Virus record (IMG/VR): IMGVR_UViG_3300025930_000007
Coordinates: 186,001 to 250,000 of that record
Source: a virus
Strand: one strand, 5' to 3'
DNA length: 64,000 nt
Positions 1-64,000 of the stretch are shown here, piece by piece. The position numbers and the translations under genes are program-made. The notes under the pieces are model-generated. The model had not been told where the DNA came from, ran no database searches, and saw only the letters and a list, made by a program, of their open reading frames with translations. Positions within the stretch are counted from its first letter, which is position 1, and every line of letters begins with the position of its first letter.

Positions 1-28
1 TGGTAGACCGCGTTTACCTCTGGGTCAA
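1..28 (-). promoter_or_regulatory. Promoter with GGTAAAC operator (class A), cut by window edge
   Basis: Minus-strand TTGACC (23-28), a 17-nt spacer holding GGTAAAC, and the start of a -10 box (TACCA, 1-5). The layout matches five other sites in the window. It points left, out of the window. Confidence 0.55.
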
Positions 29-45
29 GATAAAAATGACGCGAG

Positions 46-432
46 CTACCAACCCATTTTCTCGCGCTGACGCTTGTTCAAGATGTCCTGCCAGGCGCTC
101 GGAGGCATCCAGAAGACGATATGTACGCCGGCGTTGATGGACTCGAAGTTCACTTGATCCCATCCGTTGTGCTTTAGGACTCTCATCACCTTTTCCCAGT
201 TCTTGTGTTCGTTTCTTACCGTGCTCCAAGGATCTTGAATCCAGCCGTATTCCGTCCCGACGATGACGACTCCAGGATCTGGATCATGCCAGCCTTGAGC
301 GACACCATCATCCGACCAGGAGGGACGGACTGACTCCAGATATTCCTTGCGAGCGGGAGGTCCATAAACTTGAACAAACGCCTCGCGGACGGCATCCGCG
401 AATTGATTGGCGATCTGGTCGATTTTGCTCAT
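46..432 (-). CDS. Hypothetical protein, 128 aa
   Basis: Not recognised. Soluble, Trp-rich protein with no signal peptide or membrane segment. It starts 8 nt after the stop of the Pro-rich protein gene and is the last gene before the promoter at the window edge, so it probably ends the operon that begins at 2164. Confidence 0.75.
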   Translation of the reverse strand: MSKIDQIANQFADAVREAFVQVYGPPARKEYLESVRPSWSDDGVAQGWHDPDPGVVIVGTEYGWIQDPWSTVRNEHKNWEKVMRVLKHNGWDQVNFESINAGVHIVFWMPPSAWQDILNKRQREKMGW

Positions 433-440
433 TGTGTCCC

Positions 441-1304
441 TCAGGGACAGCAGAAGGCCGTGTTGTCGGGGATGTTCCCGTTCGCGAAGAAGATGCTATC
501 GAAGGAGCCCTTCCCGTCGGCCTCATCGTTGTCCGTAATGATGATATCCATAACGGAAGGAGCTCCGGTGACAGGTCCAGGGACCAAAGGCGTGAGCGGG
601 ACATTCACGCCGTCCAACGTCAGAGTAAGGTTGCCCAGGCCATCACCCTTTAAGATGACCGAGTGCGTCGCCCCTTGCGCCGGAGTCCATGTGAACGTAT
701 CGAGAGTCGCCAGGTCTCCGGCAAAGCCAGTTCCATCACCCGTAAACTGGACGAGAGCCACCGCGTTACCGGCGCCGTTGAAAGCTCCGATGATATAGAC
801 CTTGTTGAAGGTCGGGGTAAAGTTGACCTCGGTGAACTCAAACCTCAACGTCCACGTCCCCGCCGGAGTCAGGACGGATTTTCTGATCTCGCCCTGAGGG
901 AGTCCGCTGAAGAGTGGACCGCTCCCGAGGTAGACCTTCTGGTCCGCGAAGACAACGGTGCCTGGTGGAGTTTCCACGCTCCAGCCGACGTTTCCCGTGG
1001 TAAAGCAATCGGCGAAGAGGTCGGCATTCACGCAGACAGGAGTAGGAGGCGGTGTCGGCGTAGGCGCAGGCGAAGGAGTAGGCGCAGGAGTCCCATTGTT
1101 TGCCCAAAGGCCAGAGGCCGGACCTCCGGTGGGCGAGAGACTCGGACGAGCCGTGGGCGTGGGTGCTGCCACGTTGAAGCAAACCATCTGAGGAGGCCGA
1201 TTAGGTTGCACGGGCGGCTTCACCGTGCATATGGCCTTCGGTGGTCGAACAACAGAGGGCGGCGCGGTCGGACGGGCAGGGCCCGGACGAGGCTTCCCCA
1301 TCAT
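441..1304 (-). CDS. Putative virion surface protein with Pro/Thr linker and lectin-like beta-sandwich
   Basis: 287 aa. Residues 1-90 are very rich in Pro, Thr and Ala (PTPTP-type linker). Residues about 100-287 have alternating hydrophobic/Gly/Thr strands with a WTLRFEFTEVNF stretch and a VILKGDGLGNLTLTLDGV stretch, as in concanavalin-like (LamG-type) jelly rolls. The protein ends in CC-Pro. An adhesin, decoration or fibre role is inferred only from architecture. Its ATG overlaps the stop of the 1304-1606 gene by 1 nt, so it is co-transcribed from the promoter near 2250. Confidence 0.7.
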   Translation of the reverse strand: MMGKPRPGPARPTAPPSVVRPPKAICTVKPPVQPNRPPQMVCFNVAAPTPTARPSLSPTGGPASGLWANNGTPAPTPSPAPTPTPPPTPVCVNADLFADCFTTGNVGWSVETPPGTVVFADQKVYLGSGPLFSGLPQGEIRKSVLTPAGTWTLRFEFTEVNFTPTFNKVYIIGAFNGAGNAVALVQFTGDGTGFAGDLATLDTFTWTPAQGATHSVILKGDGLGNLTLTLDGVNVPLTPLVPGPVTGAPSVMDIIITDNDEADGKGSFDSIFFANGNIPDNTAFCCP

Positions 1305-1606
1305 CAGGTCACCAGATCGATCATAACAACTTCGATATCGTCATCCAGCGGTCCCATGTCCGAACGCCAATCATCCCACTCGGAGATCGCATCCGTCCAC
1401 CGCTCTTCCTTGACTGCCTTGATGATGGAGCGAAGCTTGTCCGCATCATCCTCATCGAATCCGATCGAATCAAGGTCGGTTTGAGCCAGATATTCGATGC
1501 TCTTGGCCGCGGCTTGGTTCGCGACATGCTCGTTCAGGAACACGGTATAGTCCGTTTCCCTCGAGATGTCCTTGGAGATCAACAGCCATGCCTTATCAGC
1601 AGCCAT
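1304..1606 (-). CDS. Hypothetical acidic protein, 100 aa
   Basis: Not recognised. Acidic, helical, with a Trp-Asp-Asp-Trp patch near the C-terminus. It lies 3 nt downstream of the DUF7007-like gene and overlaps the next gene by 1 nt, so it is translationally coupled within the 1610-2164 operon. Confidence 0.75.
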   Translation of the reverse strand: MAADKAWLLISKDISRETDYTVFLNEHVANQAAAKSIEYLAQTDLDSIGFDEDDADKLRSIIKAVKEERWTDAISEWDDWRSDMGPLDDDIEVVMIDLVT

Positions 1607-1609
1607 TTT

Positions 1610-2164
1610 TTATCCCTTGAAGTCGATCCGTGGATGTCTCTGCTCATCGATGACGAATCCAAAAGGACTACGTTCATCGTACTCGTCTGCCGGTACGACG
1701 AAATAAGCCGTGTCCTTGGGAAGCTTGTAGTCGGCCGTGCGGCCGCCGCGGCCAGCGAAGACCACGACTTGACCCGGAGGGACCTGGCTGTGCCAGTCGC
1801 CCCAAGCCGCCAAGCCGAGATAATCGTTCTTATGTAGAATCTTGAATGCGGTCTCGTCTTTAGCGCGAGATTCTCCCGGAGGAATAACTTCCTTGTAGTA
1901 AAGCTCGTATGCCATCGGAACGTAATTCTTCAGGATTTCCTTGGCCCGGGCTCTCTCTTCCTTGGTGAAGGCATTAGGGAAGACGGTCGCTACGATCGAC
2001 CAGTCGACATCCTCTTCATAAGCCCCATCCGGACTCCGCATGTATTCGGGAATGAGGAGGTTGAGTTGCTTTTCAACCAGGATGCCGCCATGACTGGCTG
2101 TCGAAATGCTCACGATTCCTGGAGAGAGAACCTTTCGCGACTGGACGGGGCCCCACTCGTGCAT
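1610..2164 (-). CDS. DUF7007-like protein
   Basis: 184 aa. The N-terminus HEWGPV...ISTASHGGI resembles the DUF7007 family found on plasmids and phages, whose function is unknown. The start is supported by AGGAG 7 nt upstream of ATG. It is the first gene after a class B promoter and C-loop hairpin. The family match is from memory of the motif and no search was run. Confidence 0.7.
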   Translation of the reverse strand: MHEWGPVQSRKVLSPGIVSISTASHGGILVEKQLNLLIPEYMRSPDGAYEEDVDWSIVATVFPNAFTKEERARAKEILKNYVPMAYELYYKEVIPPGESRAKDETAFKILHKNDYLGLAAWGDWHSQVPPGQVVVFAGRGGRTADYKLPKDTAYFVVPADEYDERSPFGFVIDEQRHPRIDFKG

Positions 2165-2204
2165 GAGGATCTCCTAGGGGCGGAACAGTCGCTGAGTTTC
2201 TGGA

Positions 2205-2262
2205 CCCTCCAGGGGGACTGGAAGGCCATCCCAAGGATACCTTCGGTAGGCCGCTCTTTCAA
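2205..2262 (-). promoter_or_regulatory. Promoter plus 5'-terminal C-loop hairpin (class B)
   Basis: Minus strand: TTGAAA (2257-2262), 17-nt spacer, TATCCT (2234-2239). The hairpin (2225 down to 2205) has stem CCTTCCAG/CTGGAGGG with one wobble and loop TCCCC, starting about +2. Stem length and loop are the same as in the hairpin at 45290-45310. Confidence 0.75.
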
Positions 2263-2264
2263 GA

Positions 2265-2771
2265 CTAGCGTGCAAGCCTCTCCAGAACCAGCTTGAGAGC
2301 CTCATCCGGTTCAAGGCGTTCAGTGTCGATCACGATCTCAGGATTTATCGGTGCCTCGTAGGGAGCTCCAAGGCCGGTGACATTCTTCTGCTCGTAGATT
2401 CCTCTCGTATCCCGGCTCTGGGCGACCGATTGGCTGCAGCGAGTGTAGATCTCGACGAACTGGATGCCGTCGCCGCCGGCTTCCGTCCTGGCCTCTTTCC
2501 TGCCCGCGAGATATGGCGAGACGCTCGCCACGACCGCGACCACCCCGTTACGAGCTAGGAGCCGCGCAATCCAGGCAATCCGCCTATTGTTTTCCAGCCG
2601 GTCTTCTTTGGAGAATCCCAGGGATGCTGAGATGACCTTCCGGATATCGTCGCCATCGATGATGTCGGCCGGCGTTCCCAGGTTTCGGTAATGACGGACG
2701 ATCCGGCGCGCGAGAGTTGTTTTTCCCGAAGCTGGAATGCCGGTGATCCAGAGGATGGGAGCCTTGCTCAC
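2265..2771 (-). CDS. cysC: Adenylylsulfate (APS) kinase-like protein
   Basis: 168 aa from a GTG start that overlaps the upstream stop (GTGA); a longer ATG reading would run into the upstream gene. P-loop GIPASGKTT at residues 11-19, then IIDGDDIR, LGFSKEDRLENN and DTRGIYEQ, the ordered motifs of CysC (APS + ATP to PAPS + ADP). The length is close to single-domain CysC. No sulfurylase or sulfotransferase is seen nearby, so the acceptor may be something other than APS. It ends just upstream of the 2205-2262 promoter. Confidence 0.85.
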   Translation of the reverse strand: MSKAPILWITGIPASGKTTLARRIVRHYRNLGTPADIIDGDDIRKVISASLGFSKEDRLENNRRIAWIARLLARNGVVAVVASVSPYLAGRKEARTEAGGDGIQFVEIYTRCSQSVAQSRDTRGIYEQKNVTGLGAPYEAPINPEIVIDTERLEPDEALKLVLERLAR

Positions 2772-3007
2772 GCTTCGAGTTCCTGCGCTCCTACCCACAG
2801 TCGGAGGATCAGGTTCGCCAGTTCCTCTTGATGCTCATCGTTTGCCATATCAGCGATCGCCTGAAGATAGCCGGAATGATACGCACGCATCACGGACCCG
2901 ACAGGCGTCCTTAGCGCGGCTTCATAAGCTTCCTTGGCGCGCTCATACGCAAGATTCCGCTCTTCGACGGTGTGAAGTCCCATCAGCGGCTTTCTACGTG
3001 TCGTCAT
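2768..3007 (-). CDS. Hypothetical helical protein, 79 aa
   Basis: Not recognised. Ala/Glu/Leu-rich helical protein of 79 aa. It lies 9 nt downstream of the 3017-4237 gene and shares a GTGA overlap with cysC. Confidence 0.7.
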   Translation of the reverse strand: MTTRRKPLMGLHTVEERNLAYERAKEAYEAALRTPVGSVMRAYHSGYLQAIADMANDEHQEELANLILRLWVGAQELEA

Positions 3008-3016
3008 AAGCGCTCC

Positions 3017-4237
3017 CTAATATTCGTGCGGCAGCAGAAGGGTCGTCATCAGATGGCCGTCGTCCGTGATGATATAGAAACGGACACCGGTAGACAACGT
3101 GTAGATACTCATCACCATGCCTTCCGTGGCCATATTCTGCCGGTTCAGATCGACATCAGGAGATTCCCCGAAGTCACCGCTGAAATGACGGTCGAGATAC
3201 TTGGCCGGCTGCTCTCCCGATTCTTCGAACGCGGCTTTCGCACCTGAAGTAATGCTCACCTGTGGTGAGGCAAATTGTGCCGGATTTGAAATGCCCATGG
3301 TCGGCGCCGGCGCCTTCGGTTGATGCCGTGCTTCGTAGCGCTTCCGTTCCTCATCGCGGCGAAGCTCAGAGATATAGAGATCATGTTCCCGCTGGCTGCG
3401 GATGTAGTTCCAGCCACCGCGAGTATCATGCTTCCTGACGTTCTTCTGCGCTTCCATCTCGTCGAATAGGGAACAGATCAGGTAAGCGTTCTTCCATGCC
3501 TTCTTAGGGACCAATTTGTCGATATTCTTCCGGATCAACGAGAAATAGGCATCCGAATATGCCTTTTCGTAAAGTTCTGCCTCGCCAGCATTCATGATCC
3601 ACTCGGATGGTGGGTGAATGAACCCAAACCAACGGATCATGGTCGGGTCAGGACTGGTTTGCCAGGTCCAGTTCCGACGTGCTTCTTCCGTGCCTTCGCG
3701 TTTGCCCTCGGAAATGATCATGGCCTTTCGAGGGTGATATTTTACGATCTCCGGCATCTTGCGTCCCAGAGTGATACCGAAATCATCTGGATCGTGACCG
3801 GCTTCTACATGAGTGGCAACTGCAGAGACCAGGCTGCAGAAGATCGGAAGTTTTCCCTCAAGCTCGCGTGGAATTAAGTCGGAAATGGATTCCTCTAATT
3901 GCTTTGTATAAGCTTCTGTGAAGGCTTCAGTCCAAATATTCCTCTCTCTGGCGCTGATGGATCTGGACTCACGGTATTGGTCCCACATCTCGCGACCGGA
4001 AATCGGGAGACCTTCTCTCAGTTCATGATCAAAGGTCTTATCCGCAAGTTCAGCGATTCTCTTGGGTGTGAGCGCCAACTCTCGTGCATCCCGCCGGAAA
4101 GCGAACCGGCTCCACGCTCTTTGGATTTCGAATAGCCCGGCTTCAGTACCGTACTCGCGCCACAGATCCAAACTACGATTTACGACCAGACGATTACCCC
4201 AGGCATTATGGTCGAAGCCGTAGGATGATCTTTTCAT
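3017..4237 (-). CDS. Hypothetical protein, 406 aa
   Basis: Not recognised. Residues 1-270 are helical with two similar-looking stretches: RNIWTEAFTEAYTKQL near 117 and AELYEKAYSDAYFSLI near 225. Each is followed by a (P/V)K..W/L-rich segment, suggesting a duplicated helical domain. Residues about 310-340 are low-complexity, and the C-terminus is a beta-rich segment. It overlaps the upstream gene stop by 4 nt. Confidence 0.75.
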   Translation of the reverse strand: MKRSSYGFDHNAWGNRLVVNRSLDLWREYGTEAGLFEIQRAWSRFAFRRDARELALTPKRIAELADKTFDHELREGLPISGREMWDQYRESRSISARERNIWTEAFTEAYTKQLEESISDLIPRELEGKLPIFCSLVSAVATHVEAGHDPDDFGITLGRKMPEIVKYHPRKAMIISEGKREGTEEARRNWTWQTSPDPTMIRWFGFIHPPSEWIMNAGEAELYEKAYSDAYFSLIRKNIDKLVPKKAWKNAYLICSLFDEMEAQKNVRKHDTRGGWNYIRSQREHDLYISELRRDEERKRYEARHQPKAPAPTMGISNPAQFASPQVSITSGAKAAFEESGEQPAKYLDRHFSGDFGESPDVDLNRQNMATEGMVMSIYTLSTGVRFYIITDDGHLMTTLLLPHEY

Positions 4238-4788
4238 CCCTTGCCTTTGCCTTTTCGCTTTTCCCTGTCGATAAACTGCCAGGTCCAGCCGCCGCCAAGC
4301 GGATAAAGCTTCATGGGTCCGCGGCCGCGGATATAGACCTCGACCGCCGGCTCTACCTGAGTCTCATTTTCCTGATCTTCAAAGGTGGTGATGAAGGCAT
4401 CCTGTTTGGGATCGTATACCGTAGGAGCGACGTGCTTCGTTTTCAGGGTGGTCTTTGAATACTTCATCGCCTCGTCGAATTCGAAGTATGGGACCGCCCA
4501 ACCATTCCAGTTCTCTCCGGTTGACCACACGCGATAGGTCTTCTCGACCCAATCGGCATAGACATCGACCGCTTTCCAGGCCGGGTTCTCGAGCTTCTCT
4601 TGAGGAACCTTGATGAAATCGTATTCCTCGACTTTGATCGGGTTGATGACCAGACCGAAGCCTCCACCGCGCGGGAAGGCATGAATCGTCCCGTCACCGT
4701 CCACGGAGTCGACCACGATGGCCCATTTGGTCCATTCATCGAGGTGCTTCCGCGGCACGATGATATCGTTGTGCTCAAAATAACGCAT
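4234..4788 (-). CDS. Hypothetical protein, 184 aa
   Basis: The start was set at the ATG at 4788, because a longer reading would run through the promoter and hairpin at 4817-4887. The protein begins MRYFEHNDIIV, has Trp/Tyr-rich beta-like stretches (EKTYRVWSTGENWNGW) and ends in a basic RKGKGKG tail. Function unknown. First gene of the operon running to about 2265. Confidence 0.75.
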   Translation of the reverse strand: MRYFEHNDIIVPRKHLDEWTKWAIVVDSVDGDGTIHAFPRGGGFGLVINPIKVEEYDFIKVPQEKLENPAWKAVDVYADWVEKTYRVWSTGENWNGWAVPYFEFDEAMKYSKTTLKTKHVAPTVYDPKQDAFITTFEDQENETQVEPAVEVYIRGRGPMKLYPLGGGWTWQFIDREKRKGKGKG

Positions 4789-4816
4789 CGTGGCTCGCGG
4801 GCGGAATGCCTCTAGG

Positions 4817-4887
4817 GAAGGCCTAATGGGGGAGGGAAGGCCTTCTACGACACTGGTAACTATACCCTTGGCTCTAAAGGCCTTCAA
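4817..4887 (-). promoter_or_regulatory. Promoter plus 5'-terminal C-loop hairpin (class B)
   Basis: TTGAAG (4882-4887), 17 nt, TATAGT (4859-4864). The hairpin (4845 to 4817) has a perfect 8-bp stem GAAGGCCT/AGGCCTTC and a loop containing TCCCTCCCCC, starting about +7. GGTATAG followed by TTACC around the -10 also resembles the class A operator. Confidence 0.75.
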
Positions 4888-4903
4888 GTTATAATCCTGC
4901 TGA

Positions 4904-5362
4904 ATGATCTCGATCGACGTCGGAGGAGGGCTCCTGGCCCTCATCGATGACGAAGATCTCCCCCGGGTGGCCCCCTTCACCTGGAGGATCCGCGAAGACG
5001 GCTATGTCCAGCGGACCTGGATCGAAGACGGCAAGACCTGCCATGAGCTCCTTCACCGCTTCATCATGAATGCCCGGGAAGAGGAGGTGGTGGATCACGA
5101 GAACGGTGACCGCTGGGACTGCCAGAAGGGGAACCTCAGGGTCGCAACCTTGAGCCAGAATGCCGCCAACCGCCCTACGACCTCCCTGGAAAGGGACTGG
5201 AAGGGCATTTACCCGCACGGAAACCGCTGGAAGGCCCGGATCAAGCTGGAAGGCCAGAACGTCTATCTGGGGAGCTTCCAGACGCCTCAGGAGGCCGCTT
5301 ACGCCTACGACGTGGCCGCGAAGCGCCTTTTCGGGGACTTTGCCCGCCTGAACTTCCCCTAA
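4904..5362 (+). CDS. HNH homing endonuclease with AP2 DNA-binding domain
   Basis: 152 aa. HNH core at residues about 48-90: LLHRFIM, then VVDHENGDRWDC and NLRVATLSQNAANR, with H51, H65 and N77 as likely metal/catalytic residues. Residues 99-152 form an AP2 domain (KGIYPHGNRWKARI, YLGSFQTPQEAAYAYD). These are stand-alone selfish nucleases common in phages. It sits alone on the plus strand between minus-strand operons and ends overlapping the 3' end of the next gene by 4 nt, consistent with insertion. Confidence 0.9.
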   Translation: MISIDVGGGLLALIDDEDLPRVAPFTWRIREDGYVQRTWIEDGKTCHELLHRFIMNAREEEVVDHENGDRWDCQKGNLRVATLSQNAANRPTTSLERDWKGIYPHGNRWKARIKLEGQNVYLGSFQTPQEAAYAYDVAAKRLFGDFARLNFP

Positions 5363-5661
5363 CGGCTTCGCAACGACCAGAGGGACTTCCCCTCGTTCTT
5401 CTTCACCCAGGCCTCGATCGCCGGCTTGAGATCTTCAATTGAAAGTGCCTGGGCAATCGCTGGGCTGTATTTGTTGATCGAAGGTTGTTCATCCGGGGAA
5501 TGTTTCGGAACGGCAAGCAAGGCGCCGGCGGGAAGGTGGATTGGAAGGGATCCGTCTCGAGGTGTCAAGGTGACCGGAGGAATCAGATATCCGGCGAATT
5601 TCCCATCCGAGGTCTTCCAAGGGTAGATGTCGTTCTGCGGGTCCCCGACCAGGATGGTCAT
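5359..5661 (-). CDS. Hypothetical protein, 100 aa
   Basis: Not recognised. Pro-rich first half, helical C-terminus (EDLKPAIEAWVKKNEGK). Its 3' end overlaps the plus-strand HNH gene by 4 nt. Confidence 0.7.
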   Translation of the reverse strand: MTILVGDPQNDIYPWKTSDGKFAGYLIPPVTLTPRDGSLPIHLPAGALLAVPKHSPDEQPSINKYSPAIAQALSIEDLKPAIEAWVKKNEGKSLWSLRSR

Positions 5662-5676
5662 GGGCTGAAGTATAGC

Positions 5677-5889
5677 CTAGACCTTCATCTCTTTCCAACT
5701 GATCCGTTCGGACTTCTTGTGCGTGAATCTCGTCAAGGTAACCTCAAAGCCATTCTCCTTGAGGGCCTTCACGAGGATCCGGGAGAGGTCCTCCCGCGCG
5801 ATCGAGATCGCATCGTAGCACTCCTTCCCACCCGGCTCCTTCTGGATCCGGATGTTGAAGTAGACATCGGTGCTCTTTTCGACGTTCAT
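5677..5889 (-). CDS. Hypothetical protein, 70 aa
   Basis: Not recognised. Mixed alpha/beta, basic, no Cys pairs (a single Cys). It starts immediately after the preceding stop with no gap. Confidence 0.7.
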   Translation of the reverse strand: MNVEKSTDVYFNIRIQKEPGGKECYDAISIAREDLSRILVKALKENGFEVTLTRFTHKKSERISWKEMKV

Positions 5890-6261
5890 CTATTCAAGGG
5901 CTTTCTCACATTCCACCGAGCAGCAGCAAGTCGCCGGCGCTCCGGCATACACCAAGTCGCCGCAGTTCATGCACTTCCCGATCGGGAGCGGGCCATGATC
6001 TCGCTCGTTGTATTCCTCGTAGCAGCCCTGCTTACCCATCTTGAACTGTCCGACGGTGGGATCGACAACCGTTCCATCGGGAGTCTTGAGCCACCAGTGC
6101 GCCGGCATCCCGTCGATAGGCGACGTGTAATAGCCGCGGCAGAGGATGAGCTCAGGAAACGCTCTCTGCATTTCCTTCGATCTGGCCTGGCACATCCCGG
6201 CACCCAGATTCCCTTTGTAATTGGCGATCCAGGCATCGTACTCATCCGTCTTCGCAGTCAT
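5890..6261 (-). CDS. Phage protein with C-terminal Cys-rich zinc motif, 123 aa
   Basis: Start ATG at 6261 overlaps the upstream stop (ATGA). The N-terminal part has AHWWLKTPDGTVVDPT, seen in phage proteins of unknown function. The C-terminus has CMNCG and CCCSVEC, likely a zinc site. Confidence 0.75.
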   Translation of the reverse strand: MTAKTDEYDAWIANYKGNLGAGMCQARSKEMQRAFPELILCRGYYTSPIDGMPAHWWLKTPDGTVVDPTVGQFKMGKQGCYEEYNERDHGPLPIGKCMNCGDLVYAGAPATCCCSVECEKALE

Positions 6262-6497
6262 TTCTTGTCCTTCTCGCAGATGCAGGTCCCCATTCCATTC
6301 ATGAGGGATCCGCACATCCGGTTTTCATGACGAAAGTGATTGCAAGCCCAGCAGCGCGGATGCGTCCCCAGCTTCCACGCGCCAAACACTGCTGCGATAC
6401 AGACGATCAGGACGACCATGATGACGAGCAGCCGGCCACAGCCATCCGACTGTTCCTGTTTCTTGATCGATTCACTTACCGGCTGCCAGCGACTCAT
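6258..6497 (-). CDS. Small membrane protein with Cys-rich tail, 79 aa
   Basis: One hydrophobic segment at about residues 22-42 (RLLVIMVVLIVCIAAVFGAW) follows a short polar N-terminus. The C-terminal part carries CWAC and two more Cys. Likely a single-pass inner-membrane protein. ATGA coupling to the next gene. Confidence 0.75.
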   Translation of the reverse strand: MSRWQPVSESIKKQEQSDGCGRLLVIMVVLIVCIAAVFGAWKLGTHPRCWACNHFRHENRMCGSLMNGMGTCICEKDKK

Positions 6498-6733
6498 CGG
6501 TTAACTCTCTGATCATTCTTCGAAGTTGCCATGATCTGGATGCGGATCTCCTCCCATCCCTTGCGGGCGGCTTTTCCGGTGATCTCATAGTACTCACCGC
6601 CTTTCACCTCGATCCGGAGTTCATCGCACTCCGGATCATTGTCGGGATCCTTGTCGAACCTGATCTCCGTGATGCTCTTGAGTGGGACTCCGATCTGGCT
6701 CTCTTCGTCATCCGTGAAGTAGATAAAAGTCAT
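6494..6733 (-). CDS. Hypothetical protein, 79 aa
   Basis: Not recognised. Acidic beta-rich N-terminal half (residues 1-55) and a helical C-terminus. Overlaps the next start by 4 nt. Confidence 0.7.
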   Translation of the reverse strand: MTFIYFTDDEESQIGVPLKSITEIRFDKDPDNDPECDELRIEVKGGEYYEITGKAARKGWEEIRIQIMATSKNDQRVNR

Positions 6734-6745
6734 CGGCTCTCCTTC

Positions 6746-6997
6746 CTATTCCTTGATTGACAGATTGATCGCATTGGTCGCCAGTTCGATCAGGTCGACG
6801 GGCGAGCAGGTCGAACAGTGGTAGCCCATACATTGGTGCTGCCGGGCCCGGTTGCCCAAACTGTCCCGGATCTCGACCAAGGCATCTCTCGTGGCCTGAG
6901 CATGCTGATGGAGCAGGCAGAAAGCTACTTCAGGAGCAGCCGAGCCGTCCTCATAAATCAGCATCTCGCAGCCGCACTCCAGTTCCTGCTTGATCAA
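6746..6997 (-). CDS. Cys-rich hypothetical protein, 83 aa
   Basis: CGC near the N-terminus, then CLLHQH and a C-x4-C-x2-C cluster (QCMGYHCSTC). Probably zinc-binding. Starts directly after the preceding stop. Confidence 0.7.
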   Translation of the reverse strand: MIKQELECGCEMLIYEDGSAAPEVAFCLLHQHAQATRDALVEIRDSLGNRARQHQCMGYHCSTCSPVDLIELATNAINLSIKE

Positions 6998-7429
6998 TCA
7001 GTCCCCCACCTTCGTCATCCACCTGTCGAACTTCCGTTGAAGGGCGGTCTTCGTCTCCGTGAAGGCCGAAGACGCGCAGACCAGGACGTGCGTCTCGGGC
7101 TTGAACCAGTCCTTCCAGATCAATTTGATGAACGCATCTGCATTCCGCGAGCTGAAGAACTTGCATGAGAATTCGGCGCCGCGACCGTTGCTGTCGTAGA
7201 AAGTCTCGTACCAGTCACCCCGTTCGTCGTCCCAAACGGGATTCGGCTCTTCTTTGATGGAAACGTGATAGTGAGGATTCCCAGGCCATCGATCGACTCT
7301 GACGATGACCTGGCGCCGTTTGTCACAAGGAAACTTGCGCTTCAGAGGGAAATGGTGGTCCTCAAGATACTTCTCCCAGCGACGTTTGTCGTGGTCGATC
7401 CGCTCGTCAAGACTGGTCTTCTTTGCCAT
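6998..7429 (-). CDS. Hypothetical protein, 143 aa
   Basis: Start placed at the ATG at 7429 (TAATG overlap with the upstream stop); a longer frame would be antisense to nothing but overlaps the previous gene entirely. Basic, Trp-rich protein with a GNPHYHVSIKEE stretch. Function unknown. Confidence 0.75.
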   Translation of the reverse strand: MAKKTSLDERIDHDKRRWEKYLEDHHFPLKRKFPCDKRRQVIVRVDRWPGNPHYHVSIKEEPNPVWDDERGDWYETFYDSNGRGAEFSCKFFSSRNADAFIKLIWKDWFKPETHVLVCASSAFTETKTALQRKFDRWMTKVGD

Positions 7430-7695
7430 TACCGGGACACGTCCATGATGTCGTAGGCAATCTGCCTCGCGCAGTTGCAGTTCTTGCCCTGGCACTTCCA
7501 GACGTGATCCGCCGCGATCTGCCGGCAGCGATCGCGTTCCGCCAGGATAGCCGCCTGCGTCTCCATGAAGTGAGGAGGCAATCCAGGAGGCGACTCTGGA
7601 ATGATGATGACGCGATTCGGCCCGTGCGTCGCGCAACTCATCCGGCCGCCGGTGGAATCGCAGCCCGGACAGCCTTGGATCGGTATGTTGTCCAT
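7429..7695 (-). CDS. Cys-rich zinc-binding mini-protein, 88 aa
   Basis: Start at MDNIPIQGCPGC. CPGC and CATHG near the N-terminus and CQGKNCNC near the C-terminus suggest one or two zinc sites. 1-nt overlap with the next gene. Confidence 0.7.
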   Translation of the reverse strand: MDNIPIQGCPGCDSTGGRMSCATHGPNRVIIIPESPPGLPPHFMETQAAILAERDRCRQIAADHVWKCQGKNCNCARQIAYDIMDVSR

Positions 7696-7705
7696 TGCTG
7701 GCTCC

Positions 7706-7894
7706 TCAGGTCTTCTGAACCACTTCCACCCAGGCCGGCTCAACGAACCGTCCGGTCTTATTCTCTTCGCAGTCTTTGTTCGCGCAGATCCAGGCGACTT
7801 CTTCGCGACGGTAGGCTTGTCCTTCGTCAACGCCCAAGACGCTGATTGTCTTGGAGGCAAGCATCCACCCACACTTGCAGCTTGGAATCTTCAT
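7706..7894 (-). CDS. Zinc-ribbon mini-protein, 62 aa
   Basis: Two Cys pairs, CKC at residues 6-8 and CANKDC near 37-42, spaced as in a zinc ribbon. No other domain. Confidence 0.7.
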   Translation of the reverse strand: MKIPSCKCGWMLASKTISVLGVDEGQAYRREEVAWICANKDCEENKTGRFVEPAWVEVVQKT

Positions 7895-7896
7895 GG

Positions 7897-8454
7897 CTAA
7901 ACAGACTCCCAGTTAACATCCCCGCAGCGCCAACACCAAAGCCATCCTTGAGCGTCCTGGCCTTCGCCCCAATAATCCACGCCGCCGCCCTCGACATGCT
8001 CGAACAGCTCTATCGTGCGGCCTTCGGTATCGTCTTTGTCGGCGTAGATCACGATCTCGTCGCGGTAGTCATCGAAGCCGCAGCTCGGGCAGCAGTAATT
8101 GTCCTCGACCAGCCAGCGCAGGAAGCGCTTGAGGCGCGTAAGGTGCCCACTCCAGAGCCAGTCCTTGACCTTAGGATAGAGCGGATACCGCGCCTTCCAC
8201 CCGCTCGAGCCTCCTTCGCGCAGGTCCCAGTGACTGAACCTGCTCCAAAGCCTCCGCGCCGGCACTCGGATGAAGAAGGCGAAGAAACGCCAGAACCACC
8301 AATACCTCGAACGTTCCGGCGGCCGCATGGTAGGCCTGGGAGGACGCTCATCATAGTCGTCGAAGGCCTCGTCCTCGATATGCCGGCGATGGTTCTCATT
8401 GTCGAAATCCAGCTCGGTGCCGGGCGGCAGCGCGATCTTCGTCTTCCTGCTCAT
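7897..8454 (-). CDS. Hypothetical protein with aromatic N-half and zinc-ribbon C-half, 185 aa
   Basis: Start at the ATG at 8454, ATGA overlap with the upstream stop. Residues about 50-70 are extremely aromatic (RYWWFWRFFAFFIR), possibly membrane-associated. The C-terminal half has CCPSCGFDDY and CWRCGDVNW, a zinc-ribbon pair split by an acidic stretch. Confidence 0.75.
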   Translation of the reverse strand: MSRKTKIALPPGTELDFDNENHRRHIEDEAFDDYDERPPRPTMRPPERSRYWWFWRFFAFFIRVPARRLWSRFSHWDLREGGSSGWKARYPLYPKVKDWLWSGHLTRLKRFLRWLVEDNYCCPSCGFDDYRDEIVIYADKDDTEGRTIELFEHVEGGGVDYWGEGQDAQGWLWCWRCGDVNWESV

Positions 8455-8612
8455 CTGCGTTCCCCTCTCCAGTAAGCTTCGACTTCCTCCACCGTCCGGG
8501 TATCCGGTCGATGGCAGGGACATGGGCATAGATTCGTCTGGCGCGCCGTTTCCGTCTGCAGGTACGGATGGCCGCAAGAACTGCATTCCTTACCAGGAGG
8601 CAGAGGCGTCAT
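8451..8612 (-). CDS. Zinc-ribbon mini-protein, 53 aa
   Basis: Start at the ATG at 8612 (ATGA overlap upstream). CSSCG and CPCPCH within 53 aa. ATGA overlap downstream as well. Confidence 0.7.
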   Translation of the reverse strand: MTPLPPGKECSSCGHPYLQTETARQTNLCPCPCHRPDTRTVEEVEAYWRGERR

Positions 8613-8839
8613 GAGGTCTTCTTCTCGCTCGATAAGTGAAGTGTTGCCATATCCGCTTCGCTCACGGCCGCGAAGACGGCATTTTTCGGATCCAGCCTCC
8701 AGGCCTTGCCGTAGATCTTGCCCCGTTCGTGGGAGATGACCGCGCACCAGCGGCCGCGGCTATAGGAAAGGGTGAAGCGCATCCACCGGGATCTCTTCAG
8801 GATCCGGTCGACGCCGTCCAGGAGTGGCTCTTCGCTCAT
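8609..8839 (-). CDS. Hypothetical protein, 76 aa
   Basis: Starts at MSEEPLLDGV with an ATGA overlap. Beta-rich middle (FTLSYSRGRWCAVIS). Not recognised. Confidence 0.7.
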   Translation of the reverse strand: MSEEPLLDGVDRILKRSRWMRFTLSYSRGRWCAVISHERGKIYGKAWRLDPKNAVFAAVSEADMATLHLSSEKKTS

Positions 8840-9036
8840 TTTCTGGACTTCCTGCATGCCGGGCATGACTTCTGCCAGCCGCAATGAGAGCAGTGTCCCG
8901 ACCAGCAGTTTTCTTTGCAACGCTTGGTCGGCTGGCAGCGGAAGGGCTTCATTCCTGCCATTTTGTGATGACGTTCCAACGGCTTATGGCCTCTTTTGGG
9001 GCACGTCCTCTTGCCGCAGCGCGTTCTCTTATCCAT
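8836..9036 (-). CDS. Cys/Lys-rich mini-protein, 66 aa
   Basis: Seven Cys and more than 15 Lys/Arg in 66 aa; CWSGHCSHCGW and CPAC pairs. Probably zinc- and nucleic-acid-binding. Overlaps the preceding gene's stop by 8 nt. Confidence 0.65.
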   Translation of the reverse strand: MDKRTRCGKRTCPKRGHKPLERHHKMAGMKPFRCQPTKRCKENCWSGHCSHCGWQKSCPACRKSRK

Positions 9037-9232
9037 GGATCGTAACGGTGACTCGCACCGCTTCCCAGCCCTTCCAGCACCGGTTCTTCGGATCTGGCTT
9101 CATTCTGAAGAGGATCGGCAGATCCATCCCGGACGTCCCGTAATACAGCCCCCTCTTCTTCATCGCCCAGGCGGTCACCCGCTTCATCTTTGGGCTCATG
9201 GTGCTGAGGTCTTTGATCATGATCAGCGACAT
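9029..9232 (-). CDS. Hypothetical basic protein, 67 aa
   Basis: Not recognised. Basic helical N-terminus and beta-like C-terminus (WEAVRVTVTIHG). Overlaps the upstream gene by 10 nt. Confidence 0.65.
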   Translation of the reverse strand: MSLIMIKDLSTMSPKMKRVTAWAMKKRGLYYGTSGMDLPILFRMKPDPKNRCWKGWEAVRVTVTIHG

Positions 9233-9462
9233 CCCTTCTGATGGCTCTGGATGGAGAAGGTGTAGCCCTTCTGTATCATGTTCACGATGCTGCTGACCAG
9301 GCAGGCCGGCGCGAAGTCCGGCATCAGGAGCAAATCAGGTTCCGGTCTACCCTGCTCGAACGAAAGGGTCACATGTTGCGGTTCCGTGATCCCTTCTTTG
9401 TAGAGGGCACCTTCCAGGGAAAAGCTTCCGCAGGTCTCGAGCCATTCCTTCGTAATGTTCAT
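9223..9462 (-). CDS. Hypothetical protein, 79 aa
   Basis: Start at MNITKEWLETCG. Mixed alpha/beta. Function unknown; 16 nt after the MazG-like gene. Confidence 0.65.
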   Translation of the reverse strand: MNITKEWLETCGSFSLEGALYKEGITEPQHVTLSFEQGRPEPDLLLMPDFAPACLVSSIVNMIQKGYTFSIQSHQKGCR

Positions 9463-9478
9463 GTTAAATCCTGCTCGT

Positions 9479-9832
9479 TCAAATGCCACAGATCGGACAG
9501 ATCCCATCCACCATCACCTTGCGGTGGTCGAGACAGAAGACGCCCTTCTGCTGTTTTGGCATTTCGGTGAGCGTCCCGATCTCTCTGGAATAGTTCATGA
9601 ACTTCTTCAACTTCTCGATCTTCGCCGCCTTGTCCTCATCGCGAATGATGAGGCCGAGCAGCTCCGCGGTCGCCATGAGGTCAGCCAGTTCTCGCTCGAG
9701 GCGCCGCTTATTGTCCTCGGCCTGACCAGGTTGGATCTCGGTCATCCCGAAACGCGCGGCCTTGCAGGCTCGCTGTGCGACCTCGGCGCACTCTTCAGTC
9801 AGGACCGTCAGCAGATGCTCGAGCTCGTTCAT
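9479..9832 (-). CDS. MazG-like NTP pyrophosphohydrolase with C-terminal zinc motif
   Basis: 117 aa from ATG 9832. The all-alpha MazG/NTP-PPase pattern is visible: LTEECAEVAQRACK (acidic EE..E) and RELADLMATAELL (E..D) about 40 residues on. These enzymes hydrolyse (d)NTPs to NMP and PPi, and phage copies may alter nucleotide or (p)ppGpp pools. An added tail, CLDH...CPICG, should bind zinc. Confidence 0.75.
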   Translation of the reverse strand: MNELEHLLTVLTEECAEVAQRACKAARFGMTEIQPGQAEDNKRRLERELADLMATAELLGLIIRDEDKAAKIEKLKKFMNYSREIGTLTEMPKQQKGVFCLDHRKVMVDGICPICGI

Positions 9833-9834
9833 CT

Positions 9835-10194
9835 CTAAAGTCCCTTGTTCCCTAGACAGTGACGGCACGGCTTCAACGTCCCATGATCGGAGCAGAATGT
9901 GTCGCACTCCCGCTCATGCTGATCGCCGCGGCATCCACAGAGCCTCTCGCTAGGATCCCCTGGGAAAGGACAATAGGCCTTATGGAATGCGGTGCCGCAT
10001 TGCTGATGACACCGAACCCAGTTTTTCTTGAGTTCCTCGATCTGAATGTTCAGTCGCCGGATTTCTGCCTGAGCGTCCATCAGATCACGGGAGATGGATC
10101 CGGCCACGGCCACGCCAGGCTCGACGACGGGCGGGCATTCTCTCAGGATGTCGTGCATCCCGCGGCATCTCGGACAATAATCGCCCATAGCCAT
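9835..10194 (-). CDS. Cys-rich protein with coiled-coil, 119 aa
   Basis: CPRCRGMHD at the N-terminus, a heptad-like helix (AEIRRLNIQIEELKKNW) at about 45-60, then eight Cys including CGCRG and CRHCLG. Possibly a zinc-binding oligomer. Start ATG 10194 or 10188. Confidence 0.65.
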   Translation of the reverse strand: MAMGDYCPRCRGMHDILRECPPVVEPGVAVAGSISRDLMDAQAEIRRLNIQIEELKKNWVRCHQQCGTAFHKAYCPFPGDPSERLCGCRGDQHERECDTFCSDHGTLKPCRHCLGNKGL

Positions 10195-10202
10195 TTCAGC
10201 AC

Positions 10203-10622
10203 CTAAGAACGACGAAACGATTCCGTCTCGTAGCACGGGAGGTTAAGCCATCCATGCCAAACTCTGCCGTATCTGGGTGGTTTGTTCGGCTCACACTCCA
10301 TCCCGACGAATACTGCTCCCACGGGGACCTCGATCGACGGCTTTCCGTCCACGATGCAGGATGCTATTTCCGGTTGTCTTGCCTTCCTATCGGCCGCCTT
10401 GGCTTCCATTCTCTTTTCTAGCCATTCCGGAAGATCGAGCTTGATATAGCCTGAAGAGCCATAGTTCATGACGGCCCCGCAGACCTCCTGGAGCATCGTC
10501 AATTCCTTCTCCTGCCGCTCCGTGATGCCGCCGCCTTTGTACTTCTTCAGGATCAGCTTGAACCGCCGCCCGTTGGCGATATCCCACCACTTGAGAATCC
10601 AGGGCTCCAGACCTCTACTCAT
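10203..10622 (-). CDS. Hypothetical protein, 139 aa
   Basis: Start at MSRGLEPWILKWW (10622), overlapping the previous stop by 8 nt. Basic helical N-half, beta-like C-half. Not recognised. Confidence 0.7.
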   Translation of the reverse strand: MSRGLEPWILKWWDIANGRRFKLILKKYKGGGITERQEKELTMLQEVCGAVMNYGSSGYIKLDLPEWLEKRMEAKAADRKARQPEIASCIVDGKPSIEVPVGAVFVGMECEPNKPPRYGRVWHGWLNLPCYETESFRRS

Positions 10623-10917
10623 TCGGTTTTTGAATGGATTTCTGAAGAGTTTCGGCAACCTCGGCTAGGGCAGCCTTCTGTTCGTTCGTCCAGGGAGCGG
10701 ACTGCTCCTCGGTGGACAGCGAGAACTGCGTGCGCTTGAGGACGGGAACGAACGTGATGTCTTTCGCCAGATCGCAGGCTTCCATCCACTGCTTGAGCAG
10801 CTTCCGAAATTCATCGACCTTCAGCTTGAGCTTGCTGTTCTCGGAAAGCAGCTTGGTGAAGTCTGTGATACAGGGGTGGCTCTCTTCGGGACGCCCACAC
10901 AGGTCGCAAAGCATCAA
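10615..10917 (-). CDS. Hypothetical protein with N-terminal zinc pair, 100 aa
   Basis: CDLCG followed by HPC at residues 4-16, then a long helix with heptad spacing (ENSKLKLKVDEFRKLLKQW). 4-nt overlap with the next gene. Confidence 0.7.
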   Translation of the reverse strand: MMLCDLCGRPEESHPCITDFTKLLSENSKLKLKVDEFRKLLKQWMEACDLAKDITFVPVLKRTQFSLSTEEQSAPWTNEQKAALAEVAETLQKSIQKPNE

Positions 10918-11150
10918 GTACCTCTATTCTGTTCCGGCTTCCGTACCTTCCAGTCGATCTTGTCCTGCTGCCACTGGCCCGACTTCTTCAGCTTCCGGAC
11001 CATCTTTGGGTGCTTGGCTCTCATGTGATTCGCGTAGTCCTGCCATTCGAGCAGAAGCTTCCCGCAAAAGCACTTCACGTCCAGGATCGTATGGCCCCTC
11101 TTGTGGCCCCAATACCGATCCTTCGAAAAGCCGCCATCCCACTGGCGCAT
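10914..11150 (-). CDS. C2H2 zinc-finger mini-protein, 78 aa
   Basis: Starts at ATG 11150 (2-nt gap after the previous stop). CFCGKLLLEWQDYANHMRAKH gives a C-x-C-x11/12-H-x4-H finger followed by a Lys-rich helix, suggesting nucleic-acid binding. A similar finger occurs in the 18147-18317 protein. Confidence 0.7.
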   Translation of the reverse strand: MRQWDGGFSKDRYWGHKRGHTILDVKCFCGKLLLEWQDYANHMRAKHPKMVRKLKKSGQWQQDKIDWKVRKPEQNRGT

Positions 11151-11152
11151 CG

Positions 11153-11377
11153 TTAGACGACGTCGATCCGGCCGCGCTTCAGGACCGAGGTCATCTTGAC
11201 CGAGAGCGGGTACCCCATGTCCCACCCGTTCTTCCTCATGGCCCACTTCTTGGCCTTTCGGATCGCGGCTTCTGGGGTTCCCTTCTCGAGGACCCAGAGC
11301 GTCAGGTCCTTGATGACCGGCCGCTTCTCACCGTATTCCTTGAGCCGGACATCCAACCCCACTTCGTAGACGTTCAT
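11153..11377 (-). CDS. Hypothetical protein, 74 aa
   Basis: Small alpha/beta protein: a beta-hairpin, then TPEAAIRKAKKWAMRK helix, then strands. The layout is reminiscent of small phage 'beta-alpha-beta' proteins. Function unknown. Confidence 0.7.
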   Translation of the reverse strand: MNVYEVGLDVRLKEYGEKRPVIKDLTLWVLEKGTPEAAIRKAKKWAMRKNGWDMGYPLSVKMTSVLKRGRIDVV

Positions 11378-11388
11378 GAAATCCCCCT

Positions 11389-11661
11389 TTACTCTTCCGG
11401 ATACTCAGGATTCGGGCCCGGATGGGCTTCTTTTGCTTTGGCATTGAGCGTTGCCGCCATCTTGCGAAGCATCTTCGCCTCTTCATCCCGATCATGGATG
11501 AAGGCAGCCTGGGCATCCTGCATCAGCACGCCGGCGGCCTGCTCGAGGCCGGCACTGATCCCGACTTTGAATGAATGGGCGCAATGGGCCTCGATCGCGA
11601 GATGGCAACGGCACTCGCAGCTATTGCGGCATTCCCCGAACTTGCACTTGCAGCCGGTCAT
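11389..11661 (-). CDS. Cys-rich mini-protein, 90 aa
   Basis: Start ATG 11661, ATGA overlap. CKCKFGECRNSCECRCH packs six Cys and a His into 17 residues, then a long helix. Likely zinc cluster. Confidence 0.7.
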   Translation of the reverse strand: MTGCKCKFGECRNSCECRCHLAIEAHCAHSFKVGISAGLEQAAGVLMQDAQAAFIHDRDEEAKMLRKMAATLNAKAKEAHPGPNPEYPEE

Positions 11662-11963
11662 CGCGTCCATACCTCGACGTATTCGTGGAACTCGGGAGCC
11701 CATTCCAAGGACTTCTTGAATCCCCATCGTGCCAGGATTAGCTGCATGAGGCCCAGTGGGGTTGGAACCTCGACTTTGTATCCGTCCGCTTCGACGCCCT
11801 TGATGAGGCGTGAGAAGGCTCCTTCGCCTTTGTTCCTGGACTCGATGAAACTGATCGTGCACTTCTTATCGGTGATCCAGAGATAGGAGCCTTCCTCAAA
11901 GTTCTCCTTCGTGAAGCCCCAGTGCTCAGGCGCCTGTCCAGGCTCGACCATTCCGTCTTTCAT
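11658..11963 (-). CDS. Hypothetical protein, 101 aa
   Basis: Start ATG 11963 with ATGA overlap; the longer frame runs through the previous gene. Trp-rich alpha/beta protein, not recognised. Confidence 0.7.
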   Translation of the reverse strand: MKDGMVEPGQAPEHWGFTKENFEEGSYLWITDKKCTISFIESRNKGEGAFSRLIKGVEADGYKVEVPTPLGLMQLILARWGFKKSLEWAPEFHEYVEVWTR

Positions 11964-12202
11964 GCGAGCTTCTTGATCATCTCCAGGCCCCGGCATTCTG
12001 CAAAGCAGTGACAGGGCGTGTGTTTTAGATTCTCTTCCTTCACTCGATGAATCCGTTCGGTTCCATTGATCAGGAGAGCAGCGATCTCGACGCGCTTCCC
12101 CGCCATTCTGATCACGCGGCAGGGAATCATTGCGGTGAAGCAGTAACCGCGCGTATTGGCCCGCTTCCAGATCCATGGGTACTTTTTTTCGTCGTAATTC
12201 AT
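11960..12202 (-). CDS. Hypothetical protein, 80 aa
   Basis: Beta-rich (an SH3/KOW-like succession of short strands, CRVIRMAGKRVEIAALLI) with a C-x-C-x3-C near the end. Start shares TGATG with the 12202-12375 gene stop. Confidence 0.7.
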   Translation of the reverse strand: MNYDEKKYPWIWKRANTRGYCFTAMIPCRVIRMAGKRVEIAALLINGTERIHRVKEENLKHTPCHCFAECRGLEMIKKLA

Positions 12203-12375
12203 CAGGACCTTTCACTACCCTTGATGTCGAACACCTTCCCGGAATCCCGACGAAGCTCGACGAGTTGGAGCCAGAGGAACAGTTCCGTCTTCGTGGCCGG
12301 CCGGAACCGATAGCCGTCTTCCGTGGCCACCCAGTTACCTGCCCTGCATTCGAGCCTGACTTCCTGCGGCTTCAT
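12202..12375 (-). CDS. Hypothetical protein, 57 aa
   Basis: Short gene found by filling the gap between neighbours. It reads MKPQEVRLECRAGNWVATED from ATG 12375 and ends KGSERS. Stop and the next start overlap by 1 nt (TGATG), and it begins 2 nt after the upstream stop. Packing and coupling support it. Confidence 0.7.
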   Translation of the reverse strand: MKPQEVRLECRAGNWVATEDGYRFRPATKTELFLWLQLVELRRDSGKVFDIKGSERS

Positions 12376-12377
12376 CC

Positions 12378-12560
12378 TCAGTCCTTCATGAAGGTCGTGG
12401 GAGGGCGCAGGACGACTTGGAAGCCGCAGCCTGGGCAGACGTGGCGATACTGCTTCCCGGCCGGGATGACCATATGCGACGGCGGCTGATGCCTCGGATT
12501 GAGGCAGCGATCCTGGATGGGAATGTCCTCGAAGCCGCTCTTCCGGTCGTTCTTCTTCAC
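12378..12560 (-). CDS. Zinc-ribbon mini-protein, 60 aa
   Basis: CLNPRH near residue 19 and CPGCGFQVVL near 42, a zinc-ribbon pattern. ATGA-type overlap with the upstream gene. Confidence 0.7.
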   Translation of the reverse strand: MKKNDRKSGFEDIPIQDRCLNPRHQPPSHMVIPAGKQYRHVCPGCGFQVVLRPPTTFMKD

Positions 12561-12766
12561 GGCCGCTCCTTTCGAGCCTTCATACTCTTTTCCGACGATC
12601 TTTCCAGACCGACCTGATCCATCACCTCGAGCGTCGCCAGCAGCTCCTTCGCTCTCCTGATGTCGGGCAGATCCATCTTCGGATCAAGGTATTCGTGAAT
12701 GGTCCTAGACAGACTACGAGCCCGAGCCCGGAGCGCCTCGTACAGGGCCTCGTTGTCCATCATCAC
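12557..12766 (-). CDS. Hypothetical helical protein, 69 aa
   Basis: All-helical, charged, with basic C-terminus. Not recognised. 6 nt after the 12773-12979 gene. Confidence 0.65.
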   Translation of the reverse strand: MMMDNEALYEALRARARSLSRTIHEYLDPKMDLPDIRRAKELLATLEVMDQVGLERSSEKSMKARKERP

Positions 12767-12772
12767 ACCGCG

Positions 12773-12979
12773 TTACTTCGTCACGTCCTCGGTGTTGATG
12801 ACGTGGGCGTTGAGGCCCTTGGGCGACTGGAAGAGCATCTCGAAGTAGTCGCGCGCCGACTGCTCGGTGAGCGCCGTGTCCTTGTCGACCATCGAGCCTT
12901 CGATCTCGATCAGGACGCGGATCTTCTTGACGGGTTTGGCCTTTTCCTTTTTCTGGAAAAGGGTCTTCTTGGTGGACAT
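12773..12979 (-). CDS. Hypothetical protein, 68 aa
   Basis: Start ATG 12979 preceded by GGAAGGAG with 7-nt spacing, which decides against the TTG codon at 12985. Lys-rich N-terminus, then an alpha/beta segment. First gene after the class A promoter at 13021-13049. Confidence 0.75.
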   Translation of the reverse strand: MSTKKTLFQKKEKAKPVKKIRVLIEIEGSMVDKDTALTEQSARDYFEMLFQSPKGLNAHVINTEDVTK

Positions 12980-13020
12980 GATCAATCTCCTTCCTTGAAA
13001 CTGGTACCGTTACGGCAATA

Positions 13021-13049
13021 ATGGTAACTTGGTTTACCAGTCAGGTCAA
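13021..13049 (-). promoter_or_regulatory. Promoter with GGTAAACC operator (class A)
   Basis: TTGACC (13044-13049), 17-nt spacer containing GGTAAACC, TACCAT (13021-13026). The leader carries GGAAGGAGATT (12994-12984), the same 11-mer as in the leaders near 20200 and 36100. Drives the mini-gene run from 12979 leftward. Confidence 0.8.
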
Positions 13050-13070
13050 GAGATTGAAATGAAAGAAATT

Positions 13071-13316
13071 CTAGGCCGATTCGTCGTCCCGATAACCGAC
13101 GCCGAACTTGAGGGGACGATTCCACATGCCATAGAATTCGCCGATGGTGGCCGACTGTCCTTCGCCTTCATTCCATCGGTGGAGGCCGTTGACCTTGGCG
13201 TGCTGGTTCCAGCGCTTCGCGAGGGCTTCTTCGGCTTCTTCTTTCGTCTTGCCGACGCTCGTGAACTGGAAGTGGGGCGTGTGCATCTCGGCGACCCAGA
13301 CGACGTCTTTGGCCAT
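13071..13316 (-). CDS. Hypothetical protein, 81 aa
   Basis: Beta-hairpin (VVWVAEMHTPHFQFTSVGKT), helix rich in Glu/Ala, then Gly-rich tail. Resembles small phage alpha/beta proteins of unknown role. The complementary plus-strand frame was judged a shadow. Confidence 0.7.
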   Translation of the reverse strand: MAKDVVWVAEMHTPHFQFTSVGKTKEEAEEALAKRWNQHAKVNGLHRWNEGEGQSATIGEFYGMWNRPLKFGVGYRDDESA

Positions 13317-13324
13317 CTCTATAC

Positions 13325-13340
13325 CCTCAGCTATCTGAGG
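13325..13340 (-). promoter_or_regulatory. Hairpin over the ribosome-binding region
   Basis: Perfect 6-bp stem CCTCAG/CTGAGG with 4-nt loop ends 8 nt before the ATG of the 13071-13316 gene and includes its only SD-like bases (GAGG). It could limit translation initiation. Confidence 0.4.
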
Positions 13341-13349
13341 AGAGCATAG

Positions 13350-13365
13350 CCTGGTCTTAGCCAGG
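13350..13365 (-). terminator. Short hairpin at a gene end (weak terminator candidate)
   Basis: Stem CCTGG/CCAGG, 6-nt loop, overlapping the stop codon of the 13357-13635 gene. There is no T-tract, so it is only weakly supported as a terminator. Confidence 0.3.
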
Positions 13366-13635
13366 ATTCGAGAGCTTTCCGGGGGTGAGGAGAAGAGCCG
13401 ATCCCATTACGATGCCGGCGATTCCAAACATCCACCATTCCGGCTTCAGCATCATCCCTTCCTTTGTCATAGGAAAGGGAGGAATGACCGGCGTCCTTGG
13501 CCTGAAGATATCTCCGAAGAAGACGAACGTCTTGGTCGGCGCCACCACCGCGCTGGCGGCCGTGGTGCCGAACATCCGGAGGAATCCGCGGCGCCCCAGC
13601 TTCTTCAGATCTTCTTCTTTGGCGACATGAATCAT
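13357..13635 (-). CDS. Tat-signal-like membrane protein, 92 aa
   Basis: RRGFLRMFG at residues 14-22 followed by a hydrophobic Ala/Val run resembles a twin-arginine signal. A second hydrophobic segment (WWMFGIAGIVMGSALLL) lies near the C-terminus. Likely membrane-inserted; function unknown. Confidence 0.7.
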   Translation of the reverse strand: MIHVAKEEDLKKLGRRGFLRMFGTTAASAVVAPTKTFVFFGDIFRPRTPVIPPFPMTKEGMMLKPEWWMFGIAGIVMGSALLLTPGKLSNPG

Positions 13636-13931
13636 TTGATCACTCCAGCGAGTCCTTTGATGATGAAAGTCTTACACGGACAGCGGCCATCCTTCTTCGG
13701 ATCCGGAACAACGATCAGGCATTCGAGCGTGCCGTCGAATTCATGGTGCTCGAGGTCATGGTTGCAGTCTGCGCATTTTTCCAGGGGTCCGAGAGCCGCC
13801 GGGCAATGGACGCACCTCATCATCTGCAGATGGCCATGTGTGGTCAGGATCGGTTCCCAATGATGGCCGCTTTTGTTGCAGCGTTTGCAGTATCCCTTGC
13901 AGAGTTTCATGGCGCTCTTGTTGGTCTTCAT
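13632..13931 (-). CDS. Cys/His-rich zinc protein, 99 aa
   Basis: Start at MKTNKSAMKLCKGYC, 1 nt after the previous stop. CKGYCKRC, CVHC, CADC and CPC provide several zinc-ligand pairs. Unknown function. Confidence 0.7.
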   Translation of the reverse strand: MKTNKSAMKLCKGYCKRCNKSGHHWEPILTTHGHLQMMRCVHCPAALGPLEKCADCNHDLEHHEFDGTLECLIVVPDPKKDGRCPCKTFIIKGLAGVIK

Positions 13932-13932
13932 G

Positions 13933-14265
13933 TTACCAGCACGATCCCCGTTCCGGCTCATCTCCTTTGATCCGACAGGAGAAACAGGTGTCCACCTTGT
14001 TTTCGACCTCGAGGGCATCCAGCTTGCTATTACAGAGCTTGCAGGTCATCCAGACGATGCCACCCAGCCGCTCCGGCTCCATGATTTCACAGATCGTGCG
14101 TGCGATCTGGAATGGGTCTTCCTTCGCGTCACGCTGAATAGAAGACTGGAGGACCTCAAGCACGTCCTTGGCCATGGAGACATCCTTCATGGCGATCGCG
14201 CGGAGCTTCTCGACGAAGAGGGATACAGCTTTCTCGTCCAGCATATCCGGATCGTCGTCCTTCAT
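13933..14265 (-). CDS. Hypothetical protein with C-terminal zinc ribbon, 110 aa
   Basis: Helical N-terminal 75 residues, then CKLCNSKLDAL...CFSC, a four-Cys ribbon. ATGA-type overlap with the upstream gene. Confidence 0.7.
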   Translation of the reverse strand: MKDDDPDMLDEKAVSLFVEKLRAIAMKDVSMAKDVLEVLQSSIQRDAKEDPFQIARTICEIMEPERLGGIVWMTCKLCNSKLDALEVENKVDTCFSCRIKGDEPERGSCW

Positions 14266-14501
14266 GTGCTCTTCCCCGGCGCGAAGCCCTGGAAGGCGCC
14301 TTTGCCGTCGTGCTTGAGCTCGTCCACGCTGCCTTCGGAGTCGATGTAAAGGAGTCGGCGTTCTCCAAGCATTCCGTTCCGATGAAGATCCCGAACCACA
14401 GCCTCGGCATCATTCGTCACGGTCATCGAGCCTTCCCCGACGTCCTTGATCAAGATCTGATCTTCCGTCTGGAGTTCCACCCGATATTTTGCCCTGGTCA
14501 T
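14262..14501 (-). CDS. Hypothetical protein, 79 aa
   Basis: Starts at MTRAKYRVELQTED (14501), 2 nt after the previous stop. Compact alpha/beta. Not recognised. Confidence 0.7.
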   Translation of the reverse strand: MTRAKYRVELQTEDQILIKDVGEGSMTVTNDAEAVVRDLHRNGMLGERRLLYIDSEGSVDELKHDGKGAFQGFAPGKST

Positions 14502-14503
14502 GA

Positions 14504-14707
14504 TCAAAGTTCCTTCCTGACGCCAGTCAATACTTCCTCTACTCTTTTCGCCCAGCCCTGGATCTCTCGCATATAAGCGATCGCCAGTTCCTGGGCCTTC
14601 ACGTCGTCCGATTCGTCCCACCAAATGGTCTCGAGAGCCTGTCCCAGGGCGGAGGCTTCTGCCGAACCCATCTGATGGAGCTTCGCCTGGAGATCTTCGA
14701 GATTCAT
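14504..14707 (-). CDS. Hypothetical helical protein, 67 aa
   Basis: Acidic, all-helical. Overlaps the HNH-protein stop by 4 nt. Confidence 0.65.
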   Translation of the reverse strand: MNLEDLQAKLHQMGSAEASALGQALETIWWDESDDVKAQELAIAYMREIQGWAKRVEEVLTGVRKEL

Positions 14708-15474
14708 CTTTTGTTAGGCTCCGTATAGATGCGGCGCTCAGCTACCCAGAGATCCGGCAGGAATCGGGGCTTCATATGCCTGAGGAAGTGCCGGCGCCAC
14801 CGGATGGCGAAGTCGTCCAGATCTCTCAGCTTGGAGACGATGATCTCGGCCGCCGAGGTCGTGACGATGCCATCCTTGATGATATCGAAGACGTTTTCAG
14901 GATCTTCAGGAAGGAGTTCTTCTTTCCCGAGGTAGGTCTTCACGATCTTCTCGAAACGATCCCGTCTATCGAAGGGGAGCTTATCCCGATGACGATGAAG
15001 GGTAATCGCGGCCTTCATGATTTGGGCTTCGTCGTCATTGAGGGTAGTCGTTCCCCAGGGAGGAACGCCATGCTCATGAGCGATCGACTGCTTGAGTTCC
15101 TGAGCCCGCTCCTCATAGGAATCATGGCATCCCAGGCAGAGCAGAAGAACATCGTAGAACCAACGGCCATTCTCGTAGCTGTCCTTGGGGAAGTATCTCC
15201 TATAGCAATAGGGGACAATATGGTGATGGGACAGGTTATCCGTGATCCCGCAGACAACACAGCGGTTCTTGAACTCCTGAAGGAAATAAGGGTCACCGTG
15301 ATGCCCAGGGCCTTTGGGCTTGAAATTGAGGCGAATGACGGGAGGCTCTTTCGTCACGATGTCCGCCAGGCCCATTGAGAGGTACCAGTTCATGCGCTCC
15401 TGGTCACAGCGAAACATGACGGTATCGCCGGTCAGAACCACACAATTTCCGTAAAGGCTGGTAGTCGCTTTCAT
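14704..15474 (-). CDS. HNH-type nuclease-like protein
   Basis: 256 aa. An HNH/treble-clef core lies at about 72-125: CVVCGITDNLSHHHIVPYC, then WFYDVLLLCLGCHDSYEE. The first HH pair and the CxxC..CxxCH set are the likely catalytic and structural zinc residues. The rest is helical. It may be a homing or DNA-processing nuclease; the long C-terminal domain is unknown. Confidence 0.75.
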   Translation of the reverse strand: MKATTSLYGNCVVLTGDTVMFRCDQERMNWYLSMGLADIVTKEPPVIRLNFKPKGPGHHGDPYFLQEFKNRCVVCGITDNLSHHHIVPYCYRRYFPKDSYENGRWFYDVLLLCLGCHDSYEERAQELKQSIAHEHGVPPWGTTTLNDDEAQIMKAAITLHRHRDKLPFDRRDRFEKIVKTYLGKEELLPEDPENVFDIIKDGIVTTSAAEIIVSKLRDLDDFAIRWRRHFLRHMKPRFLPDLWVAERRIYTEPNKR

Positions 15475-15499
15475 TAGATCATCGGCTTCGCTGCCGTGC

Positions 15500-15793
15500 T
15501 TATTGCTGTTTCACCGAATTAGGACACCCACAGAAGCAGCGAGGATTACCGTTTTCTCTGAAGTGCTTTGTGATGTTTGAAATCGTGCTCCCACCATGGG
15601 CCAGATAAAGCTGAGTGGCCTTCTCTACGATCTCTGCCAGAACGTCGCGCTTCAGCTCCGCCCAATAGTGCTTTTCATCCGAGACAACTTCCTTGCAGAT
15701 GATCTCAGGACTCATTTGCAACTTGGTCAGGTAGCTGCAGACGTCTCCGGAGATCCGCTTCATGTCTTCGAGCGTGAGATCACCCTGTAGCAT
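15500..15793 (-). CDS. Hypothetical protein, 97 aa
   Basis: Helical, with a C-terminal CFCGCPNS cluster. Start shares TAATG with the 15793-15948 gene. Confidence 0.7.
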   Translation of the reverse strand: MLQGDLTLEDMKRISGDVCSYLTKLQMSPEIICKEVVSDEKHYWAELKRDVLAEIVEKATQLYLAHGGSTISNITKHFRENGNPRCFCGCPNSVKQQ

Positions 15794-15948
15794 TATCCAC
15801 CAGTCTTTTGGGGCTCAATCACTTCGACCCAGAGTCCATTTACACGTCCCCAGAGACGGAAGCATGCGAGGCATTCGATCATCGTGGCCGTGATGCACCA
15901 GTTATCGGCCCCACACTGGCATTTCTCTCCTATAGGCCCGGTCTTCAT
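15793..15948 (-). CDS. Cys-rich mini-protein, 51 aa
   Basis: Short gene. ATG 15948 overlaps the RuvC-like stop (ATGA) and its TAA overlaps the next ATG. Contains CQCGADNWC and CLAC, a probable zinc ribbon. Both overlaps support it. Confidence 0.75.
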   Translation of the reverse strand: MKTGPIGEKCQCGADNWCITATMIECLACFRLWGRVNGLWVEVIEPQKTGG

Positions 15949-16442
15949 ACGTTCATCGATCCTGCTGCTCGATTGCTGTTCAGAAGACGCATCATCGCGT
16001 GATCCGCAATGCCCAAGGAATCCGAGTCGTCATCCGTCTCGAAATCGACGCCGTACTTGACCGCCATCCGGTAGGCGACATCGGCCTTCGTCTCGTTCTG
16101 CTTCCGCCAGATCCTAGGCGGCCAAGGCAGGATGTTGATATTGGGCCAGAGCCTGGTCACTTCAGAGATGATCACGGCGCAGATGCAGTTGAGGCGCACG
16201 ATCGACCGGATCTCTTTCTCATTGCTGCCCGGCAGCGGCAGCTCCTCCGGCTGTTCGATGGCGACCGCGACGGGATCTTCCTCGAGCTCGACCAGGAAGT
16301 CGGCAAGCTCGTTCCGGAAGGTCCCATATCTCCAGGGGATATGATTGTCCGCCCAGAGAGTCTTGAAACGACACTTCCCGGCTGAATTGACCGAAGCGAT
16401 GCCGGTCTTCATCGATCCTGGATCTATTCCGAGAACGAGCAT
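15945..16442 (-). CDS. RuvC-like Holliday-junction resolvase
   Basis: 165 aa from ATG 16442. RNase H fold: GIDPGSMKTGIA with D7 at the N-terminus, AIEQPEE with E63, and DSDSLGIADHAM with D141/D147 near the C-terminus, matching the acidic residues of RuvC. Phage RuvC-like enzymes resolve branched DNA before packaging or during recombination. The WPPRIWRKQ segment around 107-115 corresponds to the DNA-binding region before motif IV. Confidence 0.8.
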   Translation of the reverse strand: MLVLGIDPGSMKTGIASVNSAGKCRFKTLWADNHIPWRYGTFRNELADFLVELEEDPVAVAIEQPEELPLPGSNEKEIRSIVRLNCICAVIISEVTRLWPNINILPWPPRIWRKQNETKADVAYRMAVKYGVDFETDDDSDSLGIADHAMMRLLNSNRAAGSMNV

Positions 16443-16446
16443 TCTT

Positions 16447-16638
16447 TTACCTGCGACAGTTCGAGCAGATGGCACCCCGCGTCTTTTGTGTCTTGCAGCG
16501 GACGCAAGTTTCAAAGCTGCCCTGAACCTCCGAGGCCCGACGCTCCGGATTCTGGCGGCGATCGACATTCATCACGCTCCCCATCAGGAAGTGATGCTTC
16601 TTCCTACGCAACGTCTTCTTTTTTCTCGCCTTCTTCAT
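16447..16638 (-). CDS. Basic zinc-ribbon mini-protein, 63 aa
   Basis: N-terminal Lys/Arg run (about 12 basic residues in the first 15), C-terminal CVRCKTQ...CSNCRR. Likely binds nucleic acid or the ribosome. Confidence 0.7.
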   Translation of the reverse strand: MKKARKKKTLRRKKHHFLMGSVMNVDRRQNPERRASEVQGSFETCVRCKTQKTRGAICSNCRR

Positions 16639-16817
16639 AAGGCCTTAGCCGATTGTTTGAGGACAAGGTCGGCATCACAGAAGATGCATTTATCCCTGGC
16701 TCTCTTCCTAAGACCGCAGGTATCCGAGATGCAGGTATTCAGCATAGGATAGGCCGCCAGACGCCGCACGACACGGCGGAGCTCCTTCAAGGCCTTGGTC
16801 TTGCTCACGTAGCCCAT
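16635..16817 (-). CDS. Zinc-ribbon mini-protein, 60 aa
   Basis: Start at MGYVSKTKALK (16817), overlapping the preceding gene end by 13 nt. Basic helix, then C-x4-C and CIFC. Confidence 0.65.
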   Translation of the reverse strand: MGYVSKTKALKELRRVVRRLAAYPMLNTCISDTCGLRKRARDKCIFCDADLVLKQSAKAL

Positions 16818-17215
16818 CGGTTCGACTTCTCCAGATCGCTCAGCATCTCGTTGACCTTCGCCGCCAGCTTGCACTCGCAAGTATCGTCCTGAGGGCAATT
16901 GATGTGTTCGTGGGGGTCCCCGATCTCGACGAGCTGCTTAATCACTTCATGAGCATCCTTCACCATCGTGGTGTAGATGCTCCGCTGGCCATGGAGGTAG
17001 CCTGCGGTGAAAGCCTCGTGATGCTCCTTGGGGAATTCCATCATCTTCTTGGGTTGATCGTTGTCCTGGATCGCCGGCACGCCGCCGAGCGATTCCCCGC
17101 GACACTGCGTACAGGTCGCGATAGGATCTTTCCTGCAATGGTGACAGTTGCAGATCGTCCACTCGGTATTCTTCCCGCATTTGACGCAGTAGCCCGTCGC
17201 CGATTCGGTCTTCAT
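16805..17215 (-). CDS. Cys-rich protein, 136 aa
   Basis: CVKCGKNTEW, CNCHHC and CTQC in the first 40 residues give a multi-zinc N-terminus. The remainder is helical with CPQDDTCEC. Function unknown. Confidence 0.7.
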   Translation of the reverse strand: MKTESATGYCVKCGKNTEWTICNCHHCRKDPIATCTQCRGESLGGVPAIQDNDQPKKMMEFPKEHHEAFTAGYLHGQRSIYTTMVKDAHEVIKQLVEIGDPHEHINCPQDDTCECKLAAKVNEMLSDLEKSNRWAT

Positions 17216-17412
17216 TCCTCGATTTCCTTCCCCGGAAGATCCATTTTCTTCGTATAAGGCATCCCCAGCTTGTCATGGAGCGCCTTGATCTCGGCGTCTA
17301 GAGCTTGACCGATCACGAGGCATTTGTTCGCATCGTAGCCAGCAGAACCATCGACCTGCCGGAAGCGGTAGGCGAGATCCGCGATCAGGATGAGCCGATC
17401 TTTGAGCGTCAC
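17212..17412 (-). CDS. Hypothetical helical protein, 66 aa
   Basis: Helical, 4-nt overlap on both sides. Not recognised. Confidence 0.65.
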   Translation of the reverse strand: MTLKDRLILIADLAYRFRQVDGSAGYDANKCLVIGQALDAEIKALHDKLGMPYTKKMDLPGKEIEE

Positions 17413-17627
17413 AGTCCAGCCCGATTCCTTTCCATGAGTGCGCTCCGAAGGTGTGGGAAAGCGATCGAGGCCTTGACCTGGGCGTGCTCCAGTTCCTTCC
17501 TCACCCAGTCCGGAAGGATCGCGTCCTTGCAGTCCAGGACCTCGTCGATGGCGTCCCAGAGAGCCCCTACGCCTTCTCTCTGCTTTTCTTCCGGCGTCAT
17601 CCGATTCAGAATGTCCAGAAGGCTCAT
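17409..17627 (-). CDS. Hypothetical protein, 72 aa
   Basis: Start at MSLLDILNRMTPEE (17627), ATGA overlap. Acidic helical. Not recognised. Confidence 0.65.
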   Translation of the reverse strand: MSLLDILNRMTPEEKQREGVGALWDAIDEVLDCKDAILPDWVRKELEHAQVKASIAFPHLRSALMERNRAGL

Positions 17628-17977
17628 TCGACGATCCCCAGCATCTCCCCCGATCCCAGAAGCTTCACGACCCGAGTCGCGGCGATGAAGGGGTTCATGA
17701 TGACGCTTTTGGCATCCTTGCCGAACTGCTTCTCGCGCGTCGGGGTCACGTAGAAGCCCGACTTGGCACGCCACTCGACGACGGCCTTCTTCTCCTCGAA
17801 CTCGAAGGTGTAGAAGGTGCCGGCGCCTTCTTCCGGCGGGATCGGTCCCTTGACTGCGGTCTGGACGACGGGCTTTTCTTCCGTGTACTTCACGCCGAAG
17901 AGCAGCCGACGGACTTCCTTCACGAAGACGTCGTTCTGCAGCTCGGGATCCGGTTTCCGTTCGGGTTTCTCGGGCAT
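17624..17977 (-). CDS. Hypothetical protein, 117 aa
   Basis: Pro/Glu-rich N-terminus, then a beta-rich region (GTFYTFEFEEKKAVVEW) and helix. Good AGGAG before the ATG. Not recognised. Confidence 0.7.
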   Translation of the reverse strand: MPEKPERKPDPELQNDVFVKEVRRLLFGVKYTEEKPVVQTAVKGPIPPEEGAGTFYTFEFEEKKAVVEWRAKSGFYVTPTREKQFGKDAKSVIMNPFIAATRVVKLLGSGEMLGIVE

Positions 17978-17986
17978 GGCTTCCTC

Positions 17987-18160
17987 CTATAGGCTGGCGT
18001 ATTTACGCCGATCATATTCGTTGTACAACTTCTCGATCTCTGAGGTGAGGATGCTCGGATAAAGTTGCCCCACCATCTCCCGGATAAGCTGACGACGTTC
18101 CCGAATCTCTTCCAAGATCGCCGTCGGATCGAGCTTTAGAGCCTCCTCAAGCGATTTCAC
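17987..18160 (-). CDS. Hypothetical helical protein, 57 aa (GTG start)
   Basis: Short gene read from GTG 18160 with GGAGGGCGC just upstream; begins MKSLEEALKLDPTAILEE and ends RRKYASL. It overlaps the previous gene by 14 nt. No ATG alternative exists. Confidence 0.6.
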   Translation of the reverse strand: MKSLEEALKLDPTAILEEIRERRQLIREMVGQLYPSILTSEIEKLYNEYDRRKYASL

Positions 18161-18317
18161 GCGCCCTCCTGAAAACGGCTTGGTCTTCCGCCAGCGTCCC
18201 GTCTGCCTTGAGCTCAGCGTAGAGCTTTCTATGCCGACGCCGAAGATGGGAGACCCAGGTCTTGAAGCTGGTCAGCACCTTCTTGCAGCGGCAGATGACC
18301 TGGCACGATGACTTCAC
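18147..18317 (-). CDS. C2H2 zinc-finger-like mini-protein, 56 aa (GTG start)
   Basis: Short gene whose GTG shares GTGA with the upstream stop. CRCKKVLTSFKTWVSHLRR followed by RH gives C-x-C-x12-H-x4-H, like the 10914-11150 protein, and basic flanks. Suggests nucleic-acid binding. Confidence 0.6.
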   Translation of the reverse strand: MKSSCQVICRCKKVLTSFKTWVSHLRRRHRKLYAELKADGTLAEDQAVFRRAREIA

Positions 18318-18610
18318 GCCATTTCCTTTTCCATGGACCCTTCGAAGTCGCGCTCATATTCCTCATTGTATTCGGAATCGTCCCACTGATCGTTGTCGGA
18401 CTGCATCTGACCTGAAGCGAGAAGGGCGGCGGCCGCCGCGGAATCACAGGTCGTCCGGGCATAGAGCTTCCTGAGATTCTTCGCGAAGTGCCGAGCGTCT
18501 TTAGCCTTGTTCATGCGGGCCACGGGGATACCACTGGTCATGACCTTCCAGCCGCGCATCTTATGGCCATAGAGATTGCGGCCGCCACGAGCCACCTCAA
18601 CGACCAGCAT
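18314..18610 (-). CDS. Hypothetical protein, 98 aa
   Basis: Basic N-terminal half and strongly acidic C-terminal half (DNDQWDDSEYNEEYE). Not recognised. Confidence 0.65.
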   Translation of the reverse strand: MLVVEVARGGRNLYGHKMRGWKVMTSGIPVARMNKAKDARHFAKNLRKLYARTTCDSAAAAALLASGQMQSDNDQWDDSEYNEEYERDFEGSMEKEMA

Positions 18611-18839
18611 TGTCGTCCTCTTTCTTGGGAAGGAAGATGAACCGGATCGTCATGTTGACCAGAATGATCGGCCATAGAAGCGACGCGATCGCCACCATCA
18701 CCAGCCACACTCCCCGATTGGCCCGAAAGCAGGCGTCGAAGGCCGCCCGAGATTGCGGCCGATACGGCTCGGACCAGAAATAGAAGATCAACCCGCATAG
18801 CAGATAGATGCTGAGATAGAACGTCGAATTCTGGTTCAT
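18597..18839 (-). CDS. Small membrane protein with two TM segments, 80 aa
   Basis: Start at MNQNSTFYL (18839; TGATG overlap). Hydrophobic segments at about 6-24 and 44-65, with a basic/acidic C-terminal tail. Confidence 0.75.
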   Translation of the reverse strand: MNQNSTFYLSIYLLCGLIFYFWSEPYRPQSRAAFDACFRANRGVWLVMVAIASLLWPIILVNMTIRFIFLPKKEDDNAGR

Positions 18840-19564
18840 CAAACCTCGGGCTTCCATCCACTTACGCCGCGAATCCAGAGCAGCCAGTCATTCAGGAACT
18901 TCTCATCGCAGGTTTCGGCGATCGGCCATGGCTTGCGAGCGTCGATCCTCTCGATCGTGGTCTCGGCTTCCTTGACGGCCTGGTCGGTCGACCAAGCACC
19001 CGTCCTGATCGCCATCAGCTTTTCCTTCTCCTCGCCATCCTTCCAGACCTTGGGCTCGCCGCCCTGGGCAATCCGCTCCGCATCCCAGGCCACGCGAACC
19101 ATGTGGTAGCACCACTTCTCGCCGGCGACCCCGCCCTTCGAATGGACGGGTTTTGAATGCTTGAAGCGCTGGAGCTGCGCCACGGAATATCCGAGGTACT
19201 GTTTCACGACGTTCTGGCAGAGGAACTTCTTCCGTCCCTCATAAAGCGGCTTCCACTTGGGATCAAACCAGACGAACTTGTCCGTGAAGAGCATCTCGAT
19301 GATTCCGGGATTGCCCTTGATGAGCAGATCGCAGAACTTCTTGACCTCATGGACCTGATAGTCCGGCTTCTCGCCGGTCAAGGTATCGCTGGGAGGGTGC
19401 AGGCCCAGAAGATCCTTGGGATAGGCGACGTAAACGCCCGTGTAATCGATGTCGCTCGAGGGAAGCTGGGTATCGTGCGAATGGCTTCCCCAGACCTTCG
19501 AGAAAAGAACCATGCCGCGGATCTCGCGGTCATTGCTGCGCCAGCCGAGAGGATTGAGATCCAC
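18839..19564 (-). CDS. Nucleotidyltransferase (pol-beta superfamily, RlaP-like)
   Basis: 241 aa. Catalytic block at residues 23-46: WGSHSHDTQLPSSDIDYTG, i.e. GS(x)nDxD with D38 and D40. This is the predicted nucleotidyltransferase family that includes phage RlaP-like proteins; the substrate is not known but RNA-end modification is often suspected. The C-terminal half is helical. Confidence 0.8.
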   Translation of the reverse strand: MDLNPLGWRSNDREIRGMVLFSKVWGSHSHDTQLPSSDIDYTGVYVAYPKDLLGLHPPSDTLTGEKPDYQVHEVKKFCDLLIKGNPGIIEMLFTDKFVWFDPKWKPLYEGRKKFLCQNVVKQYLGYSVAQLQRFKHSKPVHSKGGVAGEKWCYHMVRVAWDAERIAQGGEPKVWKDGEEKEKLMAIRTGAWSTDQAVKEAETTIERIDARKPWPIAETCDEKFLNDWLLWIRGVSGWKPEV

Positions 19565-19828
19565 TTAATTACTCTCCCTGAGAATCTTCGCATTGCCGCA
19601 CTTGGGGCAGCGGAGGACGATGATCACCTTTCTCTCAAGCATGTCCTGAACCTGGGCGGTCCAAAAGTTCCCCAAATTGACGGAATGCTTTCTGGCTTCT
19701 TCGATCCGACTGGGAAGTTCCGTCTTGTCGACGAACTCCCAAGCATGCTTACATTGGAAGGCCTTGACGATTATGGCCATCACGACGATCATGATGCCGA
19801 TCATGCTGAAGCCTGCGAGGAGCGTCAT
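19565..19828 (-). CDS. Membrane-anchored zinc-ribbon protein, 87 aa
   Basis: N-terminal TM (GFSMIGIMIVVMAIIVKAF) followed by a cytoplasmic domain with CKH and CPKCGNAK. Begins 4 nt after the upstream stop. Confidence 0.75.
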   Translation of the reverse strand: MTLLAGFSMIGIMIVVMAIIVKAFQCKHAWEFVDKTELPSRIEEARKHSVNLGNFWTAQVQDMLERKVIIVLRCPKCGNAKILRESN

Positions 19829-19832
19829 ACCT

Positions 19833-20165
19833 TCACCCCTGGATGTTCCTTAGGCAGCAGGGCGCCGACCCAAGACATTTCCCGCAAAGATCCGGCATCC
19901 CGCCGTGCTCGCTAAGTACGACTTCGCCCAGGCCCTTGCATGTCACGCATATATCGGTCGGCCAGCCGTCTCCAGCCTCCGGTCCCACGAAGCCGTGGTA
20001 GAAGTAGACGAACTCCTCGACTCCGAAACCGCCGCCGGCGGCGATGTCCTCAAGCGTCTGACCTGGAAAGGCTTTTGCGTAGGTCTGGTAGGCCTTCAGG
20101 GCGTCCTCCCAGAGGACGCACATCCCCTTCCTGCAGTTCGAGATGATGGGGAAGAATCTCAGCAT
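19833..20165 (-). CDS. Zinc-binding protein, 110 aa
   Basis: C-terminal CVTCKGLG...CGKCLG pattern as in DnaJ-type CxxCxGxG repeats. Start uncertain: ATG 20165, or ATG 20123 which has GGAAGGGG directly upstream. A GGAAGGAGATT SD 30 nt upstream could instead serve a 10-codon GTG leader ORF ending over the ATG. Confidence 0.65.
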   Translation of the reverse strand: MLRFFPIISNCRKGMCVLWEDALKAYQTYAKAFPGQTLEDIAAGGGFGVEEFVYFYHGFVGPEAGDGWPTDICVTCKGLGEVVLSEHGGMPDLCGKCLGSAPCCLRNIQG

Positions 20166-20219
20166 GACGTCGGAACTCCGGTCCTACCCACCACCAATCT
20201 CCTTCCGGCTCTGTGGTTA

Positions 20220-20248
20220 GGTTTACCGGTTTACCGCCGATTTGTCAA
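20220..20248 (-). promoter_or_regulatory. Promoter with tandem GGTAAACC operator (class A)
   Basis: TTGACA (20243-20248), 17 nt, TAAACC (20220-20225). GGTAAACCGGTAAACC spans spacer and -10. Leader contains GGAAGGAGATT (20206-20196). Drives the run from 20165 leftward. Confidence 0.8.
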
Positions 20249-20466
20249 GCGTTGCCGTAATGGTCGCGGAATTCTTTGATGAACCCGCGGAGGGTGAGGA
20301 GCCAAGGCTTCTCGATTGCATCGATCTGAGGATTCTTGATCCTGTCCGCGGCAGCCGCTTCATCGAGGAAGCGGTTGACCTTTACGACTTCCGGCTTAGA
20401 CAGCTCGACAAAGTAGCCGTTCTCGCCGTCGCCGTCTTCCCATTTCACGCTGTAGATCTTTTTCAT
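20245..20466 (-). CDS. Hypothetical protein, 73 aa
   Basis: Beta-rich N-half (YSVKWEDGDGENGYFVEL), helical C-half. Its stop overlaps the -35 box of the next promoter, so it is the last gene of the preceding operon. Confidence 0.7.
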   Translation of the reverse strand: MKKIYSVKWEDGDGENGYFVELSKPEVVKVNRFLDEAAAADRIKNPQIDAIEKPWLLTLRGFIKEFRDHYGNA

Positions 20467-20480
20467 ACCGTCCAGTCCGT

Positions 20481-20876
20481 TCAGAGCGATTCTTCGTCAA
20501 CGAATTTCAGCCAGCGATCTGGTTCGAGGATCATGATATCCGCGCCGTCCGGATAGTTGTTGGGAATGATCCAGCCGTCGAAACCGGATACTCGTATCAG
20601 ATCGACGAGCTCTTCCGTGCCACGGGCTTCCATCCCCGCCTCTTCCGCAAGATCATCGAAATCTCTCTTGGATTCAATCAAGGCCAGATTGGGTATTTCG
20701 TACTGCACCTCAAACCTAAGGATTCGTTTATGCTTCCCTTCGTGCCAGGTCGTGAAGTACGTAGCCACGCTTCTGGTATCGCTGAAGAATGCTGGGCCCC
20801 TCGGGATCCGGAAGCCTTTTGAGGACGTCCCATGGTAGAGATCGGTCCCAACGGGAAGACTTCTGCCTTCAGCCAT
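20481..20876 (-). CDS. ADP-ribosyltransferase-like protein
   Basis: 131 aa from ATG 20876. LPVGTDLYHGTSSKGF at residues 7-22 (LYHGT with H15), AFFSDTRSVATYFTTW at 29-44 and GADIMILEPDRW near 111-122 follow the order of the PARP/DarT-like ART fold: NAD-binding His, a hydrophobic Y-F stretch, and a late strand before 'P-D-x'. The usual catalytic Glu position seems to be Asp113. It could modify host proteins or nucleic acids. The assignment rests on motif order only. Confidence 0.6.
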   Translation of the reverse strand: MAEGRSLPVGTDLYHGTSSKGFRIPRGPAFFSDTRSVATYFTTWHEGKHKRILRFEVQYEIPNLALIESKRDFDDLAEEAGMEARGTEELVDLIRVSGFDGWIIPNNYPDGADIMILEPDRWLKFVDEESL

Positions 20877-20877
20877 T

Positions 20878-21126
20878 TCAAGACCTGTCGAAGGGCAACT
20901 GGATCTTCGGGAAACTGCTGGAGCTGCCTTCACTCGAGTCCGTCATGATGACTTCGGCGCCCTTTACAAGCAAGCATCCGTCTTTCAGACAACGATTGAA
21001 GATATCGAATTCTGCCTGACTGAACATCAAGCTTCCGCACATGCTCATGTGGCTCGTCTCATGGCCCATAAAGAGGCGGACATGGACGTGCTTGTCCCGG
21101 ACCTCGTATTTCATCTTGATGATCAT
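20878..21126 (-). CDS. Hypothetical protein, 82 aa
   Basis: Beta-rich N-terminus and a Ser-rich stretch (SSEGSSSS) near the C-terminus. Starts directly after the previous stop. Not recognised. Confidence 0.65.
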   Translation of the reverse strand: MIIKMKYEVRDKHVHVRLFMGHETSHMSMCGSLMFSQAEFDIFNRCLKDGCLLVKGAEVIMTDSSEGSSSSFPKIQLPFDRS

Positions 21127-21513
21127 CTACTGCGATTCGACGATATCTTCGAACCGGAGGGGGCCGAACGCCTTATCCCAGGCTGCGGCCGCCCAGCGCA
21201 TGCCGTCGACCTTTTCGCGCGGTGCATCCTTGTGCCTGAAATGCTGCCGCATCGACCAGTAATCCTCGCCCTCGATCTCGATGGAGAAATAGCCGGCTCG
21301 TTTCAGTTGCAGGGCCTGCTCGTAGGAGGCGTTGAAGGTGACGTAGAAGCCGTCCGGATGGCCTTCGCACGAATAGTGGGTGGGAAGCCCCAACTGGTCA
21401 AGCATGAGGACGAAGTAGTTCACGCCTGGATCGAGAAGTTCGCCGCCGCGATAGATCTTGATCGCTGCAGCTTCGTCCCAGACGTTCTTCTTTGTATATA
21501 TGCCTTTTCGCAT
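21127..21513 (-). CDS. Hypothetical phage protein, 128 aa
   Basis: Contains LPTHYSCEGHPDGFYVTF, a stretch I associate with a conserved phage family of unknown function. First gene after the class B promoter and hairpin at 21521-21579. Confidence 0.7.
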   Translation of the reverse strand: MRKGIYTKKNVWDEAAAIKIYRGGELLDPGVNYFVLMLDQLGLPTHYSCEGHPDGFYVTFNASYEQALQLKRAGYFSIEIEGEDYWSMRQHFRHKDAPREKVDGMRWAAAAWDKAFGPLRFEDIVESQ

Positions 21514-21520
21514 AGAAGAG

Positions 21521-21579
21521 ACCGTCTGGGGGGTGTGACGGCTCAGAGTGATTCTATTCGGCCATCATCCCCAAAGCAA
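21521..21579 (-). promoter_or_regulatory. Promoter plus 5'-terminal C-loop hairpin (class B)
   Basis: TTGCTT (21574-21579), 17 nt, TAGAAT (21551-21556). Hairpin stem GCCGTC/GACGGT (one wobble), loop ACACCCCCCA, starting about +3. Confidence 0.65.
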
Positions 21580-21581
21580 GC

Positions 21582-21639
21582 TGGCTTTCAGGATTCGGAC
21601 AGGATAGACTTTCAGTGGCCTTCCGTCCCCCGGCAGGCC
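21582..21639 (+). promoter_or_regulatory. Probable promoter plus 5'-terminal C-loop hairpin (class B, plus strand)
   Basis: Weak -35 TGGCTT (21582-21587), 17 nt, TAGACT (21605-21610). Hairpin GGCCT/AGGCC with a TCCGTCCCCCGGC loop (21617-21639) begins about +1. Divergent from the neighbouring minus-strand class B promoter. Confidence 0.55.
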
Positions 21640-21674
21640 TTATCCGGCCGTCTTCCGCCCTGATCGGTTGCTCC

Positions 21675-22550
21675 ATGGCGCATAACACGGCCTCCTTCGA
21701 TTTTGGAACCTTCCAAGTTCACGTCAAGTATATCGGGCAGCAAGGAGGCTATGCCTACGCCACCAGAATCGAGGTTCCTGGCTATGATCCGATCGATAGC
21801 GGAGTTCTCCTGCCGAGCTTCCCAATTTTCTCCTCCGCAGCGGCAGGGGCCATCGACCAGCTCCGCGAGCTTCTTCAAGTAGGCGTTCCGGCATACTTGG
21901 ACGACTGGCGCCAGGCAAGAGGAACTATCAGCTTCAAGGAAGTCCAGGACATGAGGCTCACCTTTCTTTCGTGGAAGGACGCGGCCGCCGCGCTCGGCGG
22001 AGACCAGGCTCTTGCAAATGCGATAAAGCAATTGGAAGCCCAGGAGTTCGCAGAAAAACAGGCGAACTATCCGAAACAAGCGAGACCAACTCCAGGCGAG
22101 ATCCCAGTCGATGTCCAATATGACCTTGGATCTGTCCTCATGGATATGCGCGTAATGGGAATCGTCGAAGGATTCCCCATGTGGCATATCACGGCAATCC
22201 CTCCCGGAACAGACCTGCAGGCCAGTTCTGTTATTGTCGCGACGTCTCCGTTCTCGCTCCCTATCTCCCAGTTGATGGTGGACAATCTTGAGGCTGTCCT
22301 GAGACAAGGCGTTGAACGTTACCTTCGTGAAGACCCCAGGGCCACCCGCACTCCGGTCACGCCAGAGAAGAGGAGCGCCACGGAAAATCTCTATGCCGTG
22401 GCCAGCTATCTTGGGCCAGAGGGTATCGCTCATGCGGATCAGGCGGTGAAAGATCTGATCCAGGAGAAGCTCGATACCCTTGAAGGGCAGGCTTTAGAGG
22501 CGATGGAAGCTACGATCGCCGAGTACCGGAAACGGAAGCCGAAACTCTAA
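21675..22550 (+). CDS. Two-repeat hypothetical protein, 291 aa
   Basis: ATG 21675 chosen because the upstream GTG (21615) would lie inside the leader hairpin; no good SD is visible. Two similar domains: FDFGTFQVHVKYIGQQGGYAYATRI...AIDQLRELLQVGVPAYLDD at 8-80 and YDLGSVLMDMRVMGIVEGFPMWHIT...NLEAVLRQGVERYLRED at about 150-220. Isolated on the plus strand. Function unknown; the copies suggest an internal duplication. Confidence 0.75.
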   Translation: MAHNTASFDFGTFQVHVKYIGQQGGYAYATRIEVPGYDPIDSGVLLPSFPIFSSAAAGAIDQLRELLQVGVPAYLDDWRQARGTISFKEVQDMRLTFLSWKDAAAALGGDQALANAIKQLEAQEFAEKQANYPKQARPTPGEIPVDVQYDLGSVLMDMRVMGIVEGFPMWHITAIPPGTDLQASSVIVATSPFSLPISQLMVDNLEAVLRQGVERYLREDPRATRTPVTPEKRSATENLYAVASYLGPEGIAHADQAVKDLIQEKLDTLEGQALEAMEATIAEYRKRKPKL

Positions 22551-22855
22551 CGCTTCATGATCCGGTCGAGAAGTTCCTTCTTCTCAGGCATGTTCATCAG
22601 GATCCAGGCGTAGACTGCCTTCCCCATGGCGTTGTCCCATTCCGGGATTTCCGAGAAAGGAAAATCTCCAGTTCCCGTCTCGGAGAATTCTTTGGCGATC
22701 CTGTCCCAAAATGCGCGTTCGGCGACTTCAATCGCGCGACTCATGCGCTCCCGGAAGGCTTCTGCACGCAGACGCAGATCTCGCTCCTGGGGCGTCTCAG
22801 GATGCCCGTTCGTGAGAGGCATTCCTGCTGCGAAAGCGTCATATCCTGAAGCCAT
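22547..22855 (-). CDS. Hypothetical helical protein, 102 aa
   Basis: Helical, Arg/Glu-rich. Convergent with the plus-strand gene ending at 22550 (4-nt overlap). Not recognised. Confidence 0.7.
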   Translation of the reverse strand: MASGYDAFAAGMPLTNGHPETPQERDLRLRAEAFRERMSRAIEVAERAFWDRIAKEFSETGTGDFPFSEIPEWDNAMGKAVYAWILMNMPEKKELLDRIMKR

Positions 22856-22857
22856 AA

Positions 22858-23007
22858 TTACTTCTTCTTACGGCCCAAGCTGGCCTTGACCTTTTCCGCG
22901 CAGCGCTTGTACTTCGCTTCGCTCCAGCCCTTCTTCTTCTGCATCGCGCGGCAGACGGCGAAGGCGTTCTTGGCCTGCTTGGCGCCCATGCTCAGCTTGA
23001 TCTTCAT
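22858..23007 (-). CDS. Basic mini-protein, 49 aa
   Basis: Short gene between neighbours: starts MKIKLSMGAKQAKNAF, 14 Lys/Arg, two Cys, ends SLGRKKK. Resembles the 53181-53327 protein in layout (Cys, W, Q/K-rich, Cys, LGKK end). SD GAGGAAC upstream. Possibly DNA-binding or virion-associated. Confidence 0.7.
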   Translation of the reverse strand: MKIKLSMGAKQAKNAFAVCRAMQKKKGWSEAKYKRCAEKVKASLGRKKK

Positions 23008-23025
23008 GTTCTGTTCCTCGTTTTC

Positions 23026-23808
23026 TTAGAGAAGACCCAATAGCCACAGAAGACTGGCGCCGCCGGCGACCGCGCCGCCAGTGTACGCCACCGTCTTGAT
23101 GATCTTGACTCTCCCCATCGCCTCGGCGCACTCCACGGCCTTCCCGGTCACGACGACCTCCCCGTGCGAGATCTCGAACGTAGCCGTGGGTGGCGCTGTG
23201 GCCAAAAACTCCTTCAGTCGCTCCTGGAGTTTGTCGACGATCGGGAACCCGTCCGCCTGAACGATGTCCCGAAGGCATTGCTCGCGCGCCAATTCCTTGG
23301 CAGCCTCTTCGGGAGTCAGAGGACTGAGGACAACCGTGAGAAGATCGGAGAGTTCCTTCGCCTCATTGTAGGTGAGCTGCGTCTTTCCGTGGAATCCCGT
23401 CTTCCCTGGAGGTGTCATCGGAGGTCCTTTGACGGGCTTCGGCGGCAGCGTCATGTTCGGGCACCGAGCCTGGACGGTGCCAGCGACCGCATCTTCAGCT
23501 TGTCCTGTCTGTTCCGCCTGCTGCCGAACATAGGACCAGAAGATCCGGGAACGAGCGTCATTCTCTTCGTTACTTCCCGCTTGCTCTTCCGAGAACTTCT
23601 TGAGCATGTCGCAGATCCGAGTCTGACGCTGCTCGATCCTTACGGCGTCGTCCGGCCTCTCGGGACGGACAGCGGGCCGTTGGGCAGGTTTCGGACCTAT
23701 AGGCATTCCCTTCGCATTCTCGTCCTGGCCCATCCAGGCCCCAGACAGAACAGGATTGATCGGTCGGATGCCCATGGTTCCGAATGCCGACTGGTTGAAC
23801 ATGCCCAT
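23026..23808 (-). CDS. Putative virion or membrane-associated protein, 260 aa
   Basis: Pro-rich linkers (residues 30-55 and 120-140), a helical middle, and a C-terminal hydrophobic Gly/Ala segment (TVAYTGGAVAGGASLLWLLGLL type; positions 239-260). Single-pass tail-anchored topology is likely. First gene after a class B promoter; a structural role is inferred from context and composition. Confidence 0.7.
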   Translation of the reverse strand: MGMFNQSAFGTMGIRPINPVLSGAWMGQDENAKGMPIGPKPAQRPAVRPERPDDAVRIEQRQTRICDMLKKFSEEQAGSNEENDARSRIFWSYVRQQAEQTGQAEDAVAGTVQARCPNMTLPPKPVKGPPMTPPGKTGFHGKTQLTYNEAKELSDLLTVVLSPLTPEEAAKELAREQCLRDIVQADGFPIVDKLQERLKEFLATAPPTATFEISHGEVVVTGKAVECAEAMGRVKIIKTVAYTGGAVAGGASLLWLLGLL

Positions 23809-23833
23809 CTCCTAAGCCAGAAACTAGCGATGG

Positions 23834-23904
23834 GCCAGAGGAAGGGGGGGGAGAGCCCCTGGCTGAGTCTTCAGGATTTTACGACAGAAGATTCCGAACT
23901 ACAA
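23834..23904 (-). promoter_or_regulatory. Promoter plus 5'-terminal C-loop hairpin (class B)
   Basis: TTGTAG (23899-23904, over the upstream stop), 17 nt, TAAAAT (23876-23881). Hairpin GCCAGGGG/CCTCTGGC (one wobble) with 14-nt loop containing eight C, starting about +7. Confidence 0.7.
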
Positions 23905-24330
23905 GACTTGCTTCACGTCTTCCATCATAAGCCAGACCGGTGACCCTTCTTCTCCGATGAGGAAGGTGAGCGTCCCATTCCTTGAGATCCCGCCGACCTG
24001 CTCCTTGTTGACGTTTCCATTGCCCATCACGGTCATCTGCAGGCTGGTCTTCTTTCTGGGCACGGAAATGATCTTCTGAATTTCCGATAGCATCATCTCA
24101 GCCGTGAGATTGACTTTGTCCTTGTGATAGACGCGTACTCTGAAGAGATCCTGGTCATGATCAGCCAGAAGGTCTCCTTTGATGACGATGGGATCTTTCG
24201 AGAAGAAGAAGAGCCGGATATCTACAGGCCCGTGCTTTCGGATGCCCTTGTAGATCGGAATGCCGGCCACCGCGGCCGCTGCCATGACGCCCGCACCTTG
24301 GACGAAGTTCCGTCTGGTCAGGTTTCGCAT
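23899..24330 (-). CDS. Tat-signal-like exported protein, 143 aa
   Basis: MRNLTRRNFVQGAGVMAAAA at the N-terminus fits a twin-arginine signal (RRxF-hydrophobic). The mature part is beta-rich with HKDKVNLTAEM. Function unknown. Last gene before the 23834-23904 promoter. Confidence 0.7.
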   Translation of the reverse strand: MRNLTRRNFVQGAGVMAAAAVAGIPIYKGIRKHGPVDIRLFFFSKDPIVIKGDLLADHDQDLFRVRVYHKDKVNLTAEMMLSEIQKIISVPRKKTSLQMTVMGNGNVNKEQVGGISRNGTLTFLIGEEGSPVWLMMEDVKQVL

Positions 24331-24337
24331 AGTTCAC

Positions 24338-24622
24338 CTATATAGCTGGAGGAATAGGAGGTGCCGGGGGTGGTGGAATAGGTCCAGGAAGAGGCCAATC
24401 GCGGCCGCAGAGAGGACAATGCTCAGGCTTCGGCATCTCTCCGCCGAACATGATCATCTTCGGGCCTTCACATTTCGAAGGACCTGAGATGACACTCTTC
24501 TTCCGCTTCCTCTTTCTCCAGAAGGCGATAGCCAGGGTAACCAGGATACTGACCGTAATCGAGCAGAGCGTGAACAGCAAGTCCGCCTTGAAGACCGTCC
24601 AGAACATCGGCTTGTCGTTCAT
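24338..24622 (-). CDS. Small membrane protein with zinc pair and Pro-rich tail, 94 aa
   Basis: TM at about 12-34 (ADLLFTLCSITVSILVTLAI), then a KRKRKK stop-transfer, HCPLCGRDW, and a PIPPPPAPPIPP tail. Topology N-out likely. Confidence 0.75.
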   Translation of the reverse strand: MNDKPMFWTVFKADLLFTLCSITVSILVTLAIAFWRKRKRKKSVISGPSKCEGPKMIMFGGEMPKPEHCPLCGRDWPLPGPIPPPPAPPIPPAI

Positions 24623-24646
24623 TCTCTACTTCCTATTACGATCCTA

Positions 24647-24835
24647 TCAGGATTTCGGCGCCTTCTGGCCTGGTTTCTGCCATTCCAGAGGACCCCAGCT
24701 CCAAGGGCATCGCCGGCAGCGCCAGCCATCCATCAGCGAGAACACGTCCGGCGCGACCCTTCCGGTGATTGACCGCACTCGCTTCCGATCATGGATCCCC
24801 AGCCGACATAGCAGGCGCCCAAAAAGTTTTCTCAT
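24647..24835 (-). CDS. DUF1660-like mini-protein, 62 aa
   Basis: MRKLFGRLLCRLGIHDRKR then GWRCRRCPWSW: the 'CRLGxH...CxxC' pattern of phage DUF1660 proteins (zinc-binding, unknown function). The 34307-34516 protein has the same layout. Confidence 0.75.
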   Translation of the reverse strand: MRKLFGRLLCRLGIHDRKRVRSITGRVAPDVFSLMDGWRCRRCPWSWGPLEWQKPGQKAPKS

Positions 24836-24838
24836 CCT

Positions 24839-25123
24839 TCAACTCTTTTGCGCGTCTCTGAACTTCAACGCTCCGCTGATGCACAGGTGGATTCCGATAC
24901 CCATGAGCGTCAGGGCTGGCCAACGACTAGTTGAATTCTGGTAATCGCTGGTCATATAACCAGGGCAACGGCGCTTTGGGCACACCCATCCTTCCATCCA
25001 GATCTCGGGATGCCCGGGCTTGATCTCGCGCCCTACGCATGCCATTTGGGCGCCGCACTGGTCACAGACCTGGCTTCCAAACGTCTTGGGAATGGAATCC
25101 CCTACCGAGTAAGCTTTCTCCAT
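24839..25123 (-). CDS. Zinc-ribbon protein, 94 aa
   Basis: Start at MEKAYSVGDSIPKTFG (25123; 1-nt overlap). CDQCG and CPKRRCPG pairs, and a hydrophobic C-terminal stretch (LTLMGIGIHLCISGAL). Confidence 0.7.
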   Translation of the reverse strand: MEKAYSVGDSIPKTFGSQVCDQCGAQMACVGREIKPGHPEIWMEGWVCPKRRCPGYMTSDYQNSTSRWPALTLMGIGIHLCISGALKFRDAQKS

Positions 25124-25518
25124 CACGAATATTCCTTCTCCTGAATTCCGTCCAGCATGTTCAATAATAGGCGGCAAATGGCCATGGAAGGCGTTCTGGC
25201 TGCAGCCCAATAATCCTCGGTTGCATTACGGTAATCCCCGCGTCTTGCGGCATCAATGTTGAAGTGGGATAGCTGTGCTTCCCATTCATCGATCACGATG
25301 TCGCCGGCGTATGAGGCCCATTTAAGCTCAAAGTTCCAGCCTCGCTTCCAGGCGACATCATGAGCGATCTTTACCGCCTGATCAAGATCGCGACTTGGCA
25401 TCCATTTCTCGAAAGGAGATTTTCCGTTGAAGAGGAGGGATAGAAGCTGGAGATCGGTTTCCTCTTCGGACGGCCAATCCTCTTCGTTTCGACGGACTCT
25501 TTTGGGAGAACCGTCCAT
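25123..25518 (-). CDS. Hypothetical protein, 131 aa
   Basis: Start at MDGSPKRVRR (TGATG overlap upstream). Helical, Trp-rich. Not recognised. Confidence 0.7.
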   Translation of the reverse strand: MDGSPKRVRRNEEDWPSEEETDLQLLSLLFNGKSPFEKWMPSRDLDQAVKIAHDVAWKRGWNFELKWASYAGDIVIDEWEAQLSHFNIDAARRGDYRNATEDYWAAARTPSMAICRLLLNMLDGIQEKEYS

Positions 25519-26024
25519 CAGTTCACCTCCGGAACAGCCAATCCATCGCCAGCGCGCCAAGCCGCATCCATCAGGATGGTCTTCGGATGCGATCTATAAG
25601 TACGCGTCTTCTGATAGACTCCGCACTCGTCTTCCACGACGGCCGCCGCGGTCAGGTAGAGATACCAGCTCCTGGCCCGGACGAATTGCTGTTCATAGAG
25701 CTCCGGATTCGCTACGTAACCGGCGCTGCCGTGCCAATACCGGAAGAGCCGGCCTACTTCATTGATGAAATCGTCCGTCAAGGTAGTCGGCACATGCCGT
25801 TGAATGATGGCATTTACATTTTCGATCGAGGTGGCTTCACCCAAGCACTTCGCGAGATCAACAGCTTGCTCGATCGGAAGTCCGAGCCAGTTCACGCTGT
25901 TGGCGAGGCGGATCCTGAGAATCTCCCGAACCCAATCGGTATAGGCATCTCCCAGAGGCATAAGCTCATCGTTCCAGGGACCTGGCGCCGGCTGACCAGG
26001 TAATGGAGGAACCGTCATCGTCAA
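25518..26024 (-). CDS. Hypothetical protein, 168 aa
   Basis: Helical, Trp/Tyr-rich; N-terminus Pro-rich. Coupled by 1-nt overlap to the next gene. Not recognised. Confidence 0.7.
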   Translation of the reverse strand: MTMTVPPLPGQPAPGPWNDELMPLGDAYTDWVREILRIRLANSVNWLGLPIEQAVDLAKCLGEATSIENVNAIIQRHVPTTLTDDFINEVGRLFRYWHGSAGYVANPELYEQQFVRARSWYLYLTAAAVVEDECGVYQKTRTYRSHPKTILMDAAWRAGDGLAVPEVN

Positions 26025-26031
26025 TCCTGGC

Positions 26032-26304
26032 TTAGCGATAAGACTCGCGATGCCATTTATTCCAGCGGGCCTTGGTCTGAGAAACGGCCTTTCCGACAGC
26101 TTTCTTGAGCTTAGGCACGGAGCATGATGGCTGCTCCTTGACCGCCTTCATGAAGCGAGCTGCGGCCTTCTTCGCTCTGGGACCAGGCACATCCAGCTTC
26201 ATCTCGAGCTTCGCACATCCGTTATTGCGGGGAGGAGAGATCTTGAGGCCGATTCCATTGCCGCCGACCACGATGTCCGTGTGCCAAACAACCTTTTTGC
26301 TCAT
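26032..26304 (-). CDS. Hypothetical basic protein, 90 aa
   Basis: Beta-rich first half, Lys-rich helical second half (KKAAARFMKAVKEQ). 7 nt before the 25518 operon gene. Not recognised. Confidence 0.7.
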   Translation of the reverse strand: MSKKVVWHTDIVVGGNGIGLKISPPRNNGCAKLEMKLDVPGPRAKKAAARFMKAVKEQPSCSVPKLKKAVGKAVSQTKARWNKWHRESYR

Positions 26305-26326
26305 TCCTAATTCTCCGATTCGGCGT

Positions 26327-26863
26327 TCAGGTAACGAGCTGCTTCATCTTGAGGTAGAGCCGTTCCATCTTCCCCCTGAGGGCGGCCAGATGGTCTCCAA
26401 TGGGAATCTCAAACCAGCTCTGCATCGGGCTCGATGCATCACCATAGAAGACATTCTCGATGATCTCGACATTCTCTTCTTCGTTCATGAGGAACACCAT
26501 CGGCGCATCTTTTCTCGGCTTAGCCCTGAAGGTGCAGCCCGAGATCGTCAGATTCCCCTCGGCGACCAGCGTGATCCCTTCCGGAAAGAAGATCGCCTCG
26601 TTGACGATATGGGTACCGCTTTTGACATAGACAGTGCCTCCCGCTTCGGGAAGGGCGTCAATTGCTTGCTGGATGCTCATTCCTGGCTGAACGACGATGA
26701 ACCCTGGAGACTGTACCGGGATGGTTGGGGCGATGGCCGTGCCGAAGCTGGCTGGGCATGGACTTGTCACCGGATAAGCTTGCTCGGCGAAGAGAGCATT
26801 GGGCGCTACTGCTGCAACGGCCGCGGTACCGCCCAGGAACTTCAGAAAGTCTCTTCTGTTCAT
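26327..26863 (-). CDS. Tat-exported beta-helix (pectate-lyase-like) protein
   Basis: 178 aa. NRRDFLKFLGGTAAVAAVAP with a likely cleavage after LFA (residue 26) is a canonical twin-arginine signal. PGMSIQQAIDALPEAGGTVYVKSG is the signature start of right-handed beta-helix domains, followed by NEAIFFPEGITLVAEG and NLTISGCTF rungs. Only three or four rungs fit, so it is short for an enzyme and more like a tail-associated beta-helix. Confidence 0.75.
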   Translation of the reverse strand: MNRRDFLKFLGGTAAVAAVAPNALFAEQAYPVTSPCPASFGTAIAPTIPVQSPGFIVVQPGMSIQQAIDALPEAGGTVYVKSGTHIVNEAIFFPEGITLVAEGNLTISGCTFRAKPRKDAPMVFLMNEEENVEIIENVFYGDASSPMQSWFEIPIGDHLAALRGKMERLYLKMKQLVT

Positions 26864-26870
26864 GTCTCCC

Positions 26871-26930
26871 TCAGTTCTGAAAGATTGTATCCGGGATACC
26901 GGTATATTTCACCAGCTTCTCGAGGCTCAT
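26871..26930 (-). CDS. Possible 19-aa micro-ORF
   Basis: ATG overlaps the stop of the 26927-27103 gene (ATGA) and encodes MSLEKLVKYTGIPDTIFQN. It ends 8 nt before the beta-helix gene start. Could be a coupling peptide or chance. Confidence 0.25.
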   Translation of the reverse strand: MSLEKLVKYTGIPDTIFQN

Positions 26931-27103
26931 CTTTGCATCATTGGATGCGGTGGAATAATCCCCAGGGCTACGTTTCCTCTAGGAGTATCGTAGATGAGAT
27001 CATAAGGACGAAACCAAGCCTTACACCGTTCGCAGGCTACCAGCTTTTTCCTCCACTGATAACGATGTCCGGCAGCCATCCGGCCTGACCCTGGACACTT
27101 CAT
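26927..27103 (-). CDS. Zinc-ribbon mini-protein, 58 aa, paralogue of 30632 N-domain
   Basis: Short gene starting MKCPGSGRMAAGHRYQW, then CERCKAW. The residues GSGRMAAGHRYQWRKKLVAC are identical to the N-terminus of the 29748-30632 protein, and the CxxC context and PLG(I/L)IP end match too. Four-ligand zinc ribbon; function unknown. Confidence 0.8.
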   Translation of the reverse strand: MKCPGSGRMAAGHRYQWRKKLVACERCKAWFRPYDLIYDTPRGNVALGIIPPHPMMQR

Positions 27104-27113
27104 CTTGCTGCTC

Positions 27114-27416
27114 CTACCGTTCGACTCGAATGGCCTTCCCGTAGACGGCCTGGAAATTGACCCATCCGTTTATCCCGCCTCGGTTATTGCCGATCTGGAG
27201 CCGTTGGCCGTCCCTAGCCTTGATCAGGTGAAGGTAATCCCGACCGTGGATATGAACGAGGACCACATCGTTCACGGACAGGTCTCCTTCCTTCACGGGC
27301 CGAAGGGTGACCAGGTCGCCATCGTTCACCCGGCCATTCATGGAGTGTCCCCTTGGCCGGATCTGGACCTGCCTGCCCGCCTGGAGTTCCTTGATTGCGT
27401 GTTGAGCCCAGCTCAT
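27114..27416 (-). CDS. S24/S26-type peptidase domain protein (LexA-like, no HTH)
   Basis: 100 aa. RGHSMNGRVNDGDLVTL (Ser25 as nucleophile), VNDVVLVHIHGRDYLHLIK (Lys66 as general base) and KAIRVE end match the LexA/UmuD/signal-peptidase fold. There is no DNA-binding domain, so it is UmuD-like rather than a full repressor. Could self-cleave, process a phage protein or interfere with the SOS response. Confidence 0.75.
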   Translation of the reverse strand: MSWAQHAIKELQAGRQVQIRPRGHSMNGRVNDGDLVTLRPVKEGDLSVNDVVLVHIHGRDYLHLIKARDGQRLQIGNNRGGINGWVNFQAVYGKAIRVER

Positions 27417-27476
27417 GGTTGCATCGTATAGAACTATTTGGGAGTATCTCTATATCGGACTTCCAAGGAGGGATTT

Positions 27477-27629
27477 ATGGGACGCATCTTCTTCGGTATC
27501 GCGGCGCTGTTCTTCTTCCTGGATGGTGTCGGCTCCAGCATCATTCATCATGCGACGACCTGGGGGCTCGTAGCTCTCGCGCTCGGGCTGGCCGTCGGTG
27601 ACTGGCGCCCTTGGAAGCGGTCCGCCTGA
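27477..27629 (+). CDS. Small membrane protein, 50 aa
   Basis: AAGGAGG 6 nt before ATG 27477 supports the start. Two short hydrophobic segments (IFFGIAALFFFLDGV and WGLVALALGLAVG). Overlaps the convergent 27548-27901 gene by 82 nt, which is unusual; one of the two may be longer than real. Confidence 0.65.
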   Translation: MGRIFFGIAALFFFLDGVGSSIIHHATTWGLVALALGLAVGDWRPWKRSA

Positions 27630-27901
27630 GGCTTCACGCAAGCGCAGTCGCACCCGAGCTCCGGCCGGCAAGCCCCGTGATCGGCGCGGTTGCAAGCCTC
27701 GCAGCGTCGATTGTCCCTGGTCATCGGCTGGGCATTCCCGTAGAGCAGACACCAGCCGCACTGGGTCGCCACATGAGGACCATAGCGGGTATCGTTCTTG
27801 TGCTCGGGAACGGTGTCCCCAAACTGGAAGCCATCGAAAACGACCTGGCCGTGCCGGCAAGGATCCTCGTCGTCATGATGATGGCCGCAAGCTTCAATCA
27901 T
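27548..27901 (-). CDS. Cys/His-rich zinc protein, 117 aa
   Basis: Start at MIEACGHHHDDEDPC (27901; ATGA overlap). CGWC, CEAC and CDCAC pairs, HHH near the N-terminus. The last 25 residues overlap the plus-strand gene. Confidence 0.65.
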   Translation of the reverse strand: MIEACGHHHDDEDPCRHGQVVFDGFQFGDTVPEHKNDTRYGPHVATQCGWCLLYGNAQPMTRDNRRCEACNRADHGACRPELGCDCACVKPQADRFQGRQSPTASPSARATSPQVVA

Positions 27902-28632
27902 GACTTCCTCCAATAGGTGCTATGCCTGTCGATCGGCAGGATAGGATCCAGGATGCCGTTCTTGGCCCGGTAGTCCTCCACCGCCTTACGGGCTCCTGGC
28001 AGAGTCCAGTCATCCACGATCAAGAAACCTCCGGTGGAGAGTTTCGGATACAGGGACTCCAAGGCCACGATGGTCGAACCGTACATATCGCCATCTAGTC
28101 GGCAGATGCACAGTTTGCTGATCGGCGCCGATGGGAGCGTATCCTCGAACCAGCCTTCGAGAAACTTTACCTGATCGTCGAGCAGTCCATAGGCAGCGAA
28201 ATTGGCTTTCACCTCCTCGAGCCCAACGGACAGGAACTCTTGCGTATGGTGGCTGTCGCCGGAATCCGCCGGATACTTCTGAGGATTCGGCACGGGAAGG
28301 CCCTCGAACGAGTCGGCACACCATATGCGCCGGTTTGTTATTCCGTATGCAGCCAGGAGCGCACGCATGAAGATAACGGCGCCTCCCCGCCAGACTCCTG
28401 TCTCGATAAGATCCCCTTCCACACCATCCTCGATAACCCTTTCGAAGCAGGCCTGAATATTGTCCATCCGTTTCATGCCGATCATCGTGTGCGCCGTCAC
28501 CGGCCAATCCCAGCCGTTCGCCCTTTTCAAGGCGTCGAATTTCGGCTCAGTGCGGCCGTAGATCATATTCGTTACGCACCGCTTCATGAGGTCTAGATAA
28601 AGATGTTTTGGATCCACTCCACCTCTCCTCAT
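27898..28632 (-). CDS. TylF/MycF-type O-methyltransferase
   Basis: 244 aa from ATG 28632 (ATGA overlap). Macrocin O-methyltransferase family signatures: YLDLMKRCVTNMIYG, AHTMIGMKRMDNIQ, the SAM motif GDLIETGVWRGGA (E77), ADSFEGLP, and the metal cluster RLDGDMYGS (D180/D182) with IVDDW (D207/D208). These Mg-dependent enzymes methylate sugar hydroxyls. The likely target is a phage-modified glycan or lipopolysaccharide; the 59-64 kb glycan genes would fit. Confidence 0.9.
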   Translation of the reverse strand: MRRGGVDPKHLYLDLMKRCVTNMIYGRTEPKFDALKRANGWDWPVTAHTMIGMKRMDNIQACFERVIEDGVEGDLIETGVWRGGAVIFMRALLAAYGITNRRIWCADSFEGLPVPNPQKYPADSGDSHHTQEFLSVGLEEVKANFAAYGLLDDQVKFLEGWFEDTLPSAPISKLCICRLDGDMYGSTIVALESLYPKLSTGGFLIVDDWTLPGARKAVEDYRAKNGILDPILPIDRHSTYWRKS

Positions 28633-28799
28633 TTCTTGCTCATTCGATAAAGCCGCTGATTCTGAAGGCGCGCGGTGCCGGTAGGAGCTCCTGGCCCGGC
28701 ATGCACCCGACACGGAATGATGCGGCCCTTTTCGTGCTTAGGGCTGTAGCAACCGCACTTCCAGATCTTCTTGGCCTCAACGATGCTGATCAGAGCCAT
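28629..28799 (-). CDS. Zinc-binding mini-protein, 56 aa
   Basis: Short gene; ATG 28799, stop shares ATGA with the methyltransferase start. CGCYSPKHEK...PCRVH gives a Cys/His quartet. Basic C-terminus. Confidence 0.7.
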   Translation of the reverse strand: MALISIVEAKKIWKCGCYSPKHEKGRIIPCRVHAGPGAPTGTARLQNQRLYRMSKK

Positions 28800-28811
28800 A
28801 GCTATCCTCTC

Positions 28812-29054
28812 TTAGGGGTTCGGCGAAGGGTACGGGCTGCAGGTCCTGCACACGAAATTCTCCACCCCAGGCCTACTTCCGGGTCTGATTTCACCGCCGC
28901 ACTTGGAGCACCAGATACCAGGATCCTTGCCGCATTTCAGACAATTGCAGTTCACCCGCAGACACATTCCGTCCTTGATCGCGCAGGCGAATTCAGCCGT
29001 CAATGCCTCGGGACTATCGGGATGCACTTGCCGATCGCATTTCAGGCAACCCAT
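28812..29054 (-). CDS. Cys-rich zinc protein, 80 aa
   Basis: MGCLKC, CNCLKC, CSKCGGE and CRTC give at least four Cys pairs in 80 aa. Confidence 0.7.
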   Translation of the reverse strand: MGCLKCDRQVHPDSPEALTAEFACAIKDGMCLRVNCNCLKCGKDPGIWCSKCGGEIRPGSRPGVENFVCRTCSPYPSPNP

Positions 29055-29056
29055 CG

Positions 29057-29320
29057 CTAAGCCCTCAGCTTCTTTAGAATGTGCCGAAGCATCATCATGT
29101 CGCTGACGATCAAGGATTTATCCTGGGCATGGCTCTTTGCCCATTCTTCGGCATACTCCGGAGAATCCAATTGCACAAGGAAGGCCTTTGCAAGAGCCAT
29201 GGTCTCCGGCGTGTTAGGAAGTTCCAGATCGTTACACCCTGCGCAAGACATCCGCTCCAGGGTGTATTCCATCATGTCATCGAAGCACTTCCATTCCATG
29301 GCAGTCAGTTTGTCGTTCAT
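29057..29320 (-). CDS. Hypothetical protein, 87 aa
   Basis: Acidic helical protein with a CAGC pair; not recognised. First gene of the minus-strand operon (28799 downstream); upstream region holds the plus-strand promoter below. Confidence 0.7.
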   Translation of the reverse strand: MNDKLTAMEWKCFDDMMEYTLERMSCAGCNDLELPNTPETMALAKAFLVQLDSPEYAEEWAKSHAQDKSLIVSDMMMLRHILKKLRA

Positions 29321-29338
29321 CCCTCACCTTCATTCCGC

Positions 29339-29368
29339 TTGATTTCAGCCGCCGTATTGGCCTAAAAT
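29339..29368 (+). promoter_or_regulatory. sigma70-like promoter
   Basis: TTGATT (29339-29344), 18 nt, TAAAAT (29363-29368), leading to the GGGPSG-repeat gene with GAGGAGG 8 nt before its ATG. No C-loop hairpin in the leader. Confidence 0.6.
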
Positions 29369-29400
29369 AGTTCTATAGATTTCTTAGAGGAGGAGGATTT

Positions 29401-29694
29401 ATGAACAGGAAATCGACCCTCGGCCAAGTCACTGGCGGTGGTCCCTCGGGCGGCGGTCCCTCGGGCGGCGGTCCTTCCGGTGGTCCTACGGGCGGTCCCA
29501 CCGGCGGCGGCCCTTCTGATCAGGGCGGCTTCACGGCGCTCACCCCGGGCATGTTCCCCGTGGGTGCGCCCCTCGGCGGCGTGTGCCCCGCAGGCTACCT
29601 GCCTGCGCCCTCGGCGATCGTTCCGGGCGGCTACACCTGCGTGAGGGCGCCGGGAGCGTACACCGTTCCCCTCTACATGGGCCGGCGGCGGTAA
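29401..29694 (+). CDS. Gly/Pro-repeat protein, 97 aa
   Basis: Residues 10-45 are GGGPSG-type repeats (three GGGPSG units, then GGPTG units) followed by a more ordered Ala/Pro/Gly region with CPAGYLPAP and a MGRRR end. Strong SD, own promoter and following hairpin make a stand-alone unit. Low-complexity repeats suggest a structural or phase-forming role; not recognised. Confidence 0.7.
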   Translation: MNRKSTLGQVTGGGPSGGGPSGGGPSGGPTGGPTGGGPSDQGGFTALTPGMFPVGAPLGGVCPAGYLPAPSAIVPGGYTCVRAPGAYTVPLYMGRRR

Positions 29695-29706
29695 GGCTTT
29701 CATGAT

Positions 29707-29731
29707 GCCTGGCTCCGCGCGGGAGCCAGGC
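29707..29731 (+). terminator. Perfect 10-bp hairpin after the repeat gene
   Basis: GCCTGGCTCC/GGAGCCAGGC with a 5-nt loop between two convergent genes. It could end transcription in both directions, but neither side has a T-tract. Confidence 0.5.
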
Positions 29732-29747
29732 CGCGGCTCAGGCCATC

Positions 29748-30632
29748 TCATTCCTCCACCAGCAACGCTTCAAGCTGCTTGTTCATGATGGCCACGCCGT
29801 CCAGCATCTCGCTGGCAATCCTCGCTGTCTTTGAGACCTGCTCATGGAAGAGCTTGATTTTGGTATCCTTATCCACTGAGAATCGGCATTCCGAACAGAA
29901 GAAGCTGTCGAGCTGCCAGCGCAATTCCTTCTTGTAATCCAAGACGGGCTTACGGCAACTCGAACACCCCGGAAGCATCGTGATGGTCGGCCTACCGGTT
30001 TCCTCGGGAGGAGGACCAGAAACCAGCAGGAACTCCTTGGGTTTCTCCAGCTTCTGAGCGCTCATCCCGGGGAAAAGACTCTGGGCGCCCTTCATCATGC
30101 CGTCCAGGATCATCTTCCATCCTTTCCGGACCCTCTCCGCGGCCGTCAGCCGATTGACGTCCTCGAGGTGCTGAGCGAGGCTCTCGACCTGCCGGCCTAG
30201 GCCTCCTCCAATGATCCCCATGGGATTGGATTCCAGGAGGTCGCAGAGCGTTTCGATGATCCTCTCGGCCTTTTTGTGGCTCATCTTCTGGATGGAGCCG
30301 ATCTCCAGGACGTTATCCGTCTTGTCGCAGCCCGGACAGGCCTCCTTCAGGAGATATCGGCCGTCCTCGAGCTTCGTGTGCGTCCAGGACACGGCGCCGC
30401 AGCCACAGATTACTTTGTCCCGGTCGTCGCTCCAGTCCGCCATTTTTTTTACCCTCTGAACCACCCGATGATCCGGTATCAACCCGAGTGGTATATGCCT
30501 GTCGTCCGTGAAATAGATCAGTTTTTCGTTATGGAACCATGCCCGGCATTTTCCGCATGCGACAAGCTTCTTTCGCCATTGATACCGATGCCCTGCAGCC
30601 ATGCGGCCCGAACCAACACATTTATTTCGCAC
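29748..30632 (-). CDS. Zinc-ribbon protein fused to larger helical domain (GTG start), 294 aa
   Basis: Read from GTG 30632. Residues 4-60 copy the 26927-27103 zinc ribbon. After ...VVQRVKK there is an A8 run and an internal Met (30443, MADWSDDRDK) preceded by an SD-like AGAGGG. The following part has CGCG, CPGC, helices, and CSSCRKP...CSEC ribbons. Residues 130-190 are helical. Two genes may have fused in frame here, or the second may have its own start. Confidence 0.65.
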   Translation of the reverse strand: MRNKCVGSGRMAAGHRYQWRKKLVACGKCRAWFHNEKLIYFTDDRHIPLGLIPDHRVVQRVKKMADWSDDRDKVICGCGAVSWTHTKLEDGRYLLKEACPGCDKTDNVLEIGSIQKMSHKKAERIIETLCDLLESNPMGIIGGGLGRQVESLAQHLEDVNRLTAAERVRKGWKMILDGMMKGAQSLFPGMSAQKLEKPKEFLLVSGPPPEETGRPTITMLPGCSSCRKPVLDYKKELRWQLDSFFCSECRFSVDKDTKIKLFHEQVSKTARIASEMLDGVAIMNKQLEALLVEE

Positions 30633-30783
30633 GGCGAATACGAACCGGCTTCTTCTTTCTCCATTGGGTTTCCGGGCAGAAGCCGCATTTCCGGACCCAG
30701 AAAACATGGCCCAAGTTCGAGGGACCCCACTTCTTCCATTCCCACCAGTGATGGCGCGGACCCAGGGGGCTAGTACATTTCAT
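30622..30783 (-). CDS. Zinc-binding mini-protein, 53 aa
   Basis: Short gene from ATG 30783: MKCTSPLGPRHHWWEWKKWG, then CGFC and a basic tail KKKPVRIRRAK. Overlaps the downstream GTG by 11 nt. Confidence 0.65.
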   Translation of the reverse strand: MKCTSPLGPRHHWWEWKKWGPSNLGHVFWVRKCGFCPETQWRKKKPVRIRRAK

Positions 30784-31034
30784 TGCTCAAGCCCATTCAG
30801 AAGTCCAGGTTCCATCTCCCCTCGAGCCGTCAGGATCCGCTCCACGGCCTGGTAGAAGGCCTTCCTGGCCGGGAGTTTGCTCTTCGCCGGCAAGGTGGCC
30901 GTCAGGACCCCTAGGAGATTGTCGGTCGTCATGTCGTCCGGATGAAAGGCGGAGATCGCTGCATCCAGGTATTGGAATCGGCCAGCTCTCATCAGCTCAT
31001 CCGCCCAGGAATAGATCCCATCAAGCTGATTCAT
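30780..31034 (-). CDS. Hypothetical helical protein, 84 aa
   Basis: Helical throughout, with a LPARKAFYQAVERIL stretch. ATG at 31034. Resembles small helical phage proteins but no family recognised. Confidence 0.65.
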   Translation of the reverse strand: MNQLDGIYSWADELMRAGRFQYLDAAISAFHPDDMTTDNLLGVLTATLPAKSKLPARKAFYQAVERILTARGEMEPGLLNGLEQ

Positions 31035-31425
31035 GGGTTCCTTCCTTCAACTGCTTGAGTCGGAGAGCCCATTGCTCCCTGAACTCAGCGTCCGCGGCAT
31101 CGAACTCCGGGCCCGAGGTCTTCATCTCACCGTCCGCGCCGCGGGCCATGATCAGAGCATGAGGTTCCACAAGGCCTGGGCCTCCATGCTCGCACGCCAC
31201 GCAAACCTCTAGGATCTCGGCACCAGTCTTTCCCGTCTTCTGAATCATCTCCCGGAGGGTATCCGGAGCTCCCATACCGCCGGCGAGCTCGACTTGGCAG
31301 CAGGTCTCGCAGATCTTGCCCTTGATGAGGGGACACTCCCAGTTCTTTTCCTGATGGACCTTGCCATTGCCCAGATCCATCGGTTCGCCTTTGCAGTTGC
31401 ATTCCAGGCAGAAGCGATCGCTCAT
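31021..31425 (-). CDS. Cys-rich protein, 134 aa
   Basis: CLECNCKG, CPLIKGKICETCC and CVAC pairs in the first 90 residues; C-terminal half helical, charged. Overlaps the next gene by 14 nt. Confidence 0.7.
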   Translation of the reverse strand: MSDRFCLECNCKGEPMDLGNGKVHQEKNWECPLIKGKICETCCQVELAGGMGAPDTLREMIQKTGKTGAEILEVCVACEHGGPGLVEPHALIMARGADGEMKTSGPEFDAADAEFREQWALRLKQLKEGTHESA

Positions 31426-31649
31426 CTGATCATGCCCTCAAGCTGCAGGTGCCGATATTTCCCGGGAGGCCCGAATGAATGCCCCTTGGGATGATCCGTC
31501 AAGGCCTGATTCTTCTCCAGGTCCTCGAAGATCCATTTGCAAAGCCAGCAGCCGGGGCCATCCTCAAGAGGAATCCTAGCCTTGAGGAGAGGCTTGACGT
31601 AAGCCATCTGCTCCGCAGTCAACTCTGCCAGCTTCGCTTCTTCGGCCAC
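31422..31649 (-). CDS. Hypothetical protein, 75 aa
   Basis: Helical with a CWLC pair (residues about 34-37). Overlaps the 31021-31425 gene start by 4 nt. Confidence 0.65.
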   Translation of the reverse strand: MAEEAKLAELTAEQMAYVKPLLKARIPLEDGPGCWLCKWIFEDLEKNQALTDHPKGHSFGPPGKYRHLQLEGMIR

Positions 31650-31652
31650 AGA

Positions 31653-31829
31653 TTAGGCTTCCTTTTGCCGATAGATGATCTTGGTCACCATGCGTTTCTC
31701 TGGCTCCAGCACTTCCAACAATAAGTCGGCTGTCGATAGATCCTGCGCTTACTTGCCTTCCAGACTTTCTTCAGGATGGCCACCAGGCCAAAGACACCCC
31801 CGGCATTTTTTGGACAGGCTTTTTGGCAT
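31653..31829 (-). pseudogene. Apparently broken zinc-ribbon mini-gene
   Basis: The ATG at 31829 (TAATG with the upstream stop) gives MPKSLSKKCRGCLWPGGHP... and hits TAA after 26 codons. A neighbouring frame reads KKVWKASKRRIYRQPTYCWK and CWSQRNAW, and the first frame resumes as MVTKIIYRQKEA. Joined, they resemble the basic CxxC...CxxC zinc ribbons at 26927 and 30632. Two compensating frameshifts or decay would explain this; three tiny ORFs is the alternative. Confidence 0.4.
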
Positions 31830-32107
31830 TAAGAATTCCACCCATCTTCGCTGTTAATTTCCTTCAGCTTTGCCCATTGACCTTCTGAGCGAATCTGCGT
31901 TGGAAACGGGGCTGGGATACGATGACCTTCATCAGCGATAGGACGTTTCTTTTTCTCGGCCATTCTTCTTTTTCGAGAGTCCTCATATCTCTGATGACAA
32001 ACTTTCGTGCAGAACACCATCCGCACAGATCCAAATGGCCTTCCGAGTATCCGATCTTTGGATAATGGAAGACCACAAAACGTGCAGGTCCTTTTACTCC
32101 AGCCCAT
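31829..32107 (-). CDS. TRASH/MYM-type zinc-finger protein, 92 aa
   Basis: CTFCGLPLSKDRILG...VFCTKVCHQRYEDSRKRR: CxxC then FC-x3-C-H, the treble-clef pattern of MYM/TRASH fingers, with a basic tail. Possible nucleic-acid binding. Confidence 0.7.
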   Translation of the reverse strand: MGWSKRTCTFCGLPLSKDRILGRPFGSVRMVFCTKVCHQRYEDSRKRRMAEKKKRPIADEGHRIPAPFPTQIRSEGQWAKLKEINSEDGWNS

Positions 32108-32111
32108 GGAT

Positions 32112-32537
32112 CTAAAGTTCCTGCTCCATGACTCGGCGCGACTTCAGGATCGCGGCCGTCTCGAAGATGAAGGGAGCGTGAGGGATGACGGCGATCCACT
32201 CGCCTTCAGGGCCCCCGAACGTCGGATGAAAGACTTCCACGAAGACGCCCTGCGCCTTCGGCTGCCCGATGGCGATGACCAGGCGAACCCGCTGCTTCGC
32301 GGCATAGAGGATGGAGGCGAGGAAGACGCTGATGCAGTCCGAATCGCCAGGGCCGCCCTTCTGGAGGCCATCCGGCGTCCCGGCAGAGCCTGGATTCTTC
32401 CGGGCCCAGTCAGCGAGCTTCTCGAGCATCGGCCGATACTCCATCTCCTCCTTCACGGTGGCTTTTGCCTTCTGCGGAACCATGTTTCCGCACATCTCGG
32501 GGGGAACTCCAGGGGGAAGGCGATCCATGATTCCCAT
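32112..32537 (-). CDS. Transglutaminase-like cysteine peptidase
   Basis: 141 aa. GDSDCISVFLASIL (C68) matches the GDCxD nucleophile helix of transglutaminase-like proteins; VFVEVFHP (H104) the following histidine strand, and E112-E/W a possible acidic residue. The usual C-terminal Asp is unclear. Might crosslink or cleave a phage or host protein. Start could also be ATG 32528. Confidence 0.65.
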   Translation of the reverse strand: MGIMDRLPPGVPPEMCGNMVPQKAKATVKEEMEYRPMLEKLADWARKNPGSAGTPDGLQKGGPGDSDCISVFLASILYAAKQRVRLVIAIGQPKAQGVFVEVFHPTFGGPEGEWIAVIPHAPFIFETAAILKSRRVMEQEL

Positions 32538-32546
32538 AGCTCTCTC

Positions 32547-33584
32547 CTATTCTTGTTCCACTTGGAAGGTGGTCTTACCCTTGGGCTTGAGTCTTTCCCA
32601 GATCACTTCGTCATAAGGCATCTTATCGAGCATCAGGAACATAATGGGCGCGAGGTCTCCATGCTTCTTGAACTCCATCGCCCAGTCCTTCCTGGTCGAT
32701 TGAGGAGGCGTGGCCGCAAAGGCAGCCTTCGCCTTCTCCTCGATCTCGCTGTAGGACTTCTTGAGGCCGTCCCGCTGCTTCCGAAACCATTCCATGAACT
32801 CGTCTGGAACGTTCTCGAAGGACGGCTCGTTGTTCGTAGAAAGGGTCTCCCAGATGCCCTTCACAGAGAGGCCCGTCAGGATCTTATGGAGCAGCATATA
32901 CTGGTGGTACTTCAGCTTGACCCGGAGACCGTTGGAATAGCGCGCGACGTACCCTTCCCGATCGCGCACCTTGGGATCCTGGAGCGAGATCTCCGAGATC
33001 GGCCTAGTTTCGAACCCGATCGCCTTGAAGCCGTAATCCTTCGCGTAAGCCGACACCTGGGCGTAACTCGCGTCTTCCCCGGAGTCCGTCTTGACGATTC
33101 CCAGAAGGATCATCTCCTCCTTTTCATATGGGATCACGAGCCTGTTCCACGGCGCGATGAACTCGAACATGTAGGTGTTGTCGCGGTGCAATCGCCTGTG
33201 ACTCTGGGAGAGCCACGCATTGGCGTACTTGGTCTGGGGATTCTCCCAGCAGCCCCGGGTGATCGCCCGCCAGCCGGTCTCCTCATCATGGAAGACGATG
33301 ATCATGCTCCCGTCCACCTTATCGCTGAGCTCGGGAGTCTCGGCGGGAAGTGCCTCGAGCTTCGTCTCAGGGCGCTCATTCACGTTGAAGAACTTCCGCC
33401 AGGGCCGCGCGACGATCTTGCCCTGGTCGTCGAGGACCAGGCCGCGGGCCTGCATCGTGTACTCATCCCAGGCGCGTTCGAACATGCAGTGGTTCGTATA
33501 GTCAAAGATCGTGAGCCGGCCGTTCGGCCGTGCTGCGACGAGGCCCAGATCCACGCGTTTGCGGAGTTCTTCTAAGAGCATCAC
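32547..33584 (-). CDS. rnlA: T4 RNA ligase 1-type RNA ligase
   Basis: 345 aa. Nucleotidyltransferase motif I KVDGS with Lys89 as the adenylylated residue; ARGLVLDDQGKIVARPWRKF upstream as in Rnl1; YMFEFIAP motif III and EGYVARYSNGLRVKLK motifs IV-V around 208-224. Rnl1 (374 aa in T4) reseals anticodon loops cleaved by host nucleases. Adjacent to Thg1-like and, further on, HNH-RNA ligase genes, so part of an RNA-repair set. Confidence 0.9.
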   Translation of the reverse strand: MMLLEELRKRVDLGLVAARPNGRLTIFDYTNHCMFERAWDEYTMQARGLVLDDQGKIVARPWRKFFNVNERPETKLEALPAETPELSDKVDGSMIIVFHDEETGWRAITRGCWENPQTKYANAWLSQSHRRLHRDNTYMFEFIAPWNRLVIPYEKEEMILLGIVKTDSGEDASYAQVSAYAKDYGFKAIGFETRPISEISLQDPKVRDREGYVARYSNGLRVKLKYHQYMLLHKILTGLSVKGIWETLSTNNEPSFENVPDEFMEWFRKQRDGLKKSYSEIEEKAKAAFAATPPQSTRKDWAMEFKKHGDLAPIMFLMLDKMPYDEVIWERLKPKGKTTFQVEQE

Positions 33585-33976
33585 TTTGCCTTGGCCTCTT
33601 TCTGCTCGCTCAGGGCCGCGTTGCAGATCACCTTGGGAACGTCTTCCAGCTTCTTGGCCCAGCCGAGAGGCTTATCCACGGTGTACTTCTTCTCGTCCCT
33701 TTCTCCATCATGGGTAACCCAGACGACGCGACGGAGATGGTAGCCCTCCGTATCGGCGTTCAGAAGCCAGCGGGCTTCGTACTTCTCCCGAACATAATCC
33801 CAGACCTTCATCGCATCGTCGATCTGAGTCGAGTAGTGGGGAAGATCTTCTCCACGCTCGCCAGCCTCCCCGACCGCGACCCCGCGATAGGTATTCGGAT
33901 CCTTCACGACCTTCTGACCAAAGATCTCCTCGGAGATCTTCCGATCCAGACGCAGGGCCTGTTCTTCGCTAAGCAC
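33581..33976 (-). CDS. Phage ABA-sandwich domain protein
   Basis: 131 aa. LPHYSTQIDDAMKVWDYV is typical of the phage ABA-sandwich fold (unknown role, widespread in phages). Basic C-terminus. ATGA-type overlap with the RNA ligase gene. Confidence 0.75.
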   Translation of the reverse strand: MLSEEQALRLDRKISEEIFGQKVVKDPNTYRGVAVGEAGERGEDLPHYSTQIDDAMKVWDYVREKYEARWLLNADTEGYHLRRVVWVTHDGERDEKKYTVDKPLGWAKKLEDVPKVICNAALSEQKEAKAK

Positions 33977-34310
33977 CGAAGTTCTCTCCGCCGGCGGCGA
34001 CGATCGCTTCCTGTAGTTCCTGGAGGGCGGCGCATTCCGGAGCGCCGTTCACGCTCGGGAAGATCGTCATCCGGAGCTTCATGAAGGCCTCGACCGCCTC
34101 GAGCAGGCGGGCACTGCCTGCGATGCACTGCATGTCCGGATGCTCGCGGTCGGCGTCGACCATAAGACCTTCCGGTCCGCGCTGCCCCAGCTTGTGCTTC
34201 GGCCGGGGCATGAGAACGACAGGCCGGTGGCCATGGGCGCCCACCAGCGTGGAATCGTTCATCCAGACCCAGGGAGCCTTGGTCCGAACTACCCGCTTCG
34301 TTTCGCTCAC
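33969..34310 (-). CDS. Hypothetical protein, 113 aa
   Basis: Beta-rich N-half, helical C-half (AAGGENFGA end). Not recognised. Coupled to both neighbours by overlaps. Confidence 0.7.
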   Translation of the reverse strand: MSETKRVVRTKAPWVWMNDSTLVGAHGHRPVVLMPRPKHKLGQRGPEGLMVDADREHPDMQCIAGSARLLEAVEAFMKLRMTIFPSVNGAPECAALQELQEAIVAAGGENFGA

Positions 34311-34516
34311 AGTTTCCTCCTCCTGATTTCCATCTCTATCCGCTCCATGCGAATGTAGTTATCGTCCATGATCGCTTCCAAAGGCCGAGTGTCCGCACCG
34401 CACTTCAGACACACATGGTAGTCTTGCCAGTAGGCGCGTTCTCCCGGATAGCGCTCATCGAGCGTCCGCTTCTCCCACTGATGGCCCATGAAAAGACACT
34501 TCAGCCAAGCGATCAT
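34307..34516 (-). CDS. DUF1660-like mini-protein, 69 aa
   Basis: CLFMGHQWEKR near the N-terminus and HVCLKCG in the middle, the same CxxxGH...CxxC design as 24647-24835. Confidence 0.7.
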   Translation of the reverse strand: MIAWLKCLFMGHQWEKRTLDERYPGERAYWQDYHVCLKCGADTRPLEAIMDDNYIRMERIEMEIRRRKL

Positions 34517-35178
34517 TCTTCTTCGATCTTCAGAAACTTTTCACGAAACCATTCCCGATTCTCGCTGAATACCGGGGCCGTCTGAGCCTCCCCACGAACG
34601 ACGACCGTGCCGCGAATCAATTTCTCCGGAAAGGATTGCAACGGCTTATCAGCCAATTCCAGCATGGCGATCATCAGATCCGAATTCTTGCCATGGAGCT
34701 GCTTTGGGCTGAAGACGGACTGCGCCGCCGAGGAGATCGCGTTCCGGCGGCAATCCTGCTGTCTCCAGATGAAGTAATTGATGATGTCGCGCTCCGGAAT
34801 GGAACAAACCCGGCCGTCGAAATAGCCTGGAGAACCCCACCGCAGGCTGAATTCAGCACCCATGATTGAAGCCGATACGGAAGATATCTTCTGGACTACT
34901 CCGTCGAACCACTGCATGCTTTCGAACTTGTTGTAGTCGATGAAGAGTAGTGAGATTTCATCGGATTGCATGTAAGCCATGCGCGCCGGGACCTCGTCCA
35001 GAAGAGCGATGACGGCGTCCTTCATGGCCGTGTTCAGCTTGACGTCGAAGGGCTTCTCGCACTTCCTAGTCAGGGTATGGAAGGCCTTCCCGTCCAGCCG
35101 GATCACTGCTGGCGTCCGGATCAGAAGCCTCTGCCGGAAGACTTCCTCGTACGCCTTCATCCGCTCGCCGAGGTCCAT
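34513..35178 (-). CDS. tRNA(His) guanylyltransferase (Thg1)-like protein
   Basis: 221 aa. DLGERMKAYE then VIRLDGKAFHTLTRK (metal ligands D29 and G30), AYMQSDEISLLF (D73/E74) and RRNAISSAAQ are the Thg1/TLP signatures. The family adds nucleotides to RNA 5' ends in the 3'-5' direction; bacterial and viral Thg1-like proteins repair 5'-truncated tRNAs. Next to Rnl1-type ligase, suggesting repair of host-damaged tRNA. Confidence 0.9.
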   Translation of the reverse strand: MDLGERMKAYEEVFRQRLLIRTPAVIRLDGKAFHTLTRKCEKPFDVKLNTAMKDAVIALLDEVPARMAYMQSDEISLLFIDYNKFESMQWFDGVVQKISSVSASIMGAEFSLRWGSPGYFDGRVCSIPERDIINYFIWRQQDCRRNAISSAAQSVFSPKQLHGKNSDLMIAMLELADKPLQSFPEKLIRGTVVVRGEAQTAPVFSENREWFREKFLKIEEE

Positions 35179-35180
35179 GG

Positions 35181-35462
35181 CTATTCCCTATCGCAGTTAT
35201 GGCAAAGAAGCCCTGCATGGCTCACTTTATACAGGGGCGTCGTTACGTCCGAATCCTGGCGGCCGCAGAGTGAGCAGATCCGCGGAACTGAGGACAGATA
35301 CTCTCCAGCCTCCTCGATCTTGATGGCTCGCTCCATCTGGGCGAGCTCCTTGCGGCGCTCGGTACGTCCGCAGGAATGACCGTCCTCACAGTCACATTCC
35401 ACGCGCTCGATCCACCACCGCATCCATTCCGCGCCCTTCTTGGCCGCTTCGAGAAGCGTCAT
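35181..35462 (-). CDS. Hypothetical zinc protein, 93 aa
   Basis: Start at MTLLEAAKKGAEWMRWW (ATGA). CDCEDGHSC and CSLCGR...CHNC pairs at the C-terminus. Not recognised. Confidence 0.7.
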   Translation of the reverse strand: MTLLEAAKKGAEWMRWWIERVECDCEDGHSCGRTERRKELAQMERAIKIEEAGEYLSSVPRICSLCGRQDSDVTTPLYKVSHAGLLCHNCDRE

Positions 35463-36085
35463 ACCGCCTTCGTCTCCTTGCCCAAGAAGAGGCTGCAGGT
35501 CTTCTCGAACATGTCCTTGTTCGTGAAGAAGAACAGCTTGTTGCTGAGGTCCAACCAGCCCTGGACCCTTTTGCTCCATCCCTCCTTGGAATCCTTTGGC
35601 TCAAGAAGAGCAGTCCGAAACATGGGGGCTTCCTTGAACCGACGATACTGTTCCTGGCTGATCAGCGACCGGATGAATTTCGTGGCCGGCGCATGGTGAT
35701 CGGTCTTCGCAAGGAGATAGACGGGTTTCTTGACGCCCTTGACCGGCCTCTTGAAATGTCGCTCTTCCCATTTCTCGAAGGTCACATCCCCCATATCGAT
35801 CTCGAAGTTCGAGGTCGAGAGATCGGCGAGTGAAATGACCATCGACTGAAGGGTCCTGGGAATCTCGCCGAACTCGAATTCTGCAGAACCCATGTAGTCG
35901 AACGTGAAGATCTCCTGAAGGAGATCCATGGCCTCCTTCGACAAGCCTCCGTCTCGGAAGCCGCAGCCGAACGCGAAGATGCGGGCACCGAGATCCCGGG
36001 CATCTTCCCAGGGCTTGTTGAGGCGCTGGATCAGCCAGGGCTCACGCCACTCGCCGATGGGACCTGCCTTTTCGCCGTAGCCCAT
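35459..36085 (-). CDS. Hypothetical protein, 208 aa
   Basis: Contains FTFDYMGSAEFEFGEIPRTL and otherwise alpha/beta. No known domain recognised. First gene after the class A promoter at 36116-36144, with GGAAGGAGATT upstream of the start. Confidence 0.75.
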   Translation of the reverse strand: MGYGEKAGPIGEWREPWLIQRLNKPWEDARDLGARIFAFGCGFRDGGLSKEAMDLLQEIFTFDYMGSAEFEFGEIPRTLQSMVISLADLSTSNFEIDMGDVTFEKWEERHFKRPVKGVKKPVYLLAKTDHHAPATKFIRSLISQEQYRRFKEAPMFRTALLEPKDSKEGWSKRVQGWLDLSNKLFFFTNKDMFEKTCSLFLGKETKAV

Positions 36086-36115
36086 ACCGATGGAATCTCC
36101 TTCCTACCGGAACTA

Positions 36116-36144
36116 GGTATACCGGTATACCTCTCGAATTGCAA
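36116..36144 (-). promoter_or_regulatory. Promoter with tandem GGTATACC operator (class A)
   Basis: TTGCAA (36139-36144), 17 nt, TATACC (36116-36121). GGTATACCGGTATACC is a perfect tandem of palindromic 8-mers across spacer and -10. GGAAGGAGATT in leader. Confidence 0.8.
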
Positions 36145-36162
36145 TTGAAATCGGAGGGAGAT

Positions 36163-36981
36163 TTAGACGCCGAGTCTCCGCTTGAGGAACTGGCGGTACT
36201 CTTTCTGAAGTGGGTCCAGATCAACGATATTCTTGAGAAGAATATCCTCGACAAGCTGCGGATGTTTCTTGAGAAGAAAGCTGACGATCGCCCAGGACGC
36301 CGCGTAGTACTGGGGCCATTTCATCCCGTAAAGGTCATCCCTAGTCGTCCTGATGACCTCGCTTATAGGGATATTGACTATTTCTTCTCCTCGCATTGCC
36401 GCATTCCAGTTCTTTCCTGTCGGCTTGAATCCTTTGTTGGTCCATTCGAGCCGGCTGAAATATTCAGCCATGCCCTCGGCGAACCAGACAGGATCGAGCA
36501 CCCCATAGACGCGATGCATATAGGCATGGGTGAATTCATGAGCGTAGGTCTGTTCGAAGTCTTCCGCGTTTGCGGCCATCGAAAAATGAACGACCAATTC
36601 GCCCTTGACTGGATCGTAGAATGAAAAAGCGTTGCCGGCTCCGCAGCGCCGTGCATAGGCGCAAAACTGAGCTCCATCTCTGAAGATCTTGATGGTGTAG
36701 ATGTGCCGGCGGGGAGGCCCCCCGATTTCCCTCTGCAGCATCTCCTCGAGCTTCTCGGCCGTCACCGCAAGCGTCTTGAGCGCTTCGTCCGGAACGTCTC
36801 CCATGACCACCATGGTATCGGTGGCGATCTTTCGCCATTCCGGGTTGTCCATGGGGTAAAGGGCGTACCCGGAACTTCCTTCGTCGACGATCTGCTGTGG
36901 AAGGCCGCTCAGCCTCGAGGGGATGCCCCAGATATGGAAACCGCCAGGAAGGATGATGAAATCCTGCTCTGTTTTGGGCAT
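36163..36981 (-). CDS. Zinc metallopeptidase (HEXXH, gluzincin-like)
   Basis: 272 aa. YAHEFTHAYMHR (H148, E149, H152) followed by PVWFAEGMAEYF (E169/E173), the HEXXH plus downstream Glu of peptidase MA-type gluzincins. Residues 1-130 form a beta-rich N-domain. No signal peptide, so it acts in the infected cell or as a virion protein. Substrate unknown. Confidence 0.8.
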   Translation of the reverse strand: MPKTEQDFIILPGGFHIWGIPSRLSGLPQQIVDEGSSGYALYPMDNPEWRKIATDTMVVMGDVPDEALKTLAVTAEKLEEMLQREIGGPPRRHIYTIKIFRDGAQFCAYARRCGAGNAFSFYDPVKGELVVHFSMAANAEDFEQTYAHEFTHAYMHRVYGVLDPVWFAEGMAEYFSRLEWTNKGFKPTGKNWNAAMRGEEIVNIPISEVIRTTRDDLYGMKWPQYYAASWAIVSFLLKKHPQLVEDILLKNIVDLDPLQKEYRQFLKRRLGV

Positions 36982-36994
36982 GCCAACCCGCGTC

Positions 36995-37273
36995 CTATAC
37001 TCCGAGCGCTCTTAGCTGCGCGAGAGCGGAATTAAGGCAGCCTCTTACCCTCATCTGGCTGAACATTCCAGGGATCGTCAAGTAGTGCTCGCAGGCCGTA
37101 AGCGTGTCCTGGAGCTGCTTGGGTGCTCCCTCTGGAATACTGGACGCCCGAGCCTGATAGTCGGCGAGCTCAGGCATGTAGTCCTCGGGATTCATTCCCT
37201 GGCCTTGACCGAGGAAGGGTGGCATGACCAGCCGGACCTGTCCGAGAAATGCTCTTCGATCCATCATAGACAA
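36995..37273 (-). CDS. Tat-signal-like small protein, 92 aa
   Basis: MDRRAFLGQVRLVMPPFLG has RRAFL but a weak hydrophobic core; a possible Tat-like or lipoprotein-less leader. The rest is helical with two Cys. First gene after class B promoter/hairpin. Confidence 0.65.
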   Translation of the reverse strand: MSMMDRRAFLGQVRLVMPPFLGQGQGMNPEDYMPELADYQARASSIPEGAPKQLQDTLTACEHYLTIPGMFSQMRVRGCLNSALAQLRALGV

Positions 37274-37289
37274 GCCTCCAAAGAGGCAT

Positions 37290-37353
37290 GTCCCTTTGGG
37301 GGAGGGAGGGACCGCCTATCTTGGACTATAACATCCTTGCATCCCCAGATCAA
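37290..37353 (-). promoter_or_regulatory. Promoter plus 5'-terminal C-loop hairpin (class B)
   Basis: TTGATC (37348-37353), 17 nt, TATAGT (37325-37330). Hairpin GTCCCT/AGGGAC with 11-nt loop CCCTCCCCCAA (37312 to 37290), starting about +7. Confidence 0.75.
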
Positions 37354-37359
37354 AAGACA

Positions 37360-38055
37360 TTACTTCTTGACCGGCTCGATCAGATAGGCCACGGCATTGA
37401 AATCGCGGGCGAGCGAAGCCGCCACGATCTCCTGTCGGTCAGACGGGATGCCATCCACCTGGATGACCGTATCGAGTTCCATGCGGACATTGTTATAGAA
37501 CAGGGATCCACCATCGGAAATCTTGCCTTCGAACGCCTTGAACAGAGAGACCTTGATCGTGACTTTCTCCATTTTGACCGGCTTGAACTCCCAAGGGCTG
37601 ACGATCCGCCCATGATCCGGACCGAGCACTTGCTTCATCCTGGTCCGAAGATCCTGCTCGTTGATCTTGAAGTCGGCCATCACCTGAAAGGCGATTCCCT
37701 CCCGTTCCTTAAACAGGCCCAGGAGTAGATGCTCCGTCCCGATCACGTCCACGCCGGCACGGCAGGTTTCCTCTTCCGTGAGCTGCAAGACTTTCTTCGC
37801 CCGCGGGGACCAAGGGAGCTGTCCGAGCGTGCGGGTGGGCTCGGTACCCGGGGAGATCTTGGTATCGATCGCCTTCATCATGACCTCCCGGTCCACGCCG
37901 AGCAGCTTGAGCGTCTTTGCAGCAACTCCCCCGTTTTCATCGAGGATGCCTAACAGCATGTGCTCGGTACCGATGAAGTCCTGATTCAGACGCTGAGCGT
38001 GCTGACGGGCAAGCGACATGACCTTCCGGGCCCGCTCAGTGAACTTTTCGAACAC
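37360..38055 (-). CDS. Stand-alone ClpC N-terminal domain protein
   Basis: 231 aa. MFEKFTERARKVMSLARQHA and DFIGTEHMLLGILDENGGVA, then a second repeat with GTEHLLLGLFKEREGIAFQV, are the two Clp-N repeats of ClpC/ClpA (residues 1-150). No AAA+ Walker motifs follow; residues 150-231 form a distinct beta-rich tail. ClpC N-domains bind adaptors and substrates, so this could act as a decoy, inhibitor or adaptor for host ClpC. Confidence 0.85.
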   Translation of the reverse strand: MFEKFTERARKVMSLARQHAQRLNQDFIGTEHMLLGILDENGGVAAKTLKLLGVDREVMMKAIDTKISPGTEPTRTLGQLPWSPRAKKVLQLTEEETCRAGVDVIGTEHLLLGLFKEREGIAFQVMADFKINEQDLRTRMKQVLGPDHGRIVSPWEFKPVKMEKVTIKVSLFKAFEGKISDGGSLFYNNVRMELDTVIQVDGIPSDRQEIVAASLARDFNAVAYLIEPVKK

Positions 38056-38278
38056 GCTTGATCTCCTTCCAATATGGATACGAACACCAGAAAACCGCCC
38101 ACCAGGCCGCCAAGATCACGAGAACCTCCATAGCGGCGATCGGCACAAAGAGCCCAGGCGACTGATACCTTGAGCTGATTGCCCCGGCATTGAGCCAGAC
38201 CAGCATCTTGATCAACGGAATGCTGTAGAAGAGCCATGCTCCTATCACTGCCAGAGCCGTGACCTTCGCCGCCTTCAT
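38036..38278 (-). CDS. Small membrane protein, two TM segments, 80 aa
   Basis: Hydrophobic segments at about 7-28 and 43-66 flanked by Lys/Arg. Overlaps the Clp-N gene by 20 nt. Function unknown. Confidence 0.75.
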   Translation of the reverse strand: MKAAKVTALAVIGAWLFYSIPLIKMLVWLNAGAISSRYQSPGLFVPIAAMEVLVILAAWWAVFWCSYPYWKEIKRVRKVH

Positions 38279-38279
38279 G

Positions 38280-38720
38280 CTACTTACGAGGGAGAGGAGT
38301 CGTATTCATCTTCTCCGGACCGGCCTCCTGCATCACCTCGAGGAAAGGGTATTCCTTTCCCGAGAAGGCATATCCCATCAGAATATTGGGTAGCGACTGG
38401 TTGAGCGAATAGCTGAAGCCCTGCAGGCGGATGAACTCTTGGACTCCCTCCTTCTTGAAGCGCACGATCTTGGTGTTGATCACCACGGCGCCGGAAGGAA
38501 TGCTGACCTGGTGCGGGATCGTGCTGAGATTCACGACTTCCACGAAGGGATTCGTAAAGTACCATCCCGGGTTGTCCTGAATGTCGACCTTCCCGTTCAT
38601 GGAGTTGTAGGCCACGCCGATCTCGTTGATGTGGACGTGGTTCCAGCACAGGATATAGAACAGCAACAGGAAGACCGGCGGGACCGCCACCGAGATCGCG
38701 ATCTTCACCCATTTATGCAT
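38280..38720 (-). CDS. SPFH/band-7-like membrane protein
   Basis: 146 aa. Single N-terminal TM (IAISVAVPPVFLLLFYILCW), then VAYNSMNGKVDIQDNPGWYF and PSGAVVINTKIVRFKKEGVQ, which resemble the start of an SPFH (stomatin/flotillin) domain. Short, so only the first part of the domain. May organise membrane microdomains or protect FtsH-like proteases. Confidence 0.65.
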   Translation of the reverse strand: MHKWVKIAISVAVPPVFLLLFYILCWNHVHINEIGVAYNSMNGKVDIQDNPGWYFTNPFVEVVNLSTIPHQVSIPSGAVVINTKIVRFKKEGVQEFIRLQGFSYSLNQSLPNILMGYAFSGKEYPFLEVMQEAGPEKMNTTPLPRK

Positions 38721-39255
38721 TTTTCGTTTCCTCAGGGGGTAGGACGAGTTTCATCTCACGATTGGGCGGAACGATGGGAGTCAAATGAACTTGCGGTGGT
38801 ACGGTCCTAGGATCCACTGACGAGTTCATCACCATCATATAAGACCCGGAATATCCAGTCGACCAGTACGAACTGGACATCATCAGTTTCTGGCCATTCA
38901 GGAAGTATTCCGGACGCCCACTGGAATCCGGGATCATCTTATGGTCATGCTTCTGGATCCGGTTGTCCCACCTCATTCCACAGAGAGCGCACGTCTCAAA
39001 ATACGCAAATTCTTCAGCGCAACCCTTACAGGAATGCCAAGTCTTGATGCCGTGCTTGCAGCGAACGGCGGCATCGTTGGCCTTCTGGGAAGACTTATTG
39101 TCCTGAATCTCCTTGATCCAGCCGGCGACCTGGGCGACGAGGATAACGCCTGCCCAGGCAAGCGAGGAGACCGGCTTGATGCCCCGATTCCAGTCGACCA
39201 TCATGGCCACCAGCATCACTGGAATCGCTGCATACCAGAACACCAAGTATTTCAT
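38713..39255 (-). CDS. Membrane protein with Cys motif, 180 aa
   Basis: Two or three hydrophobic segments in residues 1-45, then CKHGIKTWHSCKGC and CALC zinc-type pairs, and a Ser/Tyr/Met-rich stretch (SSYWSTGYSGSYMMVMNSS). Pro-rich C-terminus. Unknown. Confidence 0.7.
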   Translation of the reverse strand: MKYLVFWYAAIPVMLVAMMVDWNRGIKPVSSLAWAGVILVAQVAGWIKEIQDNKSSQKANDAAVRCKHGIKTWHSCKGCAEEFAYFETCALCGMRWDNRIQKHDHKMIPDSSGRPEYFLNGQKLMMSSSYWSTGYSGSYMMVMNSSVDPRTVPPQVHLTPIVPPNREMKLVLPPEETKNA

Positions 39256-40262
39256 CCCTTGACCTCGTTCAATACGATTGCCTGACGCATCCAGTGCCCA
39301 TGGGTTTGGACGTGGTTCTTCCTAACGTATTTCGCAACAACATCCTTAAATTCCTTGTACTGGAAGGCCCGTGCGACGCGAACGACGTAACCTTCGCAGG
39401 GATCTCCGTTGTATAGGTCGATCTCGATGGCCTTCGTCCAACTCTCGTCCCAGAGACCACGATGGAACACGGGCACCGTCTTCAGATCCAGGAGCGCGCA
39501 CCAGCTCTCCGTCTCCTCCCAGGAGAGGCATTCGTTCTTCTCGTTCCAGATCGAGAAGACCAGGAAGTGCGCCGGCAGATTCAGGTAATGGATCGAATGC
39601 TTGGCGTAGAGGTTCTCGCCGCAGATCCTCCAACCAGGCGGAATATCATGTCCGATCCGGCGATGCAGGCCCCAGAGCCAGTCCCTGGAGGGATGCGGCG
39701 CCGTGTCGATCGAGCGGGCATGGAAACCATCCGGGTACATGGATGTCTGCTCCCCGTCCATCTTGATCGTGATCACGACCGCCTGGCCCTCCAGGCCGTG
39801 GAGCGATGGGATGATCTTGTCGTCGCTTGAGACGTTCGGGCTCCAGGGAAGGTGATGGGTCCGCTGGTATTTCACCCGATCCGTGAAGAGGTGCAGGACC
39901 GGCTTCAGGATCTTCTGGACGCTCTCGTCATGGAAGAGTTCGCCCTTCAGACGCTGGCCGTTCGGGAGGATCGGATTGCCCCACTTGTCCACCGGCTGGT
40001 CCGAGTAGAAGTGAGGGGGCAGGAGAACCTCCTGGATCCCGCAGCGCTCCCGGAGCTCGTCGCACGAAAGCTCCGTGGACTCTGCCAGGAGATGATGGAC
40101 CTCGCAGACGGAGGCCCCATTCGAGACGTAGTATCCCCCATCGGGCCACAGTCGGCGTTCGATGATGTGGTGAGCATCCTTCGCCGGCTGCCCGCAGACA
40201 ACGCATTCCCAGCCGTCTCGCTTGAAGACGGCATTCCTGAACTCGTCTCTACTTAGCAACAT
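39252..40262 (-). CDS. HNH endonuclease fused to RNA ligase domain
   Basis: 336 aa. Residues 1-60: FKRDGWECVVCGQPAKDAHH...VSNGASVCEVHH, a complete HNH domain (C20, C23, H31/H32, N48, C53, H56). Residues 155-315: KMDGE (Lys167, adenylation motif I), WRICGENLYA (III), CEGYVVR (IV) and DVVAKYVRK (V) of the Rnl2-like RNA ligase/nucleotidyltransferase family. One chain could cut and seal. 44-kb-scale neighbours include rnlA and Thg1. Function as a repair or recombination enzyme is inferred. Confidence 0.85.
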   Translation of the reverse strand: MLLSRDEFRNAVFKRDGWECVVCGQPAKDAHHIIERRLWPDGGYYVSNGASVCEVHHLLAESTELSCDELRERCGIQEVLLPPHFYSDQPVDKWGNPILPNGQRLKGELFHDESVQKILKPVLHLFTDRVKYQRTHHLPWSPNVSSDDKIIPSLHGLEGQAVVITIKMDGEQTSMYPDGFHARSIDTAPHPSRDWLWGLHRRIGHDIPPGWRICGENLYAKHSIHYLNLPAHFLVFSIWNEKNECLSWEETESWCALLDLKTVPVFHRGLWDESWTKAIEIDLYNGDPCEGYVVRVARAFQYKEFKDVVAKYVRKNHVQTHGHWMRQAIVLNEVKG

Positions 40263-40797
40263 CTCTCACCGGCCAGACCTTGTACTCGGGATGAGCCTTC
40301 TTGAAGGCCTCCGCACACGGAAGGCAGGGAAAATCCCAGAAGCCGTACTTCAGATCGCCACGACCGAACGTGACCGTCTCGTCATCGATCGACGTCGACG
40401 CGCTGCAATCCGCGCGGCCGCAGGCTTGCTTGGGCTTGGCTTTTTCTTCCATGACGTGCGTCCAGTTCATGTCGATGAATTCTTTCGGGAAGTAGGACGG
40501 GAAACAGACTGTCGACCGTCCATTCACAATCACCTTGACCGAATCATGTCCTTCTCGAAGCTTCAGGATCTCGTAGTCGATGTCGGTCCCGGCTTTCTTT
40601 TCGTCCTCGATCAGCTTCATCAGGTATTCGCGGCCCTCGCGCCAGGTCTTGAGATCCTCGGCCGCCTGGGCTGCCTTCCATCGCATGTAATCAGGTGAAT
40701 TCAGGTATTCGATGGCCAAGCGAGCCCACTCTTTGGTGGAGATCTCGCCTTTCATGCCCTTGGCGAAGCTTTCCGCGAATTCCTTCTTACTGATCAT
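40249..40797 (-). CDS. Hypothetical protein with zinc pairs, 182 aa
   Basis: Helical first half; C-terminal half has CGRADC and CLPC. Overlaps the HNH-ligase start by 14 nt. Not recognised. Confidence 0.7.
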   Translation of the reverse strand: MISKKEFAESFAKGMKGEISTKEWARLAIEYLNSPDYMRWKAAQAAEDLKTWREGREYLMKLIEDEKKAGTDIDYEILKLREGHDSVKVIVNGRSTVCFPSYFPKEFIDMNWTHVMEEKAKPKQACGRADCSASTSIDDETVTFGRGDLKYGFWDFPCLPCAEAFKKAHPEYKVWPVRDVAK

Positions 40798-40973
40798 TTT
40801 GCCGCCACGCCCTCTTGGGCCGTGTCCTGTCCCTTCCGTGACTTGGCGACTTCGTTCTCCACCAGGGCCTTGATCCGAAGAAGGAGCTTCGTCTGCCAGT
40901 ATTTCGGCTGGTAATCGAGGCCACCTTCCTTCATATCGGTCTCGACCATTCGAACGATGTCTTCAGCGGTCAT
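40794..40973 (-). CDS. Hypothetical helical protein, 59 aa
   Basis: Short gene; ATG 40973 in an ATGA overlap, stop shares ATGA with the next start. Starts MTAEDIVRMVETDMKEGG. Not recognised. Confidence 0.7.
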   Translation of the reverse strand: MTAEDIVRMVETDMKEGGLDYQPKYWQTKLLLRIKALVENEVAKSRKGQDTAQEGVAAK

Positions 40974-41098
40974 TTCATCCCCTTCCTCTTTGGAAGCTTG
41001 TGCCCTATGGCCTTATCCCAGCACGGCGGACACATCGCATAGGTATATGGCCCGATCCACTTGCAGCGGCATTGGTGCTGGCGTCTCTTGAGTCCCAT
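40970..41098 (-). CDS. Zinc-binding mini-protein, 42 aa
   Basis: Short gene from ATG 41098 (TGATG with upstream stop) to TGA 40970 (ATGA overlap). QCRCKWIGPY then CPPCW gives two Cys pairs, Lys/Arg-rich tail. Confidence 0.7.
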   Translation of the reverse strand: MGLKRRQHQCRCKWIGPYTYAMCPPCWDKAIGHKLPKRKGMK

Positions 41099-41418
41099 CA
41101 CTTTGCCGTGTCGTAGGTCACGTCCTCGAACCACTCCGAGAGCATGAAGGCGACCGCGGCCTCCTTGTGCTCATGCTTGGGAGCGAACGACCGCATCACC
41201 GTCACGACCGCCGCAAGCGCCTTCTTGGTCTCGACGCCGGTCTTCGGAGTCCACTTCGCGTTCTTCATGCCCAGGAAGAACCAGTCCGACATCACCTTCT
41301 CCCATTTCCTCTTGTTCGGGAAGTCGTCGGGGATGTCCTTCATCTTCGGCATGATCTCAAGCGCCTTGTCTCCGCCGAAGACCTGGTCGACCATGGTAAC
41401 GTCCGGAATCATAAGCAT
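41098..41418 (-). CDS. Hypothetical protein, 106 aa
   Basis: Start at MLMIPDVTMVDQVF (41418), 1 nt after the upstream stop. Helical, not recognised. Confidence 0.7.
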   Translation of the reverse strand: MLMIPDVTMVDQVFGGDKALEIMPKMKDIPDDFPNKRKWEKVMSDWFFLGMKNAKWTPKTGVETKKALAAVVTVMRSFAPKHEHKEAAVAFMLSEWFEDVTYDTAK

Positions 41419-41419
41419 T

Positions 41420-42079
41420 TCAGTTCCCCTTCCTCTTGAAGATCCCCAGGCTGTCATGAATCCCATCCCAGACCGGGATCTGGACCTGTTTCACCATCTC
41501 CCAGGTCTTTTCGATCTCCGGATCATAGCCGGTGCAGCCGTCATCGATCTCGCCGACGTAGGCCACCGTATCGCCCTTGTAACCGTTGAAGATCTTCACG
41601 TTGTCCACGCTCGGCCAGATAACCAAGAGCGTCCGCTCATGGACGTCCTTCCTTCGGAAGATCTGTTGGTAGCTGACCGGCTCAATCTGGAAGAACGTTC
41701 CGACCGTGAACGGATATAAGCCCGAACCGTCATCACAGGCAATCACGTCGGCGCCGAGAAGCTGAAGGAGCTTGGACCAGTATCCCGTTCCGGCACCGAT
41801 TTCGACGATGCCCTTTGGGGATACTTTCAGAATCTCCCGAAGGATCTTTTCCGTAGGCACTGCGAAGCCGTACTTCTCGATGCACTTCGTTCTCGCATGG
41901 AACTCGGAGAGGATCTTCTCGGAATAGTTCGGATCGTAGATATTGCGGCTATTGTGTCCGAGCCACCACTCCGATAGAAAGGGATTATGCTCCCGATCCC
42001 AAGTTGTCGGAGAAAAGGGCGTCGCCCACTTCTCGGCCCACTTCTCCATCCAGGCCTTATCTTTTTCTAGCATCGTCAC
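41420..42079 (-). CDS. SAM-dependent methyltransferase
   Basis: 219 aa (GTG 42079; or ATG 42073). GIVEIGAGTGYWSKLLQLLGADVIACD at 90-117 is a class I SAM-binding motif, with YGFAVPT just before it. Trp-rich N-terminus. Substrate unknown. The predicted transcription start is within 1-7 nt of the start codons, so the mRNA may be leaderless. Confidence 0.8.
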   Translation of the reverse strand: MTMLEKDKAWMEKWAEKWATPFSPTTWDREHNPFLSEWWLGHNSRNIYDPNYSEKILSEFHARTKCIEKYGFAVPTEKILREILKVSPKGIVEIGAGTGYWSKLLQLLGADVIACDDGSGLYPFTVGTFFQIEPVSYQQIFRRKDVHERTLLVIWPSVDNVKIFNGYKGDTVAYVGEIDDGCTGYDPEIEKTWEMVKQVQIPVWDGIHDSLGIFKRKGN

Positions 42080-42086
42080 ACCGCCA

Positions 42087-42115
42087 ATGGTATTCTTGGT
42101 TTACCTCTTAGTCAA
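42087..42115 (-). promoter_or_regulatory. Promoter with GGTAAACC operator (class A)
   Basis: TTGACT (42110-42115), 17 nt with GGTAAACC, TACCAT (42087-42092). No SD between it and the gene, so a (near-)leaderless transcript is expected. Confidence 0.75.
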
Positions 42116-42127
42116 GGAGATATCGAA

Positions 42128-42304
42128 ATGCGTTTCCTCCTGATTCTGCTCGCGGCTGCGGCCGTCTACCTGTCGATCCACATGCTCGGCAAGCACGGGA
42201 TAGAACCCAGCTCCCAGGACTTCTGGGCTTGTCTGGTGCCGCCCGCCGCGGCCGGCGCTCTCGTCGTCCTGGCTCCCAAGCTCAAGAAGAAAGCGAAGGA
42301 CTAA
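42128..42304 (+). CDS. Small membrane protein, 58 aa
   Basis: AAGGAG 8 nt before ATG 42128. MRFLLILLAAAAVYLSIHML and ALVVLAPK hydrophobic segments, KKKAKD tail. TAATG coupling to the next gene. Start of the plus-strand operon. Confidence 0.75.
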   Translation: MRFLLILLAAAAVYLSIHMLGKHGIEPSSQDFWACLVPPAAAGALVVLAPKLKKKAKD

Positions 42305-42501
42305 TGCCGAAGAAGTCTTCAAAAAAGCAAGAGGGCAAGGTCTCGGACGTCGAGATCTATGAGGAGGACGGCTGGTACGTCAAGTACACCGGGACTCACG
42401 GGAAGAAGAACATCATGAAGCTCGACGCCGTCACCTACAAGGATGCGAAGTTCGAAGCGTCCAGTCTCCTCGATGTGCCTGAGGACCAAATCGAGAACTA
42501 A
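42304..42501 (+). CDS. Hypothetical protein, 65 aa
   Basis: ATG 42304 overlaps the previous stop. Basic N-terminus, then beta-rich YVKYTGTHGKKNIMKLDAV. Not recognised. Confidence 0.75.
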   Translation: MPKKSSKKQEGKVSDVEIYEEDGWYVKYTGTHGKKNIMKLDAVTYKDAKFEASSLLDVPEDQIEN

Positions 42502-42504
42502 GCC

Positions 42505-43677
42505 ATGCCTTACGTTTTAGCCGACGGGAGAGGCCAGAAGATCGGGCTCTATACCACCTGCCTGGATATCTCGTATGCCCAGGCCGAACTCCTTCTCATG
42601 GTCGAGAAGGCGAAACTCGATCATCCTGACGCGTTCATCGTAGGCTACGCAGATTCTCAGCTCCAGATCTCCGTCGAACGCTTCCTTGAGCCTCACAAGC
42701 AGTATCCCAAGGAACTGGAGAGAATCGAGGAACTCCGGTCCAAGATCAAGGCCAAGGGAATGCATTCCTTCACCGTCCGTCATTTCGACGATGACTGGGA
42801 AACGTTCCTGAAGTCGAAGCCTCTCCTCCAGATCGGCCGCTGCATCGACAGCGTGGTCAATCAGATGGTGGATTTCAAGGCCAAGGGCAAAGACGAAGAA
42901 GTCGCCGAAATGGTCGAAGACATTTTCGCCAATCCCTTGCATGCCGGCATCCATCAGGACTTCCCACCTACCGTCTCCGACGAAATCTGGATTGCGGATG
43001 CCGCCAAATCCATCCGCAGGATCACTCCGGAGAAGTGGCTGAGAAGACTCCTGCATGTTATGCGCTTCTATTTCAAAGGAAAGCCGAAGATCGCCCTTCC
43101 CCATAAGAATGACCGCTGTCCTTGCGGCAGCAGCAAGAAATACGGCAAGTGCTGTGGTTACGGCGTCGAGCACGAGGACCCGGAAAACTGCAAACTCGGG
43201 ATGCATCAGTTCACGATGTGGGAAGAAGTCGATGGCAAGTTCATCCGAACCTGCGAGAAGTGCTTCAGGGTCTACGAAGCTCCATGGTTTGAGGAAGTCG
43301 ATTATGATGGAGTAGACATCCTGGTCATTGGCTGCCGGGCCTGCGCTGAAAAACCGACTGACGAAGACTTCGCTCGGGAAATGGAGGAAGCCCAGAAATG
43401 GCATATCTGCGGCTCATGCATGAAGCCATTCGGGCTAAGGCATATCATCCTCGAGCACACCTGGTCCGATGGAAAGCACATCGGCCATTGGAAAGGGACT
43501 GAGATCGATACCAAAGAGGAAGCCGTCGATCTTCAGTCGATCGGACTAGGAAAGGGAGTGTTCCTTCACAAGGAATGCTTCATGAAGGCAATTCCAGGCT
43601 GGCCCAAATCGGCCAAGCCATCCGGCAGAGGACCGGCCAAGGAAATCATGCGGGATATTACGCCTACTGCGAGTTGA
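42505..43677 (+). CDS. SEC-C motif zinc protein, 390 aa
   Basis: NDRCPCGSSKKYGKCCG (202-218) is a textbook SEC-C zinc motif as at the C-terminus of SecA. Beyond it are CxxC pairs (CEKC, CRAC, CGSC). The N-terminal 190 residues are helical, unknown. Possibly mediates protein-protein or nucleic-acid interaction. Confidence 0.8.
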   Translation: MPYVLADGRGQKIGLYTTCLDISYAQAELLLMVEKAKLDHPDAFIVGYADSQLQISVERFLEPHKQYPKELERIEELRSKIKAKGMHSFTVRHFDDDWETFLKSKPLLQIGRCIDSVVNQMVDFKAKGKDEEVAEMVEDIFANPLHAGIHQDFPPTVSDEIWIADAAKSIRRITPEKWLRRLLHVMRFYFKGKPKIALPHKNDRCPCGSSKKYGKCCGYGVEHEDPENCKLGMHQFTMWEEVDGKFIRTCEKCFRVYEAPWFEEVDYDGVDILVIGCRACAEKPTDEDFAREMEEAQKWHICGSCMKPFGLRHIILEHTWSDGKHIGHWKGTEIDTKEEAVDLQSIGLGKGVFLHKECFMKAIPGWPKSAKPSGRGPAKEIMRDITPTAS

Positions 43678-44779
43678 TCACCCGATACCGCCTGCCCATC
43701 ATGGCGCCACCACCTCCTCCAGGATTGACGGCAACCATCGAGCTACCGCCATAGCTCGAAACGTTTTCGAAGCCGGAGGAATCCTGCTGGCAGGAATATC
43801 CTTGAGCCCTCAGGATTGCCATGGTCGTCGAATCCACGCCTCTCCGAACGTCATCTCCATAGCTGCAGGTGTAGGTAGCCTGAGTGAGCTGCGGATTCAA
43901 CCCATTGGTATTAAGAAGACGCTGCTCGGGGGTCATCCCGCCGCCATAAGCGCTGCCATAGTTATACTGAGCAGCGGTGTTCCAGTTATAGAAACCGTGG
44001 CCGCTCTGATCCCCGCCGCTGTTCCAGGAATACATTTGGCCCAGGCGCCGACCTTCCATACCGGGCTTTCGGAACGAGCAGGGGTCGATGATCCTCCAGG
44101 CTTCCGCCTGAATCTCGGGTGGGAGTTGGGAGACGATCACCTCAGCATTGTTGCGATAAGTCAGGATGTTTTGAGCGGCCATGTTGATGCCGTTCCGATT
44201 CTCCTGCATCTCCTGAACTGCAGCACTCTTGTCTGCCCCGATCTGATCGAGAGCGGCCTGGGCAGCTTTGTATTCGTCTGGATTCCGGTGAGTGTCATTC
44301 CAGATCTTTTCCTGCTGCGCGAGAACCTTCTCGGCATTGCCTTCCGCGACGACGAGATCCTGACGGCGCTTCGAAGCCTCGATGTACTTCGAGAAGAAGT
44401 AGGCATCGTTCGACCGCTCTGTATTGATCTTGTCGGCGATCGATGTCAGTTGAGAGACAGCCTCTGGATAGCTCGTTTCGAGGGCCGTCGGCGCGGCCAT
44501 CCGGTGTCTGTGTCCAGAAAGCAGCAAATAGCCCGCAGCGGCTGCCGCTGCCACGCCACCGATAATGAGCGGAACATTGGCCCCTGGAGTAGGAGCCGAC
44601 GCCGGGATTCCAGATCCGGATCCTGGCTTGCAGCCAGGCGGATAGTAGGTCCCATCCGCACAACGCTGCCCTCCTTCAGGCGTCGGCTCGCAGTTGGGTG
44701 ACGTCTGGCCCAGCGTCGGGCCACGCAACGGCGTGACGGAGGCCCGTTCCCAAGGCGAGCGGCTGAAGAAGGTCTGCAT
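43664..44779 (-). CDS. Putative virion protein with TM segment, 371 aa
   Basis: Cys/Pro-rich N-terminus, hydrophobic GGVAAAAAAGYLLLSG at about 75-90, a long helical segment (100-230), then a Tyr/Gly/Asn-rich tail (NWNTAAQYNYGSAYGGG) and GGGGGAMMGRR. Convergent with the SEC-C gene (14-nt overlap). Structural role inferred from composition. Confidence 0.65.
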   Translation of the reverse strand: MQTFFSRSPWERASVTPLRGPTLGQTSPNCEPTPEGGQRCADGTYYPPGCKPGSGSGIPASAPTPGANVPLIIGGVAAAAAAGYLLLSGHRHRMAAPTALETSYPEAVSQLTSIADKINTERSNDAYFFSKYIEASKRRQDLVVAEGNAEKVLAQQEKIWNDTHRNPDEYKAAQAALDQIGADKSAAVQEMQENRNGINMAAQNILTYRNNAEVIVSQLPPEIQAEAWRIIDPCSFRKPGMEGRRLGQMYSWNSGGDQSGHGFYNWNTAAQYNYGSAYGGGMTPEQRLLNTNGLNPQLTQATYTCSYGDDVRRGVDSTTMAILRAQGYSCQQDSSGFENVSSYGGSSMVAVNPGGGGGAMMGRRYRVINSQ

Positions 44780-44787
44780 ATGGTCTC

Positions 44788-45243
44788 CTAGGCGTTCGAA
44801 GACAGGTTGGTGACGCCGTTCACCTCAAGCGCGATCAGCACGGCCGTGCCGGTGATCAGCCAAAATGCCGGATTGCCAAGGAAGGACATCGAATCCTCTG
44901 ATCCGGGCCCCGACAGTGCAGGAGCTTGATAGCCCTCACGCATCCTGGGATATGGCTTCCAGGCCTCTCCTCCCGGCCGGGCTCTGAACGAAACCTTGCC
45001 CCTGGGAGAGGCCGCAGCAGCAGCAAAAGGATCTCCACCATCTGATGGAAATGAAGCTTGCTCTATCTTCTTGTGCGCCGGCTTGAAGTAGTCGTAGAAA
45101 TCGCGCGTCTTGGCGGAAGGGCCTGGCACCGGTGTCTTTGGTGAAAACACATCGTAGATCGAGCTGCCCTTGGGCTTGGGCTTCAGGAAGTCGAACAGCT
45201 CATCGGATTTCCCAAGGGATCCAGGGCCCCAATGATTCATCAT
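44788..45243 (-). CDS. Putative virion/membrane protein, 151 aa
   Basis: Contains YDVFSPKTP and YDYFKPAHK repeats, a basic middle and a C-terminal TM (PAFWLITGTAVLIALEV). Starts after a class B promoter/hairpin; no SD is visible, which is unusual. Confidence 0.65.
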   Translation of the reverse strand: MMNHWGPGSLGKSDELFDFLKPKPKGSSIYDVFSPKTPVPGPSAKTRDFYDYFKPAHKKIEQASFPSDGGDPFAAAAASPRGKVSFRARPGGEAWKPYPRMREGYQAPALSGPGSEDSMSFLGNPAFWLITGTAVLIALEVNGVTNLSSNA

Positions 45244-45289
45244 GAGAAAAAACCATTTCGGGCGGAATGAGTTCTACCGGACCTTTAGA

Positions 45290-45346
45290 CCGCCCAGGGG
45301 GACTGGACGGACAGCTTAATCATACCGCTTAACCTTGGGACTTCAA
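45290..45346 (-). promoter_or_regulatory. Promoter plus 5'-terminal C-loop hairpin (class B)
   Basis: TTGAAG (45341-45346), 16 nt, TATGAT (45319-45324). Hairpin CCGTCCAG/CTGGGCGG with loop TCCCC, starting about +3; same 8-5-8 geometry as 2205-2225. GGTTAAGCGG over the spacer also recalls the class A operator. Confidence 0.75.
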
Positions 45347-45365
45347 TGGGTTTTTCCCTGTCCGT

Positions 45366-46412
45366 TTATAGCGGTTCAGGCTCCGGTGTAGGGATGACCC
45401 GCATCGTGCCGATCGACATTTCCAACGGGAACGGATGGAAGATCGGACTCCATTTATGTTCGAACTCTTTGTATTCGAGATAGGCTCTCCAGACCATGTC
45501 ATCGGAAAGCAGATAATGCATTCGCTCGACCAGTTCCGTAGCGGACTTCACGTATTTGCGATTACGTCCCGCAATGGCCTCGCTGCTCGCATGCATGCCG
45601 AGATGTTTGACCAATCGCATCAAATAGTCCCCGGCGTCTTGCTTGGCACGCTCCTCGTTCGTATGACGCCCCGCATGGGAGGCCCCGCCGAAATCGGCAT
45701 ACTGAACAAGCCAGCTCCTCATGGCGCCGAGACCCATACCCTTGTCCTTGGGGAATAGCCGTCTGAGAATCCCTTCTCTGAAGGCCTCGAGGAATTGCCT
45801 TTCGGACTCTTCGTCCTGATAAGGGAACTTCCCTTCCAGCGCTCTTTCAGACGCCACGATTGCCTTCAAGAATTGCTCTTGCGTGATCCGGATGTTCTTC
45901 AGTTGGGCTTTATTGGAGACGACCTCCAGGAGATCTTCTACGATCGCAGCCATCTTGTCTTCACGGCGATTGATGGCAAGCGTAATCTTTCCTTTTTCAG
46001 CATATTTCTCAATGGGACGAATCTTCGTGCGTTCGATGAACGGAATCTTGTTTTTTAGGCCGGTTTCTGGAGAGCCCTCGACAATCACTGTGCCGATTTT
46101 TGCGTAGAGTGGCCGCCCGAACTCATTTTCGAAGCGAAGGTAGAAGTCCTCCCAAAGATCGTAGGCATCCCAAACCTTCCCTGCCTGGATAAGCTGCTGT
46201 ATCTGAGGGATCAGGTATTGCATCCCCTCGAAGAATTCAGGATGCTCAGGAGCCTCGAATTCGCCGCCTTCCGAAAGAAAGTGCTCCAGATTTCTCCTGA
46301 TCCATGTACCGAGCAGGTATCCCACTTCGCCCGACGCGCTCGCCTCGTTGTTGTGGATGGTAGGCGAGCCGACTTCCAGGGGATAGGCCCATTGGACCTT
46401 ATAGCGTTTCAT
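45366..46412 (-). CDS. Hypothetical protein, 348 aa (paralogue of 46399)
   Basis: Start ATG 46412. Shares WDAYDLWEDFYLRFENEFG...LYAKIGTVIVEG with the neighbouring gene (WGAYDEWHRFMNRWED...LWVLIGTVIVDG). Trp-rich alpha/beta region, then helical C-terminus. Function unknown. Confidence 0.7.
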   Translation of the reverse strand: MKRYKVQWAYPLEVGSPTIHNNEASASGEVGYLLGTWIRRNLEHFLSEGGEFEAPEHPEFFEGMQYLIPQIQQLIQAGKVWDAYDLWEDFYLRFENEFGRPLYAKIGTVIVEGSPETGLKNKIPFIERTKIRPIEKYAEKGKITLAINRREDKMAAIVEDLLEVVSNKAQLKNIRITQEQFLKAIVASERALEGKFPYQDEESERQFLEAFREGILRRLFPKDKGMGLGAMRSWLVQYADFGGASHAGRHTNEERAKQDAGDYLMRLVKHLGMHASSEAIAGRNRKYVKSATELVERMHYLLSDDMVWRAYLEYKEFEHKWSPIFHPFPLEMSIGTMRVIPTPEPEPL

Positions 46413-47058
46413 GGGTGAACCCAAAATGGTGAAAGGTGTCCCGCCTGGTCAACCGATACCAGTGTTCGATGTTCTTCGGGTCTTTCACTTCCTCGTCGTA
46501 GCTCTTGGAGATCGTCATCACCGTATTCATGATCTCGGCGAAGGGCGGAGGCTGGGCGCCGCTGTCTACGAACCTCTGGTTGACCTCCGTAGCGATCGTC
46601 CTCCAGGTCTCGTGCAGCGTCTTGAGGAAATTCCACTGCCAGTCCATCTGTTTCCCGCGATCCATGCTTCGTGCCAAGCTTTCGGCTGGGTGGTACTTGG
46701 GTGTCACGGTGGGCCCTGGTCCGTCCACGATGACCGTTCCGATCAGGACCCAGAGCGGCGTTGGAAGAACGTCTTCCCAACGATTCATGAACCGATGCCA
46801 TTCGTCGTAGGCGCCCCAGACTTCATCGTCCTCGAGGAGGACGCCCAGGGATTCGAGCATCTGCTGGGCATCCTCGATGAATCCAGGGAAGTTCCGTTCA
46901 TAGCCCCAGACGGTCGCATATTGGGGCAACTCTTCATCGAATTTCGATGCAAGAGCGGCAAGATGCCGGGCAGTGTCGACTTTGGCGATCTCCTCCAAGG
47001 CATGGACGCTCGTGCAGTCCTTCTTGAAGTCCAGGATCCTGCAAATCCGCCAAGACAT
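46399..47058 (-). CDS. Hypothetical protein, 219 aa (paralogue of 45366)
   Basis: Start ATG 47058 (MSWRICRILDFKKD). The IGTVIVDG motif and preceding WxAYDxW segment mark it as a tandem duplicate of 45366-46412. Overlaps it by 14 nt. Function unknown. Confidence 0.7.
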   Translation of the reverse strand: MSWRICRILDFKKDCTSVHALEEIAKVDTARHLAALASKFDEELPQYATVWGYERNFPGFIEDAQQMLESLGVLLEDDEVWGAYDEWHRFMNRWEDVLPTPLWVLIGTVIVDGPGPTVTPKYHPAESLARSMDRGKQMDWQWNFLKTLHETWRTIATEVNQRFVDSGAQPPPFAEIMNTVMTISKSYDEEVKDPKNIEHWYRLTRRDTFHHFGFTHETL

Positions 47059-47074
47059 TAGAGGATCTCCATGT

Positions 47075-47136
47075 CCGCGGCGGGGGAGGGTGAGCTGCGG
47101 CAAGAAGAAGATACCATACCTCGGCTGGACTAACAA
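47075..47136 (-). promoter_or_regulatory. Promoter plus C-rich leader (class B, minus side of a divergent pair)
   Basis: TTGTTA (47131-47136), 17 nt, TATCTT (47108-47113). Leader has a CCGC/GCGG stem (4 bp only) around CACCCTCCCCCG, starting about +2. Confidence 0.5.
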
Positions 47137-47187
47137 GCCACTACAAGCTATGATTCTGGGAGCGGCAACACCCTCCCCCTCGCCGCT
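47126..47187 (+). promoter_or_regulatory. Promoter plus 5'-terminal C-loop hairpin (class B, plus side)
   Basis: TGGACT (47126-47131), 17 nt, TATGAT (47149-47154). AGCGGC/GCCGCT hairpin with CACCCTCCCCC in the loop (47161-47187), starting about +1. Overlaps the minus promoter's -35. Confidence 0.7.
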
Positions 47188-47205
47188 GATCGACTTGAGG
47201 ATTCC

Positions 47206-48534
47206 ATGAGTCTGATCACCGGCCCCGTAGCGCTAATGCGTCTGGTCACCGTCGAGACCGTCACCGACCTCGATCGCCTTATGACCAGGATGGGCCTGCC
47301 GTCTCAGGATGCTTCCGTCGAGACCAAGTTCAACGGATGGCTCACCCAGGCCGCCGGCGGCCGCCTCTACTCGCGGCGTGGGAAGGATCTCACCGACAAG
47401 TTTCCGCATATCGCCAAGCTGGTCGCTCCTTTCAAGAAAGAGCATCTGATCGGTGAGCTCGTCTATTTCGACGAGAACGGCGTCATGCAGGAGCCAGCCG
47501 TCACGACCATCGCGGGGACCAAGGATCATCGCGAAGCCATCCGGAAGATGAAGGAGATGCCAGGACACTTCGATTATGTGGTCTTCGACGTCCTGGCCGC
47601 AGACGGGCACGACATCACCGATCAGCCGACCTCTGTTCGGCGCGCAGTTTTGGACGAATGCTTCTGCAATTCCGGGCTCACGCTCTCCAATCCTCAGCCT
47701 CTTTCCATGCTCCAGAAAGTCTATGACGAAGGCGTCGCGGCCGGCGCCGATGGCGTCGTGATCAAGAATCTCAGGGCACCCTATCTCTGGAAACCCTTCG
47801 GTCAAAGCGAAGTCCAGCCTGTTGGATACTGGTGGAAGCTCAAGCCAGCCTTCACGGACAACTTTGTGGTCACCGGGGTCCACTACGGACCAAAGGGAAG
47901 ATTGCTGGCCACTCTCTCTCAATATCACCGTGGACAGCTTGTCGACGTCTCCGATGTCGGCAATTTTGCCGCGCCGGTCGCCAAAGAATTCATTCAGCGC
48001 ATCACCAAAGGGCCATTCCTGGTTGAGATCGAATATCTCTCCAGATTCCCTGATCCTCCGGGAGCTCTCCAGCATCCACGCTTCATCCGTTTCCGCGAAG
48101 ACCAGGACCTCGACTCAGCTCAGCTACCGGCAAAATACGGAATGCACGGGCCATCGATTGGCGTTCCGCTTCGCGGTTATGCAAACTACTGGATCAAGCC
48201 CGATGGCGAAGTAATCGAGTTCACCGAGCCCGAGACTCATGAACTCTATTCTTGGGATGCTGGTTTCGGGACCGTTGGCGAGGCGATCGAGGCTGGCTGG
48301 ATCCGCGCCTTCGAATATCGGGACAAATTGGGCTTCGACCTCTTGAATATTGAGGACCCCAACACATTCTCCAGACTGACTGAATTCCTAGAAAAGTTCT
48401 ACGCCGAGCATGGCCCCTTCAGCGCCGTAATCGACTTCACGCTTCCGCAACACGGCTTCATCACCATCGATCCCGAAGATCTTTCCTCCGAATCCATCCC
48501 GGATCTCCTTCGGATCGGTCTTCGGAGAGCGTAA
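47206..48534 (+). CDS. ATP-dependent DNA ligase-like protein
   Basis: 442 aa. Motif I ETKFNGW (Lys41; canonical KxDG here is KFNG), GELVYFDE (III), DYVVFDVLAADG, ADGVVIKN (IV) and WWKLKP (V, 209-214) in order. Two acidic positions are altered (D to N in motif I, E to D in IV). A further C-terminal domain (about 330-442) is not recognised. Likely seals DNA nicks; GAGG precedes the start. First gene of a three-gene plus-strand operon. Confidence 0.85.
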   Translation: MSLITGPVALMRLVTVETVTDLDRLMTRMGLPSQDASVETKFNGWLTQAAGGRLYSRRGKDLTDKFPHIAKLVAPFKKEHLIGELVYFDENGVMQEPAVTTIAGTKDHREAIRKMKEMPGHFDYVVFDVLAADGHDITDQPTSVRRAVLDECFCNSGLTLSNPQPLSMLQKVYDEGVAAGADGVVIKNLRAPYLWKPFGQSEVQPVGYWWKLKPAFTDNFVVTGVHYGPKGRLLATLSQYHRGQLVDVSDVGNFAAPVAKEFIQRITKGPFLVEIEYLSRFPDPPGALQHPRFIRFREDQDLDSAQLPAKYGMHGPSIGVPLRGYANYWIKPDGEVIEFTEPETHELYSWDAGFGTVGEAIEAGWIRAFEYRDKLGFDLLNIEDPNTFSRLTEFLEKFYAEHGPFSAVIDFTLPQHGFITIDPEDLSSESIPDLLRIGLRRA

Positions 48535-48535
48535 G

Positions 48536-49144
48536 ATGCCGCTTTTCGACCTCCGGGAACACTTCGGCATCTGGGACAGATGTGGCAACTCTCGCTTCTT
48601 CAAGAAACAGTCCAAGACATCCAGGATCTATCTAAATCCTCTTGATGGAGTTCTTGTATCCGCCCACGAGGAGCATCATGGACCAGGATACTCCGGTCCA
48701 AAGACATATACCCTTATCGTACGCGAAGCCAAGAGGGCTTCCGATGAAGAGGTCGCAAAGAGCTATGAACGAAATCAGCCATGGGTCGAACAGGCTCTGA
48801 AGCAGTTCTTTTACTATCAAGCCATGGGCTGGGCCTTGGATGCAATCAGAGAAGTTACTGGGCAGAGACAACTTCCAGGCGATAGGGACATGGGTAACTT
48901 CCTGAACTTTTATAAATCCGGCGGCGAGAAATACCGGAAAGAGGGCGGCCGTGATTATGAGCAATTCTACTGGGAAGGCAGCACCCTAAAAGATCGCGGA
49001 GATCAGCCGATGCTTGAAGAAGTTCTCGAAGCAATCCTTCGGACGGTCTCCGAAATGAAAAGCACCATTGTCGACTACGGTAGAAGCATTTCGGAAGCCG
49101 ATGTTGAGGAAGCTCTGGGTAGCCTCGGCATCCTGGAGTGCTAG
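48536..49144 (+). CDS. Hypothetical protein, 202 aa
   Basis: Lies 1 nt after the ligase stop, 3 nt before the next start: co-transcribed with the ligase and the DpdA-like gene. Acidic helical, not recognised. The context suggests a role in the same DNA transaction. Confidence 0.75.
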   Translation: MPLFDLREHFGIWDRCGNSRFFKKQSKTSRIYLNPLDGVLVSAHEEHHGPGYSGPKTYTLIVREAKRASDEEVAKSYERNQPWVEQALKQFFYYQAMGWALDAIREVTGQRQLPGDRDMGNFLNFYKSGGEKYRKEGGRDYEQFYWEGSTLKDRGDQPMLEEVLEAILRTVSEMKSTIVDYGRSISEADVEEALGSLGILEC

Positions 49145-49147
49145 AAG

Positions 49148-50344
49148 ATGATCGTCTATGTCGGAGCTGGATCGGGAGAATTCCGGGATCTGGTGATCGC
49201 GGCCGGACATGGCCAGATGGTCTCCCCGCAACCCGGCGCCTTCCGCATACCGAAGCACGGACGGTGGGTCTTCGATAACGGAGCCTATACCGATTGGCTC
49301 AACGGTGTCACTTTTGATGATGCAAATTACCTGAAGAGACTCTCTCAGATCTCCTTCCTCTCGGACGATAGAATTCCCGACTGGTGCGTCGTCCCGGACA
49401 TCGTCGCGGATCCGACCAGCCTTTCCTATTCGCTCCGCTGGCGCCAGGCGCTCTACGATGCCGATCGCCGGCTCCGCTGGTATCTCGCGATCCAGGACTT
49501 CATGACTCCCGAAGACGTCCTCCACGCCCTTTGCCTCGAACCGTTCGACGGCCTCTTCATCGGTGGATCGACCGACTGGAAATGGGAAACCGCGGCCAAA
49601 TGGATCCAGTGGGGCCATGAACACGGTCTTCCCGTCCATCTGGCGCGCGTCAATGGACCAGGCCCTCTCCAAGCTGCCTTTGATGTGGGCGCCGATTCCA
49701 TCGACGGAACCGGTTGGGTTCGCGCCGGCGCCAAGTGGTATCCGGCCCTGAAGAACGTTCCCGTCCCTTCGACGGGACTCTTCGACAGGGAACATCCGGA
49801 GATCCCCAAGCGCTGGCTCAAGTTCGGCCAGTATCTCCAGAGCATCTGGGGTGAGCGCGACTGGAAGCGTTGGGCGAAGGTCGAAGTGCCCTCTCTTCAG
49901 AATGTCGCGGCCTTCAACGCCATGAGCCCCGACGAATTCCTCTCCTGGATTGAGAACGAATACGTCTCAAAAGCTCCATCTGGTCCTGAGGATTGGCGCG
50001 GGAAAACCGCCCAGCTTTACCTCGATGAGGTCCGGAAGAAGGTGAGTGAAGTGGATGAAAAGGAGCTCGAAATCTGGAAACGATGGGTCCTGTGGGAGAT
50101 CGAAAGGATCCTCGTCACCCCTATACCGCCGGCCCCAGAGATGCCCAGGTACGGAATCGTAGAAGGCAAGGCCTTGCCGCTTCCGAAAGCTCTGGAACTG
50201 ACCAAGGGACAGCTTGAAAAATGCGAGCAGACCGGAACCGAAATCATCATGGTTCACGGGCCTGGTGGACAGGTGCTTGCCTCTTACCCCGTCGTCAGAG
50301 CAACATCCTCTGAACAGGCTCTACGGATGATGCGGGAGCCATAA
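49148..50344 (+). CDS. DpdA-like (TGT-fold) protein
   Basis: 398 aa. In order: WVFDNGAYTDWL, CVVPDIVADPT, WYLAIQDFM, GLFIGGSTDWKWETAAKW and HLARVNGPGPLQAAFDVGAD then SIDGT, which parallel the DSGGF, PQD, GxGS and DS positions of phage DpdA/tRNA-guanine transglycosylase-like enzymes. Those exchange guanine for 7-deazaguanines in DNA. The residues after 250 are unknown. No preQ0-synthesis genes are in the window. Confidence 0.6.
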   Translation: MIVYVGAGSGEFRDLVIAAGHGQMVSPQPGAFRIPKHGRWVFDNGAYTDWLNGVTFDDANYLKRLSQISFLSDDRIPDWCVVPDIVADPTSLSYSLRWRQALYDADRRLRWYLAIQDFMTPEDVLHALCLEPFDGLFIGGSTDWKWETAAKWIQWGHEHGLPVHLARVNGPGPLQAAFDVGADSIDGTGWVRAGAKWYPALKNVPVPSTGLFDREHPEIPKRWLKFGQYLQSIWGERDWKRWAKVEVPSLQNVAAFNAMSPDEFLSWIENEYVSKAPSGPEDWRGKTAQLYLDEVRKKVSEVDEKELEIWKRWVLWEIERILVTPIPPAPEMPRYGIVEGKALPLPKALELTKGQLEKCEQTGTEIIMVHGPGGQVLASYPVVRATSSEQALRMMREP

Positions 50345-50783
50345 CTCCCGGCGCAAGATATTCGAGAGCCTTCTCCACCTCTTCCGGAAGCGGCTTTAAG
50401 CCCTGCATCCCCGTAAACGGATAAGGTTTCACGAGCCGCAGGTTCCTCGTCTGCCAGGCGAAGCGTTTCGGCATGTAATTCCCAAGGATCGCTTCCATGG
50501 GCTCCGGCTTCGCGAGCTCAGTCTTCACGCAGTCGAAGAGATCCACGACCGCGATGATGGAGCCCAGCGGCCAGTTCCTGGGGATCTCGATCTTGACGCC
50601 GGCATCCTCAAGAATGTCTTCTGCCAGCTCTTCTGGAGTACCGTCCTTGATGGCGGTCTTGTTCTTGGCGACGTGGATCGCGAGGAGACCCCGATAGCTG
50701 GTCGACCAGCTCCTTGTCTCCCATTTCTTGTATCCGAGAGCCATGAAGGATCCCCAGGGCTCCCAGAGCGACAGGATCTTCAT
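50295..50783 (-). CDS. ASCH-domain protein
   Basis: 162 aa, ATG 50783. MKILSLWEPWGSFMALGYKK then WETRSW...RGLLAIHVAK is the ASCH/PUA-like signature (RNA or modified-nucleotide binding). C-terminal extension unknown. Overlaps the DpdA-like 3' end by 50 nt. Confidence 0.8.
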   Translation of the reverse strand: MKILSLWEPWGSFMALGYKKWETRSWSTSYRGLLAIHVAKNKTAIKDGTPEELAEDILEDAGVKIEIPRNWPLGSIIAVVDLFDCVKTELAKPEPMEAILGNYMPKRFAWQTRNLRLVKPYPFTGMQGLKPLPEEVEKALEYLAPGVMAPASSVEPVQRMLL

Positions 50784-50784
50784 G

Positions 50785-51096
50785 CTAGCGAAGCCCATCC
50801 CGCGGCCGCTGCTGCGTGAGCCGCCATTTTGCCTGCCAGGGCGACGCGATCTCTCGTACCGGAGATTGAAAGACCGGATTTCGAATGGGCTTCGGCTTCT
50901 TTTCCTTGGGTTCCGGAGGAGGAAGAATGACCGTAACCTCTTTTCGAATCGTGATCTGGTAGGTGGCGACGTTGTTGTCCGTGATTTCGGTATGGCTCAT
51001 CGGGATGGTGCTATCCGCAGTGAGCGGATGCTGATGGATTTCAACGGTTGGCGAGCAATTGGTGCTCGTGGGTGTGTAATTGAGCTGCATGAACAT
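50785..51096 (-). CDS. Hypothetical protein with TQQRPRDG tail, 103 aa
   Basis: His/Thr-rich beta N-half, Pro/Lys middle, C-terminus RLTQQRPRDGLR. The same TQQRPRDG block occurs in 62218-62409. Promoter -10 lies 9 nt upstream, so it is likely leaderless. Confidence 0.65.
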   Translation of the reverse strand: MFMQLNYTPTSTNCSPTVEIHQHPLTADSTIPMSHTEITDNNVATYQITIRKEVTVILPPPEPKEKKPKPIRNPVFQSPVREIASPWQAKWRLTQQRPRDGLR

Positions 51097-51104
51097 GTTA
51101 AACG

Positions 51105-51133
51105 AGTTTACTGCTCCTCGTTTTTCATGTCAA
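51105..51133 (-). promoter_or_regulatory. Promoter with GTAAAC-like operator (class A variant)
   Basis: TTGACA (51128-51133), 17 nt, TAAACT (51105-51110), followed by CGTTTAAC. Predicted start is within 2-3 nt of the ATG at 51096. Confidence 0.65.
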
Positions 51134-51142
51134 GCTATGCGT

Positions 51143-51619
51143 CTACTTAGGCTTACCGACGACGATGCTCGCCAGCACCACAAGAGCGCCGATCTCCGTC
51201 CAGAAGGCGATCTTGTTGAGCATCGAACCGTTCCCGGTGAGGAGCTGAGTGGCGCCGGCGCCCAGGCCTACGAGCGCCGCCGTCACGCCGATCGGCGTGC
51301 TGTTATTCGAAGGTGCTGCGGCTGGGGTTGCTTGGCCCATTTCACGGATGGAATGGCAGAAGCCGTCATATCCCATCACTTCATCCGGTGTGCAGAACTG
51401 ATCGTCGATTGGCCGCCTGTTGTAACTACCCATCTGCATGATCGGCTGGCAGGTCCCATCGGCGCCGACCTCTTCATTGGGGCCACAGAGCCCATTCTCG
51501 AATGGAGCACGATGGGTCATGACGCCGAAGCCGCGCTCAAAGCTATGCCCGGCGCCGCCGAAGCCGCCGCCGCCACGGCCGAGATTGAGGCGCAGGGTTG
51601 TCGGTTTCCAGGTGTACAT
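51143..51619 (-). CDS. Putative virion protein with Gly-rich N-terminus and two hydrophobic segments
   Basis: 158 aa. RGGGGFGGAG N-terminus, three Cys-bearing CGPNEEVGADGTC and CTPDEVMGYDGFC repeats, then hydrophobic segments at about 105-125 and 138-155. The repeats resemble the C(x)nPxxxVGxDGxC layout; role unknown, likely structural. Confidence 0.65.
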   Translation of the reverse strand: MYTWKPTTLRLNLGRGGGGFGGAGHSFERGFGVMTHRAPFENGLCGPNEEVGADGTCQPIMQMGSYNRRPIDDQFCTPDEVMGYDGFCHSIREMGQATPAAAPSNNSTPIGVTAALVGLGAGATQLLTGNGSMLNKIAFWTEIGALVVLASIVVGKPK

Positions 51620-51643
51620 GGAATCCCCCCTATTGTAGAAACT

Positions 51644-51701
51644 GGTCGCCGGGGGAAGCGACCGGACAGCCTGATTATACTTTGAGCCCAGGCGATCTCA
51701 A
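51644..51701 (-). promoter_or_regulatory. Promoter plus 5'-terminal C-loop hairpin (class B)
   Basis: TTGAGA (51696-51701), 16 nt, TATAAT (51674-51679; perfect). Hairpin GGTCGC/GCGACC with 8-nt loop TTCCCCCG (51663 to 51644), starting about +5. Confidence 0.8.
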
Positions 51702-51902
51702 CGGGAATTTAGACCAACAGCCACACCAATAAGTACGATGACCGCAGGAATCGAATAGGACATTGAGGTCCCAAGTAATCTTGAAAGTCCTATTCCACAT
51801 CAAGCCATAGAGCACCACGCCGTAGGGCTTGTACAAGATCTCGATTCCCCACCATCCAAAACGAAGCTGCAGCCACGGAGCCCATGGAATCGTCAGTAGC
51901 AT
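51675..51902 (-). CDS. Hypothetical Trp/Tyr-rich protein, 75 aa
   Basis: Seven Trp, membrane-like hydrophobic N-terminus, CGCW near the C-terminus. Ends inside the next promoter. Not recognised. Confidence 0.6.
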   Translation of the reverse strand: MLLTIPWAPWLQLRFGWWGIEILYKPYGVVLYGLMWNRTFKITWDLNVLFDSCGHRTYWCGCWSKFPLRSPGLKV

Positions 51903-51910
51903 GGCTTCAC

Positions 51911-51936
51911 CCGGTTACTGGTATACCGCCGTTTAC
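51911..51936 (-). promoter_or_regulatory. Cluster of three operator-like repeats
   Basis: Minus strand reads GTAAACGG, CGGTATACC and AGTAACC in succession upstream of the 51902 start. It resembles class A operators, but a matching -35 is not clear. Confidence 0.45.
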
Positions 51937-51955
51937 GAGTCATCGCATTTTCTTC

Positions 51956-52020
51956 TTGACTGCGGTATCGGGCGGCGGTAGATTCTGGTTGTCCGCCCGA
52001 CGCTGCCCTCCCCAGGCAGC
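51956..52020 (+). promoter_or_regulatory. Plus-strand promoter plus C-loop hairpin pointing into a minus-strand gene
   Basis: TTGACT (51956-51961), 17 nt, TAGATT (51979-51984). Hairpin GCTGCC/GGCAGC with loop CTCCCCA (52002-52020), about +11. The nearest downstream gene is antisense (52032-53174), so it should make an antisense RNA. Confidence 0.55.
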
Positions 52021-52031
52021 CCCAGAAGTAT

Positions 52032-53174
52032 CTAGATCTTCACTCCAGGATTCGGAATCGTCCCGCGCTCCAAGCTCTCATCCGAGGTGATTCCGAACTC
52101 CTGCTCGAGGGCCCGAACAAGATTGCTGGCGTTGTCGGGAAGATCCGCCATCTTCAGCATTTGAGGCCAGAACGGACCGAAGGCATAGAATCCAGCGATG
52201 GGCACTGCGTCGATCATCGACATCGTAGGATTCGGCTTCAAGACCCATGCCGTCCGGACACCTGCGGCGCCGCCGGTGAACTGCCCATTGGCGACATACC
52301 CGGTCCCGATCAACCCAGGGATGCCGTGATGGATTCTCTGGATCATTCTCCAGAAGCCTTCCCGCAATTTCTCATGTTGCGGGTCTCCACGTTTCCGCGC
52401 TCCCTCAAGAGTCGGGATCATGGTCACGTACGGCATCTCGATCGGCTCGACCACTTCAAAGTAGGGAAGATCCTGGCCGAGGCCGGCGAGCGCAAGAGCT
52501 CTCTTCCAACCTTCATCGGCAACTGCGGGATATTTCAATCCTTCCTTCTGGATCGAATGAGCGATCTTCTGGACGGCCGGGCTATCCATCATTCTCATCA
52601 GCTTCGGGCCATAGTGCTTTTCGAGAAGCCGGACGACTTCCTGATGAGGAACGAGCAGAAAGCGGAAGTGCATGGTTTCTGGCTTTCGTCCGAAGTGAGC
52701 CTCGAAGTCCGCCGTCTGCCGGAGCGCGTCTTTCTGGCTAAGGGATGGAAGCTCTAAGAAGGAGTACGTGTCTCCAGGCGCGTAACAGCGTCTCTCGAAG
52801 ATGACTCCATCGCAGCTATCCACCCTTCCCAAGGATCCCGACAGCACCATCTCCCTGCCCCAATCCCCCTCGTTTTCCAGGGTCCAGGCAATCGACTTGG
52901 AACCATATTCGGCCGCGAGCGGCCGGGGGCCTTCGGGAGTCTGTGTCATGACGACGATCTTGCCGTCGGGATCCTCTTCCCACCAGAAGTCAAAGGCCGA
53001 GAGGTACTTCCGGAGACTTTCGGATCCGGATTTGGTCTCTCTGCGAGCCAGAGCCGAGACATGCTCGATCCTGAAGGTATGCTGTCCCCGGACGAGGACT
53101 AGATCCGGTTTCAGGTAAGCAAGCTCAGCCAGGACGTTGGCCAGAGGCCGCCTTTGACTCGGCCTATGCGCCAT
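52032..53174 (-). CDS. Hypothetical protein, possible ParB-like segment, 380 aa
   Basis: Not clearly recognised. KIAHSIQKEGLKYPAVADEG followed by WKRALALAGLG near 205-235 resembles a ParB/Srx-type segment (SI..GL..P...R.ALA), so a ParB-like or nuclease fold is possible. The rest is mixed alpha/beta. Ends by the antisense promoter. Confidence 0.6.
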   Translation of the reverse strand: MAHRPSQRRPLANVLAELAYLKPDLVLVRGQHTFRIEHVSALARRETKSGSESLRKYLSAFDFWWEEDPDGKIVVMTQTPEGPRPLAAEYGSKSIAWTLENEGDWGREMVLSGSLGRVDSCDGVIFERRCYAPGDTYSFLELPSLSQKDALRQTADFEAHFGRKPETMHFRFLLVPHQEVVRLLEKHYGPKLMRMMDSPAVQKIAHSIQKEGLKYPAVADEGWKRALALAGLGQDLPYFEVVEPIEMPYVTMIPTLEGARKRGDPQHEKLREGFWRMIQRIHHGIPGLIGTGYVANGQFTGGAAGVRTAWVLKPNPTMSMIDAVPIAGFYAFGPFWPQMLKMADLPDNASNLVRALEQEFGITSDESLERGTIPNPGVKI

Positions 53175-53180
53175 ACCGGC

Positions 53181-53327
53181 CTATTTCTTTCCCAGTGTCT
53201 TCCGGGCTACGCAGGACGCGACCTTCTTGCGCTGCTGGGGCGTCCAAGGCTTCCCGGGCTTGATGCCGACGTCGCGGGCGCAGGAGGATGTGAGGCGCAG
53301 CTTGAGGGGGAGGGTTCTCTTCGCCAT
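53181..53327 (-). CDS. Basic mini-protein, 48 aa
   Basis: Short gene: MAKRTLPLKLRLTSSCARDV...RKKVASCVARKTLGKK. Same layout (two Cys about 23 residues apart, Trp, LG(R)KK end) as 22858-23007. Begins 6 nt after the 53334-53942 gene. Confidence 0.7.
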   Translation of the reverse strand: MAKRTLPLKLRLTSSCARDVGIKPGKPWTPQQRKKVASCVARKTLGKK

Positions 53328-53333
53328 GTCTTC

Positions 53334-53942
53334 CTATCTCCTCGATCTTCCCATGGATGCCACAAAATACCTCGGGTACATCGGTTTCTTCTTATGGACA
53401 ATGCCGCCGCTGCCGGCCATCATGACGCGGCCTCTTCCGGAGATGGAAGGAGCCGGAACCGGAGGCGGCGGGGGCGGTGGGGCGTCGAGCGTGCAGAGGT
53501 TTTCGACCTTCTTTTCGATCTCCAAGGCCTTCTTCCGAAGATCCTTGGCCTTGTTCACCACCTGGCTCACGTGAAGGGTAATGGGCTTCTTCGATTTCTC
53601 TTTCTCGTTCTTCTTGCCGGTCTTGAGCACCTCACGGATCATGCTGTTGATCCGCGCGGCGGCCTTGGCGTAGATCTGGATGTCCTTCCGGAGTCCCTGA
53701 TCGTCTACGAGCACCGCCAGGTCATTCGCTGACTTGCTGCTCTGCCAGAACCCGGCGGAGATATGCTCGATGTCCCGTTTGGTGAAAAACGGCGTTTTGG
53801 ATGCTTCAGCCTGCTGGACGTAGAACTCGCTGAAGGACAATGCGTCGGAAATGCGGGTCGCGGCCTTCGACAGCCGGAAACAGGCCGTTGGACTCTTGAG
53901 CAGATCTGCTGTAGGTACACCGAGCTTCAGATTGAGCTTCAT
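53334..53942 (-). CDS. Putative structural coiled-coil protein, 202 aa
   Basis: Helical 1-145 with Lys/Glu-rich coiled-coil stretches (KSKKPITLHVSQVVNKAKD region), then DAPPPPPPPVPAP and a Gly-rich, basic C-terminus. Structural role inferred. Confidence 0.65.
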   Translation of the reverse strand: MKLNLKLGVPTADLLKSPTACFRLSKAATRISDALSFSEFYVQQAEASKTPFFTKRDIEHISAGFWQSSKSANDLAVLVDDQGLRKDIQIYAKAAARINSMIREVLKTGKKNEKEKSKKPITLHVSQVVNKAKDLRKKALEIEKKVENLCTLDAPPPPPPPVPAPSISGRGRVMMAGSGGIVHKKKPMYPRYFVASMGRSRR

Positions 53943-54800
53943 CTACTGGCTCCGGAATCGAGGCTTCGGGTAGATCCTGGGGTTATGGGATTCTCCTGCC
54001 GGCGCGACGGGCGCACCTGTCGCTACAGCCTGAGCGGTCGCGGCCGTCGCCGGCTGAGAAGGTCCGAGAGGCTTGACGAAACTTCTGAATCCGGGAGATG
54101 GAAGATTGCCAGCGGATGGTGCCTGAATCGACGAACGCCAGGGCGCCGCGGCCGTCGCCGGCCGTAGGACTTCTGCCTTGACCTGCAATGGAGCTCCAGG
54201 CGCCGTTGGAATCTTCGAGAAGGACGTCGGAGTGAATGAGGGTCTCGGTGGCATCCCGGGTCGGAATCCAGGCTTCATGGGCGCGACGCCTGTCGGAGTC
54301 AGGATCCGAGGCTTCATGCCCGGCGGAAGCGGAAGAGGTTCCAGCTTGAAGGGAAGCCCCATCTTGCCGTCGGCGTCGGAAAGGAGCATCGGCAGGACAA
54401 AACTTCCGATGGCGATTCCCCAGAGAACGTATTCCATGACCCGCTGCTGTTGTTCCGTCGGGAAATAGGCGTTCACGTAGCCTTCGAGCCTATCCAGCGA
54501 AGTCTTCCAATTCAGGAAGGCTGTACGTTCCTCGGAACTGAAGTCGCGCCAGATGGGGCCCGGCTCGGTCACGAGTCTGGTTTCGATCGCCGAAACGATG
54601 GGATCCGTAGCCTGAAACGTCTTGTAGGCTGCTTCGAAATTCTCCTGATCCCCTTTGAAGGGACGATCTGACCATGCAGGAAGCGAATTGAGAACTTCCT
54701 GGACGCGCGCCTGCTTGGTACGTCCCGCAGAGATCTGCGCGAGAACATCGTCTCGCGTCTCGCGGTTCATGTAGGGTTCTTCGGCGCCTAGGCGACGCAT
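53943..54800 (-). CDS. Putative virion protein with TM and Pro-rich tail, 285 aa
   Basis: Helical N-terminal 120 residues, TM at about 126-146 (VMEYVLWGIAIGSFVLPMLL), then a 140-residue Pro/Ala-rich tail. Likely membrane- or virion-embedded. Starts within about 7 nt of the predicted transcription start. Confidence 0.65.
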   Translation of the reverse strand: MRRLGAEEPYMNRETRDDVLAQISAGRTKQARVQEVLNSLPAWSDRPFKGDQENFEAAYKTFQATDPIVSAIETRLVTEPGPIWRDFSSEERTAFLNWKTSLDRLEGYVNAYFPTEQQQRVMEYVLWGIAIGSFVLPMLLSDADGKMGLPFKLEPLPLPPGMKPRILTPTGVAPMKPGFRPGMPPRPSFTPTSFSKIPTAPGAPLQVKAEVLRPATAAAPWRSSIQAPSAGNLPSPGFRSFVKPLGPSQPATAATAQAVATGAPVAPAGESHNPRIYPKPRFRSQ

Positions 54801-54812
54801 AGTTCAGTCCTA

Positions 54813-54841
54813 ACTCTAACCTTAAAGCCGCGATCCTTCAA
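54813..54841 (-). promoter_or_regulatory. sigma70-like promoter
   Basis: TTGAAG (54836-54841), 17 nt, TAGAGT (54813-54818), ending about 7 nt before the ATG at 54800. No C-loop hairpin and no SD: near-leaderless. Confidence 0.55.
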
Positions 54842-55236
54842 GTGTGAAAGAAGTACTTCACGCCGGCGATCGCTCCTGGAAGGCTCGGCGTCGGGAGTTT
54901 CGAGGGCAAAAACCACCCGTAACGGTCGTGTTCATCGTTGAGGACCGGCTCCCAGGCATCCCCAGAAGCGTCCATTTGCGCCAGGAAGAGCGCAAAGGCG
55001 AAGAAGGGGTTCGGAGCCCACCATACGGGCTCTGTGTCGATATAGAGCTTCGGCAGGCCTCCAAGCTCCTCGCGTCCCTCCCGAAGGGCCGCCTCGAGGT
55101 GTGTCTCGCCTGGTTCAACACTGCCTCCCGTAAAATCCCAGTATCCCGGGCTGCTTTCTGCCGCGGATCTCCGCGTCATAAGAACCTTACCGTCCCTGGG
55201 ACGGAGGATCAGGAGACCCGCGCCATTTTCGCTCAT
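54838..55236 (-). CDS. NUDIX hydrolase
   Basis: 132 aa. GGSVEPGETHLEAALREGRE followed by ELG is a Nudix box (G38-x5-E44-x7-RE-x2-EE-x-G) with Gly replacing two hydrophobic positions. Hydrolyses nucleoside-diphosphate-X compounds; phage copies may act on NAD, (d)NTP or RNA caps. Its stop overlaps the -35 of the next promoter. Confidence 0.85.
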   Translation of the reverse strand: MSENGAGLLILRPRDGKVLMTRRSAAESSPGYWDFTGGSVEPGETHLEAALREGREELGGLPKLYIDTEPVWWAPNPFFAFALFLAQMDASGDAWEPVLNDEHDRYGWFLPSKLPTPSLPGAIAGVKYFFHT

Positions 55237-55487
55237 GCGATCGCTTTTTCCATTTCGACCAGGCGCTCACGCAGGACCTGGATGTCGTTGACAAGCTGCT
55301 CAGCCTTCTCGGCGTCGGCAAGTCCCTGTATTCCAGACATATAGCCGTAGAGGTATAGGTACCCACGGATATCTCCGTCGTTCAGAGATTGCGCCGCCTG
55401 CTGGAAAGCGCTGGTCGCCATTCCCAAAGCCTTCGCTTGTTCTTGCGGCGTGTCCAGTCCAAGGACATTTTTATACTTTCTGCTCAT
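55233..55487 (-). CDS. Hypothetical helical protein, 84 aa
   Basis: Helical, ending in a heptad-rich stretch (VNDIQVLRERLVEMEKAI), so probably a coiled-coil oligomer. Not recognised. Confidence 0.65.
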   Translation of the reverse strand: MSRKYKNVLGLDTPQEQAKALGMATSAFQQAAQSLNDGDIRGYLYLYGYMSGIQGLADAEKAEQLVNDIQVLRERLVEMEKAIA

Positions 55488-55686
55488 GATCCTCTTCTCC
55501 GTATGGAAGGAGATCCGCTTCTTTATGCCGCAGGCCGTGCATCTCGCTGACGGCCTTTGGGACGGTCCTTAGATGCAGGATGCACAGATCCACAAAGAAC
55601 TCCTGGCCGTCTCTTTCGTTCCTGATCTGGAACAAGGCCGGCATCAGGCATCCGTTGTAGGCGCAAGACGGCCATAGTCCGAACAT
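55471..55686 (-). CDS. Hypothetical protein, 71 aa
   Basis: Mixed alpha/beta with CAYNGC at the N-terminus and CILH in the middle. Overlaps the previous gene by 17 nt. Not recognised. Confidence 0.6.
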   Translation of the reverse strand: MFGLWPSCAYNGCLMPALFQIRNERDGQEFFVDLCILHLRTVPKAVSEMHGLRHKEADLLPYGEEDHEQKV

Positions 55687-55690
55687 CGCA

Positions 55691-56773
55691 TCAGGACGTC
55701 TGAGAGATCAGAGCATCCAGGTCCTCATCTCCGTTGATTGTGTTGTACCAGGTCAGCGCGGAATCCTGTTCCTCGAAGAGAACCTCGTGCTGCCAGGGCT
55801 GTCCTCCAAAGGGATCGATTCGTTCGATCTTGAGGACCCAGTTGTTCGTTCGGTCTTCCTCTGGAGAAAGGAGTTCCAGGTTGATATAGCCGACTTTCCT
55901 TTTCGAGCTTCCCAGCTCGATCAGCATTTCGGCTCCCATGGTGGCCTTCTTCTTTTTCGGACGATCCTTGAAGCTCCGTTCCTCCGGAGTATGGTAATCG
56001 ACGCCCAGGAAGTCGTAGAAATCCCGTTCGTCTGCGGATTGGAGAAGAGGCTCGCCAGTTTTAGCGTCCCAGATGCCGTATTGGTCTAGTTTCCATCCAC
56101 GGCGCTTGGCGATCGAGCGCATGGCGATATTGTGCTGCCAATCGCCCGTGTACATAAAAAGCATCGCGCCGAGCTCGTCGACCTTGTGGGCGATATAGAG
56201 CTCGACGGGGACGCCGTCCATGATCTTCTTCTGAATTCTTTCCCCGCCCTCATAGCCCAGCTTCTTGAGGTGAAGCAATAGGCCTTCGACATCGCCGTCC
56301 TTGGGTAGGATCACCAGCTCGACATCGCCAATCTGAGGCCGCTGCCGGCGGATCGACCCTGCTACCAGAGCTACCTGAACGTACTTCTCGATTTCTCTCA
56401 AGACCCGGGTGGCGAGCTTCTGAGCTTTCGTAAGAGGAATAGTGCTCTTCACGCGCCGGCCCATTTCGATCAGCATCTCAGCGCCCATGGCCGCTTTACC
56501 ACTCTTCTGAGGCGTGATCGAGACGAAGGCGCCGCTGGGAGGATCACCGATCAGGATCGAAACACCGTCATCCGAATACTTCTCCCAAAGCTCGATATGG
56601 GCATTCCACCGAGCCGTGGCATCGCCTTCAGTCTGGCATCCGATGGTATGACTCGCTACCCAATAACCGACGGCGACACCGCTGTCGCCGCAGGCATTGA
56701 CGTCCCTTTCGGCTTCCCGAAGAAGCTTCCAAGCCGCCGCCTGGGTCATGATCGGAAGCTCTTCGAAGTTCAT
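55691..56773 (-). CDS. Family X DNA polymerase-like nucleotidyltransferase
   Basis: 360 aa, ATG 56773 (ATGA overlap). VAGSIRRQRPQIGDVELVIL (139-157) is the PolX palm GS-R...(G)D-x-D motif, with E152 for the second Asp and E191 (VPVELYI) for the third. The C-terminal part WKLDQYGIWD...YDFLGVDYHTPEER is the PolX YGL/LGL.Y..P..R signature. The peptide MGAEMLIE(M/L)G occurs twice (97-105, 279-287) flanking the domain. Whether the D-to-E sites remain active is unclear. Confidence 0.8.
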   Translation of the reverse strand: MNFEELPIMTQAAAWKLLREAERDVNACGDSGVAVGYWVASHTIGCQTEGDATARWNAHIELWEKYSDDGVSILIGDPPSGAFVSITPQKSGKAAMGAEMLIEMGRRVKSTIPLTKAQKLATRVLREIEKYVQVALVAGSIRRQRPQIGDVELVILPKDGDVEGLLLHLKKLGYEGGERIQKKIMDGVPVELYIAHKVDELGAMLFMYTGDWQHNIAMRSIAKRRGWKLDQYGIWDAKTGEPLLQSADERDFYDFLGVDYHTPEERSFKDRPKKKKATMGAEMLIELGSSKRKVGYINLELLSPEEDRTNNWVLKIERIDPFGGQPWQHEVLFEEQDSALTWYNTINGDEDLDALISQTS

Positions 56774-57732
56774 TGATTGTAGACGACTCTTCCCTGAGGC
56801 AAGCTGAAGGAGGTTCTCTTCTTCTTCCGCTTGCACTTCTTGCAGCCGATGACGTGATTGGGATTCATTTCGTCATGGAGTTCGATAGGACCCAAGGGCA
56901 CTGCTTCGGATCCAAGGAATCCACCGCCAGGATAAACCATCTTGATCGAGATTGGGCTCGAGACGATGGCCGGTGTGCTGTCATCACGGTTCCGGTACAC
57001 GTTGACCGCAACACTGACGGTCTGAGGGAACCAGAAGTTGATGGGATTCGAGAGCAGCGTTTCATTCCGTACATCACCAGCCGGAACCGTCATAAGCTTC
57101 ATGCCGACTTCACTGGGTTCCGGCTTCGACTTGAAGACGACCTGCCCTTCGTCATCCCGGATTTCCAGTCCGACGAAGAACGAGAGAGGATCCTTCCCCT
57201 GATTCCGAATGGAGAAGGCAAACGGCTGGTCGATCAGCATGTTGCGAACTGTGCCGCCCGTCCGATCCTGCCGCGGATCGAGCATGATGCTGAGCCTGCT
57301 GGCCAGCCAGCCCGGAGGCTCATTGGGAACAGGGTTATTCGACGACGGCGGCAGGATGCTGCTTCCGGTCGGAGATGGAGGTTCCGGCGCAGCCGGCTCC
57401 TGGAAGAGGAAGTAAAGACCGGCGGCGATCCCGGCGACGGCGCCCGCATAAGCAGCAGGCTTCCAGTCCTGAGAAAACGTCTCGGACAGATAGTAGGACG
57501 TGAGGCCGCCTCCGATCAAGGCCGAAGCCAGCCCGAGGTTCTTCTTGTTGATCGGGACGTCCGGAACAGCCTTCGCCACGATCAGCGACGCCAGATAAGC
57601 GCCGCCGGCCCAGGCGATGAACGGCAAGCCGAACCGGATCAGGATAGGAACCGCTGCTTGAACCTGACCAAGGTGCAGTCTTGGCCCATTCCCGAGCATC
57701 GGAACCTTTTTGGCTGGCTTCCACTTGGTCAT
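56770..57732 (-). CDS. Putative virion/membrane protein, 320 aa
   Basis: Start ATG 57732. Hydrophobic segments at about 28-50, 66-82 and 95-112 (AAYAGAVAGIAAGLYFLF), a Pro-rich linker (115-145), then a beta-sandwich-like domain with RNQGKDPLSFFVGLEIRDDE (immunoglobulin-like) and a Cys/Lys-rich end. Structural role inferred. Confidence 0.65.
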   Translation of the reverse strand: MTKWKPAKKVPMLGNGPRLHLGQVQAAVPILIRFGLPFIAWAGGAYLASLIVAKAVPDVPINKKNLGLASALIGGGLTSYYLSETFSQDWKPAAYAGAVAGIAAGLYFLFQEPAAPEPPSPTGSSILPPSSNNPVPNEPPGWLASRLSIMLDPRQDRTGGTVRNMLIDQPFAFSIRNQGKDPLSFFVGLEIRDDEGQVVFKSKPEPSEVGMKLMTVPAGDVRNETLLSNPINFWFPQTVSVAVNVYRNRDDSTPAIVSSPISIKMVYPGGGFLGSEAVPLGPIELHDEMNPNHVIGCKKCKRKKKRTSFSLPQGRVVYNQ

Positions 57733-57739
57733 ATAGCTC

Positions 57740-57940
57740 CTATTGCCATTTCTCTTGTTCTTTTTCGTAGGCTTCCCAGAACGGAACCGTGTATTGCCCG
57801 CTATCGGGGCTGAGCGGCAGGCCCTGGCAGCGCGGACAGCCCATGACGTGCCGCACGTCGCGCTGATCGTGAACTGTGACCGTCCCGAGGCGGATCTGTG
57901 GACGATCAAGAGGATTCCAGACCACTCGTACTTGTCTCAT
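57740..57940 (-). CDS. Hypothetical protein with zinc pair, 66 aa
   Basis: Start at MRQVRVVWNPL (ATGA overlap). Beta-rich with HVMGCPRCQGLP. Not recognised. Confidence 0.65.
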   Translation of the reverse strand: MRQVRVVWNPLDRPQIRLGTVTVHDQRDVRHVMGCPRCQGLPLSPDSGQYTVPFWEAYEKEQEKWQ

Positions 57941-58206
57941 CGGCACGACCTCTTTGCGTTCTTCTTGAGTTTCCCCCAAACTACGGTCACATGATTCCCG
58001 CGCTTCTGACTCCGGAAGGTGCGGAAACAGGTCTTCGGCCGCTGCACCACCCGGAAGGATCCCGGCGTTTCGATCGTGATCCTGGCTTCCTTCCGAGAGT
58101 GCCGTTCCGCGATCATGCCGGCTTCTTCCTTCGAATGGACGAAGGGATGGGTCTTCTTCACGACGACCGCCTGTTCGACCCAGACCTTCTTCGGCTTGGC
58201 CATCAT
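57937..58206 (-). CDS. Hypothetical basic protein, 89 aa
   Basis: Lys/Arg-rich, alternating beta-like stretches, ending KKNAKRSCR. Not recognised. Couples to both neighbours. Confidence 0.65.
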   Translation of the reverse strand: MMAKPKKVWVEQAVVVKKTHPFVHSKEEAGMIAERHSRKEARITIETPGSFRVVQRPKTCFRTFRSQKRGNHVTVVWGKLKKNAKRSCR

Positions 58207-58694
58207 TATCTCCGAAGGATCAGGCAGAGCCGGCCCCAGAAACGAGCCAGTTGATTCCTGTCTTGGATCACCATGGCGTAGTTCTTCTTGAAGTCTGCCA
58301 TGTCCCCCGAAGCGAGCGCCAGGATGTAACCGCCGGTCGCGGTCACATGGGTGAGGAAGAGTTTCTCGAACTCCTGCTTCGGGAAACCCGGGATCTCGCT
58401 CTCGTAAAGCCTGGTCTGATCGTTCGCATTCAGGATCAGGGCTTCGACCGCGGCATCGACCGTACCTTGGTCCTTGGCGAACGCGGCGTCCGTGAGCTGC
58501 TTCACCAGGGCGATGTGCTGGTTCATGAGCCGGGTGGCGTCAGGGATCTTGAGGAGATCTCCCCATTCCTCGGCGCCTTCGACGAGCTTATTGACGGCAT
58601 TCGCCTGCATCCGGGCATCTTTCTGGTTCGTCGCCGCGACGTACATGTACGTCTCGCCGACGTGATCGAACCACCAGGTTGCGCAGTCAGCCAT
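58206..58694 (-). CDS. Hypothetical helical protein, 162 aa
   Basis: All-helical, with a WFDHVGETYMYVAATNQKD start. TAATG coupling to the upstream gene. Not recognised. Confidence 0.7.
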   Translation of the reverse strand: MADCATWWFDHVGETYMYVAATNQKDARMQANAVNKLVEGAEEWGDLLKIPDATRLMNQHIALVKQLTDAAFAKDQGTVDAAVEALILNANDQTRLYESEIPGFPKQEFEKLFLTHVTATGGYILALASGDMADFKKNYAMVIQDRNQLARFWGRLCLILRR

Positions 58695-58888
58695 TACCGG
58701 CCCTTTCTGGCTTTCTTGACCATCTGAATCATTCGTTCCTGACGAAGGGCGCTCCTCTTACTCCTATGGCGCCCAAGGAGAAGACGAGGCTTCTTCTTGG
58801 AATAGAGGCAGATGGGAAAGCCGGGCTTCTTGTCGCCAGAATAGCAGGGCTTGATGATGCCCAACTGAAGACGGATTCCCCCAGGCAT
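58694..58888 (-). CDS. Basic mini-protein, 64 aa
   Basis: AAGGAG 7 nt before ATG 58888. Lys/Arg-rich C-half (KKKPRLLLGRHRSKRS). First gene after the class B promoter/hairpin at 58910-58966. Possibly nucleic-acid binding. Confidence 0.7.
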   Translation of the reverse strand: MPGGIRLQLGIIKPCYSGDKKPGFPICLYSKKKPRLLLGRHRSKRSALRQERMIQMVKKARKGR

Positions 58889-58909
58889 GAAACGGCTCCT
58901 TGAAAGCTG

Positions 58910-58966
58910 AAGGCACGGGGGGAGTACCCTCGCCGATATTATGCCTTGTGGAGGGCGGAAAGTCTA
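58910..58966 (-). promoter_or_regulatory. Promoter plus 5'-terminal C-loop hairpin (class B)
   Basis: TAGACT (58961-58966), 17 nt, CATAAT (58938-58943). Hairpin AGGGTAC/GTGCCTT (two wobbles) with loop TCCCCCC (58930 to 58910), starting about +1. Confidence 0.75.
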
Positions 58967-59182
58967 CTTGAACAGCGCGAAGCTGAGACCGGCGATCGCC
59001 GCTACCGTGGCCGTCGCTAGAAGGGTCCGGGTGAGGTCGTTCTTCCCCTCGTTGACCCACCTGGGCTGTGGGCCTACCGGCACTTCGGCAACTGGAGCCG
59101 GAGCTGGAGCTGGAGTCGGCGCCGGACTTGATTGTCCAAGGCGCGGCGCGCGGACGTTGGAGACCAGATATCGAACGCGCAT
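58964..59182 (-). CDS. Small tail-anchored protein, 72 aa
   Basis: PAPTPAPAPAP linker in the middle and a C-terminal hydrophobic segment (LLATATVAAIAGLSFALF). Its stop lies inside the -35 box of the next promoter. Confidence 0.65.
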   Translation of the reverse strand: MRVRYLVSNVRAPRLGQSSPAPTPAPAPAPVAEVPVGPQPRWVNEGKNDLTRTLLATATVAAIAGLSFALFK

Positions 59183-59212
59183 GCCTTCATCATACTCGAA
59201 TCATCCGGAAGA

Positions 59213-60205
59213 TCAAGCCTGACCGACGATAGACCTCCAGTCCTGAACCAGATGGGAAAGGATCACGTCGTCTCGAAAACAGGACGCCCGCTGCATGGCC
59301 GTCTCCGAGATCAGGTTCCAGTTGCTGTCATTCCAGCTTGCTGTTTCCTGAATCAACTTGGCGGCCTCTTCGGGATTCTTGTAGAAGGCTCCAGCTTCGC
59401 TGATGTAGGACCTGGCTGCCGGCACATCGAGAGCCAGGACATAGGATCCCGTCGCCATCGCCTCCACGATAGAGATCGGCATTCCAAAGGCATGGCCTTT
59501 GGGGTCATGGGTATCGAGATAGATGCCCGCGCGCCGATTGATATCGGACGCGACCTGAGGATGAAGATCGATCAAGATCTGCACACGATCCTTGACGTAC
59601 CCGTTCAGCCTGTTGAGCTGATCTAGGAACTCATCGCCACCACCAGCCCTTGAGATCCCCAGGATGAAGCGGAATTCGGGACAGCGATTGGCGACCGCGA
59701 GCACATCCTCAAGACCTTTCGTAGGAAGGCCTGCAGCGAGACGCACCACCAGCTTACGGTCCTTGCAGACTGCCGGCGGGTGAAGCTGAGGATCGTATGC
59801 CACGGGAAGCGGGAAGGCCTTGGCATGCCCACCCATCGCTGCCACGAAATGAGGGAAAAGATACAGTCTCTTGACCGAAGCCTGTTCCCCAAGTTCCCGG
59901 GCAAGGCTCGGATTCCAGTCGAAGGAATGACCGCGGATCGTAACCGGAATGCCCGGCGGGATCTCATGCAGATGACGTTTGGCGACCACCAGATAGTGGA
60001 TATGAACAAGGTCAGGACCGACCGCAGCAATCGTTTCAGCCAGGCTTCCGCGATGGACCATGCATTGTGGAGCAAGATCCGGATGATAGTTCGTCTGCGA
60101 CCAGACATGAACCTCGACTCCGCATCGTTGGGCGAAGGCGATCTCCGTCGCGATGTAGGTCTCAGAGATCTGAGGGTAATTCCAGAGTAGATACAGAACT
60201 CTCAT
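59213..60205 (-). CDS. GT4-family glycosyltransferase
   Basis: 330 aa, ATG 60205. N-terminal Rossmann YLLWNYPQISETYIATE, then HIHYLVVAKRHLHEIPPGIP, and a C-terminal domain with GHAFGMPISIVEAMATGSYV (the E-x7-E-like UDP-sugar-binding region of GT-B/GT4) and DVPAARSYI. It overlaps the next gene by 44 nt. Likely modifies a phage or host glycan. Confidence 0.85.
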   Translation of the reverse strand: MRVLYLLWNYPQISETYIATEIAFAQRCGVEVHVWSQTNYHPDLAPQCMVHRGSLAETIAAVGPDLVHIHYLVVAKRHLHEIPPGIPVTIRGHSFDWNPSLARELGEQASVKRLYLFPHFVAAMGGHAKAFPLPVAYDPQLHPPAVCKDRKLVVRLAAGLPTKGLEDVLAVANRCPEFRFILGISRAGGGDEFLDQLNRLNGYVKDRVQILIDLHPQVASDINRRAGIYLDTHDPKGHAFGMPISIVEAMATGSYVLALDVPAARSYISEAGAFYKNPEEAAKLIQETASWNDSNWNLISETAMQRASCFRDDVILSHLVQDWRSIVGQA

Positions 60206-60803
60206 CGGGTTTCCCATTCGCTTTAAAGAGGATCGAAATTATCTCGTCACGCCAGATGAACGGGTTGTAGTCCGGAAAGTAGAAGTCGGCAGTGCTTCTG
60301 ATAAAATCGTAATCCCCCTCGTATCGGTCCGAAAAACGGCCAAGCTTGCTCTTGATATTGGGCACCGCGACCATCTGACTGCTCACGTTCCCAATGCGAA
60401 GCTGATGGTCTTGCCAGAGAATGCCTTTGCCATGAATCATCCGGAACATGAAGGGATATCCCGGTTTCTCTCGGATCGCGGACTTGATGGACTTGAATGC
60501 TCCCGGAAGGTATTGGTCATCGTCGTCCATGAAGGTGATGTAGGCCTTCTTAGCCAGGTCGATGCCGAAGTTTCGAGCCCTGGCGCCCCAATCGTGGTGA
60601 GGGCCACCGGGAATTTCGAAGTAGCCATATTGAATTCCGTACTGCTGGACGAGTTTTTTTGTTTCTGGATAGGCTCCGTCACCGACGACGAACACCTGGT
60701 CGAACATTTCAAGCTGAGGGACGATCGAATCGAGAGTATCCTTGACCGATGAGCGACCGATCGTAGGAATGATGATCGTCAGGGCGTCATCGATCTCTGT
60801 CAT
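60162..60803 (-). CDS. GT2-family glycosyltransferase
   Basis: 213 aa. TIIIPTIGRSSVKDTLDSI, WGARARNFGIDLAKKAYITF and MDDDDQYLPGAF with the DDD metal site are GT-A/GT2 features. No membrane segment. Works with its neighbours on a glycan. Confidence 0.85.
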   Translation of the reverse strand: MTEIDDALTIIIPTIGRSSVKDTLDSIVPQLEMFDQVFVVGDGAYPETKKLVQQYGIQYGYFEIPGGPHHDWGARARNFGIDLAKKAYITFMDDDDQYLPGAFKSIKSAIREKPGYPFMFRMIHGKGILWQDHQLRIGNVSSQMVAVPNIKSKLGRFSDRYEGDYDFIRSTADFYFPDYNPFIWRDEIISILFKANGKPDESSVSTLELPSDL

Positions 60804-61414
60804 GCCTGGATTCCATGCTTCAACCGGATCGCCTCGAGAGACTCTTCGAAAGGCACCGAGGCGGAGATCCCGATATCGAAATGATGGAGCTCAAAGAGAG
60901 TCTTCGGAATGTAAACCCCCCGATGGCCCATGCTCGCGAGCGTCAACCACAGGTCCCAATCCTGGAACCTCTTGATGGTCGAATCGAAGCCCACGAAGGC
61001 TTCCCTTCTCATGAGGCTCATCGTTTCCACGTAATTCCCACGCTTGAGTGATTCTATATTCCAAGGCATGGCCTTGCGAATGCCGTTTCCATTGGGGTAG
61101 GGAATGCCCTGATACATGACGTGGCGCGCATCGGAATATGCGAACGTGGAATCCGGATTCGCTTCAAGGGCTCTCAGCATTTCGATCAACGCAAATTCAT
61201 ATAGGTAGGAATCATCGTCCACGAACATCAAATAGGGTTGCGTGGCCTTCGTCGCGCCGACATTCCTCTTCTCGCAAGCGCCTCCATCCCAATCTTCGAT
61301 GATGATCTCTAGTGGATTGTTGTCGATAACCTGGGGGAGGCAATTCTGAAGGAACCAGCTTTCCCTGTCCTTCCGATGAGGGATCACTACGCTGATTGGC
61401 AGCGGAGCAAACAC
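60800..61414 (-). CDS. GT2-family glycosyltransferase
   Basis: 204 aa. PISVVIPHRKDRESWF, CEKRNVGATKATQPYLMF then VDDDS (metal site), and RRFAFVGFDSTIKRFQDWDL-like acceptor region. 4-nt overlap with the next GT2. Same cassette. Confidence 0.85.
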   Translation of the reverse strand: MFAPLPISVVIPHRKDRESWFLQNCLPQVIDNNPLEIIIEDWDGGACEKRNVGATKATQPYLMFVDDDSYLYEFALIEMLRALEANPDSTFAYSDARHVMYQGIPYPNGNGIRKAMPWNIESLKRGNYVETMSLMRREAFVGFDSTIKRFQDWDLWLTLASMGHRGVYIPKTLFELHHFDIGISASVPFEESLEAIRLKHGIQA

Positions 61415-61433
61415 ACCCTCTCTCCCCAGCAGA

Positions 61434-62210
61434 CTACTTATCGAGCACTACCATGACCGTGTTCACGCCCGTGCCGCTCTCTTCAAAGCTTCCCTCAGGA
61501 AGAGGCTCAATATGGCCGTGCTCCGCCACCAGATTCTGAAAGGCTACAGCTTTCTTATTGGTCCTATAGTCAGTCCCACCGGACATGATGGCGACCAGGC
61601 GTCCACCTGGCTTCAAGAACTTCCAGGCATGAAGGACATGGTCGATGTCCTGCTGTTTTGAGAATGGAGGATTCATCAGGATGCGGTCGTAGAGTGGCTT
61701 CTTCTTCCGATACTTCATGAAGTCCTTGCCGACGAGCTTGTAGCCTTTCTCCTTGAGGACTTGGCGATTGGATGGCTCGATCTCGATCACGTGGATGGAC
61801 GAGATCGGCACATGCGCCCGGATCACGTCCGCAATGGCACCGTGCCCTGCGGAGGGCTCAAGGACCAAGGAGTCCATGTTGGAGACGTGATCCCCGAAGA
61901 TCACCGCCCGATCCATCATGAGATTCGCCACCGCATCGGGCGTCTCAAAGAATTCGAAGGTCTTCTTGACGTCGACGGCTTCGCCGGCCTGCATCGCCTC
62001 CGCGATCTTCTCGCTGGGATCTCCAGGGAAGACATGGCCGCGGGCGCTGCGGTTCCATTTACCTCCCAAGACCTCGAGCGCTTTGTTCAGGCGAACGTAG
62101 GTATCCCGATCAAGCTGTTGAGTGATGTAGGCGACATTGCCCTCGATCCTCAGGTTCATGAGCAGGTTCTTGATATCGTCATCGATGTGGACGACTTTCT
62201 TTTTGATCAT
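61434..62210 (-). CDS. Adenine-specific DNA methyltransferase
   Basis: 258 aa, ATG 62210. LEPSAGHGAIADVIR is the SAM motif, and ILMNPPFSKQQD is the NPPF catalytic motif IV of N6-adenine methylases. The N-terminal 80 residues are unusual and helical. May protect phage DNA from restriction. A stand-alone methylase; no cognate nuclease is seen. Confidence 0.85.
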   Translation of the reverse strand: MIKKKVVHIDDDIKNLLMNLRIEGNVAYITQQLDRDTYVRLNKALEVLGGKWNRSARGHVFPGDPSEKIAEAMQAGEAVDVKKTFEFFETPDAVANLMMDRAVIFGDHVSNMDSLVLEPSAGHGAIADVIRAHVPISSIHVIEIEPSNRQVLKEKGYKLVGKDFMKYRKKKPLYDRILMNPPFSKQQDIDHVLHAWKFLKPGGRLVAIMSGGTDYRTNKKAVAFQNLVAEHGHIEPLPEGSFEESGTGVNTVMVVLDK

Positions 62211-62217
62211 GCAATCC

Positions 62218-62409
62218 TCAGATGACTCTCTTGAGACCCCCGGTTCGATGACGCACCACCGTCCCATCTCTCGGACGTTGCTGGGTCGGCCTCCAGGCTT
62301 TGAATTTATTCACGTAGGCCGGGACCACCTCAGCATGCCCGTTGTCCCATCGCGACCAGTAGTAATAGCATCTGAGCCAGGGATCCCAGTGCTTGGTATT
62401 CTCGTGCAT
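62218..62409 (-). CDS. Trp/Tyr-rich protein with TQQRPRDG motif, 63 aa
   Basis: WLRCYYYWSRWDNGH N-half; KAWRPTQQRPRDGTVV in the middle. Shares TQQRPRDG with 50785-51096. 7 nt before the methylase. Not recognised. Confidence 0.65.
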   Translation of the reverse strand: MHENTKHWDPWLRCYYYWSRWDNGHAEVVPAYVNKFKAWRPTQQRPRDGTVVRHRTGGLKRVI

Positions 62410-62410
62410 C

Positions 62411-63109
62411 CTAGGCCTTTACGGCATCCTTCCAAGCCTTTTCCGTAAGAGGAAGCGCCGTGGCCCCATGCGATGCGGCGATCTGATGGAAGAGGCCGAA
62501 GATCTGCTGATGAGCGACTTCCTTCTGCTCCTCGGGAACCTTGATTGTCAGGGCATCTGGGATGATCGTGACGAGAGCCCGGTCCGTCTGGGAAGTCCGG
62601 CAACTCAGGCACATGTTCTCGTTCTTCTTCCCGAACTCAGCCATCTTCCGCATGAACTGGAAGGTATTGCGGAATCCCTCGGAGAGGGCATTCACGCATT
62701 CCACGCAAGCCCCATCCTTGTCCAGAGGACAGGTGCATTTTGGCGCTTCGACCGTCTCAGGAGCCTTGGTCGGCTGTGCCTGCATTTCCTGCCGCTGTTT
62801 GGCCAGCTTGTTGGGAGCATCCTTGATGTGGACTTCGAAACGGAGAAGAGCATCAGCTCCGAGCTTGCGCGTCGTGGCGCCGGACAACGCCAGCGTCTTC
62901 TTGAGCCACGCTTCCGAGGCTTCCTTGCCCATGGCCTCTCTGAAGTTGGCATATGCGGATGCCAGGAGGGTCGAGATGGCCGTTTCAGCAAACTGGACGA
63001 TCTCCGGCATGGTGTAGGGACGTCCGAGCTGCTCGGTCAGGAACTGATCACAGATCGCAACGTATTGCTCCCCGATCTGCGTAACTACCCGCAGGTCCGC
63101 TTCGGCCAT
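62411..63109 (-). CDS. Hypothetical protein with zinc cluster, 232 aa
   Basis: Helical N-terminal 110 residues, CTCPLDKDGACVEC and CLSC pairs, then alpha/beta. Not recognised. Overlaps the next gene by 25 nt. Confidence 0.7.
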   Translation of the reverse strand: MAEADLRVVTQIGEQYVAICDQFLTEQLGRPYTMPEIVQFAETAISTLLASAYANFREAMGKEASEAWLKKTLALSGATTRKLGADALLRFEVHIKDAPNKLAKQRQEMQAQPTKAPETVEAPKCTCPLDKDGACVECVNALSEGFRNTFQFMRKMAEFGKKNENMCLSCRTSQTDRALVTIIPDALTIKVPEEQKEVAHQQIFGLFHQIAASHGATALPLTEKAWKDAVKA

Positions 63110-63561
63110 GTTCTATCTCCTTCCATTTCAAACCCCATCTCGCCCAGTGTTATCAATTCCTGAAATCCCTGTTCACCAAAGAACGCCCTCGCTCTCTCGG
63201 TGAGGGATTTCAGAATTTCATACTCTCGCTCGATATCTTCGATGTCCTGCGTCATGTCCATCATCTCGCGAGCGAAATCGTTGAACTCTGGGGCTCTGAG
63301 ATAGAGGTTCATGTCGTAGACCAGCATTTCCAGACTACCTTCGATGGTCGGCCATGTCCGGACGCCGGCCCCTTGGGTATACGGCATCTTGAGAACTACT
63401 CCAGGCCGGTTCAACGTCAGGATGAAGAACTTCTGCCCTGGATGATCTCTTTTACGGCAGATCATCTCAGGATAGACCTCGAGGTAATGGAAGGAGACGT
63501 CGTATTTTCGAATGAACCGTCCTAGCGTCCCTGGAATGAAGGTGATCTTTCTATGCTTCAC
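63085..63561 (-). CDS. Hypothetical protein, 158 aa
   Basis: Beta-rich N-half, acidic coiled-coil-like helix (EMMDMTQDIEDIEREYEIL) and C-terminal helix. 11-nt overlap with the RmlC-like gene. Not recognised. Confidence 0.7.
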   Translation of the reverse strand: MKHRKITFIPGTLGRFIRKYDVSFHYLEVYPEMICRKRDHPGQKFFILTLNRPGVVLKMPYTQGAGVRTWPTIEGSLEMLVYDMNLYLRAPEFNDFAREMMDMTQDIEDIEREYEILKSLTERARAFFGEQGFQELITLGEMGFEMEGDRTWPKRTCG

Positions 63562-64000
63562 GGCCTAACTCCTTGAGAGTAGGCCATGATAGATCACGAG
63601 GGGCTACGTTGACCAGAGGAAGAGGCCAGTCGATGGCGCCGACCGGGCTTATTCCACGCTCCTGGGCAGGCTTGTAATCGTTGTCCACCAGATAAAGCAG
63701 ACTGGCGCCGTCGTCGAGCGCCTGGCACCCATGGGCAACGCCTCTTGGGATGAAAAGAGCATTCGCCTGAGGGTAGAGAATGACGCCATAGGATTCGCCG
63801 TAGGTCGGGCTATCGGGCCGAACGTCCACGATCGCGTCGTAGATACGCCAAGCGACCGCCATCACGATCTTGCCCTGGGCCCATGGATCCGCCTGCCAAT
63901 GCATTCCTCGCACGGTTCCGGACTTCTCGTTCCGGACCATGTTGACCCGGCGGATATCGAACTCGATGCCCTGAGCGGCGAGCTTCTCCCGAACGAAAGC
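63551..64000 (-). CDS. rfbC: dTDP-4-dehydrorhamnose 3,5-epimerase-like protein (partial, N-terminus outside window)
   Basis: The frame continues past 63940 to the window edge (AFVREKLAAQGIEFDIRRVN), so it is truncated here. VRGMHWQ (catalytic His of RmlC) and PRGVAHGCQ are visible, with cupin-type strands. Produces dTDP-sugar for a glycan; pairs with the three glycosyltransferases. dTDP-rhamnose itself is not proven. Confidence 0.85.
   Translation of the reverse strand, partial: AFVREKLAAQGIEFDIRRVNMVRNEKSGTVRGMHWQADPWAQGKIVMAVAWRIYDAIVDVRPDSPTYGESYGVILYPQANALFIPRGVAHGCQALDDGASLLYLVDNDYKPAQERGISPVGAIDWPLPLVNVAPRDLSWPTLKELGREA

Follow-up and report, generated by a model that had tools for sequence, protein, structure and literature searches.

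The window, the whole 64,000-nucleotide stretch of DNA analysed here, covers bases 186001-250000 of a 266,490-base virus record (the 266-kb record). An overlapping record, 99.99-100% identical over the shared part, adds 83 kb, so the phage genome is at least 349 kb. Judged by its tail-fibre genes, DNA ligase, RNA ligase, helicase and many tRNAs, the virus is a giant bacteriophage; the adjoining 83 kb encodes primase, helicases and thymidylate synthase. No near relatives came out of searches of viral and genome contigs and phage records that used terminase, helicases, DNA ligase and RNA ligase, among others, as queries; these returned only the overlapping record of the same phage, RNA ligases of ~50% identity, mostly in AT-richer phages, and chance pattern matches.

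A preliminary description of the window listed twelve promoters, each followed by a hairpin with a C-rich loop. We read and folded all twelve places. Eleven are good members: 2205(-), 4817(-), 21521(-), 21582(+), 23834(-), 37290(-), 45290(-), 47075(-), 47126(+), 51644(-) and 58910(-). In ten of these, 5 bp or more pair without a break around a loop containing CCCC, and 47075 needs one mismatch. The twelfth, 51956(+), is doubtful, with no plus-strand gene called behind it. The hairpins and associated elements of the window are:

2203..2227, minus strand: C-loop hairpin GGCCTTCCAG TCCCC CTGGAGGGTC; promoter TTGAAA-N17-TATCCT upstream; leader of gene 1610-2164(-)
2178..2184, minus strand: TCCGCCC element, 20 nt before the ATG of gene 1610-2164(-)
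4817..4845, minus strand: C-loop hairpin GAAGGCCT TCCCTCCCCCATT AGGCCTTC; promoter TTGAAG-N17-TATAGT; leader of gene 4234-4788(-)
4799..4805, minus strand: TCCGCCC element, 17 nt before the ATG of gene 4234-4788(-)
21521..21542, minus strand: C-loop hairpin GCCGTC ACACCCCCCA GACGGT; promoter TTGCTT-N17-TAGAAT; short leader of gene 21127-21513(-)
21617..21639, plus strand: C-loop hairpin GGCCT TCCGTCCCCCGGC AGGCC, with inner CCG/CGG pairs; leader of gene 21675-22550(+)
21654..21660, plus strand: TCCGCCC element, 21 nt before the ATG of gene 21675-22550(+)
23834..23863, minus strand: C-loop hairpin GCCAGGGG CTCTCCCCCCCCTT CCTCTGGC; promoter TTGTAG-N17-TAAAAT; short leader of gene 23026-23802(-)
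37290..37312, minus strand: C-loop hairpin GTCCCT CCCTCCCCCAA AGGGAC; promoter TTGATC-N17-TATAGT; short leader, with an in-frame ATG 22 nt past the hairpin and an ORF that ends at 36995
45290..45310, minus strand: C-loop hairpin CCGTCCAG TCCCC CTGGGCGG; promoter TTGAAG-N17-TATGAT; leader of ORF 44788-45243(-)
45260..45266, minus strand: TCCGCCC element, 23 nt before the ATG of ORF 44788-45243(-)
47075..47100, minus strand: C-loop hairpin CCGCAGCTCACCCTCCCCCGCCGCGG, one stem mismatch; promoter TTGTTA-N17-TATCTT; short leader of gene 46399-47058(-)
47161..47187, plus strand: C-loop hairpin AGCGGC AACACCCTCCCCCTC GCCGCT; short leader of DNA ligase gene 47206-48534(+)
51644..51663, minus strand: C-loop hairpin GGTCGCT TCCCCC GGCGACC; promoter TTGAGA-N16-TATAAT; short leader of gene 51143-51619(-)
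52002..52020, plus strand: doubtful member GCTGCC CTCCCCA GGCAGC, after TTGACT...TAGATT
58909..58931, minus strand: C-loop hairpin GAGGGTAC TCCCCCC GTGCCTTC; short leader of gene 58694-58888(-)

Hairpins with a constant loop and free stems

Over the 266-kb record the family has about 25 members, all in 5' UTRs. The hairpin begins 6-15 nt past the -10 hexamer, at about +1 to +10 of the predicted transcript, and the members lie in the sense direction, 7-80 nt (most 15-60) before start codons called by a home-made gene caller. C-loop hairpins as such are not enriched in this record (173 vs. 266 in shuffles). The preliminary description had suggested comparing promoter-adjacent CCCC-loop hairpins with shuffled sequence, and here there is an excess: TTG-N17-22-TANNNT is immediately followed by a C-run-loop hairpin in 19 cases, against a mean of 2.1 and a maximum of 6 in 40 shuffles, while G-loop control hairpins at the same place number 2.

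When promoter-plus-C-run sites were picked with no stem requirement, 19 of 29 had a strong stem. Swapping the 3' flanks between these 29 sites reduced the strong stems to a mean of 4.3 (maximum 10; 300 trials), and runs of other bases after promoters gave few (G-run 0, A-run 2, T-run 0). Similarly, 21 of 43 promoter-like strings before genes are followed by a strong hairpin, with a CCCC loop in 14 of the 21 and a GGGG loop in none. Folding z-scores of 42-nt start regions were uninformative, the C-loop members being only slightly lower.

The hairpins are single and 14-30 nt in size, with no second conserved stem and loops of 4-16 nt. The loop motif (U/A)CCCC(C) is kept, with CCCC or longer in every member and usually a U before it. 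In the inner 6 bp of 20 clean aligned members, each position shows 4-6 pair types and the stem sequence holds 0.1-0.6 bits per position; the pair-type tally is descriptive, as the 20 were chosen for pairing, and the 3'-flank swap is the control for that choice. The leaders of three paralogous tail-fibre genes (1039, 4041 and 8047) differ at four stem pairs, all still paired, and at one stem position A-U, G-U and G-C all occur. Thus, the flank swap, the variety of pairs and the low information content bear out the earlier proposal that structure rather than stem sequence is kept, and these hairpins are a family with free stems and a kept loop. This comparison of stems is within one phage; in stretches of nine distant phages, promoters followed by C-loop hairpins were not in clear excess.

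Inverted repeats at about +1..+25 of these promoters could also be read as DNA, with a dimeric regulator binding across the start site. The arms, however, have no common sequence among the sites (0.1-0.6 bits per position), and the C-run is on the transcribed-sense strand only, such that the asymmetry of the loop follows gene direction. We regard an operator of this kind as highly improbable.

A second element near the start codon

A count of 7-mers in front of every called gene, made without regard to hairpins, is led by CTCCCCC at -60..-30 (9 vs. 0.76) and by TCCGCCC at -35..-8 (13 vs. 1.1), the latter ahead of Shine-Dalgarno words. TCCGCCC, which the earlier reading of the sequence had missed, is a new addition to the leader. 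It is present in 16 of 25 leaders (0.08 expected) and absent from the other 9, and the word is exact, since one-mismatch copies are not in excess. It occurs once more before record gene 86487-87257(-), with a weak hairpin only.

The first base of TCCGCCC usually lies 17-25 nt before the start codon, with exceptions at genes 17904 and 32458 (mini-ORF ATG 18 nt away) and at 144967 (32 nt); for two of the distances, an ATG further upstream was chosen on inspection of the sequence. Its spacing appears to vary less to the start (SD 3.4 nt) than to the hairpin (SD 6.4; variance test P 0.10). The tie to the start codon favours an effect on mRNA, through translation or decay, over one on transcription elongation, with the variance test as weak support. 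Leaders without TCCGCCC are short, the hairpin lying 7-31 nt from the start as compared with 28-61 nt in leaders that have it (P 7e-5), and therefore a C-rich site is near the start either way. Shine-Dalgarno sites tend to be weaker in TCCGCCC leaders than in the others (P 0.08, not significant), which would fit a helper role. Masking of the Shine-Dalgarno sequence by TCCGCCC found no support, its complementarity to its own Shine-Dalgarno window being no better than in controls.

Any stable stem at +1 might protect the mRNA, and the C-run would then serve just as a structure-free loop. The +1 position and the free stem fit a 5' stem-loop of the ompA/papA type, as described in references 93-95 of PMC3997798. 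A purely protective stem is nevertheless disfavoured because it needs no constant loop, and here CCCC is in all members, whereas loops with runs of G, A or T are not linked to promoters in this way. This explanation, which also leaves TCCGCCC unaccounted for, is very unlikely in our judgment.

Alternatively, the C-rich loops may pair with G-rich RNA. The partner would be the G-rich site of their own mRNA in cis, or a small RNA or G-rich ribosome-binding sites in trans. UCCCCC-type loops are found in the small RNAs sX13 and HPnc5490 (PMC3771888), and GGGG or longer stands just before the start in four leaders (4041, 137720, 144891 and 237644). Pairing of a loop with its own leader, however, was not clearly better than with swapped leaders (-6.49 vs. 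-6.14 kcal/mol), TCCGCCC matched its own start region no better than those of other genes, and TTCCGCCC matched E. coli 16S rRNA no better than shuffled words did. Pairing of this sort is an unlikely basis for the family.

A probable regulon and how its leaders may act

The genes behind C-loop leaders lie on both strands and comprise tail-fibre genes, DNA ligase and many genes with no recognised function. The preliminary description placed the hairpins in front of most putative virion genes, but the only virion genes we recognise behind these leaders encode tail fibres and lie beyond the window; within the window, the leaders precede DNA ligase and genes with no assigned function. Nor does the family extend genome-wide, as had been proposed: the adjoining 83 kb contains 0 members, where an even density predicts about 8 (P 4e-4).

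The family uses a sigma70-like TTG promoter that is almost never TTGAC, seen in 0 of 19 members vs. 9 of 23 non-members (P 0.002; counts taken by eye). The other promoter class, TTGAC with a GGTAAAC spacer box, occurs both in the 266-kb record and in the adjoining 83 kb, in no observed case together with the hairpin. The two promoter types suggest two expression classes, presumably separated in time. Absence from the replication region, together with the lack of TTGAC promoters, is consistent with a separate temporal class, and the C-loop leaders are probably one regulon of the late class.

Taken in order, the putative leader consists of a sigma70-like promoter, a hairpin at the 5' end whose loop is (U/A)CCCC(C), TCCGCCC in the longer leaders, and the start codon; the arrangement of these parts and its statistics are seen in the sequence itself. 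Most likely, the leader acts after initiation and throughout the regulon. For the fuller proposal, a modular 5' leader common to about 25 transcripts and read on the mRNA by a trans factor, we put the chances at about even. The hairpin would close the 5' end against 5'-dependent decay, and the loop UCCCCC and the linear UCCGCCC, both C-rich, may be read by one trans-acting factor. This factor, which could be a phage or host protein or a G-rich RNA, would set the translation or lifetime of these mRNAs jointly. A search of the two phage records for cold-shock, KH_1, S1, RRM, NusG, S21 and sigma-70 region 4 domains found none and so yielded no candidate factor. More tentatively, the two-part leader could be an address tag for one temporal class of mRNA, which a phage RNA-binding protein or a modified ribosome would selectively translate or protect.

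Giant phages redirect gene expression by mostly unmapped routes. About 25 leaders that hold their loop constant, let the stem vary and mostly carry a second word without mismatch define a regulon from sequence alone, and point to a common, previously undescribed signal that governs when or how well these genes are expressed. From the same set, transcription starts can be predicted, and the leaders could serve as bait for whatever factor recognises them.

Comparison with known systems

No Rfam 15 family matched the window at gathering score, and a partial search of the literature found no description of a hairpin combined with a TCCGCCC leader. Within that scope, the earlier statement that no described family has this loop holds.

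The put RNA of HK022 causes antitermination without a phage protein, via the zinc-binding domain of the RNA polymerase beta' subunit. It is ~70 nt long, with two stem-loops and conserved sequence, in two copies per genome, and putL lies just downstream of PL (PMC9378689). Both put and the phage leader are promoter-proximal phage RNA structures. By analogy with put or nut, the nascent hairpin could load on RNA polymerase, with or without a phage factor, so that downstream terminators are read through; its place immediately past the promoter resembles that of putL (PMC9378689), some units behind the leaders are long, and T-tailed terminator-like sites are few. Against this, put has conserved residues in its two stem-loops (PMC9378689), while the phage leader has neither two stem-loops of ~70 nt nor conserved stem sequence, being one short stem of free sequence with a constant C loop, in about 25 copies and with a second element near the start codon. 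That element, TCCGCCC, keeps to the start codon, a signal invisible to RNA polymerase, and neither phage record yielded a NusG domain. We consider antitermination of this kind unlikely and favour it less than a leader acting at the mRNA level. Of the earlier interpretation, which offered antiterminator, stabiliser and protein-binding site as possible roles, the 5' hairpin family with kept structure and loop stands, and the analogy to put is weak, given one hairpin and a free stem.

Lambda nut sites (boxA + boxB) and rrn boxB-boxA leaders join a hairpin to a short linear element. The phage leader does likewise, but it has no boxA-like sequence: the only enriched linear words are TCCGCCC and Shine-Dalgarno-like words, and TCCGCCC is tied to the start codon.

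5'-terminal stabilising stem-loops prolong mRNA half-life. As in ompA/papA, the phage stem is stable and starts at or near +1, a few nt from the predicted 5' end; unlike in ompA/papA, the loop keeps its sequence and a whole set of transcripts carries the leader. Finally, the small RNAs sX13, HPnc5490 and RNAIII have apical UCCCC(C) loops, and the phage loops likewise contain UCCC/CCCC. The phage loops differ in lying at mRNA 5' ends, and pairing tests brought no clear G-rich partner for them: a G-rich target at the start is seen in a few leaders only and did not clearly stand out in the swap control. By the features tested, the phage leader is outside the put, 5' stabiliser and C-loop small RNA classes, and we rate it as a cis-acting leader element that a phage employs throughout a regulon.

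A promoter class with a box in its spacer

In the second promoter class, which has no C-loop hairpin, TTGAC is followed by a GGTAAAC box within the spacer and then by TANNNT, as at these sites:

record 78045, plus strand
record 199038 (window 13038), minus strand
record 228105 (window 42105), minus strand

Further examples lie on sequence stretches L054, L056 and L057. GGTAAAC boxes stand upstream of genes 11 times in the record, and the 83 kb by which a second, overlapping record extends the same phage holds 11 more such words, though not every one of these precedes a gene. These promoters are possibly an early or middle class, with the spacer box as operator.

Mini-ORFs behind TCCGCCC

At two genes, the ATG that lies 18 nt after the TCCGCCC leader element opens a mini-ORF:

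record 32402-32460, stop-codon junction MSICNLSGGEKKS before gene 32458
record 17867-17906, stop-codon junction ATGTCATGA before gene 17904

The stop codon of each overlaps or closely precedes the start of the next gene, and mini-ORF and gene may be translationally coupled.

RNA-metabolism genes and tRNAs

The phage also carries three RNA-metabolism genes:

L010:5257-6981, phrog_850 RNA-binding protein
window 39252-40262, minus strand, RNA ligase whose N-terminal part is HNH-like
window 18839-19564, minus strand, RlaP-type nucleotidyltransferase

An array on stretches L009-L011 (record about 51-84 kb) contains 43 tRNA calls; because these cover nearly all amino acids, they suggest that the phage encodes a near-complete tRNA set. 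Two of the phage's tRNAs are of note:

L054:13483-13556, minus strand, tRNA whose anticodon is CTA (amber); ARAGORN gives it the label Pyl
L009:18539-18615 (record 58539-58615), initiator-type tRNA-Met

The former is a possible amber suppressor. The latter has the 5' end CGCGGGG, like that of bacterial tRNA-fMet; its anticodon stem is CCAGG/CCTGG in place of three G-C pairs adjoining the loop.
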